A stretch of DNA of 64,000 bases, taken from the NCBI GenBank assembly GCA_947172415.1, contig OX359191.1, forward strand, positions 8,107,130 to 8,171,129, read 5' to 3'. Each line of letters opens with the position of its first letter. Position 1 is the stretch's first letter. The translations under genes and the position numbers were made by a program. Below the pieces are notes generated by a model, which saw nothing but the letters and a program-made list of their open reading frames with translations, had not been told where the DNA came from and did not search any database. The DNA is from Chondrosia reniformis. Taxonomy: Eukaryota; Porifera; Demospongiae; Chondrillida; Chondrillidae. This document shows positions 1 to 64,000 of the stretch, one piece after another.

Positions 1-210
1 TGATACGTCTCTTTCGGGAGACTAGTTGTTCTACAATTTTTGCAAACAGAGAAGTGTCTAAAGCTTGCTTTAACCTTCTCAAGGGTTGACCCAGTATTGC
101 ACTGACCTCTGGGATTGGCCCATCCCCATATGGGGAGGAAAGAAATGGAATGAACAATTTAATGACAAACAGGTTTCCCTATAGTATCATGTTAGAAAGG
201 TGTTAATTAA
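1..210. repeat. Left copy of a direct duplication flanking the retrotransposon
   Basis: This stretch is nearly identical to 2532-2775. Both share a core of about 155 bp, and similarity continues to the AGAAAGG(T/C)GTTAATTAA stretch near 195-210 and 2755-2772. The retrotransposon lies exactly between the two copies. The minus strand of the core is open and reads as protein in both copies (for example VSAILGQPLRRLKQALDTSL), and some differences between the copies are conservative changes. The duplication is far longer than a usual target-site duplication, so it may be a segmental or recombination-derived repeat. The left copy may continue beyond the window. Confidence 0.8.
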
Positions 211-2313
211 TTAATTTGTGGGAGAAACTGTAGAACCTGGGAGAAAGAGAGAAATTTTCCTCTTCTGATCCACTGGTTGCTGGCTTGATGCATTGAGAGG
301 GCCTTGAAGGTTCCCCTGGTCTTCATGGTCAGTCACTTTCTTCAGCCTATCGTGGATGAGTTGATCACGCAGGATGGGGCTGGCTTTCCCTTCTCTGGGG
401 CCATGCAATGGAGGTAGAGAGATTGAATTTCTGGAACTCACTTGGGATGGCTTTGGTGAGTCTCTCCAGAATCTTGTGGCGATCTCTGATGAGGCCAAGA
501 TGGGGCTGACAGTGATTTAGTGCATGGGGGAGGGTCTCTGGGGAGATTCCACACTTAGGGCAGGAGTCTGTAAGTAATTTTTTAATTTTTTTCTGCACAC
601 TCCTCACTGGCAGTAGATTCAGTCTTGCCTTGTGGGCAAACCTGTATTGGGAGAAGCTAAGATATTTGCCGGAGGTAATCCAATGGTGACTGGATGGGTG
701 GGCAGAGGTGGAGGTGAATGTCTTCCCTTGATCCTCATGGCTGTTGACTTCCTCAAGTCTGGCTTGTCAGAGTTGATTCTGGAGGAGAGGGTTGGCTTTC
801 TTCCTGGAGGTCCAGGAGATAGTCTGTCCACTGCATGCAAGGATGATGTCATTGTTGTCAAATAAGATGTTGGATCCTGTCTTCCTTATGGATTTTCTGC
901 AAGTGGATCAGAGGGTGGCAATGTCTCCTTTGCTGCCTTCTTGTGGAGATGGAACCGAATTAAGAAAAGCAGCTAGGTCTTCTACAGATGGATCCTTGAG
1001 TCCCTTTCTGGCATCACTGTGTCCTCCAATTGATGGCGAGCAGTGTCCTTGATGCTGGAGTCATCCTCACAAGCCAAGAGGTTGAAACACTGGATGGTGA
1101 GTGACTGATCCAGCTGGTCTTCAAAGGAAGGCAGGCCTAGTCCTCCAAGACTGGGATGGAGATACAGAAAGCTGGACAGACATCGGTTAGGAAGTTTAAG
1201 GTGTTTCTTGGTCAGCTGCCTGAGCTTCTTATCCAATTTCTGACGCCATTGTCGCCCAGGGATGGATGTTCTGAAGTGGTGGTCAGCTTTGGGACAGATG
1301 AACTTCCAAATGGCATCCAGCTTCTGCCAATCTGCAAGGGGAGAAGAGAGGATGGAACATGCACTGGATGTCTTCTTCCAGAGCTGAGAGGTCAGCCTTT
1401 GGGTCGGCACCTAGCTTGCAGCCAAGGTACTTGTATCTCTCAATCCAGTTGAGGCAGGGATGTCTTCACCGCAGAGTTGGGGCGAGAAGATTTCTGTGAA
1501 TTTCTTGCTGCCACTGTTCCTGAGAGATAAGGAGGCACACTTCCTCGCATTAAAGGCTAATCCGGCCCAGTTGGCATATTCCTCCAGAGCAGATAACATT
1601 GATGGGAGGCCTCTCTTGTTCCTTGTGACTAGGTAGATGTCATTTGCATAAGCGAGGATCTTGATGGTACTGCCCCTCAGATGATACCCACATTCCAGTT
1701 CCTCAATTCTTCTGACAGCACCCTCGATGACCAAGTTGAAGAGGATGGGGCATCCCTGCTTGACTCCCCTTATTCAGGTGATTGGTTCTGTTTCTGACTG
1801 GTTGGACTTCACTTTGGTAGTGGAGTTGGTATAGATATCTTTGATGATATCCAGAGTCCTTCCAGTCAGCCCATGCCATGTTAACATGTTGGTGATGTTG
1901 GAATGGAGAACTGAGCCAAAGGCATCTTTCAGATCAATCCAGGCCACATTTAGGTTCTTCCTCTTTCTGCGGCTATCCTCCATGATGGATCGGAGGAGGA
2001 AGGAGTGCTGTGCGATACCATCGTAGGGGAGAAAACCTTTCTGTGATCTGGAGATGGCCTTGGATGAGATAGCCCAGCGATCCAGTCTCTTGGCCATGAT
2101 GGCTGCATGCAATTTGTAGATGGTTTTCTGTAGACAGATAGGTCTCCAGTTCCTGATCTGGTATACATCACCCTTCTTATGGATGAGGATGGTGGAGCTC
2201 TCTTTCCATGAAGGGGGGATTTTATTGAACTTTCTACATAGTTCTAAGATTGTAGTCAGGAGACTCCTCTTTGGTTCACCTCTTTCCAGACTGCATAGGA
2301 CAGCTGTACACAA
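211..2313 (-). mobile_element. Decayed non-LTR retrotransposon, reverse-transcriptase region to 3' end
   Basis: The minus strand holds broken frames of a LINE-type reverse transcriptase. In order: the finger/palm region with NWRPICLQKTIYKLHAAIMA and WIDLKDAFGSVLHSNI (1774-2313); then RGVKQGCPILFNL followed by LAYANDIYLVTRN, the catalytic box (1411-1770); then a thumb-like region with LHPSLGGLGLPSFEDQ (982-1410); and a C-terminal CPKCG..ETLPHALNHC finger (365-607). A stop codon at 1771-1773 interrupts the frame just before RGVKQGCP, and further stops or shifts separate the other pieces. The catalytic box reads AND rather than ADD. The order and the C-terminal cysteine-histidine finger resemble R2/NeSL-type elements, but the clade is uncertain. 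It is a dead copy. Confidence 0.85.
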
Positions 2314-2331
2314 GGAAAATTGTCAATATAT

Positions 2332-2775
2332 ACTAAATCCTGGCCAAATGAGTAAGTAAATGTTGTAATTGATTTAAAATGGCTAATTTATCATGTTTAT
2401 GCCTTTCTACTAAACCACAATGATTTACCAAGCCAGCGATTTTATAAACCACGCCTGTGATTGCTTTGTATCGCTTCATGGCCTCTTGGCTAAGATCAAG
2501 TAGAAATAACTGTTCTTATCAGTGTAACAACTGATATGTCTCTTTCGGGAAACTATTTGTTCTACAATTTTTGCAAACAGAGAAGTGTCTAAAGCTTGCT
2601 TTAACCTTCTCAAGGGTTGACCCAGTATTGCACTGACATCTGGGATTGGCCCATCCCCACATGGGGAGGAAAGAAATGGAATGAAGAAATTGTACATTTA
2701 ATGCATTTTATTTAAAGATAAACCTACGCTTTTGTTATGATAATTATCATAATAGAAAGGCGTTAATTAAGTAGA
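2332..2775 (-). pseudogene. Unidentified coding-like fragment in the right duplication copy
   Basis: On the minus strand about 2532-2690 encodes SSPCGDGPIPDVSAILGQ followed by PLRRLKQALDTSLFAKIVEQ. After a frame change, about 2338-2505 encodes QLFLLDLSQEAMKRYKAITG and VVYKIAGLVNHCGLVER. Both parts look like real helical protein. The join would need a 22-base intron or a frameshift, so I treat the fragment as broken. The first part is repeated at 1-175. I do not recognise the family. It may be an exon of a minus-strand gene to the left that was split when the retrotransposon arrived. Confidence 0.45.
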
Positions 2776-2965
2776 CAATTGCAGGACAATTCATTGAATT
2801 AGAAAGAACTTGTTTTATTAATTGGAGAATTGTGTTACATTTAGCATGGAAATCCTTATCATTTTGTGGAAATTACAGCTTTATATACATATATATGGCA
2901 TATAATAGGAGTCTGAACAACTCTTTTCTCACTAATTTTTTTTGAAATATTTATTATTACCTAAA

Positions 2966-3430
2966 TTAGAATGCCAGTCTTATAGAACTGTACTGCAAGG
3001 TAATTTTGGAATGTGTTGTTGTTGTACTCTGGAGACTCTCTCTTGGGTCCAACCCTTTCCAGACTGCATAGGAGAGGCAATCAGAACCATGGCTGGAGAT
3101 CCTCCGTTGTCTTCCAAATTTGTGAGAAGACCTCCTCTTCATAGATGTATCAATCACATCCTCCCATGTGCTGATGTTAGTAATTACCATACGTAGTTAA
3201 CCTGGAACTGAGGTGGATGTCTGTATTGGAGATGGTACATTTTCTTACTTCCTTGTACTTGATCTTCTCAAAAACTACTTGGGCTGCCTATTGTAGAATC
3301 TTGGGCTGCCTATTGTAGAATCTTGGGCTGCCTATTGTAGAATCTTGGGCTGCCTATTGTAGAATCTCTGCAGAGCAATTGAGGTACCTCTGGGTCTCCA
3401 TCTTGTTGAAGATGTCTTCGCCGCTAATTA
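2966..3430 (-). mobile_element. Possible second piece of the same retrotransposon
   Basis: On the minus strand DCLSYAVWKGLDPRESLQS (about 3010-3090) resembles the start of the reverse-transcriptase frame at 2250-2313 (AVLCSLERGEPKRSLLT), and both share the DNA stretch CTTTCCAGACTGCATAGGA. Further upstream, about 3365-3440 reads RPLLISGEDIFNKMETQRY on the minus strand, which could be upstream protein of the element. The piece is interrupted by a short tandem repeat at 3279-3366. The assignment rests on this short similarity only. Confidence 0.4.
3279..3366. repeat. Four perfect 22-bp tandem copies
   Basis: The unit TTGGGCTGCCTATTGTAGAATC occurs four times head to tail without change, pointing to very recent expansion. 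It lies between the retrotransposon fragments and the first visible VPS13 exon. Confidence 0.9.
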
Positions 3431-3537
3431 GAAGGGGCCTTTCAATTTGCTTCTTGTTTGTTACTGTATGCCTGAGAGACATAGCAACAGGCTTCTCTTT
3501 TTTATTTCTTTTTTACTTTTGTTTTTCTTTCTATTAG

Positions 3538-6500
3538 TTTCCTATTGCTGGGATGAACCAGAAGGGGAAAAAGAGTTTGAAGTGCAACTGGCAGATTCGA
3601 AAGAGAGTTTATCCTTTAAACCCACCAAGTTTGGTGTGCTGGGGTTCATGTATTATGAGAATCACATTTACTTGGCTGCACCTGCTACGTTCCCTCAGAG
3701 GTGAGCATACATCTCTACATACATCATACGATTTCTGTAGCTCTGGATTTTCAACTAAGTTACCAGTTTTGCACTAGTATCATAATTAAAATATTTGTAA
3801 GTACAACTATCTATTTTTCACTATAGTATGGGTGCCTATACCTAAAGTACGTAAACACCAAACCTAGAAATATGTGTATTTGTTACATTATAGTTATGGG
3901 CTTGTATATCTCATATAAGAACTATCATACTGTATTGACTGCTTCCAAAGTAAAAGTATCAGAATTACATAGTTCAACTGAGCTAGATAAAGACCACCTC
4001 TTGTTCATTGTCTCTAGTCACACTGGTCCAGACCTCCAACACCAACCTGTGCCAGCAGGGAGCAGACAAAGGGTCTGGAGGGAGCAGTGCCAGGAAATGG
4101 TGATGGATGTTCCTCAAGGAACAGCTGTCATTCTTCAAAGGAAGGTAAGCTTGGAGTGAAGACATTTCCCTTCTCAACTGCCTACGTGGGTCTCTTTGCT
4201 CAATTAGAGTGTTAATGTAAATCAATTTGGTAATGTTAAGATGTAAGAGATCCATTTATTAATTTAGAATGCATTAGGTGTACGTCTGTACATCTGTTTA
4301 CCTTTAGAATGCCACTAGTAAGACCCAGTTGTGGAGGATGGCTGCTGAAGGACAGTTGGTTCACATTGCAACTTCTAAGGCACATGGACAGGACATGGTC
4401 TTGGACATTGCTGGTGACTATCTCCCCAAAAGGTCTGTGGAAACTGTCCCTCTTATTCTGAGAAGAAGGACAAATAACTCCCGACTACCCACTCAGACAT
4501 GGAAATTTAGCAACGATTTTATAATCCTGAAAGAATCTCCAAATTTGTGTGCCCAAGTAAAGATGAGATATGGAACATTTGGAGAAGGTATGGAAAAGTT
4601 GTGATGCAAGACAACAGTTGTGGTTTCATTATCACCACGGGTAATCATTATATACAGTACAACCCAATTTTACTTAATAGATACAATATTGTTTATCCGA
4701 TCTATCTCAGGATCAGATGTAGTCCTAGGATTCATGTCAAAGGATCCTGTTCTGTTGGACATCCAGAGGTTAAAACCAATGAGGCACACACCAGGTTCGG
4801 GAATGCTACGTGTGAGGTGAGCTGACTTGTACATGCAGTACTACTGTTGTATTTAATTTGTATTGCTATCTAGTGTATCAACATTGTTTTATACTATCCA
4901 TTTGACTACAGTCTACTATCCGATGGTCCCACTCAAGTCTTGAGGATTAAGGATGAAAATAGAAAGGTTTTCAGTCAATGCATCATTTTTACATGTACAG
5001 TAATTCTCAAGACACTCTGCTGTTCAACTGTAGCTTCTCTCTAATGTCTTCTCACCCTGTCACTTAGGGTTTGCTTAAACATTCCAGTTATACCCACATG
5101 TCTTGCTTTGTATATTCCAGTATACCCACATGTCTTGCTTTGTATATTCCAGTATACCCACATGTCTTGCTTTGTATATTCCAGTATACCCACATGTCTT
5201 GCTTTGTATATTCCAGTATACCCACATGTCTTACTTTGTATATTCCAGTATACCCACATGTCTTGCTTTGTATATTTCAATATACCCACATGTCTTGCTT
5301 TGTATATTCCAGTATACTCACATGTCTTGCTTTGTATATTCCAGTATACTCACATGTCTTGCTTTGTATATTCCAGTATACTCACATGTCTTGCTTTGTA
5401 TATTCCAGTATACTCACATGTCTCCTAAAGAGTTGTGGTTGAATATGGGTAAGCAAGAGTCAGAATCTTATCTGCCACATCAGAGGTCCATTGTGTCAAC
5501 CCTTGGGGATGAAGAAGAACTGAAGGAAGACAAGTTAGACATTGAGGTATGCTGATGATTTTAATGACAGTCAATTCTTTCCAGCATCCTTGAAATGTTC
5601 TTTTAGATAACTGCTGATATTGTCAAAGGCATTGGAGTTTCACTGATGAACTCATCTCCAGATGAACTAATCTTTATAACATTTAGTGGCCTGAAGCTTG
5701 AGGCTACCATCTTGTCTACATTCCAGAAACTATCCCTTAATGTGGCAAATGTTCAAGTTAGTTTGTATGTGTATGTGCACATATGGTACATGTAATTGGG
5801 CTGGTCTCTGATAGTCAGTTTGTTCTGATGACTAATTGTATACTTTGTAATACAGAGAAAGGCATTAATGGAGCATGTCGCTATGGTGATTGTAGTTCAG
5901 TGGCAGAGCATGCACTGGTGGTCAAAACCAGCTGTCCTAGGTTCATTTCCCAGCAATTGCTTCTCTCATGCTGTTTGATTGTGATTTTACAGTAGTTGTG
6001 GTTTCATTATCAACTTTGATTCTCATGTACAATAAATAACCTGTAATTGTTGCCAAGCACAATTATCAAATTACCCATTTTGATGCACCAGAAGATTAAT
6101 AGTGAACCCAATTCATTTTAAACATTAATTGTACCCTTCAAGGGATTGGCTTACTGTGTTCTTTGACTCAGGTTGATAACCAGTTGACTGGAACCAATTT
6201 CCCAATCTTGCTGTATCCAACTCCTGCTGCAGAGGAGGAATCTGATAAGCCAGTAATCCACATTTCACTTCAACATACCAAACACCATCTTCCTGGAACA
6301 CAGATCTTCAAAGTACATACATATGTAGTAATAGCCTTATTCTAAATGTCCATTTTTTCAGAATTATATACATGTTTGCAAAAACATTGGCACCTGTAAT
6401 AGACTTCAGGATATTTATTTACATTGACTATATACACTGGTGTCTCCAGTATATGGTATTTGTATGTATGGATGCAGTGTGTAAAGGTTCAAGTTGAGGA

Positions 6501-9492
6501 GCTAACATTAATGCTTGATGAGAGAATTCTCTTTCGTTTGATTCAATGGGTAAAGGAAGGATGGCAGTTCAAACCACCCGAGGAAGACTTGGAAGAAAAG
6601 GAAGCATTTGCCTTAATCATGAAGAGGTGACAATCTCCTTCGTGAAACATACGTATTTTGTTAAGGTTTAGTTGTACGTATGTTCTCAGCATTTGGTTGA
6701 ACGTCTTCCAAGTTTAGCTTATTATAACACTTCTGTTGTGACCTCTTTTTCCTTCAGATAATAATAATAATGAATGTTATATATCATTTACATGTAAATA
6801 TAGCTCCAAGCTTTCTATTTTCATAGTTTTCACATTCCTGGTAAATGAACAGTATTACGTATGTGTACATGTCCTTACAGATCCACTGCCCCATTTCTGG
6901 GAGGTGATACTCAGTTCCACTTTGATTCCATTGATGTGCAGAAGATTGCTTTAAGAGTCTCAATGCACACCAACTCCAACCTTCCCCAAGACCTCAAGAG
7001 AATTAGGAGTTCATTAGTTTTGCCTATTGTAAAGTTTGAAGCTCCTATTTTATTAGGTAAGAGCATTTACATGTACAAGTTACCTATCTGCATATTTTAA
7101 TAGCCAATATATGTAGTCTTGGTTGTATTGCCTACTGTCTTCTAATGTCATTCTAGACCACTGTTATTTTATAACAAGTAGGCATAAATCTTAATATGTA
7201 TTAACTTTAGATAAATACAGTCAAAGTCACTTGTCTGGAACTTTTCAAGTAATTCTTGATTCTTTGAAGGTGCACTACAAGAAGGTGAGTAGCTCCCAAG
7301 TATGTGCTCCTCCTGCAATGAGAATACTAACAGTGCTCCCCACCTGTTAGCTATTGTGCTTCGTGCATTTAAAAATATTCATACGTATATACAATATCTT
7401 ATGCAGAGTATACATGTAGCATATATATATATATACATACTTTGTATTACCTTTCTTCTGAATTGTGGAAGGTCTTAAGGGATCAGTCACTCAAGATTGT
7501 GGGTTCACTCAATTTCTTGGGCAATCCGACAGGATTGGTGTCCGACTTTGCTTCGGGAGTCTCCGGAATGATGTCACAAACGCCAGATGTAGTGGGTCTG
7601 GTGAGGGACATCACTCACGGAGTGACTGACACTGCATCCAAGGTACCGTTTTATACAAGCAGCATGCCCATGTAGATACGCATACTGCAGTGAATACTGT
7701 TTTAAGTAGCTGTATACGGTTGATTTTATAATGTACAGTGACAGCTTGTCTTTTGAATGTATATAGTATATATTCAGTTAATATGTACGTATGTTAGTAT
7801 ATGATTTATAAGCCTTACCGTGTACTACTGTACCTATTTGGATGTATGTATGTATGCCAGTTTTGAAATAAAAATGAATTTGTGTCCTCAGTTGACTGGC
7901 ACCGCTTCAGACTTTTTGGGATCTGCTACATTTGACTCCACATACCAGGACGAGAGAGAGCAGCTCTCGGCAACCAGCCAGACAAGTAGTGAGCATTTCA
8001 CTGGTGGATTGATCGGATTAAGCAGTGGACTATTTGGAGGAATAACATCCATCATCACCCAGCCATACTACGGGGCCAGACAGGAGGGCATAGGAGTAGG
8101 TCGATAGGTCATAGAGTAGGTCGATAGGTCATAGAGTAGGTCGATAGGTCATAGAGTAGGTTGATAGGTCATATACCAGCCATACGTAATACTGACTGTA
8201 TATGCATGTCTGCTAGGGATTTCTTACTGGGCTTGGTAAAGGAGTAGTAGGTACTTTCACTAAACCAGTGGTAGGTGTGCTGGACTTTGCGTCTGGTACC
8301 TCTGCTGCCATCAGAGAGACCACAAGCAGGCTATCCAAAGTGCGGCCAAATCCAGTCCGACCAAAGAGATGCTGTGTGGATCCCTCAGGTGCTCTGATGG
8401 CCTATCAGTTCAAGATGGCACGAGCGCAGATGTACCTGAGGTTGTTGACAAGTGGACACAAGAATGAAGTGTATGTTTACTTAAATGGAGAATTATGGAT
8501 ATAGTCACAATTCATTATTCATTATCTGATATCTCTGTATTATACATTACAGATTGGTGGCATACGAATTCCTTTCCAGGGACGGAACCAGATTACTCAT
8601 TTCCACGAATCTAGTCTACTTTATCACTAACACTCCACCTTCTCAGAATGACATCAAGGCTATGGTTCCCCTGGAACAGCTACTGCACTGTAGAGACACA
8701 GTGTCCAAAGTGGATAGGGAGAAAGGTAATACTTTCACAGTACTAGAGAACCAGGGATGTACGTATACGTAGAATAGGGAGCTAAATTTTGGTGTTACTG
8801 TAATTTCAAGATGCCCTCTCTCTCCTGAAATATTTATTGTCATCATTTGACTCTGGATTTTACCCCACCCACTCTTATCTTCTGAGGAGTATAATGAGCT
8901 AATGGGCAGAACCGAATTTCACTTAATGGGAACCAGAGAGTCTCCCCTTAGCCACTCAAGGTCGAGCCATATACGTAGATAGCTGTTTTGTCCTTAATAG
9001 GATTCATCAGTATATGGCGTACCATTGGCTTTAGATTCTTATTTTAAAGTCCCCTATTTTTCAAATTATTATTTATGTTCCATGTAAAATGTAAACAGAA
9101 ATTATAATTTCTGTCCTTCATTTTCAGTACCATTGATCATGCAGTAATTGTTGTATGTATTTCCTTAATAAGGAGGTTTCACTGGATTTAGATCTCGTGC
9201 AAGTATTATTGTGTTACATATTATATATGTAATGTAATCTACAGTATATATACGTACATGTCTTAGGGCTTTGTTTCATTGTATTGTTTTATATATATAT
9301 ATAGCTCCTCTGTTAGTATTGTCAATGCGAGATAAATCTGATCCAGGTCAGAGTAGACATTTCAAGTTCAGATGTGATGATGAAACAACTGCACGAAAGG
9401 CTGCACAACTCATTAATTATGCAAAAACAGTTCATGAATATCAGAAAACTGTAGTCCAAACATACAGACTTCAAACACACAATATTTGGTGA
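3538..9492 (+). CDS. VPS13D: VPS13-family bridge-like lipid transfer protein, C-terminal part (VPS13D-like)
   Basis: VPS13 proteins carry lipids in bulk between membranes at contact sites. Sixteen exons keep frame to a TGA at 9490-9492: 3538-3700, 4018-4144, 4308-4587, 4711-4816, 4912-4966, 5409-5546, 5607-5756, 6172-6312, 6478-6626, 6881-7056, 7211-7284, 7472-7642, 7892-8095, 8217-8470, 8553-8725 and 9305-9492, about 848 residues. The 5' exons are not visible and are probably left of the window. Family signs are SYCWDEPEGE in exon 1, KGIGVSLMNSSPDEL (5607-5756), VQVEELTLMLDERI, the Gly-rich segment GGLIGLSSGLFGGITSIITQ joined to GFLTGLGKGVVGTFTKPVVG, and a C-terminal PH-like part with FKFRCDDETTARKAA. 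The part from 4018 to 4587 has QLWRM and TQTWKF motifs around MVLDIAG, like the ricin-type trefoil of VPS13D; that is why I prefer D over A/C. The family call is firm, the subtype moderate. Confidence 0.88.
5090..5424 (+). repeat. 32-bp minisatellite ending at a VPS13 splice acceptor
   Basis: About ten copies of a 32-bp unit, TATACCCACATGTCTTGC followed by TTTGTATATTCCAG, lie directly before the exon at 5409-5546. Every unit ends in TATATTCCAG, so every unit carries a candidate 3' splice site; the last gives the exon start used here. The right-hand units have TATACTCAC instead of TATACCCAC. All three plus frames are open through the array because 32 is not a multiple of three. Confidence 0.9.
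5880..5960 (+). repeat. tRNA-like sequence, probably a SINE head, in a VPS13 intron
   Basis: TAGTTCAGTGGCAGAGCA (5893-5910) resembles a polymerase III A box and GGTTCATTTCC (5940-5950) a B box, 37 bases apart as in tRNA genes. The acceptor stem does not pair well. I read it as a tRNA-derived repeat or pseudogene rather than a working tRNA. Confidence 0.4.
8092..8172 (+). repeat. 20-bp tandem repeat starting at a VPS13 splice donor
   Basis: Four copies of a 20-bp unit, GAGTAGGTCGATAGGTCATA, begin at the donor of exon 7892-8095. Each unit contains GTAGGT, the hexamer used as the donor, so three spare donors follow the used one. The last copy has GTAGGTTG. Confidence 0.85.
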
Positions 9493-9830
9493 AGTCTGTA
9501 CCAGTCTCCAAGACATATATATACGTACGTACAATTATGCATGTTCAGCATTTTTGTAAATATATAAATGTAAAGTATATAATAATACACATGCATTTTA
9601 ATAGTATTTCCTATATGATGATTTAAATATAAATTCATTTATACTTTATTCATTTCTCACAATGAGTAAATCATTTGATTAAATTTTTGCAAATGCAATT
9701 GACATGCTTTTACAAGTCTACTAGCTCAGCATGCATGTAGTGCATGTTGTACATGTGTGTCACTGTGGGTGTGTGTTAGCTAAACCAAAATAACAGGTTG
9801 CTCCTAGATCAGTGCGAAAGCTGTGAGATG
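9493..9830. other. Intergenic, between convergent 3' ends
   Basis: AT-rich sequence between the stop codons of the VPS13 gene and the AGTRAP-like gene, which face each other. It must hold both 3' untranslated regions. I see no open frame or repeat in it. Confidence 0.6.
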
Positions 9831-12005
9831 CTAGTTCTCTCCGCCAGATCCACCCTCAATGTTGCTATAACCGCTATTATTAGTAACTTTAAGGGAGTCT
9901 CTCCTAGCCAATACTATGGTCAAGGCAAACAGTCCCAGCAACGGCTGTGAAGAGAAATGCACAGATCACAGCTCATATAATGAAAACTAATAAATTATTA
10001 TATGCTATTACAGCACAGCACATAATTGCATCCTAGACAAGAGTTCTCCATTTTCTCAATATATAGCAAGAACGAATGATGATGTATATATGGCTAGATA
10101 AGTATACATATATGTATGTAGCAATAATTTTCATATATATAGCAACTTGCCTTTGCTAGAAGATGAATTATTGCCATGCTAAGGTTAAAGATTAAGGAAT
10201 AATTTCTCTCAGAACTGACGGTTAATTGGTATATATACGTATATCACATACACACAATTCTCAACTATCAACTGGAGTATATTGTATTGTTACTGTAACA
10301 TATTTCAGGGAAGGATACGCCACAGAAAACTGCCATATGCCTCGATTGTCTGTATTTAGTGTGAAACGGTCAAATCTATTGTAGTAGAACCCAATGACAA
10401 TCAGATCAAGCAAAAAGGTCATAAACAGACCAATAAGATACTGTAGGAAGAGAAAAAAAGACAAAAGTTACTTTCATCCAATCTTGATACTACCATACAC
10501 AACATTTCTTGTGTACACTACTTAGGAATAGGCAAAGGGGAATATGTGAGACATATCTCTTCTACATGAGCTCCTAACATTCAGCTCACCATTACAACAG
10601 CAAAACCACACTGCCTGTCGTAAGCTGCCCACAAAATAATGAGGATCAGTGTAACATGAGAGAAGAGGTAACTTGTAGGTAACCATTGATACACCAATAC
10701 ACTAGAAGAAAAGGTAAAGAAATGCATATAAAGATCCAAAACAACAATTGTAAAATGAACACCACAATCCACGATGTCACACAAGAGACAATTATATTAA
10801 AGGTCATCAACCACTGTACACCTCCTTACTCCTCCCACCATCTGAAAAGGAGACCTCTGCTTATGTACAAGAGGGCACAGATAATAATATAATAATCAGT
10901 TCCTTTGGGGAGAAACATCCCATTCTTTAAGAATGTCAAATTAACAACAAATATATCAAACTAGGTTGCCCTCAAAGTTTGCTCATATTGGATTTGCCCC
11001 ATCAAAGTTTGCTCATATTGTATTTGCCCCATCAAAGTTTGCTCAATATTGCCCCCCCCTCCCCCTTATGATATTATTCTAAAAGACACCCTGGATTTGG
11101 TTAACATAGCTACTAGCAGTGCTACCTACATGGTCAGGAGAACTTCATTCCAGCCACGTATAACCTTATTAGGCATGTGGTTGTCCTAAAAACTATTCAT
11201 GCAGAGTTTGGAGACAAATAAGAACACAGAAGGAAGGGTAAGAAGGATAAACTCACAATCCAGTTAAAATTAGATGAACCAGAGCCAGTGGCTGCAAGAG
11301 GGATAAAATAAGAGTGCAGAAAAAGTAGTTAAATAATTTCTGAATTTTAATGTTTTAAAGGTTACTACTATATACATACACCATATTTTAATCCATTTCA
11401 GTTATTTCCCTATGTAACTCGTACAAAAACATTACATTACATGGTAACATTACATGGCGACCCCTTCACTATCCACTTTCAGTTTCTTAGCTAAATTGGG
11501 GCAGGGTGAATTAATTGACACACTTCTACATTTTTACAATCAGTCATACAAAAACTAATAGGCTATTGAATGTTTTCAGCGTATAACACACAACACTCAT
11601 ATTCGTCAGCCATTTTCGACCGAAATTGAACCTCAATCGATTCTTGGAATGCAGATATAATTCTTGGTCGAACATGAGCAGTAATGGTCCCGTTTAATTC
11701 CTGTTAGGTCTCCTAAGCCTTCCATACGCTACTCCTTGCTAGATAAAAATTCGAGTTTCAGAATCACTACGCATCCGTTAACGTTCGCAGTTACACCTCA
11801 AAACATTAAAGTAGTTGTTAAGCAAACTGACCCTACAGGTACATATTCGTTAGTGAAGCGAATACGGCCAGGGGGCGAAACTATTTATTTATAACGCAAC
11901 TCAGCTATCGAAGAAGCATATAATCACCACACATTAACTCTTTAGTAGGACGGGTTGACTCACGCTGATGGGAAGGTTTGGGATGTTTGGCAGATTGAAA
12001 GCCAT
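9831..12005 (-). CDS. AGTRAP: AGTRAP-like small multi-pass membrane protein
   Basis: Five minus-strand exons keep frame: 11964-12005, 11257-11291, 10590-10701, 10294-10440 and 9831-9944, giving 149 residues; the human protein has about 159. The product starts MAFNLPNIPNLPIS, then hydrophobic segments PLALVHLILTGFVLVYQW, LFSHVTLILIILWAAYDRQC and YLIGLFMTFLLDLIVIGFYY, another hydrophobic stretch (PLLGLFALTIVLARRDS) and a polar tail NNSGYSNIEGGSGGEN. The order of helices, the LWAAYDRQ segment and the FLLDLIVIGFYY segment fit the type-1 angiotensin II receptor-associated protein family, whose vertebrate member controls receptor trafficking. A sponge would lack the receptor as such, so an older trafficking role is inferred. 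The start was chosen because it matches the family's short N-terminus and a GTGAGT donor follows. It ends 268 bp from DNAJC16 on the same strand. Confidence 0.72.
10972..11060. repeat. About three copies of a 30-bp tandem repeat
   Basis: The unit TCAAAGTTTGCTCATATTGG plus ATTTGCCCCA repeats, with the last copy degenerating into a C-rich tract. It lies in the AGTRAP-like intron between 10702 and 11256. Confidence 0.8.
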
Positions 12006-12272
12006 TTCTTTCCTCGTTTTTCTGGTCTACGTTAGCACAAGGTTTAGCAGTCAGGTGACCACATTATGGCTGGATACATTATGCAACACCCAAAAGGTTA
12101 GCATTAGTCTCGCCTCCAGACCATTCTGTCGCTTTATAGGCCGCCATATTGTACTTGGAGCTACGTACGTATATGCGTATAGGTTGATATAAAAGATTTA
12201 TCCTCTCATATAATTTAAGTAAAATCAAAAGTACATGTTACAATTATAGTCAGAGGAACTCTTCAATTTTTG

Positions 12273-15200
12273 CTACCTGTCCTCATTGTCACCAAACCTG
12301 CTCCATTCAGGACCACAGTCGTCATTATCACTAGCATCAGTATCAACATCGACATCTTCAAAGCCAAGAGGATCCTGCAATAGTGGATTGAAAACCAAAG
12401 AGAACTTGAAATACATGGCCCAATGGAGAAGAAGAGAAGTAGAAAGAGAAAACTCTTGTAGTCTCATCCAAAGCTCTCACAAGGATTAGTTCCCTAACAC
12501 AACTAATAATAGAGGAAGTGGGTTAACCATACCATTTCTTGTCTTGGGGTTACCAGTTGAGGTGGTACCCTGGGATATTGGTTCACGGTATGATGGGGGA
12601 GTGAAGCTCCACAGGGGAGCATGCACATCAGGACAATGAGCATGCAAAATGACATGAACAGTTGAGGGTACTGACTACAAAGAGACAAAGTCCACTGTTA
12701 TAATCAAGCAACTCCGAATTTACAGATAATGTTGGTTTTACAATAATACAATAGATTATATAATCAAATAGTGAATATAACTCACATTATTACAGCAAAA
12801 GTAATGTTTTTGAAATGTCCAAATCTCCTTTGTACCCACTTGTAAGCCATTTGATAGTAGCCCTAAAGATAAAGTTTTACTGAACAATCAAAACATTACA
12901 TGTGAGTCTTACAAATCCTTACAGAACTGAAAACAAATTGTGATTTTTAGATAATATTTCATCAATCTTCAGATATATGCATGCTTTGAAGTATAAAAGA
13001 TTATCTTGCTGTTACAATTATTTAACTCAATAGAATCTCACAGGGTTGTCCTCATTAGTGATCAGCACTTCAATGTCTGGTAAATGGGTCCAGTCAGACA
13101 GACGAAAGAGTACACTTCCATATTCCATTTCTGGACACCAATCAGTTGAGGAGTAACGAACCTTAGTACCAGACTTTTTGAATCCAATCACCTAAAGATA
13201 CAAAGCAATGGCCACAGGAAGGATGAAGCAATTTAGGCATATTATGTATGTTGTCAACTTAAACACAAGATTCTTATGCATTGGTTACCATTAAATAATT
13301 ACAAAATGTACATTTATGGGCAACTTGACTGGTTGTAAGGAAACAGCCTAAAGAATATTCAAGCACATCCAAACACCAAAGAATTCTCAATTTCCTTTAA
13401 TGATTTACATAAACATATGCTATACTATATACGTACGTATGTATCTTATCACCATGACAACCTGTATGAGGTGCACATCTATGGTAGTTACAATGCATAT
13501 GCTACATATACACGTACCTTCCAACTTTTCTCCTTATCTATACAGCTGTTTTCAGTTGGAGTAAGATTTAAAGCCTCCAGTAGAGCTATCTGTTTCGATG
13601 CATCAATGTATCCTTTGATGGGTGTAACTACCTCTAACTGGTTTTGTTTCCAAACTGACATTCGTTTGGATTGATACCAATTTAAATTTGGAATCACAAT
13701 TGAAACACAGCCCCTGTATCAAAGTGCAGCGTCACAAACACTTGATGACTTTAGTTAGTTTGTAACATAGAGTATTTAACTAGCCTTTGAAACTTTTCAC
13801 AGATAAGCTCAAAATGTTGAAATGATGATAAGCGAGGAAGATCAAGATGTAAATGTTTCTTTATAAATACCATCAAACTATCCAAATTAGCATTCTACAA
13901 ATGAATAACAATCACAACTAACTGGAAGAGAAATGCAACACCATCAAATGGTTAGTTATCTATTTATAGGTGATCATGTCCTATAAAAAGGCCCACTTTA
14001 CAAGATCCAATATTGCAATGCTATCAGAACATGCAGTACATACGTACGTATATAGAAACCAAGGATTCACAAAAGGTCAAGAATAGACAAAGATTCCCAG
14101 AGTCACTGATGAAGGGTGGAATTCCCAAAAAAACGCTGTCTAGCCCAGTGGAGAAGAAGAAGAAGAAGAAGGAGAAAACTCTTGTATCCTCATCCAAAGC
14201 TCCCACTAGGTTTAGTTCCCTATAGGCCTTTACTCTATAACAGATGTAACATGTAAGAAATATTGAATATTCATGTAACCTCTCCATCCAAGTGAGGTGT
14301 CGTAAGAGAACATATGTATGTTATAGTAATCGTTTTACACTATTCTGTAGGTATAAATACATACATACGTAATATGAGGTACAACTATTCAGCTACAAGT
14401 ACCTTAACATAGTCATCCAGATGGTCTGGTTTATTCTTGAATACCATTACCACTCCTTTAGACGTCCAATCATGAACACCTAACCTCTGGAGCGTCCTTA
14501 CATTGCCCTGCAATGCCATATCCATCAGTGCCACAGAAACAAAGTGTCTATATCTCATAGCTGCAATGACTTGTGGTAGAGACGGATTGCTGGACCTGGC
14601 TGCAATAACTATATGGGGCTTGTTCCCTGAAATGCTGGCTTCTGAAAAAGACTTCAAATTAGTGTGATCGACCTGTAAGAATGTACATACATATGTGATA
14701 ACCAAACCACAACTATCTGTACAAATCACATGAAAAATCTAAGATACCATTTTCCTACATGCTATATGCCTATTCTGTAAAAAGGGCCTATAGGGGAACT
14801 AAACCTAAAGAGAGCTTTAGATGAAGATACAGTAGTCTTTTCTTCCTTCTTTTCCCTTCTTTCATCTTCTTCTCCACTGGGTCAGACAGCCGTTTCTGGG
14901 AATTCCACCCTTCATCAGTGATCCTGGGAGTCTTTGTCTTTTTCTTTATCTTGATCTTCTGTGAATCCTTGTAAACAAATCATACAATTATAAATATGTT
15001 CCTACTATAGTGTATAGTCACCTTCCTAATGAGGTATTCTGGTAATCCCATCAGTATATCCCGGAGCAGCTCCGCCCTGGAGGAGAATATTGGGTCTCTC
15101 ACAAAATGAAACATTTCCTCCGACACAACAACTAGTGAAGGGACAGTGAGTACACCCACGTAATTAGAAATGGCCACATTCGCCATAAGCACAGTAGCAA

Positions 15201-15909
15201 AATGGAGCCCATGACCCTCCAACTCCTGTGGTTAATACAGTAAAAATGAAATTAAAATTGATCATAAACTGAAAATGTAAATTATGAAGACAGTATTCTA
15301 GAATGTACAAATGTATTCTGACCTCCTTCAGTGCCTCCCAAATCCGATCCACCCCTGCACATGCAAAACACATTTGACTGTAGAAATACAGTATATATGG
15401 CGTTGTATGGCTCTTTGGTAACACGTGCTGAAAGAAGTGATCACTCGAAATGTCATCCTTCTTTCTATGTCTGGACCAAGGAGTTATAACCACATCAAAG
15501 GGATAATGCATGTTCCTTCCGGGCTGGGAATAGCCTCCAGAATCATATTGCTTCCGGAGCGTCTTGTCTGAAAGAGTCTTGTAAGCTTCATTGAGCTCCA
15601 TAAAATGTTCGTGCGCATCCGGAGATTGATTCTTGTCGGGATGCCTGTAACGTGAAGTAGTCTACAGTTACACAACACTGCGCATGCGCACACAAAAGAG
15701 TTCTCTCAAAGTAAATATCGTCTATAAATAGTCTATGCTTAAACTAACCATTTCTTGGCCAAATTTCTAAATGCCTTTTTGATTTCTCGTTCCGAGGCGC
15801 TTTTACTCACTCCTAAAATACTATAGTAGTCTTTTTTACAGCAAACTAGAATACCATGCAAACTTAAAAGTATCAAACTTAATAGAAGAAATTTTGACAA
15901 AAAGTTCAT
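12273..15909 (-). CDS. DNAJC16: DNAJC16: J-domain protein with thioredoxin-like domains, ER membrane
   Basis: Ten exons keep frame: 15749-15909, 15323-15644, 15022-15225, 14403-14672, 13794-13894, 13518-13713, 13042-13191, 12786-12862, 12533-12674 and 12273-12374, giving 574 residues; human DNAJC16 has 782, mainly from a longer C-terminus. The start [16 protein letters not shown] is a signal peptide. A J domain follows ([20 protein letters not shown]), with its HPD motif split across the first intron. Exon 2 continues into a thioredoxin-like fold with CFAC at the CxxC position, followed by [10 protein letters not shown]. The middle (SGNKPHIVI.., KGCVSIVIP) aligns in order with the human protein. 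A hydrophobic segment [18 protein letters not shown] near the C-terminus is the membrane helix; the acidic tail ends [13 protein letters not shown]. The role is as an ER co-chaperone for Hsp70. It is divergent with SPCS1. Confidence 0.88.
12415..12496 (+). repeat. Dispersed repeat family A, partial copy
   Basis: CAATGGAGAAGAAGAGAAGT through GGATTAGTTCCCT matches the right half of the family A copies at 14083-14226 and 61170-61303. It lies in the last intron of DNAJC16. Confidence 0.75.
14083..14226 (+). repeat. Dispersed repeat family A, full copy
   Basis: The copy runs from GACAAAGATTCCCAGAGTCA through GATGAAGGGTGGAATTCCC and CCCAGTGGAGAAGAAG to GGTTTAGTTCCCTATAGG. It sits in the DNAJC16 intron just 3' of exon 14403-14672. 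An inverted copy sits on the other side of that exon. Confidence 0.85.
14772..14970 (-). repeat. Dispersed repeat family A, inverted copy
   Basis: The reverse complement carries the same landmarks as 14083-14226: GACAAAGACTCCCAGGATCA, GATGAAGGGTGGAATTCCC, CCCAGTGGAGAAGAAG and GGTTTAGTTCCCCTATAGG. It lies in the DNAJC16 intron 5' of exon 14403-14672, so the two copies can pair in the transcript. Confidence 0.85.
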
Positions 15910-15987
15910 TACAGCATTACATTTCAGGGTTTACGTTTTTCGTCGTTATTAGCGCACCTAGGGTATTTCCCACAACTCGGTCGCAAA
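15910..15987. promoter_or_regulatory. Shared divergent promoter of DNAJC16 and SPCS1
   Basis: Only 78 bp separate the two start codons, which point away from each other. The stretch must hold both transcription starts, or the starts lie very close to or within the first codons. I see no clear TATA box. Both products serve the secretory pathway, so shared control is plausible. Confidence 0.7.
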
Positions 15988-16875
15988 ATGGTCAGCCTGC
16001 AAGATATCCCTGTCGTGTCGACGATCGTCAACATGGTACCCCATGTGGTCAGTTGTACGCTTTACTATTTACAGAAGCTAATTTTGACCTAACTCTACCA
16101 TTTTTGCAGGATTACGAGGGCCAGAAGTTAGGAGAACGATTGTTTCAATACATTTTGATATTATTTGGTGTAAGTTGGGAACCTCAATCATGTATGTATG
16201 TACATTTTCCTTATACTCGCTTCTATATGATGACACCTTGCAGTTTTTTGTAAACTTTGTTGTATAATGACTGATTGCTTGGACAGCAACTCGTGTACAT
16301 TGGTTGATAGTCAGTTATTATGTACGTATGTCATGTTATAATACACCAATATATATCCTTATGTATGAGTATACTAATTTATTGAGACTCAGCAACAATT
16401 GTATTTAAAAACATGCTGATGAAGACCTCCGGGTCGAAACATTTAATTTGTTTTTAAATACAATTGTTGCCGAGTCTCAATAAATTAGTTTACTTATTAT
16501 GAACGCAACAAAAACCCCTTATCCTTATGTATGTAGGTGGTCGGGTTTGCGTGGGGATACATCTGTCAGCAGTTCTCACAGACAGTGTACGTTCTGGGGG
16601 CAGGGTTTGTATTAGCTTGTCTGGTGAGTGTTATCTACATGTGTGTTGCAATTCTGTATATGCGACTGTCCAGGTGGAACCAGATGGTGTCTGGTGTACC
16701 TGCTAAAAGTGTCTTTGTACAGTTCTAATTCTCTCCTCTGTAGCTGGTGTTGCCGCCTTGGCCCTTTTATAGGAGACACCCGTTGCCATGGATATCATGT
16801 GAAGACAAAGGAGGGAAAAAGAAGAAAGCAGAAGATTCAAGATCTTCCAAAACAGAAACCAAGAAGAAGAAATAA
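15988..16875 (+). CDS. SPCS1: Signal peptidase complex subunit 1 (SPC12)
   Basis: Four exons (15988-16035, 16110-16169, 16537-16623, 16744-16875) keep frame to a TAA and give 108 residues, close to the human 102. The product reads [20 protein letters not shown], then [59 protein letters not shown] and a Lys-rich tail. The MDY.GQKL..R.FQ start, the two membrane helices and the LPPWP.YRRHPL motif are diagnostic. SPCS1 is a small non-catalytic ER membrane subunit that restricts which membrane segments signal peptidase cuts. A foldback element lies in intron 2. The 3' end faces PPCDC, with 123 bp between stops. Confidence 0.95.
16373..16489. mobile_element. Foldback element in SPCS1 intron 2
   Basis: The left arm ACTAATTTATTGAGACTCAG is matched by the right arm CGAGTCTCAATAAATTAGT; the arms continue to about 40 bp of near-perfect inverted repeat around the loop GATGAAGACCTCCGGGTCGA. 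This looks like a miniature foldback transposon. The loop motif (GAAGACC..GGTC.AAAC) recurs near 18560, 23160 and 60490. Confidence 0.85.
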
Positions 16876-16950
16876 CAACAAATTAAGTACTGTATTTTCA
16901 AATTTTGACTTAATTAAAAAGGTCAAAGGTGAATGTGATAAAGTGAAACA

Positions 16951-16956
16951 AATAAA
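16951..16956 (+). terminator. Candidate poly(A) signal of SPCS1
   Basis: AATAAA lies 76 bases after the SPCS1 stop codon and before the opposing PPCDC stop at 16999. It is the only canonical hexamer in the short gap. Confidence 0.5.
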
Positions 16957-16998
16957 ATTTGAGGGCGTAATATTAGTATGTACATATCCTGGGAAATA

Positions 16999-18003
16999 TC
17001 AACGTGGTACATCTGTTTGGTTGTCCTGTAACTTTTGGTGTATGTGGCCTACAATAGTGTCTACAGTTGCCATAGCACCCTGACCCTCATCTCCACACAT
17101 TAGCTTCTTACTAATGGGAGGGATTTCCTCATAGCCCAGCCCCCTGAGCACAGAGAGGTGCCTCTCAGTGAGTGGATGCTGCCACATATATGTATTCATG
17201 GCTGGACAGAACACTAGGGGTTTTCCCAAGTCCCAAGCTCTCACTATACATGTCAGTAAATTGTCGCAAATCCCATTTGCCATTTTGGCCAGTGTATTTG
17301 CATCCAGAGGTGCAATAAGAAAGATGTCTGCCCACTTGCGTAGCTACAAATGTTCAAATAAAATGTAAAGTTACCAAGAGGGAGGGGAGTGCTCTGAAAG
17401 TCTTACCTCAATGTGCAATACAGGGTCACCTCTCTCTTTCCAAGACTAGACAATGATAAACAGAACCACTAAGGTATGCCACAACTAACCATGCATATGC
17501 ATATATAAACCCTACTCCCTTGAACCATTCTCTTAAGCTAAACAATAAAACATGTCATTCACTGCTAAATTAAACTTCCAAGTGTCTTGTACCCATTCGT
17601 CTTTATCATTGTACACAGTGACGTCCAGCTTTTCTTGGTCTACAAAATGACAAGCCTTCTCTGTTAGCACGACCCTTAGCTTCACCTACATATATTAGAT
17701 AATAAACAAATGACTACTTTCAATAAAGTATGGTATTCCTATGTTGCACAGCAGAAGGTTGGTTAATATATAGACGCAGATATACGACTCCTCATTTAAG
17801 GGACTCGTATGGATATTGTTACACTGCAAATCTACACTGACCTCCTTTAAATCGTTCAGCTTCTGGATAACCTCTGAGAGCTTTATGCATGCTACGCTTC
17901 CCGTGGCCCCTATAAGAATGTTAGGCATTTCCACAATCTCTGATTCGTATGTAGTTCGAGCTGTGTAGCTAAAACTATGCTTATGGATTGCAAAGGAAGT
18001 CAT
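16999..18003 (-). CDS. PPCDC: Phosphopantothenoylcysteine decarboxylase
   Basis: Four exons (17842-18003, 17593-17685, 17407-17445, 16999-17343) keep frame and give 212 residues. The enzyme is a flavoprotein that decarboxylates 4'-phosphopantothenoylcysteine to 4'-phosphopantetheine in coenzyme A synthesis. Visible motifs are the flavin-binding start NILIGATGSVACIKL, the active-site histidine in GDPVLHIE, the substrate loop PLDANTLAKMANGICDNLL, PAMNTYMWQHPL and the conserved cysteine in KLMCGDEGQGAMA. Length and motif order are as in animal PPCDC. About 40 residues precede the flavin motif, so a more internal start at EMPNILIG is possible. Confidence 0.95.
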
Positions 18004-18325
18004 CCATTTTGACAGTAGTTAAATGCGTGGGCGTGACCTCAGCAAACCAAAAAATGCGCCCTCGCACAAAAAATTCTCCGGGCAAGGTTCTTTGCTATAT
18101 ACATCCTACTGGATCCATACCTGACAAATAGATTATGATACAAGGAGGCAATTATCTTTTCTCATGACATCATTGCTTTAAAATAAATAATACACTTGTA
18201 CGTGCACATACAATCCGCTGCTAAAATAAAAAGCTGTCTATGTACGTAAAGTGTTATGTTACATATGAACAAAAGGAAAACTGAATCATGTCAATAGTAT
18301 ATTATATAACTTAGTTTATGAAACA
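18004..18325. other. Intergenic between PPCDC and ORP-A
   Basis: 322 bp of AT-rich sequence upstream of PPCDC and downstream of the first ORP gene. It must hold the PPCDC promoter and the ORP-A 3' region. I see no coding frame, repeat or clear motif. Confidence 0.5.
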
Positions 18326-21300
18326 CTAGTAAATGTCTGAACATTCACTGTAGTTGTTGGTGAGTTTGGCTATCCAATACTTGTGGTTGAATTTGTGATA
18401 AGTAACACCAATTTCAGGATCTTCAGTAAGATCAAACCACCTGAGGTTAAAAGAAAAGTAGAAACATTCTAAAACAAATAATAAATAAATAAAAAGATGA
18501 GACGGTTCATCTTTAGTCACATTAGAGACACATTTTGTTTCGTGAGAATTGGATGTTTCGACCCTGGGGGTCTTCTTCAGCAATAAAAGACTGAAGATGA
18601 ACCATCTCAAAGATAAGGTGGGCACAGTTAGAAGAAATCCCTATCATCTAAAGAGAAATACTGTAACTACCATGTTGAAAATCACACACGGTACCTCGGT
18701 TTCCATATCTCTCCACTCTCTTCTCTCTTTCTTCGGGCCGCTCTCTGCTTCTCTTCCAGTCGGTGTTTCTCATCAGCTGAAATGTCAACCTACAAATGCA
18801 TCTTTGATAATCCAACCACAAGTATTTATGGAGAACATGCATGTAGCATGTACGTATGTACAATCATTATCTTGGAAGTGTAAGAAAACACTCAATGAAA
18901 CCCAGAACTGCAGTTCAACTATAACTAACACAGGGTATTGCTATCTACCCTTTGCTCACTATAAATTCACTGGTTGAAACTTTGATACACACTATAATTC
19001 ATCTATAATTCAAGTCTACTATCTCCAACTCTATATATACCTAATATCCATATACGTACATATAGTTAATAGGGTTAGGCTATATTAGAATGGCTATTTA
19101 CTAAGAGCTAAAGCATAATAAACCTTGTTCTCTTCAAGGAATCGCTGGTCTGGTCTTTTCCTTGAATCAGTTGGACAAAGTATACTTGGGTCCGGCTCAT
19201 TCAGTGTCATGGAGAAGTGAGTAAATCCAAACTGCCTACATTATTATATATAGCAAACATGTACATATACGTTGGTCATTAACCCTTGTCAGATATGAGT
19301 ATTATGAATAAAAATCTAATGATAATACAGTTAAACTGACAAAGACTTCTCTACCTTTCCCAGTTTTTAATTTGTGGGTTGGCCACCCACATTCTGACCC
19401 ATTCACCATTCTCTACAGAAAGGTCAGAGGTCAATACATTATATACAGCATGTCTAAATTTGCTCATTTGAGTCCTAACCTTCTCCAGCTGCCTTGTACT
19501 CCATGTGAGTGTGCCATGCCCCCCTTAGATTCATAGCCAGATTGCCATCACTGTTGTAAACACTTCCTGAGAGCTCCTTGTACTTCCTACCAGCTGAGCT
19601 GTATGGAGTGAACCTTACCTTGGCACACTCTTCGGTACCAGTGCATCGGACCACCACTTCACCATCCTGAGAAAGTGCATGTACGTATGTGGTACATATG
19701 TATACATTTACATATGTATATCAATTAACAGAGACTGATATATACACACAATGTCATGATATATGATATGCTCACATGGTCAGCCCATAGCCCTCCAAAT
19801 ATGAGGTTGTGTATTGTTGTAGCCGGCTTGTTCCAGTAGTAATGACGTCCATCAATTTTACTTTTAAAGTGTAAGAGTCCAGTTGGAGCTACCGTGGCCC
19901 ACTACATGTGTGTAAGTATTCAAAGAATATATAAAGCACCATTTTCAAAGATTACAGCTAGAAATAGAAATCCATCATACCTGGCCTCTAAATTTGATAT
20001 CCAATTTGTATTCTTGCCAAAATGCCCACTTCTCTGATTCCACATGCATGGCAGTGATAGGGGGGTGATGACTCACCTAGAGGGAGCAGGTATACAAGAA
20101 CTGCAAAGAGTACCATATATGACCTGTTTACAGGAGAAAGGCTTCCCCCTTTATGAAAGGAAAATAGAGTGAACAATTGAGTCAGCTCTGGAATGTAACA
20201 CTTTATTGTTACATATCCTGTGTACCATAAATGTACTAAATATAGATACATACTCAGTACAAACATAAAACAAGCTGACCCTGGCTAAAACTATTGCTTT
20301 CTTTTTCCTCCTCCCAATCATACCTAACAATACTTGTGGTTCACTTATCAGTACTACATACTAATACAAATGTGTGTTTATACACTACTCACCTGTTCAG
20401 TAACACAGTAGTAGCCCAGATCAGGTCGTATGTATTCAAAAGTTTCCCCTAGCAATGGATTAAAGGGCTTTCCATACCTGGACAGTGTGCATACCCAGCA
20501 TGAGGAGGCAAAGGTTGCCAAGTAGGCCAGTCGCAAGCAGCTGTCACTGGTACCTATGTATGTAAGAGATAGATATCCTTAAAAATGCCGACAAGTCTAA
20601 ACAATCAGACCCTCATTTAACCCAGATACCCCAAATGTGAGAGATTATTTATCTAAGGATGTTTCACTATTATAAATGTAACACTATGTTCCATATAAAT
20701 ATATCACAGAAATATTCTCTTAATGATATTCATTGGCTGCTATTTCTAAAGATCCAATCACTTACCTGTAGCCTTGTCCAAAAGGTCACTATATTCAATA
20801 TCTTCCACTATTCTTTGAGTGAAGGAAAGGGGTTCATTGAAATGTACTGGCATGGTAACTCTAGTTAAATCTCTTCCTAAAAAGTGCTTTAAAAAACTAT
20901 CATGCAGAATTGTAAAAGAGATAAGAAGGGAGAGGAGAGGGGGAGAGAGGAGAGAGGAGAGGGGGAGAGAGGAGAGAGGAGAGGGGAGAGAGGAGAGGGG
21001 AGAGGGGAGAGGGGAGAGAGGAGAGAGGAGAGGGGAGAGAGGCGAGAGGAGAGAGGAGAGAGGAGAGAGGAGAGAGGGGAGAGAGGAGAGAATCATTATA
21101 GATTTAGAATTACTGTTGAATAAAATACAAATCCAGGATTTGCTTAATGGCAATTTCACTATTTCATGTACGCACATACATATATTCCCTCCATATAATC
21201 CCCCCAATATAGTGACAAGTGCGCTTCCCTTTTGGATCATCTAAATATTCCAATTGCATATTTGTAATCCACATTGTATTCACACTATTTTATCAGATGT

Positions 21301-22587
21301 ATAACATGGCATTCCCTTCAAAATGTTACCATCGGATAAAACACACTTGTGAGGTGTGCACCATACTGTACATAGAAAGACTAATGTTTGCATGTTAATG
21401 TTCGCAAGATGCCAACAGGTACTTATACGTGTATAATATATACAGAGATAGGAAATGGTGTACGTATTAGGTAACTACGTACCTCCACAGTCCAAAGGAG
21501 CCACGAGACCTGGGAATAGCAAGCTCCTTCCTTCTCTCTTTCAAGATACCGGTCTTTGCTGCAGCACAATGGAGCAAATGCAAAGTGACTCTTGCACAGA
21601 AAATCACATTCCCAAATAGGATAGCACTGCATATAACCTTCATACACACATGCTACGGCTGAAATTCCAAATCTTTAGAATATACATAAATTAAATGACT
21701 AAAAGATCATTTCCTCAAAGCAGTAATTCCAGAGTTCAATGATGATGGTATCGATGCTTTAAGATCAGCTTTAAATTTTTAAGCATTAGATCTTAAGGAA
21801 TTCCTTTAATCCAAATATTTTTCAAACTTCAAAGACAGAGATCTACTTAACAAACATTGTACGGAAACACAGAAACTTCTATACCTATTGTATAGGAGTA
21901 TAGCACATTCCTACTGATCGACTACACCTTTGAATGTGAATTTCGGAAACATACCTACGTATATTATACGTATATATGTTGCAATAACCTCGCTAAACGC
22001 TCAATCATGGTTTCATGGTTCAATTAAACGATCTCTAATAATGCAAGAATTGCTACGTCAATTCCAAACTGAGACAATCTTAGATTTTAATCCATTTTTG
22101 CTACAGTTGGCGCGCCCCACGACGAACAATGCGAGCGATAGCACAAAGCTCGTTGTAAAAGGAAACAGTTGTAGAAAACGAATTACCGGTAATTTTACAA
22201 AAAATGAATTACCTAACTCTGAAAGAAGGAAATTCGTATCTTCGCCTTCTTTGTATGGCACGTGCCCATTGTTTGTATCCGCTTTCTTGTATTGTAGATC
22301 CAACTCCGAATAGCCCTCACTTGTCACATCAAAGAACTACAGCCAAAAAACACAGAGAAGAGCATCGACACTTAATCAGAGAAGCTCCTTAAAGTTGTTC
22401 AGATAAAGGAAATGGATATTTATCTCTCTGTACGTAAGTCATTTCATTTTATATCTACACTCCTTTTGATAAAAATGTACAATGATACAAGTTCATTCAC
22501 TATATCTATGTAAAGATATAATTTAGACGGGATTTAGATTTATGGATACTACGCACGTACCTCCTCTGTGGTGGAATTCGACGCCAT
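18326..22587 (-). CDS. Short oxysterol-binding-protein-related protein A, with FFAT-like motif
   Basis: Twelve exons keep frame: 22561-22587, 22213-22336, 21483-21558, 20766-20896, 20393-20553, 19981-20076, 19776-19901, 19480-19666, 19355-19412, 19124-19235, 18695-18789 and 18326-18440, giving 435 residues. ORPs move sterol or phosphatidylserine against PI4P at membrane contacts. Core motifs are FLGRDLTRVTMPVHFNEPLS, YGKPFNPLLGETFEYIRPD, EQVSHHPPITAMH with the PI4P-binding His pair, TTIHNLIFGGLWADHDGEV, CPTDSRKRPDQRFLEE and an end YSECSDIY. There is no PH domain. The N-terminus TTEEFFDVTSEG resembles an FFAT motif for ER-bound VAP proteins and spans the first exon junction. ORP-B next door is a tandem paralogue with matching introns from exon 4 on. 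Confidence 0.93.
18496..18611. mobile_element. Foldback element in the last ORP-A intron
   Basis: GATGAGACGGTTCATCTTTA on the left pairs with GAAGATGAACCATCTCAAAG on the right. The centre carries GGATGTTTCGACCCTGGGGG followed by TCTTCTTCAGCAATAAAAG, the inverted form of the loop in the SPCS1 foldback element. ORP-B lacks it at this position. Confidence 0.75.
20924..21092. repeat. Purine-rich GAGAG(G/A) microsatellite
   Basis: About 170 bp of almost pure G and A in units of GAGAGGAGAG and GAGAGGGGAG on the plus strand, in the ORP-A intron between 20897 and 21482. The transcript strand is therefore all pyrimidine, upstream of an exon acceptor. Long Arg/Glu reading frames across it come from composition only. 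Confidence 0.95.
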
Positions 22588-22791
22588 GTTTATGTTACTT
22601 CGTCATGTGATCGATTTACGGTCACGCCCGATAGATTGAGGCCTACGCACATATGAAACGAATTTTTGGGGAGAAAAAAAAACTAAATATCACTACAGTC
22701 ATTACATAAGGAGTGTTTAGTAGTACATATACTTAATTAGTTAATAGGTCCTATATAATGCATAGAATCATGTAGCTATAAAGTCAGACAT
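22588..22791. promoter_or_regulatory. Spacer between tandem ORP genes, likely ORP-A promoter
   Basis: 204 bp lie between the ORP-A start and the ORP-B stop, both on the minus strand. It must hold the ORP-B 3' end and the ORP-A promoter. I see no distinct motif. Confidence 0.4.
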
Positions 22792-25650
22792 TCAATATAT
22801 CTCTGGACATTCACTGTAATCATCCACGAGCTTGGCTTTCCAATACTTGTGGTTGAATTTGTAATAAGTAACACCAACTTCAGAATCTTCAGTTAGATCG
22901 AACCATCTGAGGTGAACAGAAAAGAACTGGATGTATATTGTCTCAATGTAATGTATATCAGGAACCTTGGCTTCCATGTGACACAGTCTTCTACTTTCTT
23001 TATTGTTTGTAGAGTTTGCTTTTGTTTATCTTCTAAACGCTGCTTCTCCACTGAGGCTTCATCAAGCTACAAATTACAATATTATTAGTAATATGAAATA
23101 GGTATAAAGCAAATTATAAAAGAGGCAATCTCCATACAGTCACTCCTCAGTCACTGAAGAAGACCCCAAACTTCTCAAGAAATTAAACTGTGTCTTAAGA
23201 CATGTACACTCAAAAGACTAAAGATGAACCATTCCAAAGATACAGACTACATACATTAGTATTAGTAGTATAATTCGTAAAGATATAAGGAAACTCCAAT
23301 ATCATTAATTAACAATTAAATAATATGCATCATGCAGCTGTTCATGATGTCATGAACATATGTACACATATGGAAGAATTCATGGCAATTTAAGGAACAT
23401 GCATGGCAGAGATATGTGGTTTCTTCTAACTATACATCAAGCCAATCTTTTAAAATTAATCTGTCAACCTTTTGATAATCTAAGTATACAGTTGCTTCAT
23501 TTGTCGACCATTCAAAAGATATTCATATAAAAACTTCTTTCAGTACCTTGTTCTCTTCAAGGAATCGCTGGTCTGGTCTTTTCCTTGAATCAGTTGGACA
23601 AAGTACACTTGGGTCTAGCTCATTCAGTGTCATGGAGAAGTGAGTAAATCCAAACTGCCTACATTATTATATATAGCAAACATGTTTGATTGCTAAACCT
23701 TGACAGACATGTACATTTCCCATTTTGCTTACTTTTCATGGTTAATAATACTTGCATTGGCAACCCAGATATTTACCCAATTATTGTCACCTAATTATAT
23801 GAATGTACATGCAAGCCAGATTTGTATTTTTAATGGATTTGAGTCCTAACCTTCTCCAGCTGCCTTGTACTCCATGTGAGAGTGCCACGCCCCCCTTAGA
23901 TTCATAACCAGATTGCCATCACTGTTGTAAACACTTCCTGAGAGCTCCTTGTACTTCCTACCAGCTGAGCTGTATGGAGTGAACCTTACCTTGGCACACT
24001 CTTCGGTGCCAGCGCATCGGACCACCACTTCACCATCCTGAGAAAGTGCATGTACGTATGTGGTACGTATGTATACATTTACATATTATGCATCTCAATT
24101 AACAGAGACTGATATATACACACAATGTCATGATATATGATATGCTCACATGGTCAGCCCATAGCCCTCCAAATATGAGGTTGTGTATTGTTGTAGCCGG
24201 CTTGTTCCAGTAGTAATGACGTCCATCAATTTTACTTTTAAAGTGTAAGAGTCCAGTTGGAGCTACCGTGGCCCACTATATGTGTGTAAGTATTTGTGAG
24301 TATTCAAAAAAACAGAACTTGTAATATATATAATGTGCATGCAGTTACTATTACATTGCTTACATACAGTAACCATATTAATTGCAGATAAATAGTATAC
24401 CTGTCCTCTGAATTTGATGTCCATTTTATATTCCTGCCAAAATGTCCAATCTCGTGATTCTACATGCATAGCAGTGACTGGAGGATTGTTACTTACCTAT
24501 ACATATAATATGCATGGGTTGTAAGATTATGTATATATATCATACACATACTGTGTATATCTAATTACTTGTTCTGTTGCACAATAATATCCTAAATCGG
24601 GCCTGACATATTCAAATGTCTCTCCCAACAATGGATTGAAAGGCTTGCCAAATCTTGATTGGGTCACTACCCAGCTTGAGCAAGCAAATGCAGCCAAATA
24701 AGCAAGTCTCAGTTGAAGGTTATCACTACCTATATATCCAGTGGAAGCCATGTTATCTTTATTAAACAATAATGATCACAAATGATTGTGGTTTCCTATA
24801 GGTATTAAAGCATTGAAGAGGCCTTATTGCCTATTAGATACGTATATATAGAGATCTATACAGTTATGCATTAATTATAAATTGTATATCTTTGATAGGG
24901 ATCTGTAACTTATATATATATGCATGGTAATGTACACAGATAATATAATGTTTCAATATTATAAATGTATCACTATATGCGTATGTGTTCCATATAAATA
25001 TATCACAGAAATATTCTGTTAATGATATTTATTAACTGCTACATTGTATTTCTAAAGATCCAATCACTTACCTGCAGCTTTGTCCAAAAGGTCACTATAT
25101 TCAATATCTTCCACTATTCTTTGAGTGAAGGAAAGGGGTTCATTGAAATGCACTGGCATGGTAACTCTAGTTAAATCTCTTCCTAAAAAGTGCTTTAAAA
25201 AACTGCATGGATATACAATGTATACCATGCAGAAGGTATAATGTACCTGCAAAAAGTAATCTTTATCAGAGAATATATACCCTCTCTATATATATTTAAG
25301 TATAGGGATGATAACGAATTCGAAGTATATGTCTATACATCTCCATGCATGTTTATAATGCATGTAGCTATAAGGATCGATGGAACTTTGTGTAGCTTAT
25401 ACGTGCAGCACTATATAGCATTATACCTCCACAGCTTGAGGGAATTACACTGCTGTTGTACTAGTTCCTTTCTCCTTTTCGTTAAGACACACGACTCCCC
25501 TGTGTATACAAAAATGTATAAGGTGCATAGAGTATATGCGCTCTTATAGTTAGTACACATGCACTCCTTTAATTTATAACTACCCAAAATTGGCAAAAGA
25601 AAGGTTGTGTCATTGTCTTCTTCACTTGGTTCTTCAACCGAGCGCTTCAT
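22792..25650 (-). CDS. Short oxysterol-binding-protein-related protein B, with altered EQVSNNPP motif
   Basis: Eleven exons keep frame: 25584-25650, 25427-25499, 25072-25202, 24569-24729, 24401-24496, 24150-24275, 23851-24037, 23733-23790, 23547-23658, 22966-23066 and 22792-22906, giving 408 residues. The core follows paralogue A: FLGRDLTRVTMPVHFNEPLS, FGKPFNPLLGETFEYVRPD, TTIHNLIFG, CPTDSRKRPDQRFLEE and an end YSECPEIY. The family signature EQVSHHPP reads EQVSNNPP here: both His codons are Asn (24483-24488). The N-terminus MKRSVEEPSEEDNDTTFLLP is acidic and has no FFAT-like motif. Frame, splice signals and exon lengths are intact, so it looks like a living gene. The donor of exon 22966-23066 is a weak GTTCCT. 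Confidence 0.92.
23150..23246. repeat. Partial copy of the GAAGACC foldback family in an ORP-B intron
   Basis: CAGTCACTGAAGAAGACCCC through AAAGACTAAAGATGAACCAT shares both the loop and one arm with the element at 18496-18611, but sits in a different intron, so it is a separate insertion. Confidence 0.6.
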
Positions 25651-26091
25651 AACTTCCCAATATACAGAATTAATCTATCGTTCTTATACTATATATAGAT
25701 ATACAATTGCAATGAACGATGTATGCAGGCCATATAGCGGCTGCACAGTTAGTATGTATCTTACCTGATATCCTCTTACCGAGCTAATTCTGCAGGTTTG
25801 GTATACCGGTAGACTACGGTTATATAGGAAACGGGGGCGATATGTGAAGCAATATAGCTACGTAGGAGCTTAGATCTATAAAGTAGTTACTGCAGCTTTA
25901 ATATAAAATCATTTTGTCTTATATCAGCAAATTTGGCTATGCTAGCGTTGTTTATATTTTAATTACAGTATACACATAAAATATATATGTAAGACATGCT
26001 ATGTATAATAGTTTAGAGTTCAACAGGCTATATAGTATTAGTAGTGAACAGCTATCTAATGCGTATGACTATTTGTATAGCTTAAAATTGT
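25651..26091. other. Intergenic between ORP-B and the SRCR receptor gene
   Basis: 441 bp of AT-rich DNA upstream of the ORP-B start and downstream of the SRCR gene stop. It should hold the ORP-B promoter and the receptor's 3' end. I see no open frame of note. Confidence 0.5.
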
Positions 26092-27025
26092 TTAGATGGA
26101 GCTGATAAATTCGTCATCTTCCTTAGAGTCTGAATATAGTGGATTTCCGAACTCGAGGAAATCTAAAAATTGTTAAAAAGAATTGATCTTTATCAATATA
26201 CGTATATATTGAATCTCACAGTCTATTACATGTACATATTATAGTAGTTAGTTCCAGTATAGTTATAATAGTACGTAACCTGTAAGGTCTATTGGTAGCA
26301 GGTCATTATAAAGTATATCACAGTCTATGTGTTACGGAACGTAAATAAGTCTTACTAGAAATATTAAAATTTTCTACAAAAATAGTGAAGATGTAGGGAT
26401 GGTACAAAAAGTACAGAAACAAGAAAGGATGTTACACAGTGAAGCATTAGCTGTGTATGAATCATACAAGCAAGGGTGTTGCAACATATCCCTACATCTG
26501 GCAGTACTACTGTACTCTATGATATTAAATTACCTCTAACTCTATCTTTATCTGGATCATATACCACTGGTTGTGAATCTTCCACTTCAGTCTTCTTACG
26601 TTCCCTGCGTCTAATAGGATAATAGTGAAGGACGGAATTATTTCTAATATATTTATCAAGTCTGGAAGATTGTCTATTTTTAACAGCTAGTTATTCTCTC
26701 ACTGAATTTGAAAGCTTACAGTTGAATTTCTTTATAAACAACTGTATTTATTAGTTATTAGAATTTCAAAACAACTGCTTAACAATATGCCATCACTGTT
26801 AATTAAAATGGATAACTTATAAGCAACTGTTCACATTATCCACACTACATATGTGTGTCCTAGAGTTTCAAGCTGTGTGATGCACTGGTACTTACTTCCA
26901 CACAAAGAAGAGCACGACAATAAGAATCACTACTACAACAACAATGATAATAATCAAAGGAATTACTACTCCAACAGCAACACCAACTCTCTGTTGCTCC
27001 AACCTTTGACGTTCTGCTACACCCG
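26092..27025 (-). other. SRCR receptor: membrane helix and cytoplasmic tail exons
   Basis: Exon 26896-27025 encodes GVAERQRLEQQRVGVAVG and then about 26 hydrophobic residues (VVIPLIIIIVVVVVILIVVL, FFVW). Exon 26534-26610 gives a basic stop-transfer stretch (RRERKKTEVEDSQPVVYD). Exon 26092-26162 ends DFLEFGNPLYSDSKEDDEFI then SSI. FGNPLY is an FxNPxY signal as used for clathrin uptake and PTB-domain binding, and the final S-S-I fits a class I PDZ ligand. A stop TAA follows at 26092-26094. Confidence 0.9.
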
Positions 27026-30000
27026 CTAAATAGAAACAAACACAAACTTACATAGTTAATCCCTGATTAGCAATTTTTAGAGATCATAAAAACAAGGAAT
27101 TTGAGTTAAAAAACCTAGTGGGGCTACTGCACCTGCATTTGAATTACTTGGCTGCTTTGTTGGACGTATATAGTCATAATCTTAACAATCCTGACCCTTA
27201 AGTATCTTCAAAATTATAAAAAAATTATCTTAAACTTATTGCAGGCCACCATTTTCAAATGGTGGCCTTCAATTGTGGCCCTAACCCAATTATATATCAC
27301 CATATATACATTTGATAAGTGTAACAACTAGAAGTAAGTATGTAAACAATATAGGGGCTGCTGCACCCTAAAATACACTAACCTTCATCATATATACAGC
27401 CATCAGGTGGTAGGTTATCGGCTCCAAACCAATATCCTGTATTTGTAGTAGGGTCAAGTTTACACTCAACCATCCATTCAATTCCTTTTGGTGCATAATC
27501 AGTTAAGCAGGAATATGATACAGATACATTAATATAGTAGGACAGAGCTGGCCACTGATCGTCAGGATACTCATACGTTGGTTCGACAGAGTTTTCAAGA
27601 GTTGGAGCATCAACACATGAAATAGCTGCAAAGAGGGGTCAGATTAGATTGGTTGATTCTTTATAAACAAGACTAAGTATTAGTTTTTATTTATATACTA
27701 TATAGTATATACTTTATTTATAATTCACAGGTTCTTGATTGTTTGTCCTCAAACAAACTTCACTTCACACATACTCAACCTGAAAATACCCTGACATCCT
27801 TCAGGGAGATCTGTGGAGTTAACTAAGGGGTTTGGTGTTTTCTTGTAGCCTTGCTTCATCAATTGTACCTGATATTATTATTTATTTGCCTATTCAAAGG
27901 TTCTATTTTAGCTCTCATCATAAGTATACCATTATCATGGGGAATAGGAAGTCGTTAATCTGGATAACCATAATCTGAAGGTTGTGCAAGACAAGAAACC
28001 CACCCAAGCTTCTGATCTCATATACGTATGTAATTAAAAAGGCGTATCACACAAAGATAACATTTTATAAACACTTACGCTGGCAGGACATATCTTCAGC
28101 AGTCCACTCTCCATTGGAGTGATCACACAATCTCATGGATGCTCCAACAGGCTCATAAGTCACATCACATGTCAGTGATTCAAACTGATTATGGTTTTCA
28201 TCAGTGCCAGTGGAAATGGTGCCAAACCTGACTTCTGGGTTGGCCGGACACGGCATCAAATTGGCTATAATGAGTACAATGGCACTTTGAGCATCAATGA
28301 TGGTCTCAACAATTGATAGAAAAGAATGACATTATGCATTAATATGTATACAAAAATGGATCCTTGTTAATCAACTTTGTCTCCTCCAAGATTACTAAGA
28401 CATGATAAGTGTCTGAGAGAGACCCTAAATGATGCTACATTACGTAGCAAGGTAAACAGGCACAGAAATAAAATAGTAGACCTACGTATGTAGTTCACTT
28501 TCTATTTTGTGCCAGGAAAGGCTACAGTGCACTACAAATAAGTGGCCCATGACCAGGTTGGTATATTAGGTAGTTCTGAAGAACTCACTTCCACAATTCA
28601 AACCAACTGGATCCCCTGAACATGACTCCAAAAGAGAGTATCCACAACTTGTGAGATGGTCTTCATTTCCATCACAGAAAAATTCCCCAATTCCAAGTGT
28701 TAGAGGTCTCTTCCAAGAAGGACTGGAAGTTTTGATTCCTTCATGATCAAATCCTAACTGCTTACATGCAACTGGATTGTCAGTAACCAAATTCCAATCG
28801 TCCTCACACACCCCCAGCCACTCCCCATGGATGCAGACTTCAATATAACCTCTTCTTTCTATAGTAGAACCTGTAAGTCTTATATCACCATGAGTGCATA
28901 CACCAGTACCTACATATGTACATATCAGAAAAGAATGAATTAATGTAATCTGTAATCATATCCTTTTGATTAGTATCACTGTTGGAACACACAAAAGGAT
29001 TCTCACCATCGTCCATTCTACAAATCACTCCAGCATCATTGTTATGGTCACAATTTGTAATGTCTTCTCCAGTCAAATATGGACATTGGTGTAGATTGTT
29101 CTCGTTTCCTAGGCAACCGACTGTTGTTATCAAAATTGGCAACCCATATCCACCTGGAAACCCTACATAATTATTTTCAAGTTTTTATGAACTGTTCAGT
29201 TTATGGAATGTGAAGAAGATATTGTTTACCAAGTACAAAATATTTGCAGTATATACTGTAGAAATAATATTGTTGCTATATTTGTAGGCACCATTACACC
29301 ATGAAAGTATAGACCACAAAATGTACCTACATGTTACTTATACGACAGCCATACATTGTATTGTCACTGTATTGTCAACTCTCAAGGTATTAATGTAATG
29401 GAAGAATTCCAGTGAAAATATTTTCATGTAAAGTGCACTGAGTGAAATAATTCCCCATACATACATAATATTGGGTCTTCTGCAAAATTTATCACACATT
29501 GTTTTTACAGTACTATTATGCTGACATACTTCCACCATTGAAAGGAGCATTATGACCAAGATCATAGGTTTGAGCACTGGTATATCCAAGTGATTTGCAC
29601 GCCACCTCTGCATCAGCCAGACCCCAATCTGCACTACATATTGTACCCCACTGGTTGCCAATGTAGATGTCAATTCTTCCTTCATTTTCTGTCTCACCAC
29701 CAACAAGACGAAGAGGAGGTGGAGGGGGATTGTAATCTGAAGCTGCATGAGAGAAAAGGAAGTATTTCAGTGTGTATATATACACCCTGTATGTATGATA
29801 GAAAATGCTGAATCAGCTGAAAATTAATTGTTTAAATGTAGTTATATTATGAATTACTAGTTATTATCTAGGTATGTAGATAAATTCATGATAAAAACAA
29901 ACAAACTGTTGTTCAATAATTTCCCTTATGGCTACTGTGTGAATTTGCTCACTATCACATATGACACCAGCAACCTCAAAAGAGAAACAGTTGTGGTTTC

Positions 30001-33000
30001 CAATTCCACCATGATAACAGAGATCAAGACGCTCTTCTCCACCCTGACATTCTACATCATCCAATAGAAAACCTGTACCAGTTCCAAAGCTTGAAAATGA
30101 TGTTGCTTGGAGAGCACCATTCTGATATCCCAGCTGTCTGCATGCAACATGAGCATCGGCAATATCCCAAAAGTCATCACAAACTGGACCAGATGCCCCT
30201 TCGTAATTGATGTACACATTTCCATATGAAGCATTACCACCACGTAATTCAATAGTAAATTCTGTGTTGAGTTCAGTTTCTACAAAAAATGTGAATTAAA
30301 AGCAGGATTTTATGATATTTAGTATCACGGGTTGCAGAACAAAACTTAAAAACACTTTCATTGGAAAATCTAACCCCATACAATGGGGAAAATGGCTTTG
30401 TTATACAGCTACGTATACTTTAACATTGTTACTTTCACTTACACATCTTGTAATAATCTGTAGGTACAAAGGGTAGGCATGCACACTCACCTGAGCACCT
30501 AACCCAGACATCAAAAAAGTGACTGCAGAATGAACCTGTGTATATGGTACACTCGTTAAGGTGAGATTCAGTACCCTCACACTCATAGTCAACCAGTGGT
30601 CCAGTTCCAAAGTCAAGAAGACTGAAAAATACTGAACCAAATTCAACTGCAGCTGCAAAACCCAAATGTCTACAAACAACTTGGGTATTTTCAAAAGTCC
30701 AGAAGAAACCACATGCAGATCCCCAACCTAGGGTCTCCACGTACACATCAACACGACCATATTCTGGTCCTGGAACCAGTCTGACATCTCCTTCATTTGG
30801 AAGACTTGGACCAGAAGCATCTGTAATTAAAATAAAATGAACCGGTCTATTATTATATCTTTGGTAGATGAAGTGTTAGTGTTGTGCTGTATACAATTCA
30901 CATTTTAATGAAAGGGGAAATCCCAAAAACAGCTATCTGGCCCAAAAAAGCAATTCTAATTCAAAGCTCAATAGACTTGCCCTAAGTCTCATAGGTTTTG
31001 TGTGTTTTAATTTTTAATCTATTACGTACCGTATAGCGGGAAAATTTGGTGAGGACTTAAATTTGGCGATTTGGCGAGTAGTTTGAAGCTCGCCAAATTT
31101 AATTCTTTGCCAAAGCATGATAGCTGCCAATGCAGCTATCGATTTCGAACACGTAATGGTACCGTCGTCCATTAAACAATTAAGCCAACGATTGCATCAT
31201 AGCTATGGGGCAATCTGCCAAATATAAAACTCGCCAAATGCTAAAATTGGGCATTTCACCAAATATATTGCCCGCCAAATGTTCCCACTATACGGTATAT
31301 TCTTTATGTATCCTTAGTCCTTATGATTGATAACCACATAGGAATGATTATTCATGATCTTAATATAATAATAGTACACTCACTGAGGCAGACCACTCCT
31401 GCAACTAGGTTGTTGGTGCAAGTTGTATTGACAGGTGCATCATACATGCAATCTGACAGTCTTTCCTCTAATCCAGTGCAGGAAACGGAACTTAGCCATA
31501 CAGTACCATTGGATGGAGACACATAATGGAAGTATTCAGATGTTGTTGACAAGTATGAAGCCTCGTAGCCCAGCTGTCTACAAACCACATTAGCTTCAGC
31601 TCCTGTCCAACTACCAGGGCAAATACCTCCCCAAGTGCCATCGTTCAAAACAAACACCACGCCCTCACTTTCAAATTCCCCATGCTGGAGACTCACACTT
31701 AGTGGATGCACTCGGTCACCTATAAATAACATTAATATATATTATATGCATTATATAATATCATCATTCTAACTATGTTGAATTATTAACGTCAGATAGT
31801 TTATATTGTCCCCCTGCTTAACATTATGAGATCCATTGTATACGTACGTACATAGAATTTCATGTAGCATACATAATAATGTTATGTACATACATTGGCA
31901 TCTGCTAGAAGACTATTTTAAGCAACCTCTGCAATCAATTTTATTAACTCACGGTTACATCTAAGAGCTACATCATAGGTATGTTGGCAGCCTTCCAAAC
32001 TCATGGGTGTCAGGGTACAAGAAGCAAGCGAATATTCATTTCCACTACAGCTAATACTATCAGGAAATATGGGAACAGTATCTGCAGCTACTTCAAACAA
32101 TGGATCTATGACAATAATATCTTTGACACCATTAAAGCCTGCCTGTCTACAAAACACATCTGCTGCAGCCCTGTTAATTGTGTTATTGCAAAGGGTATGC
32201 CATTGGCCCATAGCTAAGACCTCGGCTCTTCCTTCACCAGACACATATCCGGCAGACAAACGAACACTGGCAATTCTAGGCGCAACAACATCTATTGCAA
32301 TTATAAAAGAGAAAAATACTTCATAACATACATAATGTACGTATGTACGTATATACGTAGTATAGTAATGTATATATACAGTAAAACACTACAATTGTTA
32401 CATATGTGTATATTAAACGTTTCAAGATGTAAAATTGGGATTATATATATATAGTGCAAAGTTTAACAAGTCTTACCAGCACAATGAAGTTGAACATCTT
32501 CAGCGTGATGGCAAAAGTAGAGACTAAAGTCATCTTCAAAAGGACAGTCAATCAGATAACTCTCATTTCCAATACAACGCAGTGAGTGCATGTTAATTGG
32601 TCCAGCTGGTAACTCTTGTCCAAAGCTGTCGTCCCAGCTTACAACATCAGCAAATCCTAACTGCCTGCAAGCCACAAGTGCATCATTGCGATCAAATCCA
32701 TCGTCACACACAGTTCCCCATATTCCCCTGTAATAAATTTCCAGTCTGCCTTCAGCTTGTGAATCTCCATCCACGAGTCTCAAATCACCATTGGTATATT
32801 CTGTAGAATCTATTAGTCATAGGAAACATCGGTATTAATAGCATGTACAAACATGATACACGTACGTAGCTACATATATTAGCACTGCATATACTTTTAA
32901 CAAATTCACTTACATAATGGATCATAACTAAACATCTACTACTAAGTTTAATGAACTTACCGACTTTACAGATGACACTGGCATCATAGGCATGTACACA

Positions 33001-36000
33001 GCCTCCTACCTCTCCCCATGGAGGTATCATGCAATCTGTGATCTGCTCTTCAGATCCATGGCACTGAATATCTCTCAACCAAATTCTAAGATCTGTAGCT
33101 TGTCCAAAAATGGCATTATGAACAGCCCTAGCTCCTTCTACAGGATATTCCAATTGCCTAGCAACAGATAGGGTAAACCAGTTAGACTTGTATATACAAT
33201 CATCAGTAGTAATTCAACTGGGTAATCAAGGTACCAGCTTGTCAAAGAAACCAGTTGGTCTAGTATTACAAACAACGAATTCAAAAGACAACTCTTTGGT
33301 TCAATTTGTGACCCAACTGAAAAGAAACCAAAAAGAGTCCAAACATCGGCCATTTTGTGATATTATAATATTGTTTGGATGGAACATCTTTCAACTAGTT
33401 GAGCACCAAAAAAACATTTTTGGTATTTCTTTTGATCTCGAGGGTCTTAATCACTGACTGATGGATTGGGTCTCTAGTTGTTCCTGTTGAAGATCACGAA
33501 ATTGAAATGGGCTAAGGTGTCTATAAAGATATTCATGCAATATTACCCACTATCCATTTAGTAACCATTATATAGACACCAATTTTTTAACTCTTACCTT
33601 TTAACCTTCTACGTAACTATTTTCCCCATATATGTATGCATATTACTGTATCAATGCTGGTAGTATGGTCTGGTAGCACTGGTGAAGGCCCACTCCCAGC
33701 CAGCTAGGTTGTGCACCTGCATCTGGGTGGACGGCCTGGTAGCCTTGTAAGTGGTGAAGGCTTATAGGCGCCTATGTGCAGCCATGTACTGGTTGGCATC
33801 TTTTTGTTTGCTTTTTGTATGCCTTGGGCACATTAATAATAATAATTATGATAACATACGTATGCACTATACATAAATATAAAATGTATGATATTTGTTG
33901 TGTGCAAACATGGTAAGTACAACATACCTGCAGATGACTTGGGCATCAACATCATCAAAGAAGATATCACAGATGCTGCCCCATTCCATTCTGTGAAATA
34001 TTTCCACTCTGCCTTCTCCCTCCACTCTACCATTTACAAGGCGAACAGCTCCTTCACCAAGTGTAGCTAAGACAAAATATAACAAAAGCATAACACACAC
34101 TGACATAAATAAATATTCAGCATATAAATGCTACTAACTAAAAATCAAAGACTATCGACTTATGAATCAAGTACAACGATGTATCTTTTAGTTGTGGCAA
34201 ATAACTAACTTTCACAGATGACTCCAGCATCCCTATTGTGAGTGTCACATCCTGTACTCAGGAAATTACTACCCCATCCAGGAAAATGGCAGTCCACTAG
34301 TCTCTCTTCATCACCACTGCAAACAGTATCACTCAGCCAAACAGGTCCACTGCCGGGGCCAAAGTTTGATCCAGTAGTCGGGGTAGATACACCTAATGAA
34401 AAATTGAACAATTATTTATATATTAATTACATATATATAAAGTGGAAAATAATTACCAATTACACACAGAAGGCCCATTCAACTATAGTGACAATACAAA
34501 GCTATTTTCTAACTAGTTTCACAAATTGCAGGTTACTTTGCTTATAATGTATCTGATTAACTTGCCCCTTAACTCTCAATTCAAGCCATTTCACTGCAAT
34601 TGCATTACTCTTACAAGTCATCTCTCATTCAAAATGTATAGGATTCGCACGTTACAAATATGTAAATTAAATAAAATAAAAATGAAGTGTCATCAATAGT
34701 ATCAGTATAGTTTGAATATTCCCGGTCACTCACAAACATTTTAGGAACAATCTCAATTGGTTTGATTTTGTAATTAATCGCTGCTGTACTATTCAAATAC
34801 TATGCATCAATTTTTACATTTCCTATACCTGGATAGCCAAGCTCATTGCAAACAACTTCTGCATCTTGTACACTCCAACCAGAGTCACAGATTGTTCCCC
34901 AAGTTTCATCATAGAAGATTTCAACACGACCTTCTGTAGGCAGAAGTCCTCCCACTAGTCTGACACTCAGAGGTGCAAGGTTAGGTGGCAGCACATGGGG
35001 GGAGTAGCAGGACACACCTACATCCTCACCATGGAAACAGTTATGGTTGTTCCATCCGAGGAAAAAACACTGCCACAGTTCTTCCTCGTGCCCTTGACAA
35101 TCAAGATTATCCATCAAAATTGACCCAGTTCCAGCACCAAAATAAGCATTGTAGTAAAAGGCAGTAGAGCGATCAAATCCTAGAGATCGGCAAATAACAT
35201 CAGCATCTTGAAGAGTAAAGAAGTCATCACACACAGTTCCCCACTCTCCACCAAAGAACACTTCCACTCGTCCTTCATGGGAGCCAGTACCATCAACCAG
35301 TCTGATGTCAAAGTCTTGCAGTACATTGGCTGTAAAGCATTAGAAACAGACAATGAATTTGATAACTGTATACAATATATGTTATAAATTATTATCTTTG
35401 GGTTCATGGATTACAGTATTGAGATTCCCTTGTTACTCTCTTAGCAGATATATACTGTATTATAAGTACAGTATAGATACATAAACTCACTAGAGTTACA
35501 CTTTACTGCAACATCTAAACTGTGAGTGGCATATGTGCTTCCTAAGCCAGGATGAGCACATAACCCAATGTTGGCTTCATCACCAGTGCATTCAATATCA
35601 TCCAGCCACACTGGTATAAAAGATACATCAGCTGGCAGATCAAATGGTGAGAAATAAATGTTCTCAGCAAAGAGGTTTAGTTGTCTACAAACTACTTCAG
35701 CATCCAGGAGATCAAAGTCAACTATGCTGACAGTTCCCCATTGTTCATTATAAAGGATCTCAAGGCGACCGTCTATGTTATTCAAAGTAGGATCATCAGT
35801 ATTGACCAGGCGAACTTGGAGATTCAGGACACCAGGAACAACAGCTGATTCTGTGATAGAGCAGGAAACAAACCTCATAAACAACAACACACAACAAACT
35901 CAAACAGTCATAGACCCATAAACAACAACACACAACAAACTCAAACAGTCATAGACCCATAAACAACAACATACAACAAACTCATACAGTCATAGACCCA

Positions 36001-39000
36001 TAAACAACAACACACAACAAACTCAAACAGTCATAGACCCATAAACAACAACATACAACAAACTCAAACAGTCATAGACCCATAAACAACAACATACAAC
36101 AAACCCAAACAGTCATAGACCCATAAACAACAACATACAACAAACTCAAACAGTCATAGACCCATAAACAACAACATACAACAAACTCAAACAGTCATAG
36201 ACCCATAAACAACAACATACAACAAACTCAAACAGTCATAGACCCATAAACAACAACATACAACAAACTCAAACAGTCATAGACCCATAAACAACAACAT
36301 ACAACAAACTCAAACAGTCATAGACCCATAAACAACAACATACAACAAACTCATACAGTCATAACTCAGAGAGACAATTTCACTATTAGACATATTATCA
36401 AATTCTTGGAAGATTTTCTTAATTGATGACATTATAGTTATATACGTAGATGACTTTAGCATATTGCTAAAATTACATATACATACCTGAGCACTCTACT
36501 CCAGCATCATAAGAGTGATCACACAATATTGTGCTAACTTGTCCAAAACCTCTACTAGGACATTCGTGGAGGTTACTCTCATCTCCTCCACAAGCTACAT
36601 ATTCCAACCAAATACGTCCAACACCATTTGGTACATCTGAACTATGGAGAGGTCTGACGGCACGGGCAAAACCAAGCTGTCTACAGACCACCTCTGCATC
36701 ATTCCTGTCCCACTCCCAATCACACACTGTACCCCATTCTCCGCTGAAATAAACTTCAACTCTACCATTTGTGTTAGAAGTTCCATCAACGAGTCGGACA
36801 TGGTAATTCTCAGCATCTGTATAGGGCATAGGAACAAATGATTAGGGAACTGTACATTAAATATGTACTGTAAAATACACCAAATAACTAATCTATTTAC
36901 GCACATATGTAGCATCAGTGGTAGTACAACCATACCAGTTCAATACTGAATACCTTAATATACGTACGTATATAGCATAATAAAATGACCATACACATAT
37001 AAACAAGTAATTCGAGTAAAAAAACGCAGGGAGCGGCACACACTTGAATTACTTTGCTATTTTGCTGGGTTTACACGTATACACTCGTAATTTTAACAAT
37101 TCTGACCCTTAAATATCTTCACAATTATAAAGAACAGCAGAAAATAGAAATAAACTTATCATGAACTATACTATAATATACATATATATCAATCTATAAG
37201 ATTACACAACCAGAAGTAAAAATGAAAACAATATAAGCAGGCCCTAAAAACATCACAATGTTTACGTACGTACATATGTTACACCTTCAGTACACATGTT
37301 GTAATCAATTGGAAATGCCTACCATTGCATACAAGTCCAGCATCTTCTGTATGGTAACAATTTGATGTGTCTCGGTCATAGTCACAACCCTTAAAGTCAC
37401 CTTCCTCGCCTAAACAGTTCATATGTGTGAAATGAATTGGACCTTCTCCTATTCCGTGAGTTCTAGCATCTGTTGCTAAAGCTGCTCCCTGGAAATGTAG
37501 GTAATCACAGGCAACTTTGGCATCGTTAATGTCCCATCCATCATTGCAGACTGTACCCCAAGAACCATCAAGATAGACTTCAACACGCCCATCATGAATG
37601 TTTACACCATCTGACAATCTGATAGTAAAGTCTTCGGGGATCTTATCAACTGCAGATACAAATTTTGAGATTAAAGGTTAACAACAGCAGGTGCAACAAT
37701 ATCTGGAGGCATTAAACTGGGTAACAATGGAATAAATAGAGATTACCTATAACAAATTATATTTAGAATATTGATTCAGGTGTAATTCAATTCCATAACT
37801 TACCTGTACAAGAAACTCCGGCATCTTCAAAGGAGAAGCAGTTGTGGTTGTACCATCCATTATGTTCACATTGTGCTAGATTAGTCTCATTCCCCAAGCA
37901 TTCTAAATTATCAAGCCATATGACATCATCATTGCTACCAAATGCTGCAAATCCAAAGACATTATTGACTCCAGAATGGCCAAGCTGTCTACATATAACT
38001 TCTCCGTCTTCAATACCAAATCCATCATCACATATGGAGCCCCATTTACCACCAAAGTTTACTTCCACTCTTCCCTCTCCTTCTCTTGTTCCCTCAACCA
38101 ATCTAACATCAACAGGTTTCTTGGCTATGCACACAAAAAATCAAACATACGTAACTGTATGTATAAATATACACAGTGCTAGTATTTCTAAAGCACTAAA
38201 AATATTCAAATGGCTCCTAGGAGGGTCATATGGGTGCTAATATTGATAATAATCAAGAGAGTACATATAAGTAGATTCAATTGAGCATTATACTATACTG
38301 TACTTGTATGATGATGATTGGATCTAGCCAATTAACATGTAAACTAGTGAGCAGGGTATGAGAAATGACATGCCTTAGTCCTCTAATAATGTGACCTTAA
38401 GATATCCCTATAAGTTTCATGCATTGCAATAAATAACTCCACACTATTCTACGCTATCCGGCCATTTATTGAACATGTCATCAATGTGACATCATTAATG
38501 AAAGTATACACTACGTACTAAAACTTAGTCATTTTTAGTGTAGGTTTCAGGGTCACTGAGGAAGGGTGAAATTCCCTGAAACAGCTGTCTGACCAAGTGA
38601 ACTACATATAGTACGAGGGCAATTTGTAATTACCTTCACATGTGACTGCAATGTCTTCAGTGTGAGTGCAGTCATGGAAACCCCAGCCATTGTGGTTACA
38701 CTGGTTCAAGTTCTCTTCATCACCAGTACAAGTTAGAGTATCAAGCCAAATAGGTTCATGGTCTTGGCCAGGGCCAAAGGGCTGGTCAGCAAAAAAGAAA
38801 AATCCACTTTGTATCAGCAGGTCTGTTTGTTCCGGATCAGTTATCCCAAGTTGTCTACAAACTACATCTGCAACTCCTACAGTAATGAAGTCATCACAGA
38901 TGGTACCCCAGGCTCCATTGTAGAAAACTTGAACTCGACCAGTGAGGTTTGTACCAGATGAACTACCAACAAGACGAACGGTGTAATCATCAACGTCAGG

Positions 39001-42000
39001 AACATTTTCAGCTAAAAATTAAAGAAATTGATAAAAAAAATAATATGTCTACAGTCAACTTTAAAAGTTAAACTCAAGTGATTGGACCGACATTAATAAG
39101 TGGTGCCAAATCCTGCCATGCTGCATAAAGACTTACGTCTACACAACACTCCTGCTGCTTCTGTGAAAAAGCAATTGTGTATGCCAGTTCCAGGGTGGGG
39201 GCAATCTATCAGTTCGTCCTCATCACCAGTACATGCCAAGTCATCTAAGTGTACTGGTCCGATTCCGAATCCAAAATAACCTCCCAATACGGCTTGCAGA
39301 GCTCCTGTGTATCCTAGTTGTCTGCAAACCACCTGAGCCTCCTCAAATCCCCAGAAATCATCACACACATAGCCCCATTCTCCATTAAGGTAGATCTCCA
39401 CATTTCCTTGAGTTTCCAATGCTCCACCAATCAGACGAATTTCTCCTTCTTCTATAGCTTCAGCTATTGGTCAATTTAAATGTGTTACATTAAAGCATAT
39501 TCAATTATACGTAGGAAACTGGATAAAGTAAATATTCTACATTTAATACTATCAATTGTACTCTATATAATTCAAGGCATACAGCAAACATTAAGGAATA
39601 GAACTACTAGAGAAAACCAAGTAGTGTGCTTGTTTAATGAAAAATATTCTTACGTCTGCAGACAATTCCTACATCAAGCTGATGGTCATTGCCACAGAAA
39701 CCAGTCCTAAACCAATCACAATCTGTTATCTGTTCTTCTTCACCAGTAGTGCAAAACAGATCATCAATATGAACAGGAGTAGAGTCTAAATATAGGACAA
39801 AAGATAATTAACTATAAACATTTATTCCTTCAAGCTTAGCTTGTAATAAATGTATAGCTACTGTAACGCCTCCAAATAAACTTGCAAATTTACTAATGAG
39901 CTCAATCTCTGAGATATTTATTGAAGTACAAATCAACAGGGTTCACAAACACATTTGACAGAAAAGAATAATGCAAAACTGCAACTTTATCAAAGGTGTA
40001 TGCATATACCATTATCAAAAACAAGTCTTTATTCTAGTACTGATCTGAATTAATATGTTTTGCTAACTTGATGCAGGTCTGAAATTCTGTAGTCCTACAA
40101 ACTCCCAGCCAAGGTGCCTACAAACTACACGACCTTCATAAAATCCAGAAAAGCCAAAGGCTGAACAAATGGTACCCCATTTGCCATCAACATAAACTTC
40201 AATCCTGCCTTCATACTGGCTCTCACCATCAACAAGACGAATACCAACCAATGAATCTGAAGTATCGGGAATAAAAAGCATTTTACACTTATGACTTATG
40301 TATACATAGACATGCACTTAGAATAGCTATTGTCAATCTCACCATTGCATACTACTCCAACATCTTCAAAATGCTCGCAATTGTGCGCTCCTTGACCAAG
40401 ATGGGCGCAGTCTTCAATGGCTTCCTCTACTCCTCTACATCTAACATTGTCGTACCAAATTGGTACGGAATCATCGGCATTGCCAAATCTAGCCAAGGTA
40501 GTAGCTACATCAAAGAAACCAAGTTCTCTGCACACTACTCTGGCTTCCTCTTCTCCCCACCCATCATCACATATGGTACCCCAGATCCCATTACGCAACA
40601 GTTCAACACGGCCTGAATGGTCATTGTCACCATCAGCCAATCTGATTGGGAAAATTGTATCATCTGAAAAAAAGAGAAAAAAGAGAAAAAAATGAATAAA
40701 ACCATATTGCTTTAGCAATAGTGTACAACAATTCTTAGATTTTTAATAAACAGAATGCTCGCTTTAGTACACAAGTGAGTTATTGAAGTTGTGAAATGAC
40801 TTACCACTGCAGTACAGTCTAACAGCTTCAAAGGCAAAACCAAAAAAGCCGAAACAGTTATGATTTCCAAAGCCATCATGTTGACACTCGCTTATAGTTG
40901 ATTCATTTCCACGGCATTCTACCTCATCCAATAAATATAGATTATTACTGGCAAAATTTGAACTCGTTATGTTTACAGCCCTGGCATGTCCCAACTGACG
41001 GCAAGCAACATCTCCCGAGGCATACTCAAATCCATCATCACATACCAGACCCCATTGTCCATTGTAGTACACTTCCAGAATACCAGAAAAGTCATCTCCA
41101 CCAACTAAACGTATTGAGCCATTTCTCTCCCCACAGAGCAAACCTACATCATTCATGTGTGTACAACTGCCAACTTCACCCCATTCACCAATTGTACAGT
41201 CTGCTAAGTCTGGTTCATTGCCTTCACACTTAATGTTGGACAGCCAAACAGGACCACTTCCTTCACCAAATTCAGACCCAATGTAGACCTGCAACACATC
41301 ATGATATCCCAGTTGTTGGCAAGCAATCCTACCATCTACAGGATCAAAGCCCTCTGAACACACGCTTCCCCATACACCAGCATGAAAAATCTCCAAACGG
41401 CCACTCCTAAATTCACCCCCTGCAAGTCTTAGTTCTTTCTCAGCATCAGTGGCTAAAAATTTAACAAAATTAATCACAATTAATGATTTATCAGCATTTA
41501 GTAATGAAATCTTTAAAAAATACTAGCAATTCAATTAAATATTTAATATTATACATTTGTACTGTATAGGCATAGAGTCGTGATTAAAAAACTTACGAGA
41601 GCATCTTAAATGATATTCATCATTTACAGAACAAGTATCATTATAATCAATGGTATAGTCACAATCCTGAATAAAATCTTCATCACCAAAGCAAAACAAG
41701 TTCCGCAACCAAACTCGTTCATCTGGCGGTTGTGCTCCAAAGTGGACACTGTATGTGGAGATTGGTGATCCATACCCTAGCTGGCGACAGATCACTTCAC
41801 CCTCAAAACTGTCAAAAAGGAAGTCATCACATATTCCACCCCATTCTCCTTCAAAATACACTTCAACTCTTCCTTCATATTCATGATCACCATCAGCCAA
41901 ACGGAGCGGAAACTTCTGCTCAAAAGCTGTGAAAAAACAAGACAGAGTTTAAAAATTTGAATAAATCTTTCAATTAATATTGTAGCCATTTAGTCTCAAG

Positions 42001-45000
42001 TTAAGTATGCCTATAAAATGGACATTGACATTGAACAATTAAGATACTGCAGAAGTTACCTCCACACTCCACTCCAGCAACCTCAAAAGAAAAGCAGTCA
42101 TGAATGCCAACACCGTTATGAGGGCACTCAAGCAGTGAACTTTCATTTCCAATGCATTCCAGATCATCGAGTTGGACACTCCCAATTCCATTTCCAAAAA
42201 AGCCAAATGTTGTAATTCTTCTAACATCACTATAACCAAGTTGTCTGCATACAACCAAAGCATCATTTCTGTCCCATCCATCATCACATACAAAGCCCCA
42301 TTTTCCTTCAGCATACACCTCAACATTTCCTTCATTTTCAGTTAATCCACCAATTAACCGGACTGCTCCCTCTTCAATGAATTCAGCTAACATAAAGAAA
42401 TTAAGAATCTGGTAATTGAAGCAGCAGCAGCTTCTAATATATACATACTGCTATATCAATAAATAATAATTAAGCTTACGTTGACAAACAATCCCAACAT
42501 CATATTGATGGTCATTTCCACAAAAGCCATTAATATACCAATCACACTCTGATATAGTCTCTTCATCCCCAGTGAAACAAAACAGTGAATCAAGGTGGAT
42601 TGGGGTTGAATCTGTAATAAATATAAAAGTTTACAAAAAGTAAGCTTCATTAGAAGATAGAAAATTCATAATAAAAATCAACTGCAGCTGCTGATGAAAA
42701 TGTGTAATAATAGTAAATCCAGATATTAAAGATAAAGGTTTTCTTACCTGGAGCATGCCTGAAGCTCTGTAGCTTTACAAACTCCCATCCTAGGTGTCTA
42801 CAGACTACTCTGCCCTCAAAGAATCCATAAAATCCAAAATAGTCTGAACAAATGGTTCCCCATGATCCATTCAAATACACCTCAATTCTTCCCTCATATT
42901 GGCTTGAACCATCAACAAGGCGAATTGGTACTTTCCCAGTGTCTGTGATAATCAAAAGAGAGACAAATTGTGCACAATACAGTGTTTCTATAACATTAAG
43001 AGGTTTTCATGCATATGATAGAGATTCTTCAAAAGACTTTGTGCTGTAATTTCAAAAGTAATTGTACGTACACTATGGGTTGGCTGTATTATATACTTTA
43101 GTTGCAAAATTATTAAGTTAATTTATCAAATGCCAAATATGGAATAGAACTAAGGTCTGCCAAATATGGAAATATAAGCCTTTGTGTATTTTGAAGGCTT
43201 ATAATAATAACATTTTCGTAAGGCAGTACAGTATCCATCCATGCTTCTATTTAGACTGATACATTAATTAACTTCTTTGGTTATTCAGAACATTAAAGTT
43301 TACAGACGTTTAATTATTAATATTCTCAGTATATTCAGATCGACTACTCCAGACTCAAAAGTAGTTAAGATCGACTGTGTATACCCCTATCCCTTAAAAT
43401 AATCCTAGGGAGAACACTGGTATGGGATAAAGCAGTAGGGAAACCTTATTGTAAGATACAAAACAATTTTGCAACCTAATCAGACTCATACGTATATTAC
43501 TTACCATTACAAATGATTCCTACATCCTCAGTATGGGAGCAGTCATGATGACTGATGGGGTTAAAGCCACAATCTTCAATGGCCTCTTCGTCCCCTCTGC
43601 AAGATATACCATCAAGCCAAATTGGCTGTGATTCAGCTCCTGGTCCAAATTCATCAGTTAATTCAGTTGCTACTTCTTGGAACCCAAGTTCCCTACACGC
43701 CACCATTGCTTCAAGAGCTCCCCATCCATCATCACATACTGTACCCCACTCGCCATGGCGATTGATCTCAATACGTCCTGAATGATCATTAGGTCCATCC
43801 ACCAATCTGATTGGATAAACTTCTTCGTCTAAATAAGGAAAATGAATCTAACATGAAACAGTGCTTGGAGCAGATTATTTGTCCACAATATTAGAGTTTT
43901 TATGGATGTTAAAAGGCTGTGTAATCACTTTAACACAAATCTGGTTAACTGCCCTCCTAACATTGGCAATCTACTGAATGTAAGTATGTCTGATCGTTTT
44001 TTGTAACATATTTGGTATTCACCTGTGCATTCCAGGTATACTGCTTCATTAAAGCAATTATGATTTTCCCATCCATCGTGCAAGCATTGAAAAAGGTTGG
44101 TTTCATCTCCATTGCAACGAACATTATCAAGCAAATATTGATAACCACTGTCATCCACAGAACTAGTAATGTTGTATGCTCTTTGATGCCCTAGCTGACG
44201 ACAAGCTACATCCCCAGCAGGATAAGAGAAAAAGTCATCACACACCAACCCCCACTCTCCATTGTAGTAAATCTGAAGAATACCACTATAGTCGTTGTCA
44301 CCATCAACTAGACGAACTGTAGAGTCTCTATTGCCACATTGTATCCAAACATCATCATTATGGGTGCAATTTCCAACTTGTCCCCACTCATTGGCTGGGC
44401 AGTCAGCGAGATCCGCTTCCTGGCCAGTACAAGCCACCTCAGCTAGCCAAATTGGTCCAGCAGCAATGTCAGTATCAGTATAAAAGCTTATCAAGTCCCC
44501 ATACCCCAATTGGCGACACGCTACAGTGCCATCTTCAAATCCAAAGTTTTCCATACACACAGTTCCCCATGACCCACTGTGGGAAATTTCAAGACGCCCA
44601 CTCCTGAATCCTCCCTTTTCTAAGCGGAGCTCTTTCTCGACAGCCAAGGCTATTAAAACAATGAGGCAATAACGTTACTAACTAGCAATGTGCCAGACAT
44701 TCATGAAACACAGTGTGAGTCAAATGTCTATGAGAAAACAATATACGTGCCCTTCAGCATAAGCAATTTGAAGGTTTCAATATGCTTATACGTATGTATG
44801 TATGTATCTGTCCAGTGTGACAAATGGCCCAAACTTACGGGAACACCTCAAATGGTAGTCTCCAAAGAATGAAGTGCAAGCAGTGTCTATGTCATAATCA
44901 CACAAATTGATAGATAACTCATCTCCATTGAAGCAAAACAAATTGGTCAGCCACAGATTATGATTGTCAGGTTGTGGCCCAAAGAAGAGGAAACTGCTTA

Positions 45001-48000
45001 TGGCTGGTCCATAGCCAAGCTGTCGACAGACAACATTTCCCTCAAATCTATCTATGAGGAAGTCATCACATACTCCACCCCACCTTCCGTTCCAATAAAA
45101 CTGCACTATCCCTTCATATTCATGATCACCACCATATAACCGAAGTGGAATGTCAGCTGAACAATAGAAAAATGAGAAAAATAGTACTTTTGTAACAATT
45201 TAGCCAAATTTCTTTAAGCATTCTACAAGCATTATGGATGTACATTAATCCATTAAATATTTCTAAATAGATGAGACAATTAACTTCAAAGCAAGTTAAA
45301 TAAGATTGCTACTTACGTGTACATCGTACTCCAGCAGCCTCACTAGTGCCGCAGTTATGGGTACCAATTCCGTTGTGAGGGCAGTTAAACAGTGTAGCCT
45401 CAGTTCCTTCACAATGTAAATCATCCAGCTGAAAAACACCAGTAGCAAATCCAAATTCTCCTTGATCGGTAGCATTTGCTGGTCCAAAGAATCCAAGCTG
45501 TCTGCAGACCACTTCAGCCTCTTCATCTCCCCAAGAATCATCACACACGGCACCCCAAGCACGGTCAACATAGACTTCTACATTTCCTTCAAAGTCACCA
45601 GTTCCACCGACCAATCTTGTCTTAGCTATTCAAATGAAAACAAATAAAATGGATGCTGAGACAATAAAACAGTCTAACTACGTACATGTACATAAAGGAG
45701 TAAATATCTTACATTTTGTATGGTATAGACTAACTTACAAAATTATTGGTAGATTAACTTACGAGAGCAAACTACTCCAGCAGCACTGGAAACAGAACAA
45801 TCCTGATTGGTGGAGAATCTGTTATAATTACATTCAGTGAGGTTCCCTTCATAACCAAGGCATCTGACGTTATTCAACAGAAAACTAGTAGTAGAAGCTA
45901 CATCTCCAAATTCTGAATTAACTGTAGCTCTAGAAGCATCAGGGTATCCAAGCTGCCAACAAACCACAAAGGCATCATATTCTCCCCAATCATTGTCACA
46001 AACAAAGCCCCACTCTCCATCAAGGTAAATTTCGACATTTCCTTCACTTTGTATATCTCCACCAGACAAACGAACAGCACCATTCACAATCACCTCAGCT
46101 ACAAATAGAGTAAGATTTGTGTACGGGGTATTAGTATATACTTCTATGTCTTCAGTCATTGCACAGTCTCTAAATAACATTAAAATGTTCTCCATGTGAA
46201 ATGTATCAAATGTCTGAGCTGGGAACACAACTTACGTGTACATATGACTCCCGCTGCCTCAAAATTGAAGCAGTCATGTGATCCTATTCCACCATGTGAA
46301 CATTCCAGAAGATTCTCCTCAGAACCACCACAACCTACTTCATCTAAGTGAATAGTACCAACTCCATTTCCAAAGAATCCAGAAAGAGTAGCTTCAGCAT
46401 CTCCAGTTATTCCCAATTGATTGCACACGACCTGGGCATCCTGCTTTCCCCAGGCATCATCACACACAAAGCCCCAAGTTTCATTTACAAAAATCTCAAC
46501 ATTTCCTTCATATTCTGTTGTTCCACCCACCAAGCGAACATCACCTTCTTCAGGTGGAAGGTCTAGAGTAAATAAGTAAGTATGACTATATGCTAGAGTA
46601 CACCATAGATACCACACTCAATAAAAATATAATTCCTTAGGGAAAGTAAAAGCAATTGAAGCAATTGCAACAGTACCAACCATAACCAATGGCACACATT
46701 TCATTCTAACTCTCCACTCATCTTCCCTTTACTTCAGTGATTCCATATTAGGATATTTACTGTACAATTCAGACTTACCAGTGCACCTTACACCGGCAGG
46801 CTCAAAACTGAAACAATTATGGATTCCAATTCCATCATGTGGGCAGTCCAAAAGTGTAGCCTCTGTACCAGTACACTCTAAATCATCCAATTGAAAGTCC
46901 CCTGTTCCACTTCCAAATTCTCCGAATTGGGTAGCTTCTGCAGTGCCTTCGTAGCCAAGTTGGTTGCAGACCACTGTGGCCTCTTCGACCCCCCATAAAT
47001 CATCACACACCAAACCCCATTGACCACTTGCATATATTTCCACATTTCCTTCTGTCATAAGGGTCCCTCCTACCAAGCGAACCTCACCTTCTTCAACCAC
47101 TGTTTCTGCAACCCATAAAATCATTAAAAATGATTAACATTAGAATTATTATGCAACCCATGAAAATCATTAAAATGACCAACCTTAGAATTTATTTATT
47201 ACATAGTTTATAATTTAGTTAGATGGTACTTTTATTGTACCTGAGCAAATGACACCTGCGGCCTCAAAGCTGCCGCAGTTGTGATTTCCTATTCCATTGT
47301 GTTGACATCTTAAAAGTGATGTTTCATTTCCAAAACATGACAGGTCATCTAAGTGCAGTGTGCCTATTCCAAATCCAAATTCAGATTCAATAGTTGGCAA
47401 TGCTGTTCCAGTGTATCCAAACTGGTTGCAGACTACATCTGCCTCTTCTTGTCCCCAACTATCATCACACACATAGCCCCATTCACCATTGACATACACT
47501 TCAACATTTCCTCTAAATTCATCACTTCCGGCTCCTACCAAGCGAACAGCACCTAGAGGTGAATAAACAAATAATAACAGAATATCAAGAAATAAAGATC
47601 AAAATAGATATGTTAGCAATGGCATACATTTAGAAAATTCTATAAGGGGCACTGGGCACAGATGCCTTTTGGTGTATGAGGGATGTACGTATATAGACTG
47701 GCTGATTACCTATATAGTTACTATCAACTAGTATTTTGACTATACTCTATATTTGTATTTTGACATCATTCTTATTGAAGTACCAAAATTTTAAGAAAGG
47801 GGAAAAGATTCAAACTAGGGGTGATACCCCCTCCTGCTCTCCCCAAATACATCCCTTGTTAGATTAAGGGTTCTCTTAACATACGTATGTATCCCATCAG
47901 ATCAGTGGTACTATTCACTAAAAGTAAATTTGATGTCATAATTTAAGGAATATACAATAACAATAACACTAACGTTCACAAACTACTCCAGCAGCTTCGG

Positions 48001-51000
48001 AGCTGAAACAGTTGTGAACACCAACTCCATTATGAGGACAGTCCAAGATAAATGATTCATTTCCATCACAAGCCAAGTCATCCAGAAGAATATTTCCCAC
48101 ACCAAATCCAAAGGAACCTGATCCTCTGGCCTCAACAGCCCCTGGAAAACCAAGTTGATTGCAGACCACATTAGCCTCTTCCATTCCCCATTCATCATCA
48201 CAAATAAAACCCCATTCTCCATTGAAATAAATATCAACATTTCCTTCATGTTCAAAAGATCCTCCTGCGAGTCTTAATGTTCCGTCTTCAACATAGTCAT
48301 CTACAGTTTTGACAGTTGACAATCAAGTTGAATCACAACTTAATTTTTTATACAATTTTAACTATTTAAGATTTTCCTAAAGAGCTACAGTACCGTCTGT
48401 CCACTTACTGTAAATCAAATCTACCTAAAGTGAAGTTTTGCCTTATTCCAACATTTTAAAAGGCCCTTGTAAATTTAATGTACGTACAGTATTTATCTGT
48501 ATAGAAGCCGAGCTCAAATAAAGGCTGGATCTTGTTTAGAGGCCCGGATCAGCTGGGCTATTCTTAAATAGAAGCCGGGTCTTAAATAGAAGCCAGGCTC
48601 AAATAGAAGCTGATCTCGAAAAGCGGCCGAATTTGTCAAATCAACATGCCGGTCGAGGTGCGAACCGATCACGACGTCTGACCAGTTTCCGCTGCAGTAG
48701 CGATGTCAAAGCGAAAGTCCTACAATGTCTCCGTCAAGTTAAAGGCCATGGAGTGTGCTTTGAATATCTATACCAATACCAATTTTAACATAGAAGCCCA
48801 GCTCGAATAGAAGCCAGGCTCGAATAGAAGCCCAGCTTGAATTGAGGCCGGGTCAAATATGACTGGAACGAAATAGAAGCCGGGGCTTCTATTCGGACAA
48901 ATACGGTATACAAATGACAAAAACCATATACTGTATATGTACTGTATTTTGAATTGGTGAATTAGTTACTATATAAGGAATCATACTGCAATTTCTTGAA
49001 TACACAGATTTGCAGTCTTTTGGAGAAGGAAATATTTCACCAGTTACATAGTCACTATCAATAAAAGTTATCCATGGAATCAAGGCTTATCTTCTGTATG
49101 ATAGAAGGAGGTTTTTGTTGCAGTTGATTTAAACATTTCATGTTGTCAATCACAACATTTTGATTTAAAAGAATTCTAATAGTTTAAATACTCTCATTAT
49201 TCAAGGGTTTTAATGCACCCAGATGTACAAACACCGCTTTACTTTTTTTATAAAAGCTGGGTTACACAGAAATGGTAAACAGTAGTATCAGTTAGAATAT
49301 ATACATGTAAGTAAATAATACAACTCAATCCATCTATGTTTATATACATACATACACTGACACAATGCAACCAGATCAAGTAGCCTCTTACCAGTGGAGC
49401 AAATCACACCAGCAGCTTCAGAGCTGAAACAGTCGTGGACACCAATTCCAGAGTGACGACAGTCAAGGAGACTACTCTCATTGCCATAACATCCCAGCTC
49501 ATCCAAGAGAAGAGTTCCATTTCCAAATCCAAAATGAGCAGTGACTACAGCTTGGGAAATGCCTGAAAACCCCAACTCCCTGCAGGCCACATCTGCCTCT
49601 TCTTGTCCCCAACCATCATCACACACATAGCCCCATACACCTCCAGCATAAACTTCAACATTTCCTTCGCCTAGAGCAGCTCCTCCTACTAGACGAATTG
49701 GACCTAGAATGGAAGTGAAAATATGTAAATATGATTATACTACCAAAACTTACTAAATATTTTTGCTATATGATAACTATTGGTTACTGCATACTCACGT
49801 TCACAAACTACTCCTGCTGCCTCAGAGCTAAAACAGTCATGAATTCCAATCCCTCCATGTCCACAGTCCAATAGAGTATTTTCATTTCCAATGCAATCCA
49901 ACTCATCTAAAAAGACATTGCCCATTCCATTTCCAAATTCAGCTCTTGACGTAGTCAGCACAATCCCAGGATAGCCAAGCTGCCTACATACTACCATAGC
50001 TTCTTCTTCTCCCCATGAATCATCACATATAAAACCCCAGATCCCATCTATCAAGATGTCAACATTTCCTTCTCTAGGCAAATTTCCACCAACTAAACGA
50101 ACATCACCATGTCCATCTGTAAAAGGATAAGAACAGGTGGCATTATTATCAATCCAATTTGACCAAAACTAGCTCCTTTTATTCTAATTCATTTTTATTT
50201 TGCCTAATGCCTGCAAGTTAACAAAGCCAACTAATGCTATAAGTTGGATCAAAATAACACCCATTTTATTTTGAAAAACACAAAGCTCTTTTCTTCTTAG
50301 CTTACCAGGGTAAGAGCAGATTACACCGGCAGCTTCAAAAGGTCCACAGTCATGAAATTCAGATGCGGTGCAGTCTTGAAGGGAGGTTTCATTTCCAAAG
50401 CATTCCAAATTATCCAGATGGAGAGTTCCATTCCCAAATCCAAATTGAGCAAAGGAGAGGGCTTGGGCAGCACCAGTGTAGCCTAGCTGGTTGCAGACTA
50501 CAGTTGCTTCCAACAAATCCCAATCATCATCACACACATAGCCCCATTCACCATCGATATACACTTCAACATTGCCCATCATATTATCGCTTCCATTTCC
50601 AACCAAACGAACAGTGGCTAATAGAGCATAACAATAGTAAAATATCAACTAATGCAAATAAGAAGAACTGGGAAGAACTGAAAATGTTGTGTTATTTCAA
50701 TGAACTTACGATTGCATATTACTCCAGCAGCTTCAAAAGAAAAACAGTCATGATTACCCACACCAGAATGTGGACATTCAAGTATGTTTGCCTCGTTTCC
50801 CACACAATCAACTTCATCCAATAGAAACAAGTTCCTATCTACTGGTCCAAAATCAGGAGAAGCAGTATCTGCTCCTGGAAACCCAAGTGAATTGCAGACA
50901 ACTGTACCATCTCTTATATCCCAACTATCATCACAGACAGGTCTCCATGTAAAATTAAAAAACACTTCAACATTTCCTTCAGAATTAGTCCTTCCACCAA

Positions 51001-52683
51001 CCAAGCGAACATCTCCTTCGTCTACATACAAAGATTTAAAGTTTAAAGTATATTGAACAGTGGTAGACATGGTAAAATAACTGAGCTGGCATGCTTACAA
51101 GCCTAAAATGGCGGTTACATTAGTACTATCAAGGTAGGAATATCTCTCGAGTTTTAAGCCCTTTAATTACCATTGATGTCATTTATTTAGAAGGATGGTT
51201 AAACTACCTCAATGATGAAATGTGCTCTTTTCGGACACCTGATGGTGTACTACTACAAACCTATATCCTGAAATATGGTCACATGAATTTAATTGTTTGC
51301 TTTTGAAAGTGTAAATAGTTTGTTTTTATTGATAATAAATTGTTTATCCATTGACAATTAGGCCACCCAAATACATTTCTGATCATTGTAAAATGAAAAT
51401 TTTTGGAGCAACTAGAAAACATCGTTTATATAAGTAACAATAAAAACTTGTATTTTGAGTTTAAAAACTCGTGGGGCTGCCGCCCCCCGAATTAATTCGA
51501 ACTACTTGGCCGTGCCCAAGTGTTTGCATGTTTGTGATCAACATACGTAAATAATTCATGTTAAAAAACTTACCATGGAGTGGCCTCACTCAAGTACCTT
51601 GGGCAAAAATCATCCAAAACTATATTTCATAGCTTAATTACGATACTCACAAATATGCAGAGGTATGCTTTATGGCGTAGCAAATTGTAATACACACATC
51701 TTAATTTTTCCCATTATCCTATTACGAACACTATAATATAATAACACAAATAAAAATCGGATCTCGATTTAACCATAAAAATCGTGTACTTCGAATGAAA
51801 ATAGATTTGCATCAATAACTTACCATACATAAATTCACGGATATATTTCTTGTGTTAGGGTATTAGTAATAACCGCAAACCCACACCAAAAAGCTAACCA
51901 GAAACACAAACTTTATTGAGGTGGCCTTTGATCAATGCTCCCCTTTTGGCAACGAAGATGTGTCACGTGACCTCTTTAAGAGTTCCGTATTCTCCGTTCG
52001 GAGACCAAAATATTTTGATGGGTTTGTTATAGAGAAAAAATTACTTATTTCTAACTTTGCAGTCACTCACATTTCTTAGCCATAGACGAGTAGTTAAGCG
52101 CATATTCTAGTATACAGCAGTATAGATTGCAATATTGCCGTTTTTCGTGCACTCTAAACTCCGATAATTCGGCTAGCGCAAGACATTGATGCATACGTAA
52201 CTCCTATATAAGCGTATGAAAGTAGGTACCAATACCACATTACAATAACTGTAATCAATCAGAGAATAGGTGAGATGGCTACACGCGTGCAATAGAAAAG
52301 ATACCAAAGTACCCATGCATCTACAATAAATTATTAAAATATGAGAAATAAACTTTGATGAACAAGTATTTATTACACTACGTATACGTTCTGGAGAATT
52401 CAATCAAATAAGTAAATGAAGGGAAGGTCAAAAGACGGTCACATGTGCAAAGGTTTAGGTGCAAATTGGCGACTAAGGTGAACGCATATCAAAGCACCTC
52501 TAACTTTGAACTTTCATTTATTATTATATCATTCGCTAAACCTTAGACTCTGTCAAATTCTGGAAGGTCACAAGACGGCCCCACAGGCACTGAACTACTG
52601 GTATCATTCTTACCTTGAGCTGATGCTATTTTCGTTACTAGCAATACCACGACAGCCACAAAGAAGCGACTAGACTTCGCCAT
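26092..52683 (-). CDS. Giant SRCR/sushi transmembrane receptor, 37 SRCR domains
   Basis: Forty-five exons keep frame over 26.6 kb and sum to 12,882 coding bases, about 4,293 residues. Order: signal peptide, 37 scavenger-receptor cysteine-rich domains, two sushi (CCP) domains, one membrane helix and a cytoplasmic tail of about 46 residues. The SRCR units show the usual pattern: VRLV.G....EG.VE...., GEWG.VCDD.W, A.VVC.QLG., .LDDL.C.GNE..L..C.H.G and HNC.....AGV.C. Most carry six cysteines. Sponges are known for such SRCR-sushi receptors; one in Geodia was proposed to take part in cell aggregation. The extracellular size suggests adhesion or microbe binding, which is inference. Nearly every domain is one exon with phase-1 ends, so skipping any of them keeps frame. 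Separate entries give exon coordinates. Confidence 0.95.
27101..27365 (+). repeat. Dispersed repeat family C, copy 1
   Basis: This receptor intron (27026-27382) contains GAATTACTTGGCTGCTTTGT and TTAACAATCCTGACCCTTAA, then AACAATATAGGGGCTGCTGC. The same order appears at 37010-37270, and the first part again near 51460 and 58420. Confidence 0.7.
27383..28264 (-). other. SRCR receptor: two sushi (CCP) domains
   Basis: Exon 28079-28264 encodes MPCPANPEVRFGTISTG through SLTCDVTYEPVGASMRLCDH to GEWTAEDMSCQR, a four-cysteine sushi unit. Exon 27383-27625 encodes ISCVDAPTLENSVEPTYEY through VSVSYSCLTDYAPKGIEWMV and ECKLDPTTNTGYWFGADNLP to DGCIYDE, a second, longer one. Both exons are phase 1 at both ends and lie between the last SRCR domain and the membrane helix. 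Confidence 0.88.
30905..30990 (+). repeat. Dispersed repeat family A, diverged copy
   Basis: TGAAAGGGGAAATCCCAAAA then ACAGCTATCTGGCCCA corresponds to GAAGGGTGGAATTCCCAGAA and ACAGCTGTCTGGCCCA of better copies. It lies in a receptor intron. Confidence 0.55.
31027..31297. mobile_element. Miniature inverted-repeat element in a receptor intron
   Basis: The left end TACCGTATAGCGGGAAAATT and the right end, whose reverse complement reads TACCGTATAGTGGGAACATT, form terminal inverted repeats about 271 bp apart. The interior has several GCCAAAT blocks in both orientations and no coding frame. The TACCGTAT end is shared with the element at 48485-48908. Confidence 0.85.
33660..33835. repeat. GC-richer insert in a receptor intron
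   Basis: The 770-bp intron inside SRCR domain 30 (33158-33927) holds a stretch with much higher GC than its surroundings, including two related pieces GGTAGCACTGGTGAAGGCCC and TTGTAAGTGGTGAAGGCTTA. It looks like an inserted repeat of unknown type; no coding frame is convincing. Confidence 0.4.
35876..36365. repeat. 41-bp minisatellite, about twelve copies
   Basis: The unit CATAAACAACAACATACAAC plus AAACTCAAACAGTCATAGACC repeats about twelve times with few changes (CACAC for CATAC, CATACAG for CAAACAG). It starts next to the exon of SRCR domain 27, in the intron before it. No spacers separate the units, so it is not a CRISPR array. Confidence 0.95.
37010..37270 (+). repeat. Dispersed repeat family C, copy 2
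   Basis: TTGAATTACTTTGCTATTTT, TTTTAACAATTCTGACCCTT and AAACAATATAAGCAGGCCCT follow the same order as 27101-27365. It sits in the intron between domains 25 and 26 of the receptor gene. Confidence 0.7.
38545..38605 (+). repeat. Dispersed repeat family A, short copy
   Basis: CAGGGTCACTGAGGAAGGGT through GAAATTCCCTGAAACAGCTG and TCTGACCAAGTG matches the family core. It lies just 3' of the exon of SRCR domain 23. Confidence 0.7.
39137..41926 (-). other. SRCR receptor: domains 17 to 22, second copy of a six-domain block
   Basis: Exons: 41597-41926 (17), 40805-41452 (18 and 19 fused in one exon), 40343-40663 (20), 40068-40256 and 39654-39785 (21, split), 39137-39463 (22). Order, fused exon and split exon repeat those of domains 11 to 16. 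Matches include DHEYEGRVEVYFEGEWGGIC, EKELRLAGGEFRSGRLEI and ESQYEGRIEVYVDGKWGTIC. Confidence 0.9.
42060..45156 (-). other. SRCR receptor: domains 11 to 16, first copy of the six-domain block
   Basis: Exons: 44839-45156 (11), 44023-44649 (12 and 13 fused), 43505-43828 (14), 42748-42942 and 42480-42611 (15, split), 42060-42386 (16). Matching partners of the second block are DHEYEGIVQFYWNGRWGGVC, EKELRLEKGGFRSGRLEI and SSQYEGRIEVYLNGSWGTIC. The exon pattern single, fused pair, single, split, single is identical. Confidence 0.9.
45317..51021 (-). other. SRCR receptor: domains 1 to 10
   Basis: Ten single-exon domains: 50710-51021, 50306-50617, 49799-50116, 49392-49703, 47974-48300, 47241-47552, 46779-47105, 46236-46562, 45763-46098 and 45317-45625. 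They are the most uniform of the array, with a recurring ending of the type CPHNGIGNHNCFSFEAAGVIC, pointing to recent unit duplication. Domain 9 has CWQLGYP where the others have C(R/N)QLG. Domain 6 has CNQFGY. Confidence 0.92.
48485..48908. mobile_element. Miniature inverted-repeat element in a receptor intron
   Basis: The left end TACAGTATTTATCTGTATAG and the right end, whose reverse complement reads TACCGTATTTGTCCGAATAG, are inverted repeats continuing into AAGCC. Inside are many copies of AATAGAAGCC(GGG/AGG) motifs and a GC-rich middle (near 48640-48700), possibly captured DNA. It occupies much of the 1.1-kb intron between domains 4 and 5. Confidence 0.85.
51455..51545 (+). repeat. Dispersed repeat family C, partial copy
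   Basis: GTTTAAAAACTCGTGGGGCT through CGAACTACTTGGCCGTGCCC matches the left part of family C. It lies in the first intron of the receptor gene (51022-52613), which otherwise holds AT-rich sequence without a clear frame. Confidence 0.6.
52614..52683 (-). other. SRCR receptor: signal peptide exon and start
   Basis: The exon encodes MAKSSRFFVAVVVLLVTKIA followed by SAQ, a classic signal peptide with a likely cut after ASA. It ends in phase 1 before GTAAGA and joins in frame to GDVRLVGG of domain 1. An upstream in-frame ATG at 52725 would add 14 residues ahead of the hydrophobic core; I prefer the ATG at 52683 because it leaves a normal signal peptide. Confidence 0.9.
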
Positions 52684-52757
52684 AGTCGATCCTTCGGTGA
52701 CTTTTCGGGGTGGGGTAGCAGGCAAGCCCTTTACAGGGCGGTCTCAATGAATACAAT

Positions 52758-52857
52758 TAACTAATCAATGAATATGTTTGGATTCCAGGATGATCACGAC
52801 TCAAATGGTGGGAGATCACAAATGCAACCAAATAATCATATTCATTGATTAGCTCAG
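52758..52857. repeat. Inverted repeat upstream of the receptor gene
   Basis: CTAATCAATGAATATG on the left is matched exactly by CATATTCATTGATTAG on the right, about 70 bp apart. It lies roughly 80 bp upstream of the receptor start codon. Confidence 0.75.
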
Positions 52858-53028
52858 CTTTAAAGTGTAACCTATTATGGGGTGCTGGTGTCCTGGAAGT
52901 TACGAGCAAGATATAAAGAAAGGCACTATGGGATGGCCAGGACTCAACTCCAGGGCAGAGAAGAGAAAAAAAGAAAAGAAAAGTGACACCCCTACCATCA
53001 ACACCTGCCCAAACTGATTAAACCATAT

Positions 53029-53264
53029 TAACTCATATGTGCAATTAAAAGCACTGTAGCCAGATAATTGTTCAGGATGAGTTCAAGTCACTTATTTGAG
53101 GGGCAAACCCCAAATTCTTTAACTTCACTTTCCTGATTAACTGTGTTATGACCAAATGTTAGATTATAATAAATGTTTGAACTACATTGTAAAGTTGTAT
53201 TTATTGCTGAAAACAAAATTTGGTGTGTTATTCCAAAACAACATGGCATTGCTCAAAACTTGAT
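53029..53264. repeat. Direct duplication, distal copy
   Basis: This segment repeats 53729-53977 at high identity, for example CACTTTCCTGATTAACTGTG and GCTCAAAACTTGAT at its end. The other copy contains the last codons of the BTB gene. Confidence 0.9.
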
Positions 53265-53728
53265 CCAAGGACATATAATACTGTACACATTAGCATTCCT
53301 GAGACTATGGTATTAGTGGCATATTTAAACAAAGAAACATATAGAATAACAAAATTCAGCAAGTGAGTAAATAATTAACTTGATTTTGTTTCTGAGGAGG
53401 AACACATACTTGGGGATATTTCATGATCATGATGCTAGGCTTGTTATATAACACTAGTCCTCATTGGAAGTGAAAACAGAAGTAATATGTACAAGAATTC
53501 TTATATACTCCTATTTTTATTCTCTAATTACAAATGTACAGAAGTGCCTCTATATCCTCTCATATCCTAATAAACAAATCATCAACTGTATCTATTTCAT
53601 GTACTTATGTATACACCACACATCATATCATCATACCATACTTTAAATTTGTTATCACTATCAGAGAGTATGGTAGTATCATGCAGAGAGTAATCTAAGT
53701 TGGGTGCCAAAAAATGATGGATAAAGTT

Positions 53729-53977
53729 ATTAATTCATATGTGCAATTAAAAGCACTGTAGCCAGATAGCCAATTAAGCAATTGTTCAGGATGAGTTCAA
53801 GTCACTTGTTTTAGGGGCAAACCCCAAATTCTTTAACTTCACTTTCCTGATTAACTGTGTTATGACCAAATGTTAGATTATAATAAATGTTTGAACTACA
53901 TTGTAAAGTTGTATTTATTGCAGAAAACAAAATTTGTTGGTTATTCCAAAACAACATGGCATTGCTCAAAACTTGAT
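53729..53977. repeat. Direct duplication, gene-proximal copy
   Basis: It matches 53029-53264 and overlaps the final four codons and stop of the BTB gene (53966-53977). A minus-strand AATAAA (TTTATT near 53919) is present in both copies, so both may carry a poly(A) site. Confidence 0.9.
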
Positions 53978-56900
53978 ACTTTTGGTGCTCTTTGATGTTC
54001 GACTGACATCACTGTATCCTAGCAAATCCAGCAAAGCCTTGTGATCTAAATGGTGTAGTTGTGAGGAACATGAATAATATATCACAAGTATCTATGGTTA
54101 ATGTGTGAATCTAAATAATACTATCAAATTTGAATACTTCCAACAAAAGCTATTTAATTATAAAACTTCTGCATTCTGCTTTCCAGTGAGTTCAAGGTTG
54201 CAAACCAGACTCAAATAAGAGAACTAACGGTGTAGCATGGAGTTTGTTATAATATGGAGAGGATGTCAGATAGAATAACATCAAATTAATATTATTTCTC
54301 AATATGTACAAATAGCAGCAAGCAAAGCAGGGGTAGAGATATGAAACAATGAACACACCAGGATCCTCCACCTTATTGTAATTGACCAACAGGTAATGTG
54401 AGGCAGCATTTAGGAGCAAGGTTGCAGAATGGCAACTACCAACGTAATACAATGGAACTACCACCTGTAAATATGCAAAGAATACATCACATATACCTAA
54501 GCTATATACATACATATGTATATAAACACATGCATGAGTCATAATTTCAAAGTAACTAATATTTTCAGAGGCAAAAAAACTTTTGAGGAATCTCAATAAA
54601 TATACATATATATAGCTACACAAGCCCTCAGATTTAAACAGTCTCAAAAATTACATCGCCATTGTGTCAGGAAGCTCACCTCATGATCAATCTGCTTGCT
54701 TAGAATGACCTCACACTGTCGTCTCATTGGCTCTAGTAAAAATTGATCAGCTGCTGCCATTAACTGTGGCAAAGACATTGGATAGTATATAGTACCATGA
54801 CTACCAACCCCATCTACACAAGTAATACATGGCTAAATAATACTGCATCTTACGTACTTCCACTCCTAGGTTTAAATCTTCCCTTGTAAAATGACAACTT
54901 CCTGTATATAAGTATTCTAACAGGATTCTTACAACTTTTGAATCCATGTCAGCAAGTTTCACCTGCAAAATGAAGACATGTAAGCATTTAACACATGGTG
55001 CAATTACATGTGAATGATTAAATATCAATATCACCATAAATAATTTGTATAATCAACAAAGGATACATTTATTTATTACTTTTCTTTACAGATTAATGAG
55101 CTAAGTATGCAACAATTGTCACAATTATTCCTATAATAGGATGTTTTAGTCTGTAAATCTTCATCAGTTAGATATAATTGTGACAAGTGAATAAATAAGA
55201 GGAACCTGTATAAATATGAATCTTACGTCCATTATTAGTCTTTACATACCTTATCATTAGCATGTACTAATCAAAAACAAAACTGAAGACATTAGCACAT
55301 ATAACAGTGATCAAATACCAACCCCAGAAACAATTTGTATAATCAGAAACTGACACATCCAAATCGTTAGTTGTATATGCCTCCCTCTTAATCATGTACT
55401 AATCATTTATGTGTAATATGAGAAGTTACACATATATTAGGACAGACATAGTTTTCATTTGTCTTTTGGTAATGTAAACAAACACATCGTACACTGTCTG
55501 ATTGTCAACATTTAAACTAAAAACAACTTAACTAGTTCAAAAAGTCTGCAAGAAGTTGCATTGCATTATTATCAATATTTGTGTCTGCAATGATGACCAC
55601 TGAAAGTAATTTGATAACAACTGGACTAGATTCAGTGTGTACACAGATAATGACTTAATATTATGAGATTTTTGTATAAGTACGTATTCTATATATGTAC
55701 ATTCTATTTTGGAGATTAACTTTTAAATTGTACAAAAGGAAATTATTAGAATATAATTACATATGTTCATAAAAACTGCCTCTTACACATGTGACTCAAT
55801 ATCATCGAATTCAGAGTCTATGATAATACCATAGCTTGTAGGACATCTATGAATCTATAATACCATAGTTCATACCTTAGACACTCTAAATACGGTCTAT
55901 CACACATGCCAAATGTCTTGAATACCATTAAATGTATCATGTATGTGTACATCCAACCTGGAACTATGTCTGAGCACTTTGGTGTCGAGACAAAAACATA
56001 GCTTTGATAGAAACTAAATCAGATGTTACAGTAACATCCAGTGGATAGAGGTAGCCTATTCACAAGCTTACTTCCTGTCTCTTGTTTGTGCCCCAGACTT
56101 GAGATGCCATCATTGCCTTGAATACAGCACTCTGTGCACACAACACCAGTCTGTGAGCATGAAATCGCTTGCCATCCTCAGAAATTAAAACCACATCACT
56201 AAAAGTAAAAACATCTACTATGAATACTGTAGAATATACAATCTCATACAAATGGAATGCAGCAGAAACACTAACCTAAAGGTTGGATTATTGACAAATA
56301 CTGAAAGATCAAATAAGGGCTCTGAAATAGTAGAAAAACACAAATTCATATAAAGTACTCATTGAATTGAATTAATTTTGCCCATATAAACATATGGACA
56401 GTGTGACACATTCAAAAGGTAATCCTATAAAATTGCTCTCCTGAGTAATGTGTAATCAATCAATCAATCAATCACCCATGGGCTTTATCCCCTTTGCAGG
56501 GGGTAGCCTGTACACATAATATACACAAACACAGTAGTTAACATGGCGGAAAAAAGATAAATACTCTATATGTAATGTGTAATAGTAAATGAAAGACATA
56601 CGTACGTACATACCAATGACTAACTAAAGATTATGGTGTTAAGAATTTAGATAGATTGGATCTACTGTAAACGCATTAGGAGATGGTGATTGTACAAGAT
56701 TGGGTGATACGTATGCCAAAGAGGAGGATTAATAATATTGTATACATTTACGTAATAGTATCTCTTATGAAAGGATTCAGGTACAGTTTAAAATGAGTGT
56801 TACCATTAAATACATACACATATATAGCTTAAATTAAACTTACAGAACAAAATTATCCTACCTTCATCCTTGATAAATTATGCTAATAAGTTCTAATTAG

Positions 56901-59900
56901 TGTACGTACATTATATAATTAGTGTAGTTCATCGCCATAAATCTTAGGGCTTGCCCATCTAAATGAATGGTTAAGATATCTTTAATGGAACGATTTGTAC
57001 TAACTGTATGTACTTCACCTGATTATCTATTGTAGATAAACATATCATCTATCTATAGCCACCACTTGTGATAATGTAAATAATACTAAAAGCTATGTTT
57101 TGAACTCATGCACATTGCTAGCTTTAGACTAGGAGATTGGCATTTGGAATTATGTAGCAATCTGATGGAATATGAGGCAAAGATAGCAGAATGACCGCAA
57201 AAGGAGGAGGATTTTATGGCTCTGATTATTCTACACATTGGTACATTGTAAGAGCTGGTTGCATTTCAGATATGTCTGTTGAACTGCAGTCACTTGTAGT
57301 CCAGGCAATAGCTGTGTCAAACAGCAAACTAAGCATTCAGTACATACGTATTTACCTTTCACTTCCAGAGCATGTATGGGTGCGGCTGCTGGGAAACACT
57401 GCAAAGCACACAAGAGAGTATTATACAGTCAATGTTCAGACAACTGGGGTCATGCACACATCCTTATTATGATAATATACACAGTTTTATATACATTGGA
57501 GAACAAAAAAAGATACAGCAACTGAAATGACAATATATATACGTACTCATAGTTTATGTACATATATATGCATATTCACAAATTACATAAATAATACATG
57601 TTTGATATACTATATGCTTTGAAATAAAATAATTCTTAGGCCAGTAGGACCAGTAGATATACTTACCTTAATAGCCAACAGTTGCAAAGGAGTTCTTCTG
57701 ATGGAATTCAAAGCTAATGGATTGGCTCCTAGATTAATTAACGTTGCCATCATGCTAAGGTCTCCCTTGCGAGCGACAATGTGGAGTGGTCTAGATTATG
57801 ATAGAGAGATTACAAGATGGACCTCAATATCACTGCTATCTTCACTAATATATGTATATACCACAGTTTCGTTCAGAAGTTTCAGAAGTTATCACAGGTT
57901 GACTACAATATGGTAATTTTGTGGGGATATGTTTGTTTGTTAATAAAAATTTGCAATTTGACTTTCTTCTAAGGGACAAACTCTTTTGAGGATGGGGGAA
58001 ATTTCCTTGTTCCACCCTTCCCCCCCAGTGCCAGTGCTTGATAACCATGTAGGGAAGTGGTAATATACGTAGATGATACATATTATACACCATAATAGTT
58101 AAAACAGGTAAATTCTAAAAGCTTCCGTTGCAACCAAAATTCATAGATAGCTATAATAGCCTATAGTGACATCACATTCATGAATTTCATTACAACAAAA
58201 TACAGTGAAACTTTGACTTTACAAACTAACTGGCATTGCCACGAGTCTTTTGGATATTCAGAGTAGTCAAACTTACGTATTTCCGGTCTCAGGGTTCATG
58301 CAATTGACATCCATGACCCAGTGAGATACTAGGTGTTCCAGAATAGCATTTTCACCCTATGTACAAAGTTAAAAATTTACTATATGCTTTCAACTTAAAA
58401 AAGGAACAAATAATTTAAGTTCAAAACGATTGTGGGGCTGCAGTTCGCACAATCAAATTACTTCTCGGCCTCTTTGTTGGTTACTGTAATTGGAATATGT
58501 GGCTACATGTAACCAGACTATAGTTATTAATTTTCTTAATTTGTAAATGCACACATGTATACATATCATTTATTATACATTCGAAGATCTATCTTCATGA
58601 GATAAATTTAAACCAACTTAAGTGGACTGTATTACAACTTTATATCTTGCAAATGCATTCTTGCAATGATAATTAAAGGGACTTACTCTGACTGCAGTCT
58701 CACACAGCCAGTCCAGGTCATGACTCTTGCTGTCTTTTCCCCCCATATCAACTGTCATCTCCTGACGATATCCTAGAATGGTATCTATGATCGAGATGTT
58801 CTTGATTTCTATGGCAGCAATTGCCATTGAACACTCAAACTTCAAAAATTCATCAAGAGACATGGTTTTCAGAAATTTTAGCAAATTTTCCATTTCACAG
58901 GATTGAATGACCTACCAATACATATGAGACCAGAGAGATATTTGTGAGGTGCGCATCTGTGATTCCTCTACGTATATATATGGTATATCTGGAAGCTTTC
59001 ATTTTGCAAATTCTTCAAGCAAGTCCAGTTTGTTTTAGGCCCTTGCAGACAACTCAATATGTTTAGCAGTTTCAGTATCATTGAGCATAATTAAGTGAAT
59101 ATATTTAGCCCATAGCCAGTTCTGTATGTGTTACAATAGTTGGCCAGATAAATACTGTAGGTAACAAGATGAGGAATTATTGGACAATCAGCAAAATCAA
59201 TGTACATACACTGAGTATATACCTGTTTTAACTCAGGAAGTAGATTGCGAGAGTTACTGCGAGAATAGCTTCCAGAACGCACTATTCCAACATCCATATC
59301 ATCTGATGATTGGCTATATTTATATTAAACAGAGACTACATCAATATACAATCTTCCACAATACTACACCTCCACAGTGACCCAGGCCCCGCCCCTCCAA
59401 AGTGATCCAGGCCCCACCCCTCCACAGTGATCCAGGCCCCACCCCTCCACAGTGACCCAGGCCCCACCCCTCCACAGTGACCCAGGCCCCACCCCTCCAC
59501 AGTGACCCAGGCCCCGCCCCTCCACAGTGACCCAGGCCCCGCCCCTCCACAGTGACCCAGGCCCCGCCCCTCCACAGTGACCCAGGCCCCGCCCCTCCAC
59601 AGTGACCCAGGCCCCGCCCCTCCACAGTGACCCAGGCCCCGCCCCTCCACAGTGACCCAGGCCCCGCCCCTCCACAGTGACCCAGGCCCCGCCCCTCCAC
59701 AGTGACCCAGGCCCCGCCCCTCCACAGTGACCCAGGCCCCGCCCCTCCACAGTGACCCAGGCCCCGCCCCTCCACAGTGACCCAGGCCCCGCCCCTCCAC
59801 AGTGATCCAGGCCCCACCCCTCCACAGTGATCCAGGCCCCACCCCTCCACAGTGATCCAGGCCCCACCCCTCCACAATAAACCTTGAGGTGATCTCCTTT

Positions 59901-62900
59901 TCCAATTCAGTTGCTTTGATCTGAGCATCTGAATAGTTAATATGTTTGGGTATGCCTACTCTCTGGAAGAGCTGATCAGACACACTGCAACACTTTCTAC
60001 AAAAATAAAAGGAAAATTTGAATATTCTAAATTAGACAGTAAATACACTTTTGAACTGTATACCTCAGAAGATCCAGGATGTATGTTGATTTGAAACGGG
60101 ACTCATATTTTCTGGACGGAGTGTCTTTCTTGGCCTTTGAGGGTTACATCACAATTAAATGGTTATATATATCACAGGGTTTACCAAGCAGAGAATATGG
60201 TGAAACTCACTTGGTAGGAGATAAATGCCTTTACATAGAGTCTGTCCACCAGTATTTCGATGGCTTCCTTTGCCCGAGTCAAGATGACCTCTACATCCAC
60301 CGCTTGCAGGCCTTGTTCAACCATGTTCTGTAGCTACACATATTACATAGGAAGTAGGAAGGTGTATAGACAGGGATGGACAAGCTAGGTGACAGAGTAG
60401 ATATCACAATGTTAGGGCCAATGCCCACACCTGACATACTGTATATAACTCATCTTTTGGTGCAAGCATATATATTCATTCATTTATTGCTGAAGAAGAC
60501 CTATAGGTCAAAACGTCCTTATACTTTGATTAATAATAAGTGTTGCTGATACTCAAATTGTAACCGATTCAAGCAAATATAAGAATCAAATTCTGCTTAG
60601 GTCTTGTATATAAATCACATTTTTGAGTTAAAATGGCTTCCAAGTATGTTATTAAAGAATTTGCATTACATCACATCCTTATAACAGTCTATATTCACTA
60701 ATATTGATAAATATAGTAGATACGTATGTATTGATGACCTTACGAACTCTAAATTTTGGTTCTAGTCAAACTTTACCAATGCCCAACAGCTACTACCAAA
60801 CCGGCCAAGGACTATTTAGACAAGTTAAGTAGTTTTATATACACCATATAGCTGGAGTCTATCAAGGGGTGAAACTTTCATGCATTTACAGTTTTATGGC
60901 TATCCTCCCTGTACAGTAGTCAATTAAAGTATATATTATGACATAACATATGTATTTACAAATACTGTAAGTGACATACTGTTCAGTAGCTTACATCAGT
61001 ATTCATGGAAAGAAATTCTTTGACAAACTGTTGTACATCTTCTGAAAGAATTGGCACTTCTTCATGTTTCTAAAATGTAGCAATTAACGGTGAAGTGTTT
61101 AAGTCTTAGTCCAATAATCTGAGTACATGTAAGGACTTCAAGGCCAAGGACTCACAAGTATCAGGATGACAAAGATTACCAGGGTCACTGAAGAAGTGTG
61201 GAATTCCCAGAAACAACTGTCTGGCCCAGTGGAGCAGAAAAGAGGTAAAAAGAGAAAACTCTTGTATCCTCAACCAAAGGCTAGGATTACTTCCCTATAG
61301 GGGCGCACCATCCCTACTTTGGTTATCCCAATGTGCCCAAACGTGGAAGTGCATGGTTAAGTCACAGTACATATACCACTTCTGTATGGTTATCCTTGTC
61401 ACATGATCCCTTTCTTGTTTTGCTACTTTTTGCAGATTTGTTAGTGACTGTTGGAAGCACTGCCATCCCTACTTCCAATTTCATTTTTTAAATGTATTTA
61501 TTTATCTTGTATATATAAGGTCAGCTATCATAGTAGTATCATATAATTATAAGTGTGCTGGCTGTACCTCTGAGATTTCTATCATCTGGGCAATCTTCCT
61601 CTCGTAAGAGGTCACTTGATCAACTATCTGAGACAAGTTAAACAGCTGTGGAGAAGCAGATATCAGTCAGGCACAGAACTGTACAGTAAAAGGCACTCTT
61701 ACTAGACTACTTGGCCATTGAAACTTCTTTTCCAAAAGATCAGTTGGTATCTAAGTATTTAATAATATAATAAAACTGTGATTATCTAAACTATCTACAT
61801 ACGTATGTCATGTATTCATAAACATAAATGTTCATCCAGTCAAATAGCAAACATTTTTTGACTGTTAATCCATGGGCATAGTGAGAAGTCGGAATGTGAA
61901 CACTAACATCGTCCATAGTCCAATTAGATTCTTTTGAAACAAACAAAATGTTTATATCAGCTGTGCTACAGAAACATTCTAACTTTGAGCACATTTATAA
62001 TCCTTTCTACTAAAAAGCCATTTACAGATAAAATTGGTTAGGATAATTGAATTTTAAGACTCATTAATGTTCCTCTTTAATTAAAAGGGATGTCATCGCA
62101 GAAAATGTACAAAAGACAGGGCTACAATAAACGATACATGCATACAGCAATCTATAGCTGTACAAAGGAGTAGGTTTGTATACATCGTGTAATGGAAAAC
62201 TATAACACATAAAATGTGGTTGATTTCACTTTCAATGGCAACACATCCAAAGGAAGCTTCCTCCTAATAAAATTCACTAAACCACAAACACCAATACTGC
62301 AAAACAAACTATAAAGGAACTTTAACCAAATGTTTCTAGACACTCAAAAATTGCTTCTAAAAAGAAAACATACAGTTTGAATAAATTTATATAGGAAGCT
62401 GCGTAATAGTTTTACACTTCTCAGACCGTCCATTTTGGCTCTAATCAGATGTCATCGTCAGGAACTCACTTGAGCTTGTTCAATGACTGTCCTGGCCTCC
62501 GCTACCACATGTCTAATGTGATGGAGGTGGGGAAACCCCCTGGGTGTCTTTAGGTAGCGGATCTGTTGCCCTAGGTCCAGAAATACTTGACGATATTGTT
62601 CCAACTTTTCTGATAAATCCTTTGCCTTAAACGAGGAAGGGAATGACTGAAAATATTGAAGGATTATGTAATTATCTATGTATGTACACCATTCTTATTT
62701 GTTCTCAATTCCCATCAAAATATTAATACTATAGTATCACCACTAGTTGATGTACATACTGTACATTAGTAAGTTTCATAGTAACAAGTATGTAGTTGGG
62801 ATGAAAGTAGTGCAGGACCAGCAATGAAGACAATTGATGCACACAGATGTATGAAGTGATTAGAGAATGTTATAGGAAAGAGAGAAAGGTGATTCACAGA

Positions 62901-64000
62901 ATTAGTTTAGCATAACCAGCAAATAAATATGCATGTAACACTTTAGTGTTTCCGTAAAAAAATTGATTTTGGCAAAGCATCAGATATTTATTGAAATGAA
63001 TGCAGCAAACTACTACAATGGAACATAAATTCTAACTTTATTCTCTTCATTTTGCTTTTGGATTTTCATGAGGAAGGATTTAAGCTCTGTATCCAAAGTA
63101 ATTGTCTTCTTTCTATTTTCCTCAGGATCCGGAACTTCTCGAAGGGAAACTCCCTTTCTTATTTCAGTCATGGCTACAGTAAAGGCTGCAGCTTGTACAG
63201 GTTTAACAGTTCCTGGTGTGGGGACCTTCTTCAGGGAGTGACCCAATCGAATTTGCTCCAAGAGTTGGTCTCTATTTTCATTCTAAAATTGGGAATTATT
63301 GTACATATAAATTATGTACACTTGTAATGCAGTACAATTATTCTCAACAAATTCTTGGAGAAAGAAAAACATTTATATTCATTCATCAATTTACCATCCT
63401 GTGATGAGGGTGTGGATTATCTGCAAACTGATTTTCTACCAATAGCCATTGAGGCAGTATTGGCGGTTTAGGAACATCTCCTGGTGGTGTTGGGGGTCTG
63501 GGCCCATCTCCAGGTGGTGTTGGGGGTCTGGGCCCATCTCCAGGTGGTGTTGGGGGTCTGGGCCGATCTCCAGGTGGTGTTGGGGGTCTGGGCCGATCTC
63601 CAGGTGGTGTTGGGGGTCTGGGCCCATCAACTGGTGGTGTTGGGGGTCTGGGCCCATCTCCTGGTGGTGTTGGGGGTCTGGGCCCATCTCCAGGTGGTGT
63701 TGGGGGTCTGGGCCCATCTCCAGGTGGTGTTGGGGGTCTGGGCCGATCTCCAGGTGGTGTTGGGGGTCTGGGCCGATCTCCTGGTGGTGTTGGGGGTCTG
63801 GGCCCATCAACTGGTGGTGTTGGGGGTCCGGGCCGATCTCCTGGTGGTGTTGGGGGTCTGGGCCCATCTCCTGGTGGTGTTGGGGGTCTGAGTGGTTTTT
63901 CAATAGGCTGTTGGTTGGTGGGTTCCTGCTGATCATCAACATCTCTTTGTGTGTTACCTTTCTGCTCATGAGCAATGACGTGAGAAATGGGTGATATTGA
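53966..64000 (-). CDS. Proline-rich/WH2/ankyrin/BTB protein, 5' end outside the window
   Basis: Nineteen exons keep frame: 63395-64000 (open at the edge), 63037-63282, 62470-62646, 61568-61645, 60995-61069, 60211-60327, 60064-60134, 59883-59996, 59223-59313, 58687-58911, 58277-58356, 57667-57790, 57356-57398, 56276-56321, 56072-56198, 54858-54962, 54680-54763, 54359-54464 and 53966-54045, 864 residues in view. Order: fourteen proline-rich decapeptides (PPTPPGDGPR); two WH2 actin-binding motifs (RDQLLEQIRLGHSLKKV and FTVAMTEIRKGVSLREV); helical segments; ankyrin repeats (ENAILEHL.., TPLHIVARKGD); a BTB domain (FSDVVLISEDGKRFHAHRLV then LLEYLYTGSCHFTREDLNLG) and a BACK-like tail. BTB domains often recruit cullin-3; WH2 binds actin. 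I know no standard family with this order; the ankyrin-BTB half resembles ABTB2/BTBD11. Two fused models cannot be excluded, but all junction phases agree. Confidence 0.82.
58418..58495 (+). repeat. Dispersed repeat family C, partial copy
   Basis: AAGTTCAAAACGATTGTGGG through ATCAAATTACTTCTCGGCCT and CTTTGTTGG follows the family C left part. It lies in an intron of the BTB gene. Confidence 0.6.
59372..59878. repeat. 25-bp minisatellite, about twenty copies
   Basis: The unit CCTCCACAGTGACCCAGGCC plus CCGCC repeats about twenty times, with variants CCCACC and GTGATCC at the two ends and a homogeneous middle. It is GC-rich in an AT-rich region and directly follows the donor of exon 59883-59996 in the BTB gene. 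All three minus-strand frames are open through it. Confidence 0.95.
60480..60560 (+). repeat. Copy of the GAAGACC foldback family
   Basis: TTGCTGAAGAAGACCTATAG then GTCAAAACG matches the loop of the SPCS1 element (TGCTGATGAAGACCTCCGGG, TCGAAACA). It lies in a BTB-gene intron. Confidence 0.55.
61170..61303 (+). repeat. Dispersed repeat family A, full copy
   Basis: It runs from ACCAGGGTCACTGAAGAAGT through GGAATTCCCAGAAACAACTG and TCTGGCCCAGTGGAGCAGAA to AGGATTACTTCCCTATAGG. Compare 14083-14226. It lies in a BTB-gene intron. Confidence 0.85.
63471..63890 (-). repeat. 30-bp coding minisatellite, fourteen copies
   Basis: Fourteen 30-bp units encode the decapeptide PPTPPGDGPR with R, V and L variants (GDRPR, VDGPR, GDVPK) in the BTB gene frame. 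It is the first exon in view, so its upstream border is beyond the window. The unit is a multiple of three, so length changes keep frame. Confidence 0.9.

Follow-up and report, generated by a model that had tools for sequence, protein, structure and literature searches.

A giant gene for a predicted SRCR membrane receptor, apparently intact and carrying CCP-like modules, in the sponge Chondrosia reniformis

Sponges are rich in SRCR domains: 296 SRCR genes are reported for Amphimedon (PMC10855680), 2,166 SRCR-like domains for Stylissa carteri (PMC4772301), and over 600 SRCRs, of which some carry Sushi repeats, for a Halichondria transcriptome (PMC8242945). A 64,000-nucleotide stretch of the genome of Chondrosia reniformis (contig OX359191.1, positions 8,107,130 to 8,171,129; hereafter the window) raises the question of whether a long row of SRCR exons makes up one very long receptor or several genes, and of what such a protein could bind. 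In a limited search of the literature on SRCR proteins and scavenger receptors of C. reniformis, none of the titles listed concerned this gene, and a prior report is possible.

Gene structure and the question of one gene or several

The minus strand was read over 54000 to 25001 and splice candidates were enumerated for each SRCR exon. The resulting gene model runs from an ATG at 52683 to a stop codon that ends at 26092, and its 45 exons splice into a single open frame (CDS 12,930 nt; 4,309 aa) in which the sole stop is the terminal one (Table 1). In genome coordinates the gene occupies C3:8133221-8159812. All 44 introns have GT-AG borders; 42 are in phase 1 and two in phase 2. Their median length is 194 nt, and two exceed 1 kb (1,592 nt, the longest, and 1,091 nt). 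The initial annotation had placed a 37-SRCR gene of about 4,300 residues at 26092..52683. Its borders proved exact, and a profile built from the window recovers the 37 domains. We conclude from the sequence that this giant gene, predicted to encode an SRCR membrane receptor that also has CCP-like modules, is real and apparently intact.

Table 1. Features of the 37-SRCR receptor gene, in window coordinates.
Exons	Feature	Position	Strand	Evidence
1	ATG and signal peptide MAKSSRFFVAVVVLLVTKIASAQ	52614..52683	minus	gene model, signal-peptide scan
2-11	SRCR domains 1-10; exact cation site 2 in 9/10	45317..51021	minus	profile, alignment
12-17	SRCR D11-D16, block copy 1; D12+D13 in one exon, D15 over two	42060..45156	minus	
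18-23	SRCR D17-D22, block copy 2; D18+D19 in one exon, D21 over two	39137..41926	minus	
24-40	SRCR D23-D37; D29, D30 and D36 each over two exons	28589..39011	minus	
41	CCP/Sushi-like module 1; 19.8 bits (cut-off 20.7)	28079..28264	minus	Pfam
42	CCP/Sushi-like module 2, divergent; 14.0 bits, E 0.069	27383..27625	minus	Pfam
43	Single membrane span	26896..27025	minus	gene model, span scan
44	Basic part of cytoplasmic tail	26534..26610	minus	gene model
45	Cytoplasmic tail; FGNPLY, SSI at the C-terminus, stop	26092..26162	minus	gene model

The reading frame alone is indecisive on the number of genes, since 37 of the 39 SRCR exons in the model are symmetric phase 1, and scans for signal-peptide exons and membrane-span exons were therefore run on the gene's own strand. 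Exon 1 was the one signal-peptide candidate with a phase-1 donor, and no such exon was found within the array. A phase-1 acceptor accompanies only two of the nine hydrophobic stretches above threshold, namely exon 43 and a stretch within exon 18 that is out of frame and lacks basic residues after it. A hydropathy scan of the protein gave two peaks alone, corresponding to the signal peptide and the single span. The signal-peptide scan can detect gene starts, because in a 200 kb SRCR cluster on C3 it returned 11 candidates, one peptide recurring at four places. The span scan of that cluster, which required an acceptor plus two or more basic residues, returned one candidate; the cluster is no control for spans, because exon 43, with one basic residue, would fail this filter.

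A single signal-peptide exon and a single credible span exon argue for one gene. It seems improbable that the stretch instead contains more than one gene, or a single gene expressed mainly as shorter secreted or membrane isoforms. In favour of such a reading, skipping any of the 37 symmetric SRCR exons preserves the frame, and two introns are longer than 1 kb. Against this stand the outcome of both scans, the short median intron, and the absence of SRCR domains on the opposite strand among the matches listed from the window profile search. The earlier claim of a single very long SRCR membrane receptor is thus supported by the predicted gene structure, with its one frame, one signal peptide and one span.

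Several other features occur elsewhere in the window. An oxysterol-binding-protein exon (PF01237) is found twice on the minus strand, at 20758-21240 and 25097-25210 (56.4 and 47.3 bits); one copy lies just downstream of the receptor gene, and the two could be tandem genes or alternative exons. A DnaJ exon (PF00226, 42.9 bits; 15164-15661) and a reverse-transcriptase fragment (PF00078, 44.1 bits; 1774-2322) are also on the minus strand. GC-rich minisatellites at 59369-59876 (25 bp x 20) and 63475-63890 (30 bp x 14) lack stops in several reading frames simultaneously, giving rise to misleading long ORFs.

SRCR domains, cation sites, CCP-like modules and tail

The SRCR profile was built from 12 seed domains of the same window, and the weakest of the 37 domains, D37, scores 42.3 bits (i-Evalue 5.2e-15). 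Ten of the 45 exons were given to Pfam, and PF00530 exceeded its cut-off in all eight SRCR exons among them, which places the domains in the SRCR superfamily; the remaining two encode the CCP-like modules. The six cysteine columns of group A are complete in 33/37 domains of the alignment; the fifth cysteine is displaced in D15, D21 and D29, and D27 lacks two. In D27 (35498-35785, minus), the two positions were lost together. By the usual disulphide pattern they would be partners, so that one bridge may have been cleanly lost. SRCR groups are also told apart by an exon criterion. Here 32/37 domains lie within one exon, whereas most linked SRCR domains of Amphimedon are described as having three exons each (PMC10855680).

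In SRCR8 of DMBT1, the site 2 cation is held by D1019, D1020 and E1086, and changing D1019 or D1020 abolishes the binding of three ligands (PMC7043408). We set the corresponding positions by motif on the 37-domain alignment, with the DMBT1 sequence itself outside it. The DMBT1-type site 2 (D, D, E) is exact in 20/37 domains, and a fuller site 3 pattern is present in 11/37. Exact site 2 declines along the array from the N-terminus (9/10, 8/14 and 3/13), a gradient with p 0.003 in a permutation of mean position that uses no zone borders. Fisher's test of the first against the last zone gives p 0.003 as well; the limits of the three zones were chosen once the alignment had been inspected. The pattern of keeping and losing site 2 is the same in both duplicated blocks, which is non-independent evidence, because common descent would yield it.

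Two CCP/Sushi-like exons that were absent from the initial annotation separate the SRCR array from the membrane span. Both score below the Pfam Sushi cut-off, the second weakly, and all 20 PDB matches listed for the two at E <=1 bear complement-protein names (best E 0.005). Their structure models are of low confidence, with mean pLDDT 43 and 59. A query made of the CCP-like modules, span and tail recovered its own four exons in the genome, followed by 49 places with weaker matches; the strongest of these (25% identity, E 3.2e-6) falls within a lengthy open reading frame on C7.

The single span is followed by a cytoplasmic tail of about 49 residues that ends in ...VRDFLEFGNPLYSDSKEDDEFISSI. FGNPLY fits the FxNPxY motif that endocytic receptors carry in their cytoplasmic tails; among 200,000 shuffles of the tail, 24 carry FxNPxY and 503 carry NPxY. 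PTB domains, the readers of NPxY signals, exceed the Pfam cut-off at seven places in the genome, one of them with an internal stop. The initial annotation had proposed both an FxNPxY endocytosis/PTB signal and a C-terminal PDZ ligand. The former is present, rare by chance and accompanied by PTB exons in the genome, and the uptake itself is what we infer from it. As for the latter, the SSI end is there and resembles a class-I PDZ ligand, but 2.8% of tail shuffles give such an end, which puts it within chance, and a ligand function is at most weakly indicated.

Searched against the genome, the tail exon matched itself alone; no other gene shares it, so that conservation lends the FxNPxY motif no support. 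An FGNPLY-tail pattern gave eight genome matches against two for the reversed control. Six frames were inspected among the seven other matches and none resembles this tail, leaving the idea of a tail common to other receptors of the genome unsupported.

Growth of the array

Across all domain pairs the mean identity is 40.6%. D11-D16 match D17-D22, in order, at 62, 54, 66, 61, 76 and 57% (mean 62.7%), a block mean reached in 0/20,000 permutations. Five of the six pairs are reciprocal best matches, the exception being D16/D22, both of which are closer to D7. The exon lengths run 318, 627, 324, 195, 132 and 327 in the first block and 330, 648, 321, 189, 132 and 327 in the second, and both blocks contain the same fused domain pair and the same split domain. 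Judged by these features, D11-D16 and D17-D22 are a duplicated six-domain block. The dN/dS of the block pairs is about 0.14, a rough value because the synonymous sites approach saturation (pS 0.72, with no finite dS for one pair). Near-saturation together with this ratio suggests that the duplication is old and that both copies are apparently constrained.

Of 48 DNA self-matches, the 15 longest include no pair of domain exons above 76.8% identity, the rest of these 15 being an intron repeat; short stretches of 31-45 nt between domain exons reach 84-87%. With this ceiling, recent copy-number instability of the array is disfavoured. The genome also holds an array of 25 SRCR domains at C3:6337203-6350581, repeating roughly every 545 bp, in which 24 of the 25 exons are at least 96% mutually identical and the first is more divergent, with identity down to 70%. 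Variation in domain number among alleles of the 37-SRCR gene is less likely than in that array, because the domain exons are so much less alike. The C3:6337203-6350581 array is the better place to seek such variation.

A 41-bp tandem repeat at 35876-36363 (about 12 copies, 98% match) occupies the greater part of intron 27 and is likely a length-variable marker. The 200 kb at C3:6205001-6405000 contain 120 SRCR matches, with a longest same-strand run of 25. Counted by hand, C3:6397918-6410573 has about 24 matches and C8:5433491-5455199 has at least 23; these are matches with gene borders unset, and the two search lists behind them cover the best 150 of 893 and of 796 candidates, so the genome may well contain a longer array elsewhere.

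Known SRCR systems and a proposed function

The 37-SRCR gene is a large but recognisable representative of a class of receptors described before in sponges as well as in other animals. The Geodia cydonium receptor (Blumbach et al. 1998) is said to have 14 SRCR domains and six SCR modules, against 37 SRCR domains and two CCP-like modules here. It is described as a putative aggregation receptor with SRCR and SCR (CCP) modules in the membrane (PMC4557014), and in this module description it resembles the product of our gene, a predicted sponge membrane protein with an SRCR array and CCP-like modules. The SRCR array and one span of this module set are present in C. reniformis, and the CCP part is represented by modules below the cut-off.

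CD163/M130, of which a membrane-bound form exists, is a tandem SRCR uptake receptor. Domain 7 has its best PDB sequence match in this protein, with nine stretches matched. CD163 differs in these nine stretches and in belonging to SRCR group B (PMC2906472), whereas the sponge gene has 37 six-cysteine domains. DMBT1 (SALSA, gp340) shares the tandem SRCR arrangement and, in 20/37 sponge domains, the same cation-site residues (PMC7043408), but it is secreted (PMC5435793) and its human alleles carry about 7 to 20 SRCR domains (PMC4851238), whereas the sponge protein has a span and a tail. Cnidarian SR-I-like sequences are reported with up to 23 SRCR domains (PMC5119243). The initial annotation had considered the domain count to be above known arrays, which did not hold: SRCR proteins of the sea cucumber Holothuria glaberrima, as described in a preprint, have 1 to 51 domains and up to about 5,981 residues (PMC13228809), ruling out a record length. 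Those proteins resemble ours in being very long and of the six-cysteine type (group A); they come from an echinoderm, and the likeness is one of length and domain type.

We favour, with a probability of roughly 0.55, the reading that the gene encodes a type I receptor for cation-dependent, multivalent capture and uptake. One gene would yield a 4,309-aa protein in which a signal peptide and 37 SRCR domains are followed by two CCP-like modules, a span and the short tail. Its N-terminal, membrane-distal SRCR domains would bind polyanionic ligands, such as microbial surfaces or matrix, via Ca2+ at the conserved site, and many of them binding at once would make the binding tight. The C-terminal SRCR domains, 10/13 of which lack an exact site 2, and the CCP-like modules would serve mainly as a long stalk, while FGNPLY may recruit PTB adaptors and lead to clathrin uptake or phagocytosis. 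The array would have expanded long ago, as exons and blocks were duplicated within the gene, and then diverged under purifying selection.

Adhesion receptors also use NPxY motifs, and this favours an alternative that we regard as possible though doubtful, in which the protein would be a cell adhesion (aggregation) receptor, its array binding the sponge's own aggregation factor or matrix and its tail providing a cytoskeleton link or turnover. The Geodia receptor has the same kinds of modules, placed in the plasma membrane, and Geodia aggregation is described as Ca2+-related (PMC4557014). The sequence gives no pointer to an aggregation factor over microbes. Self-recognition and the sorting of microbes, put forward in the initial annotation, would be candidate roles. 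Returning to the capture-and-uptake receptor, its furthest extension, which we hold to be rather unlikely, is an ancient, fixed and functionally zoned molecule with a multivalent, cation-dependent head kept at a distance from the membrane by a long stalk of domains without the binding site, by which a symbiont-rich sponge would select particles for uptake.

The age of the array, the old six-domain block duplication and the graded cation sites are the novel parts that merit specialist attention, and one genome holds both an old, diverged SRCR array and a recently amplified, near-identical one. Sponges have hundreds of SRCR genes, which are thought to help tell microbes apart. Here the domain borders are exact and a binding zone and an uptake signal are predicted, so that distal and proximal domains are directly comparable by expression.
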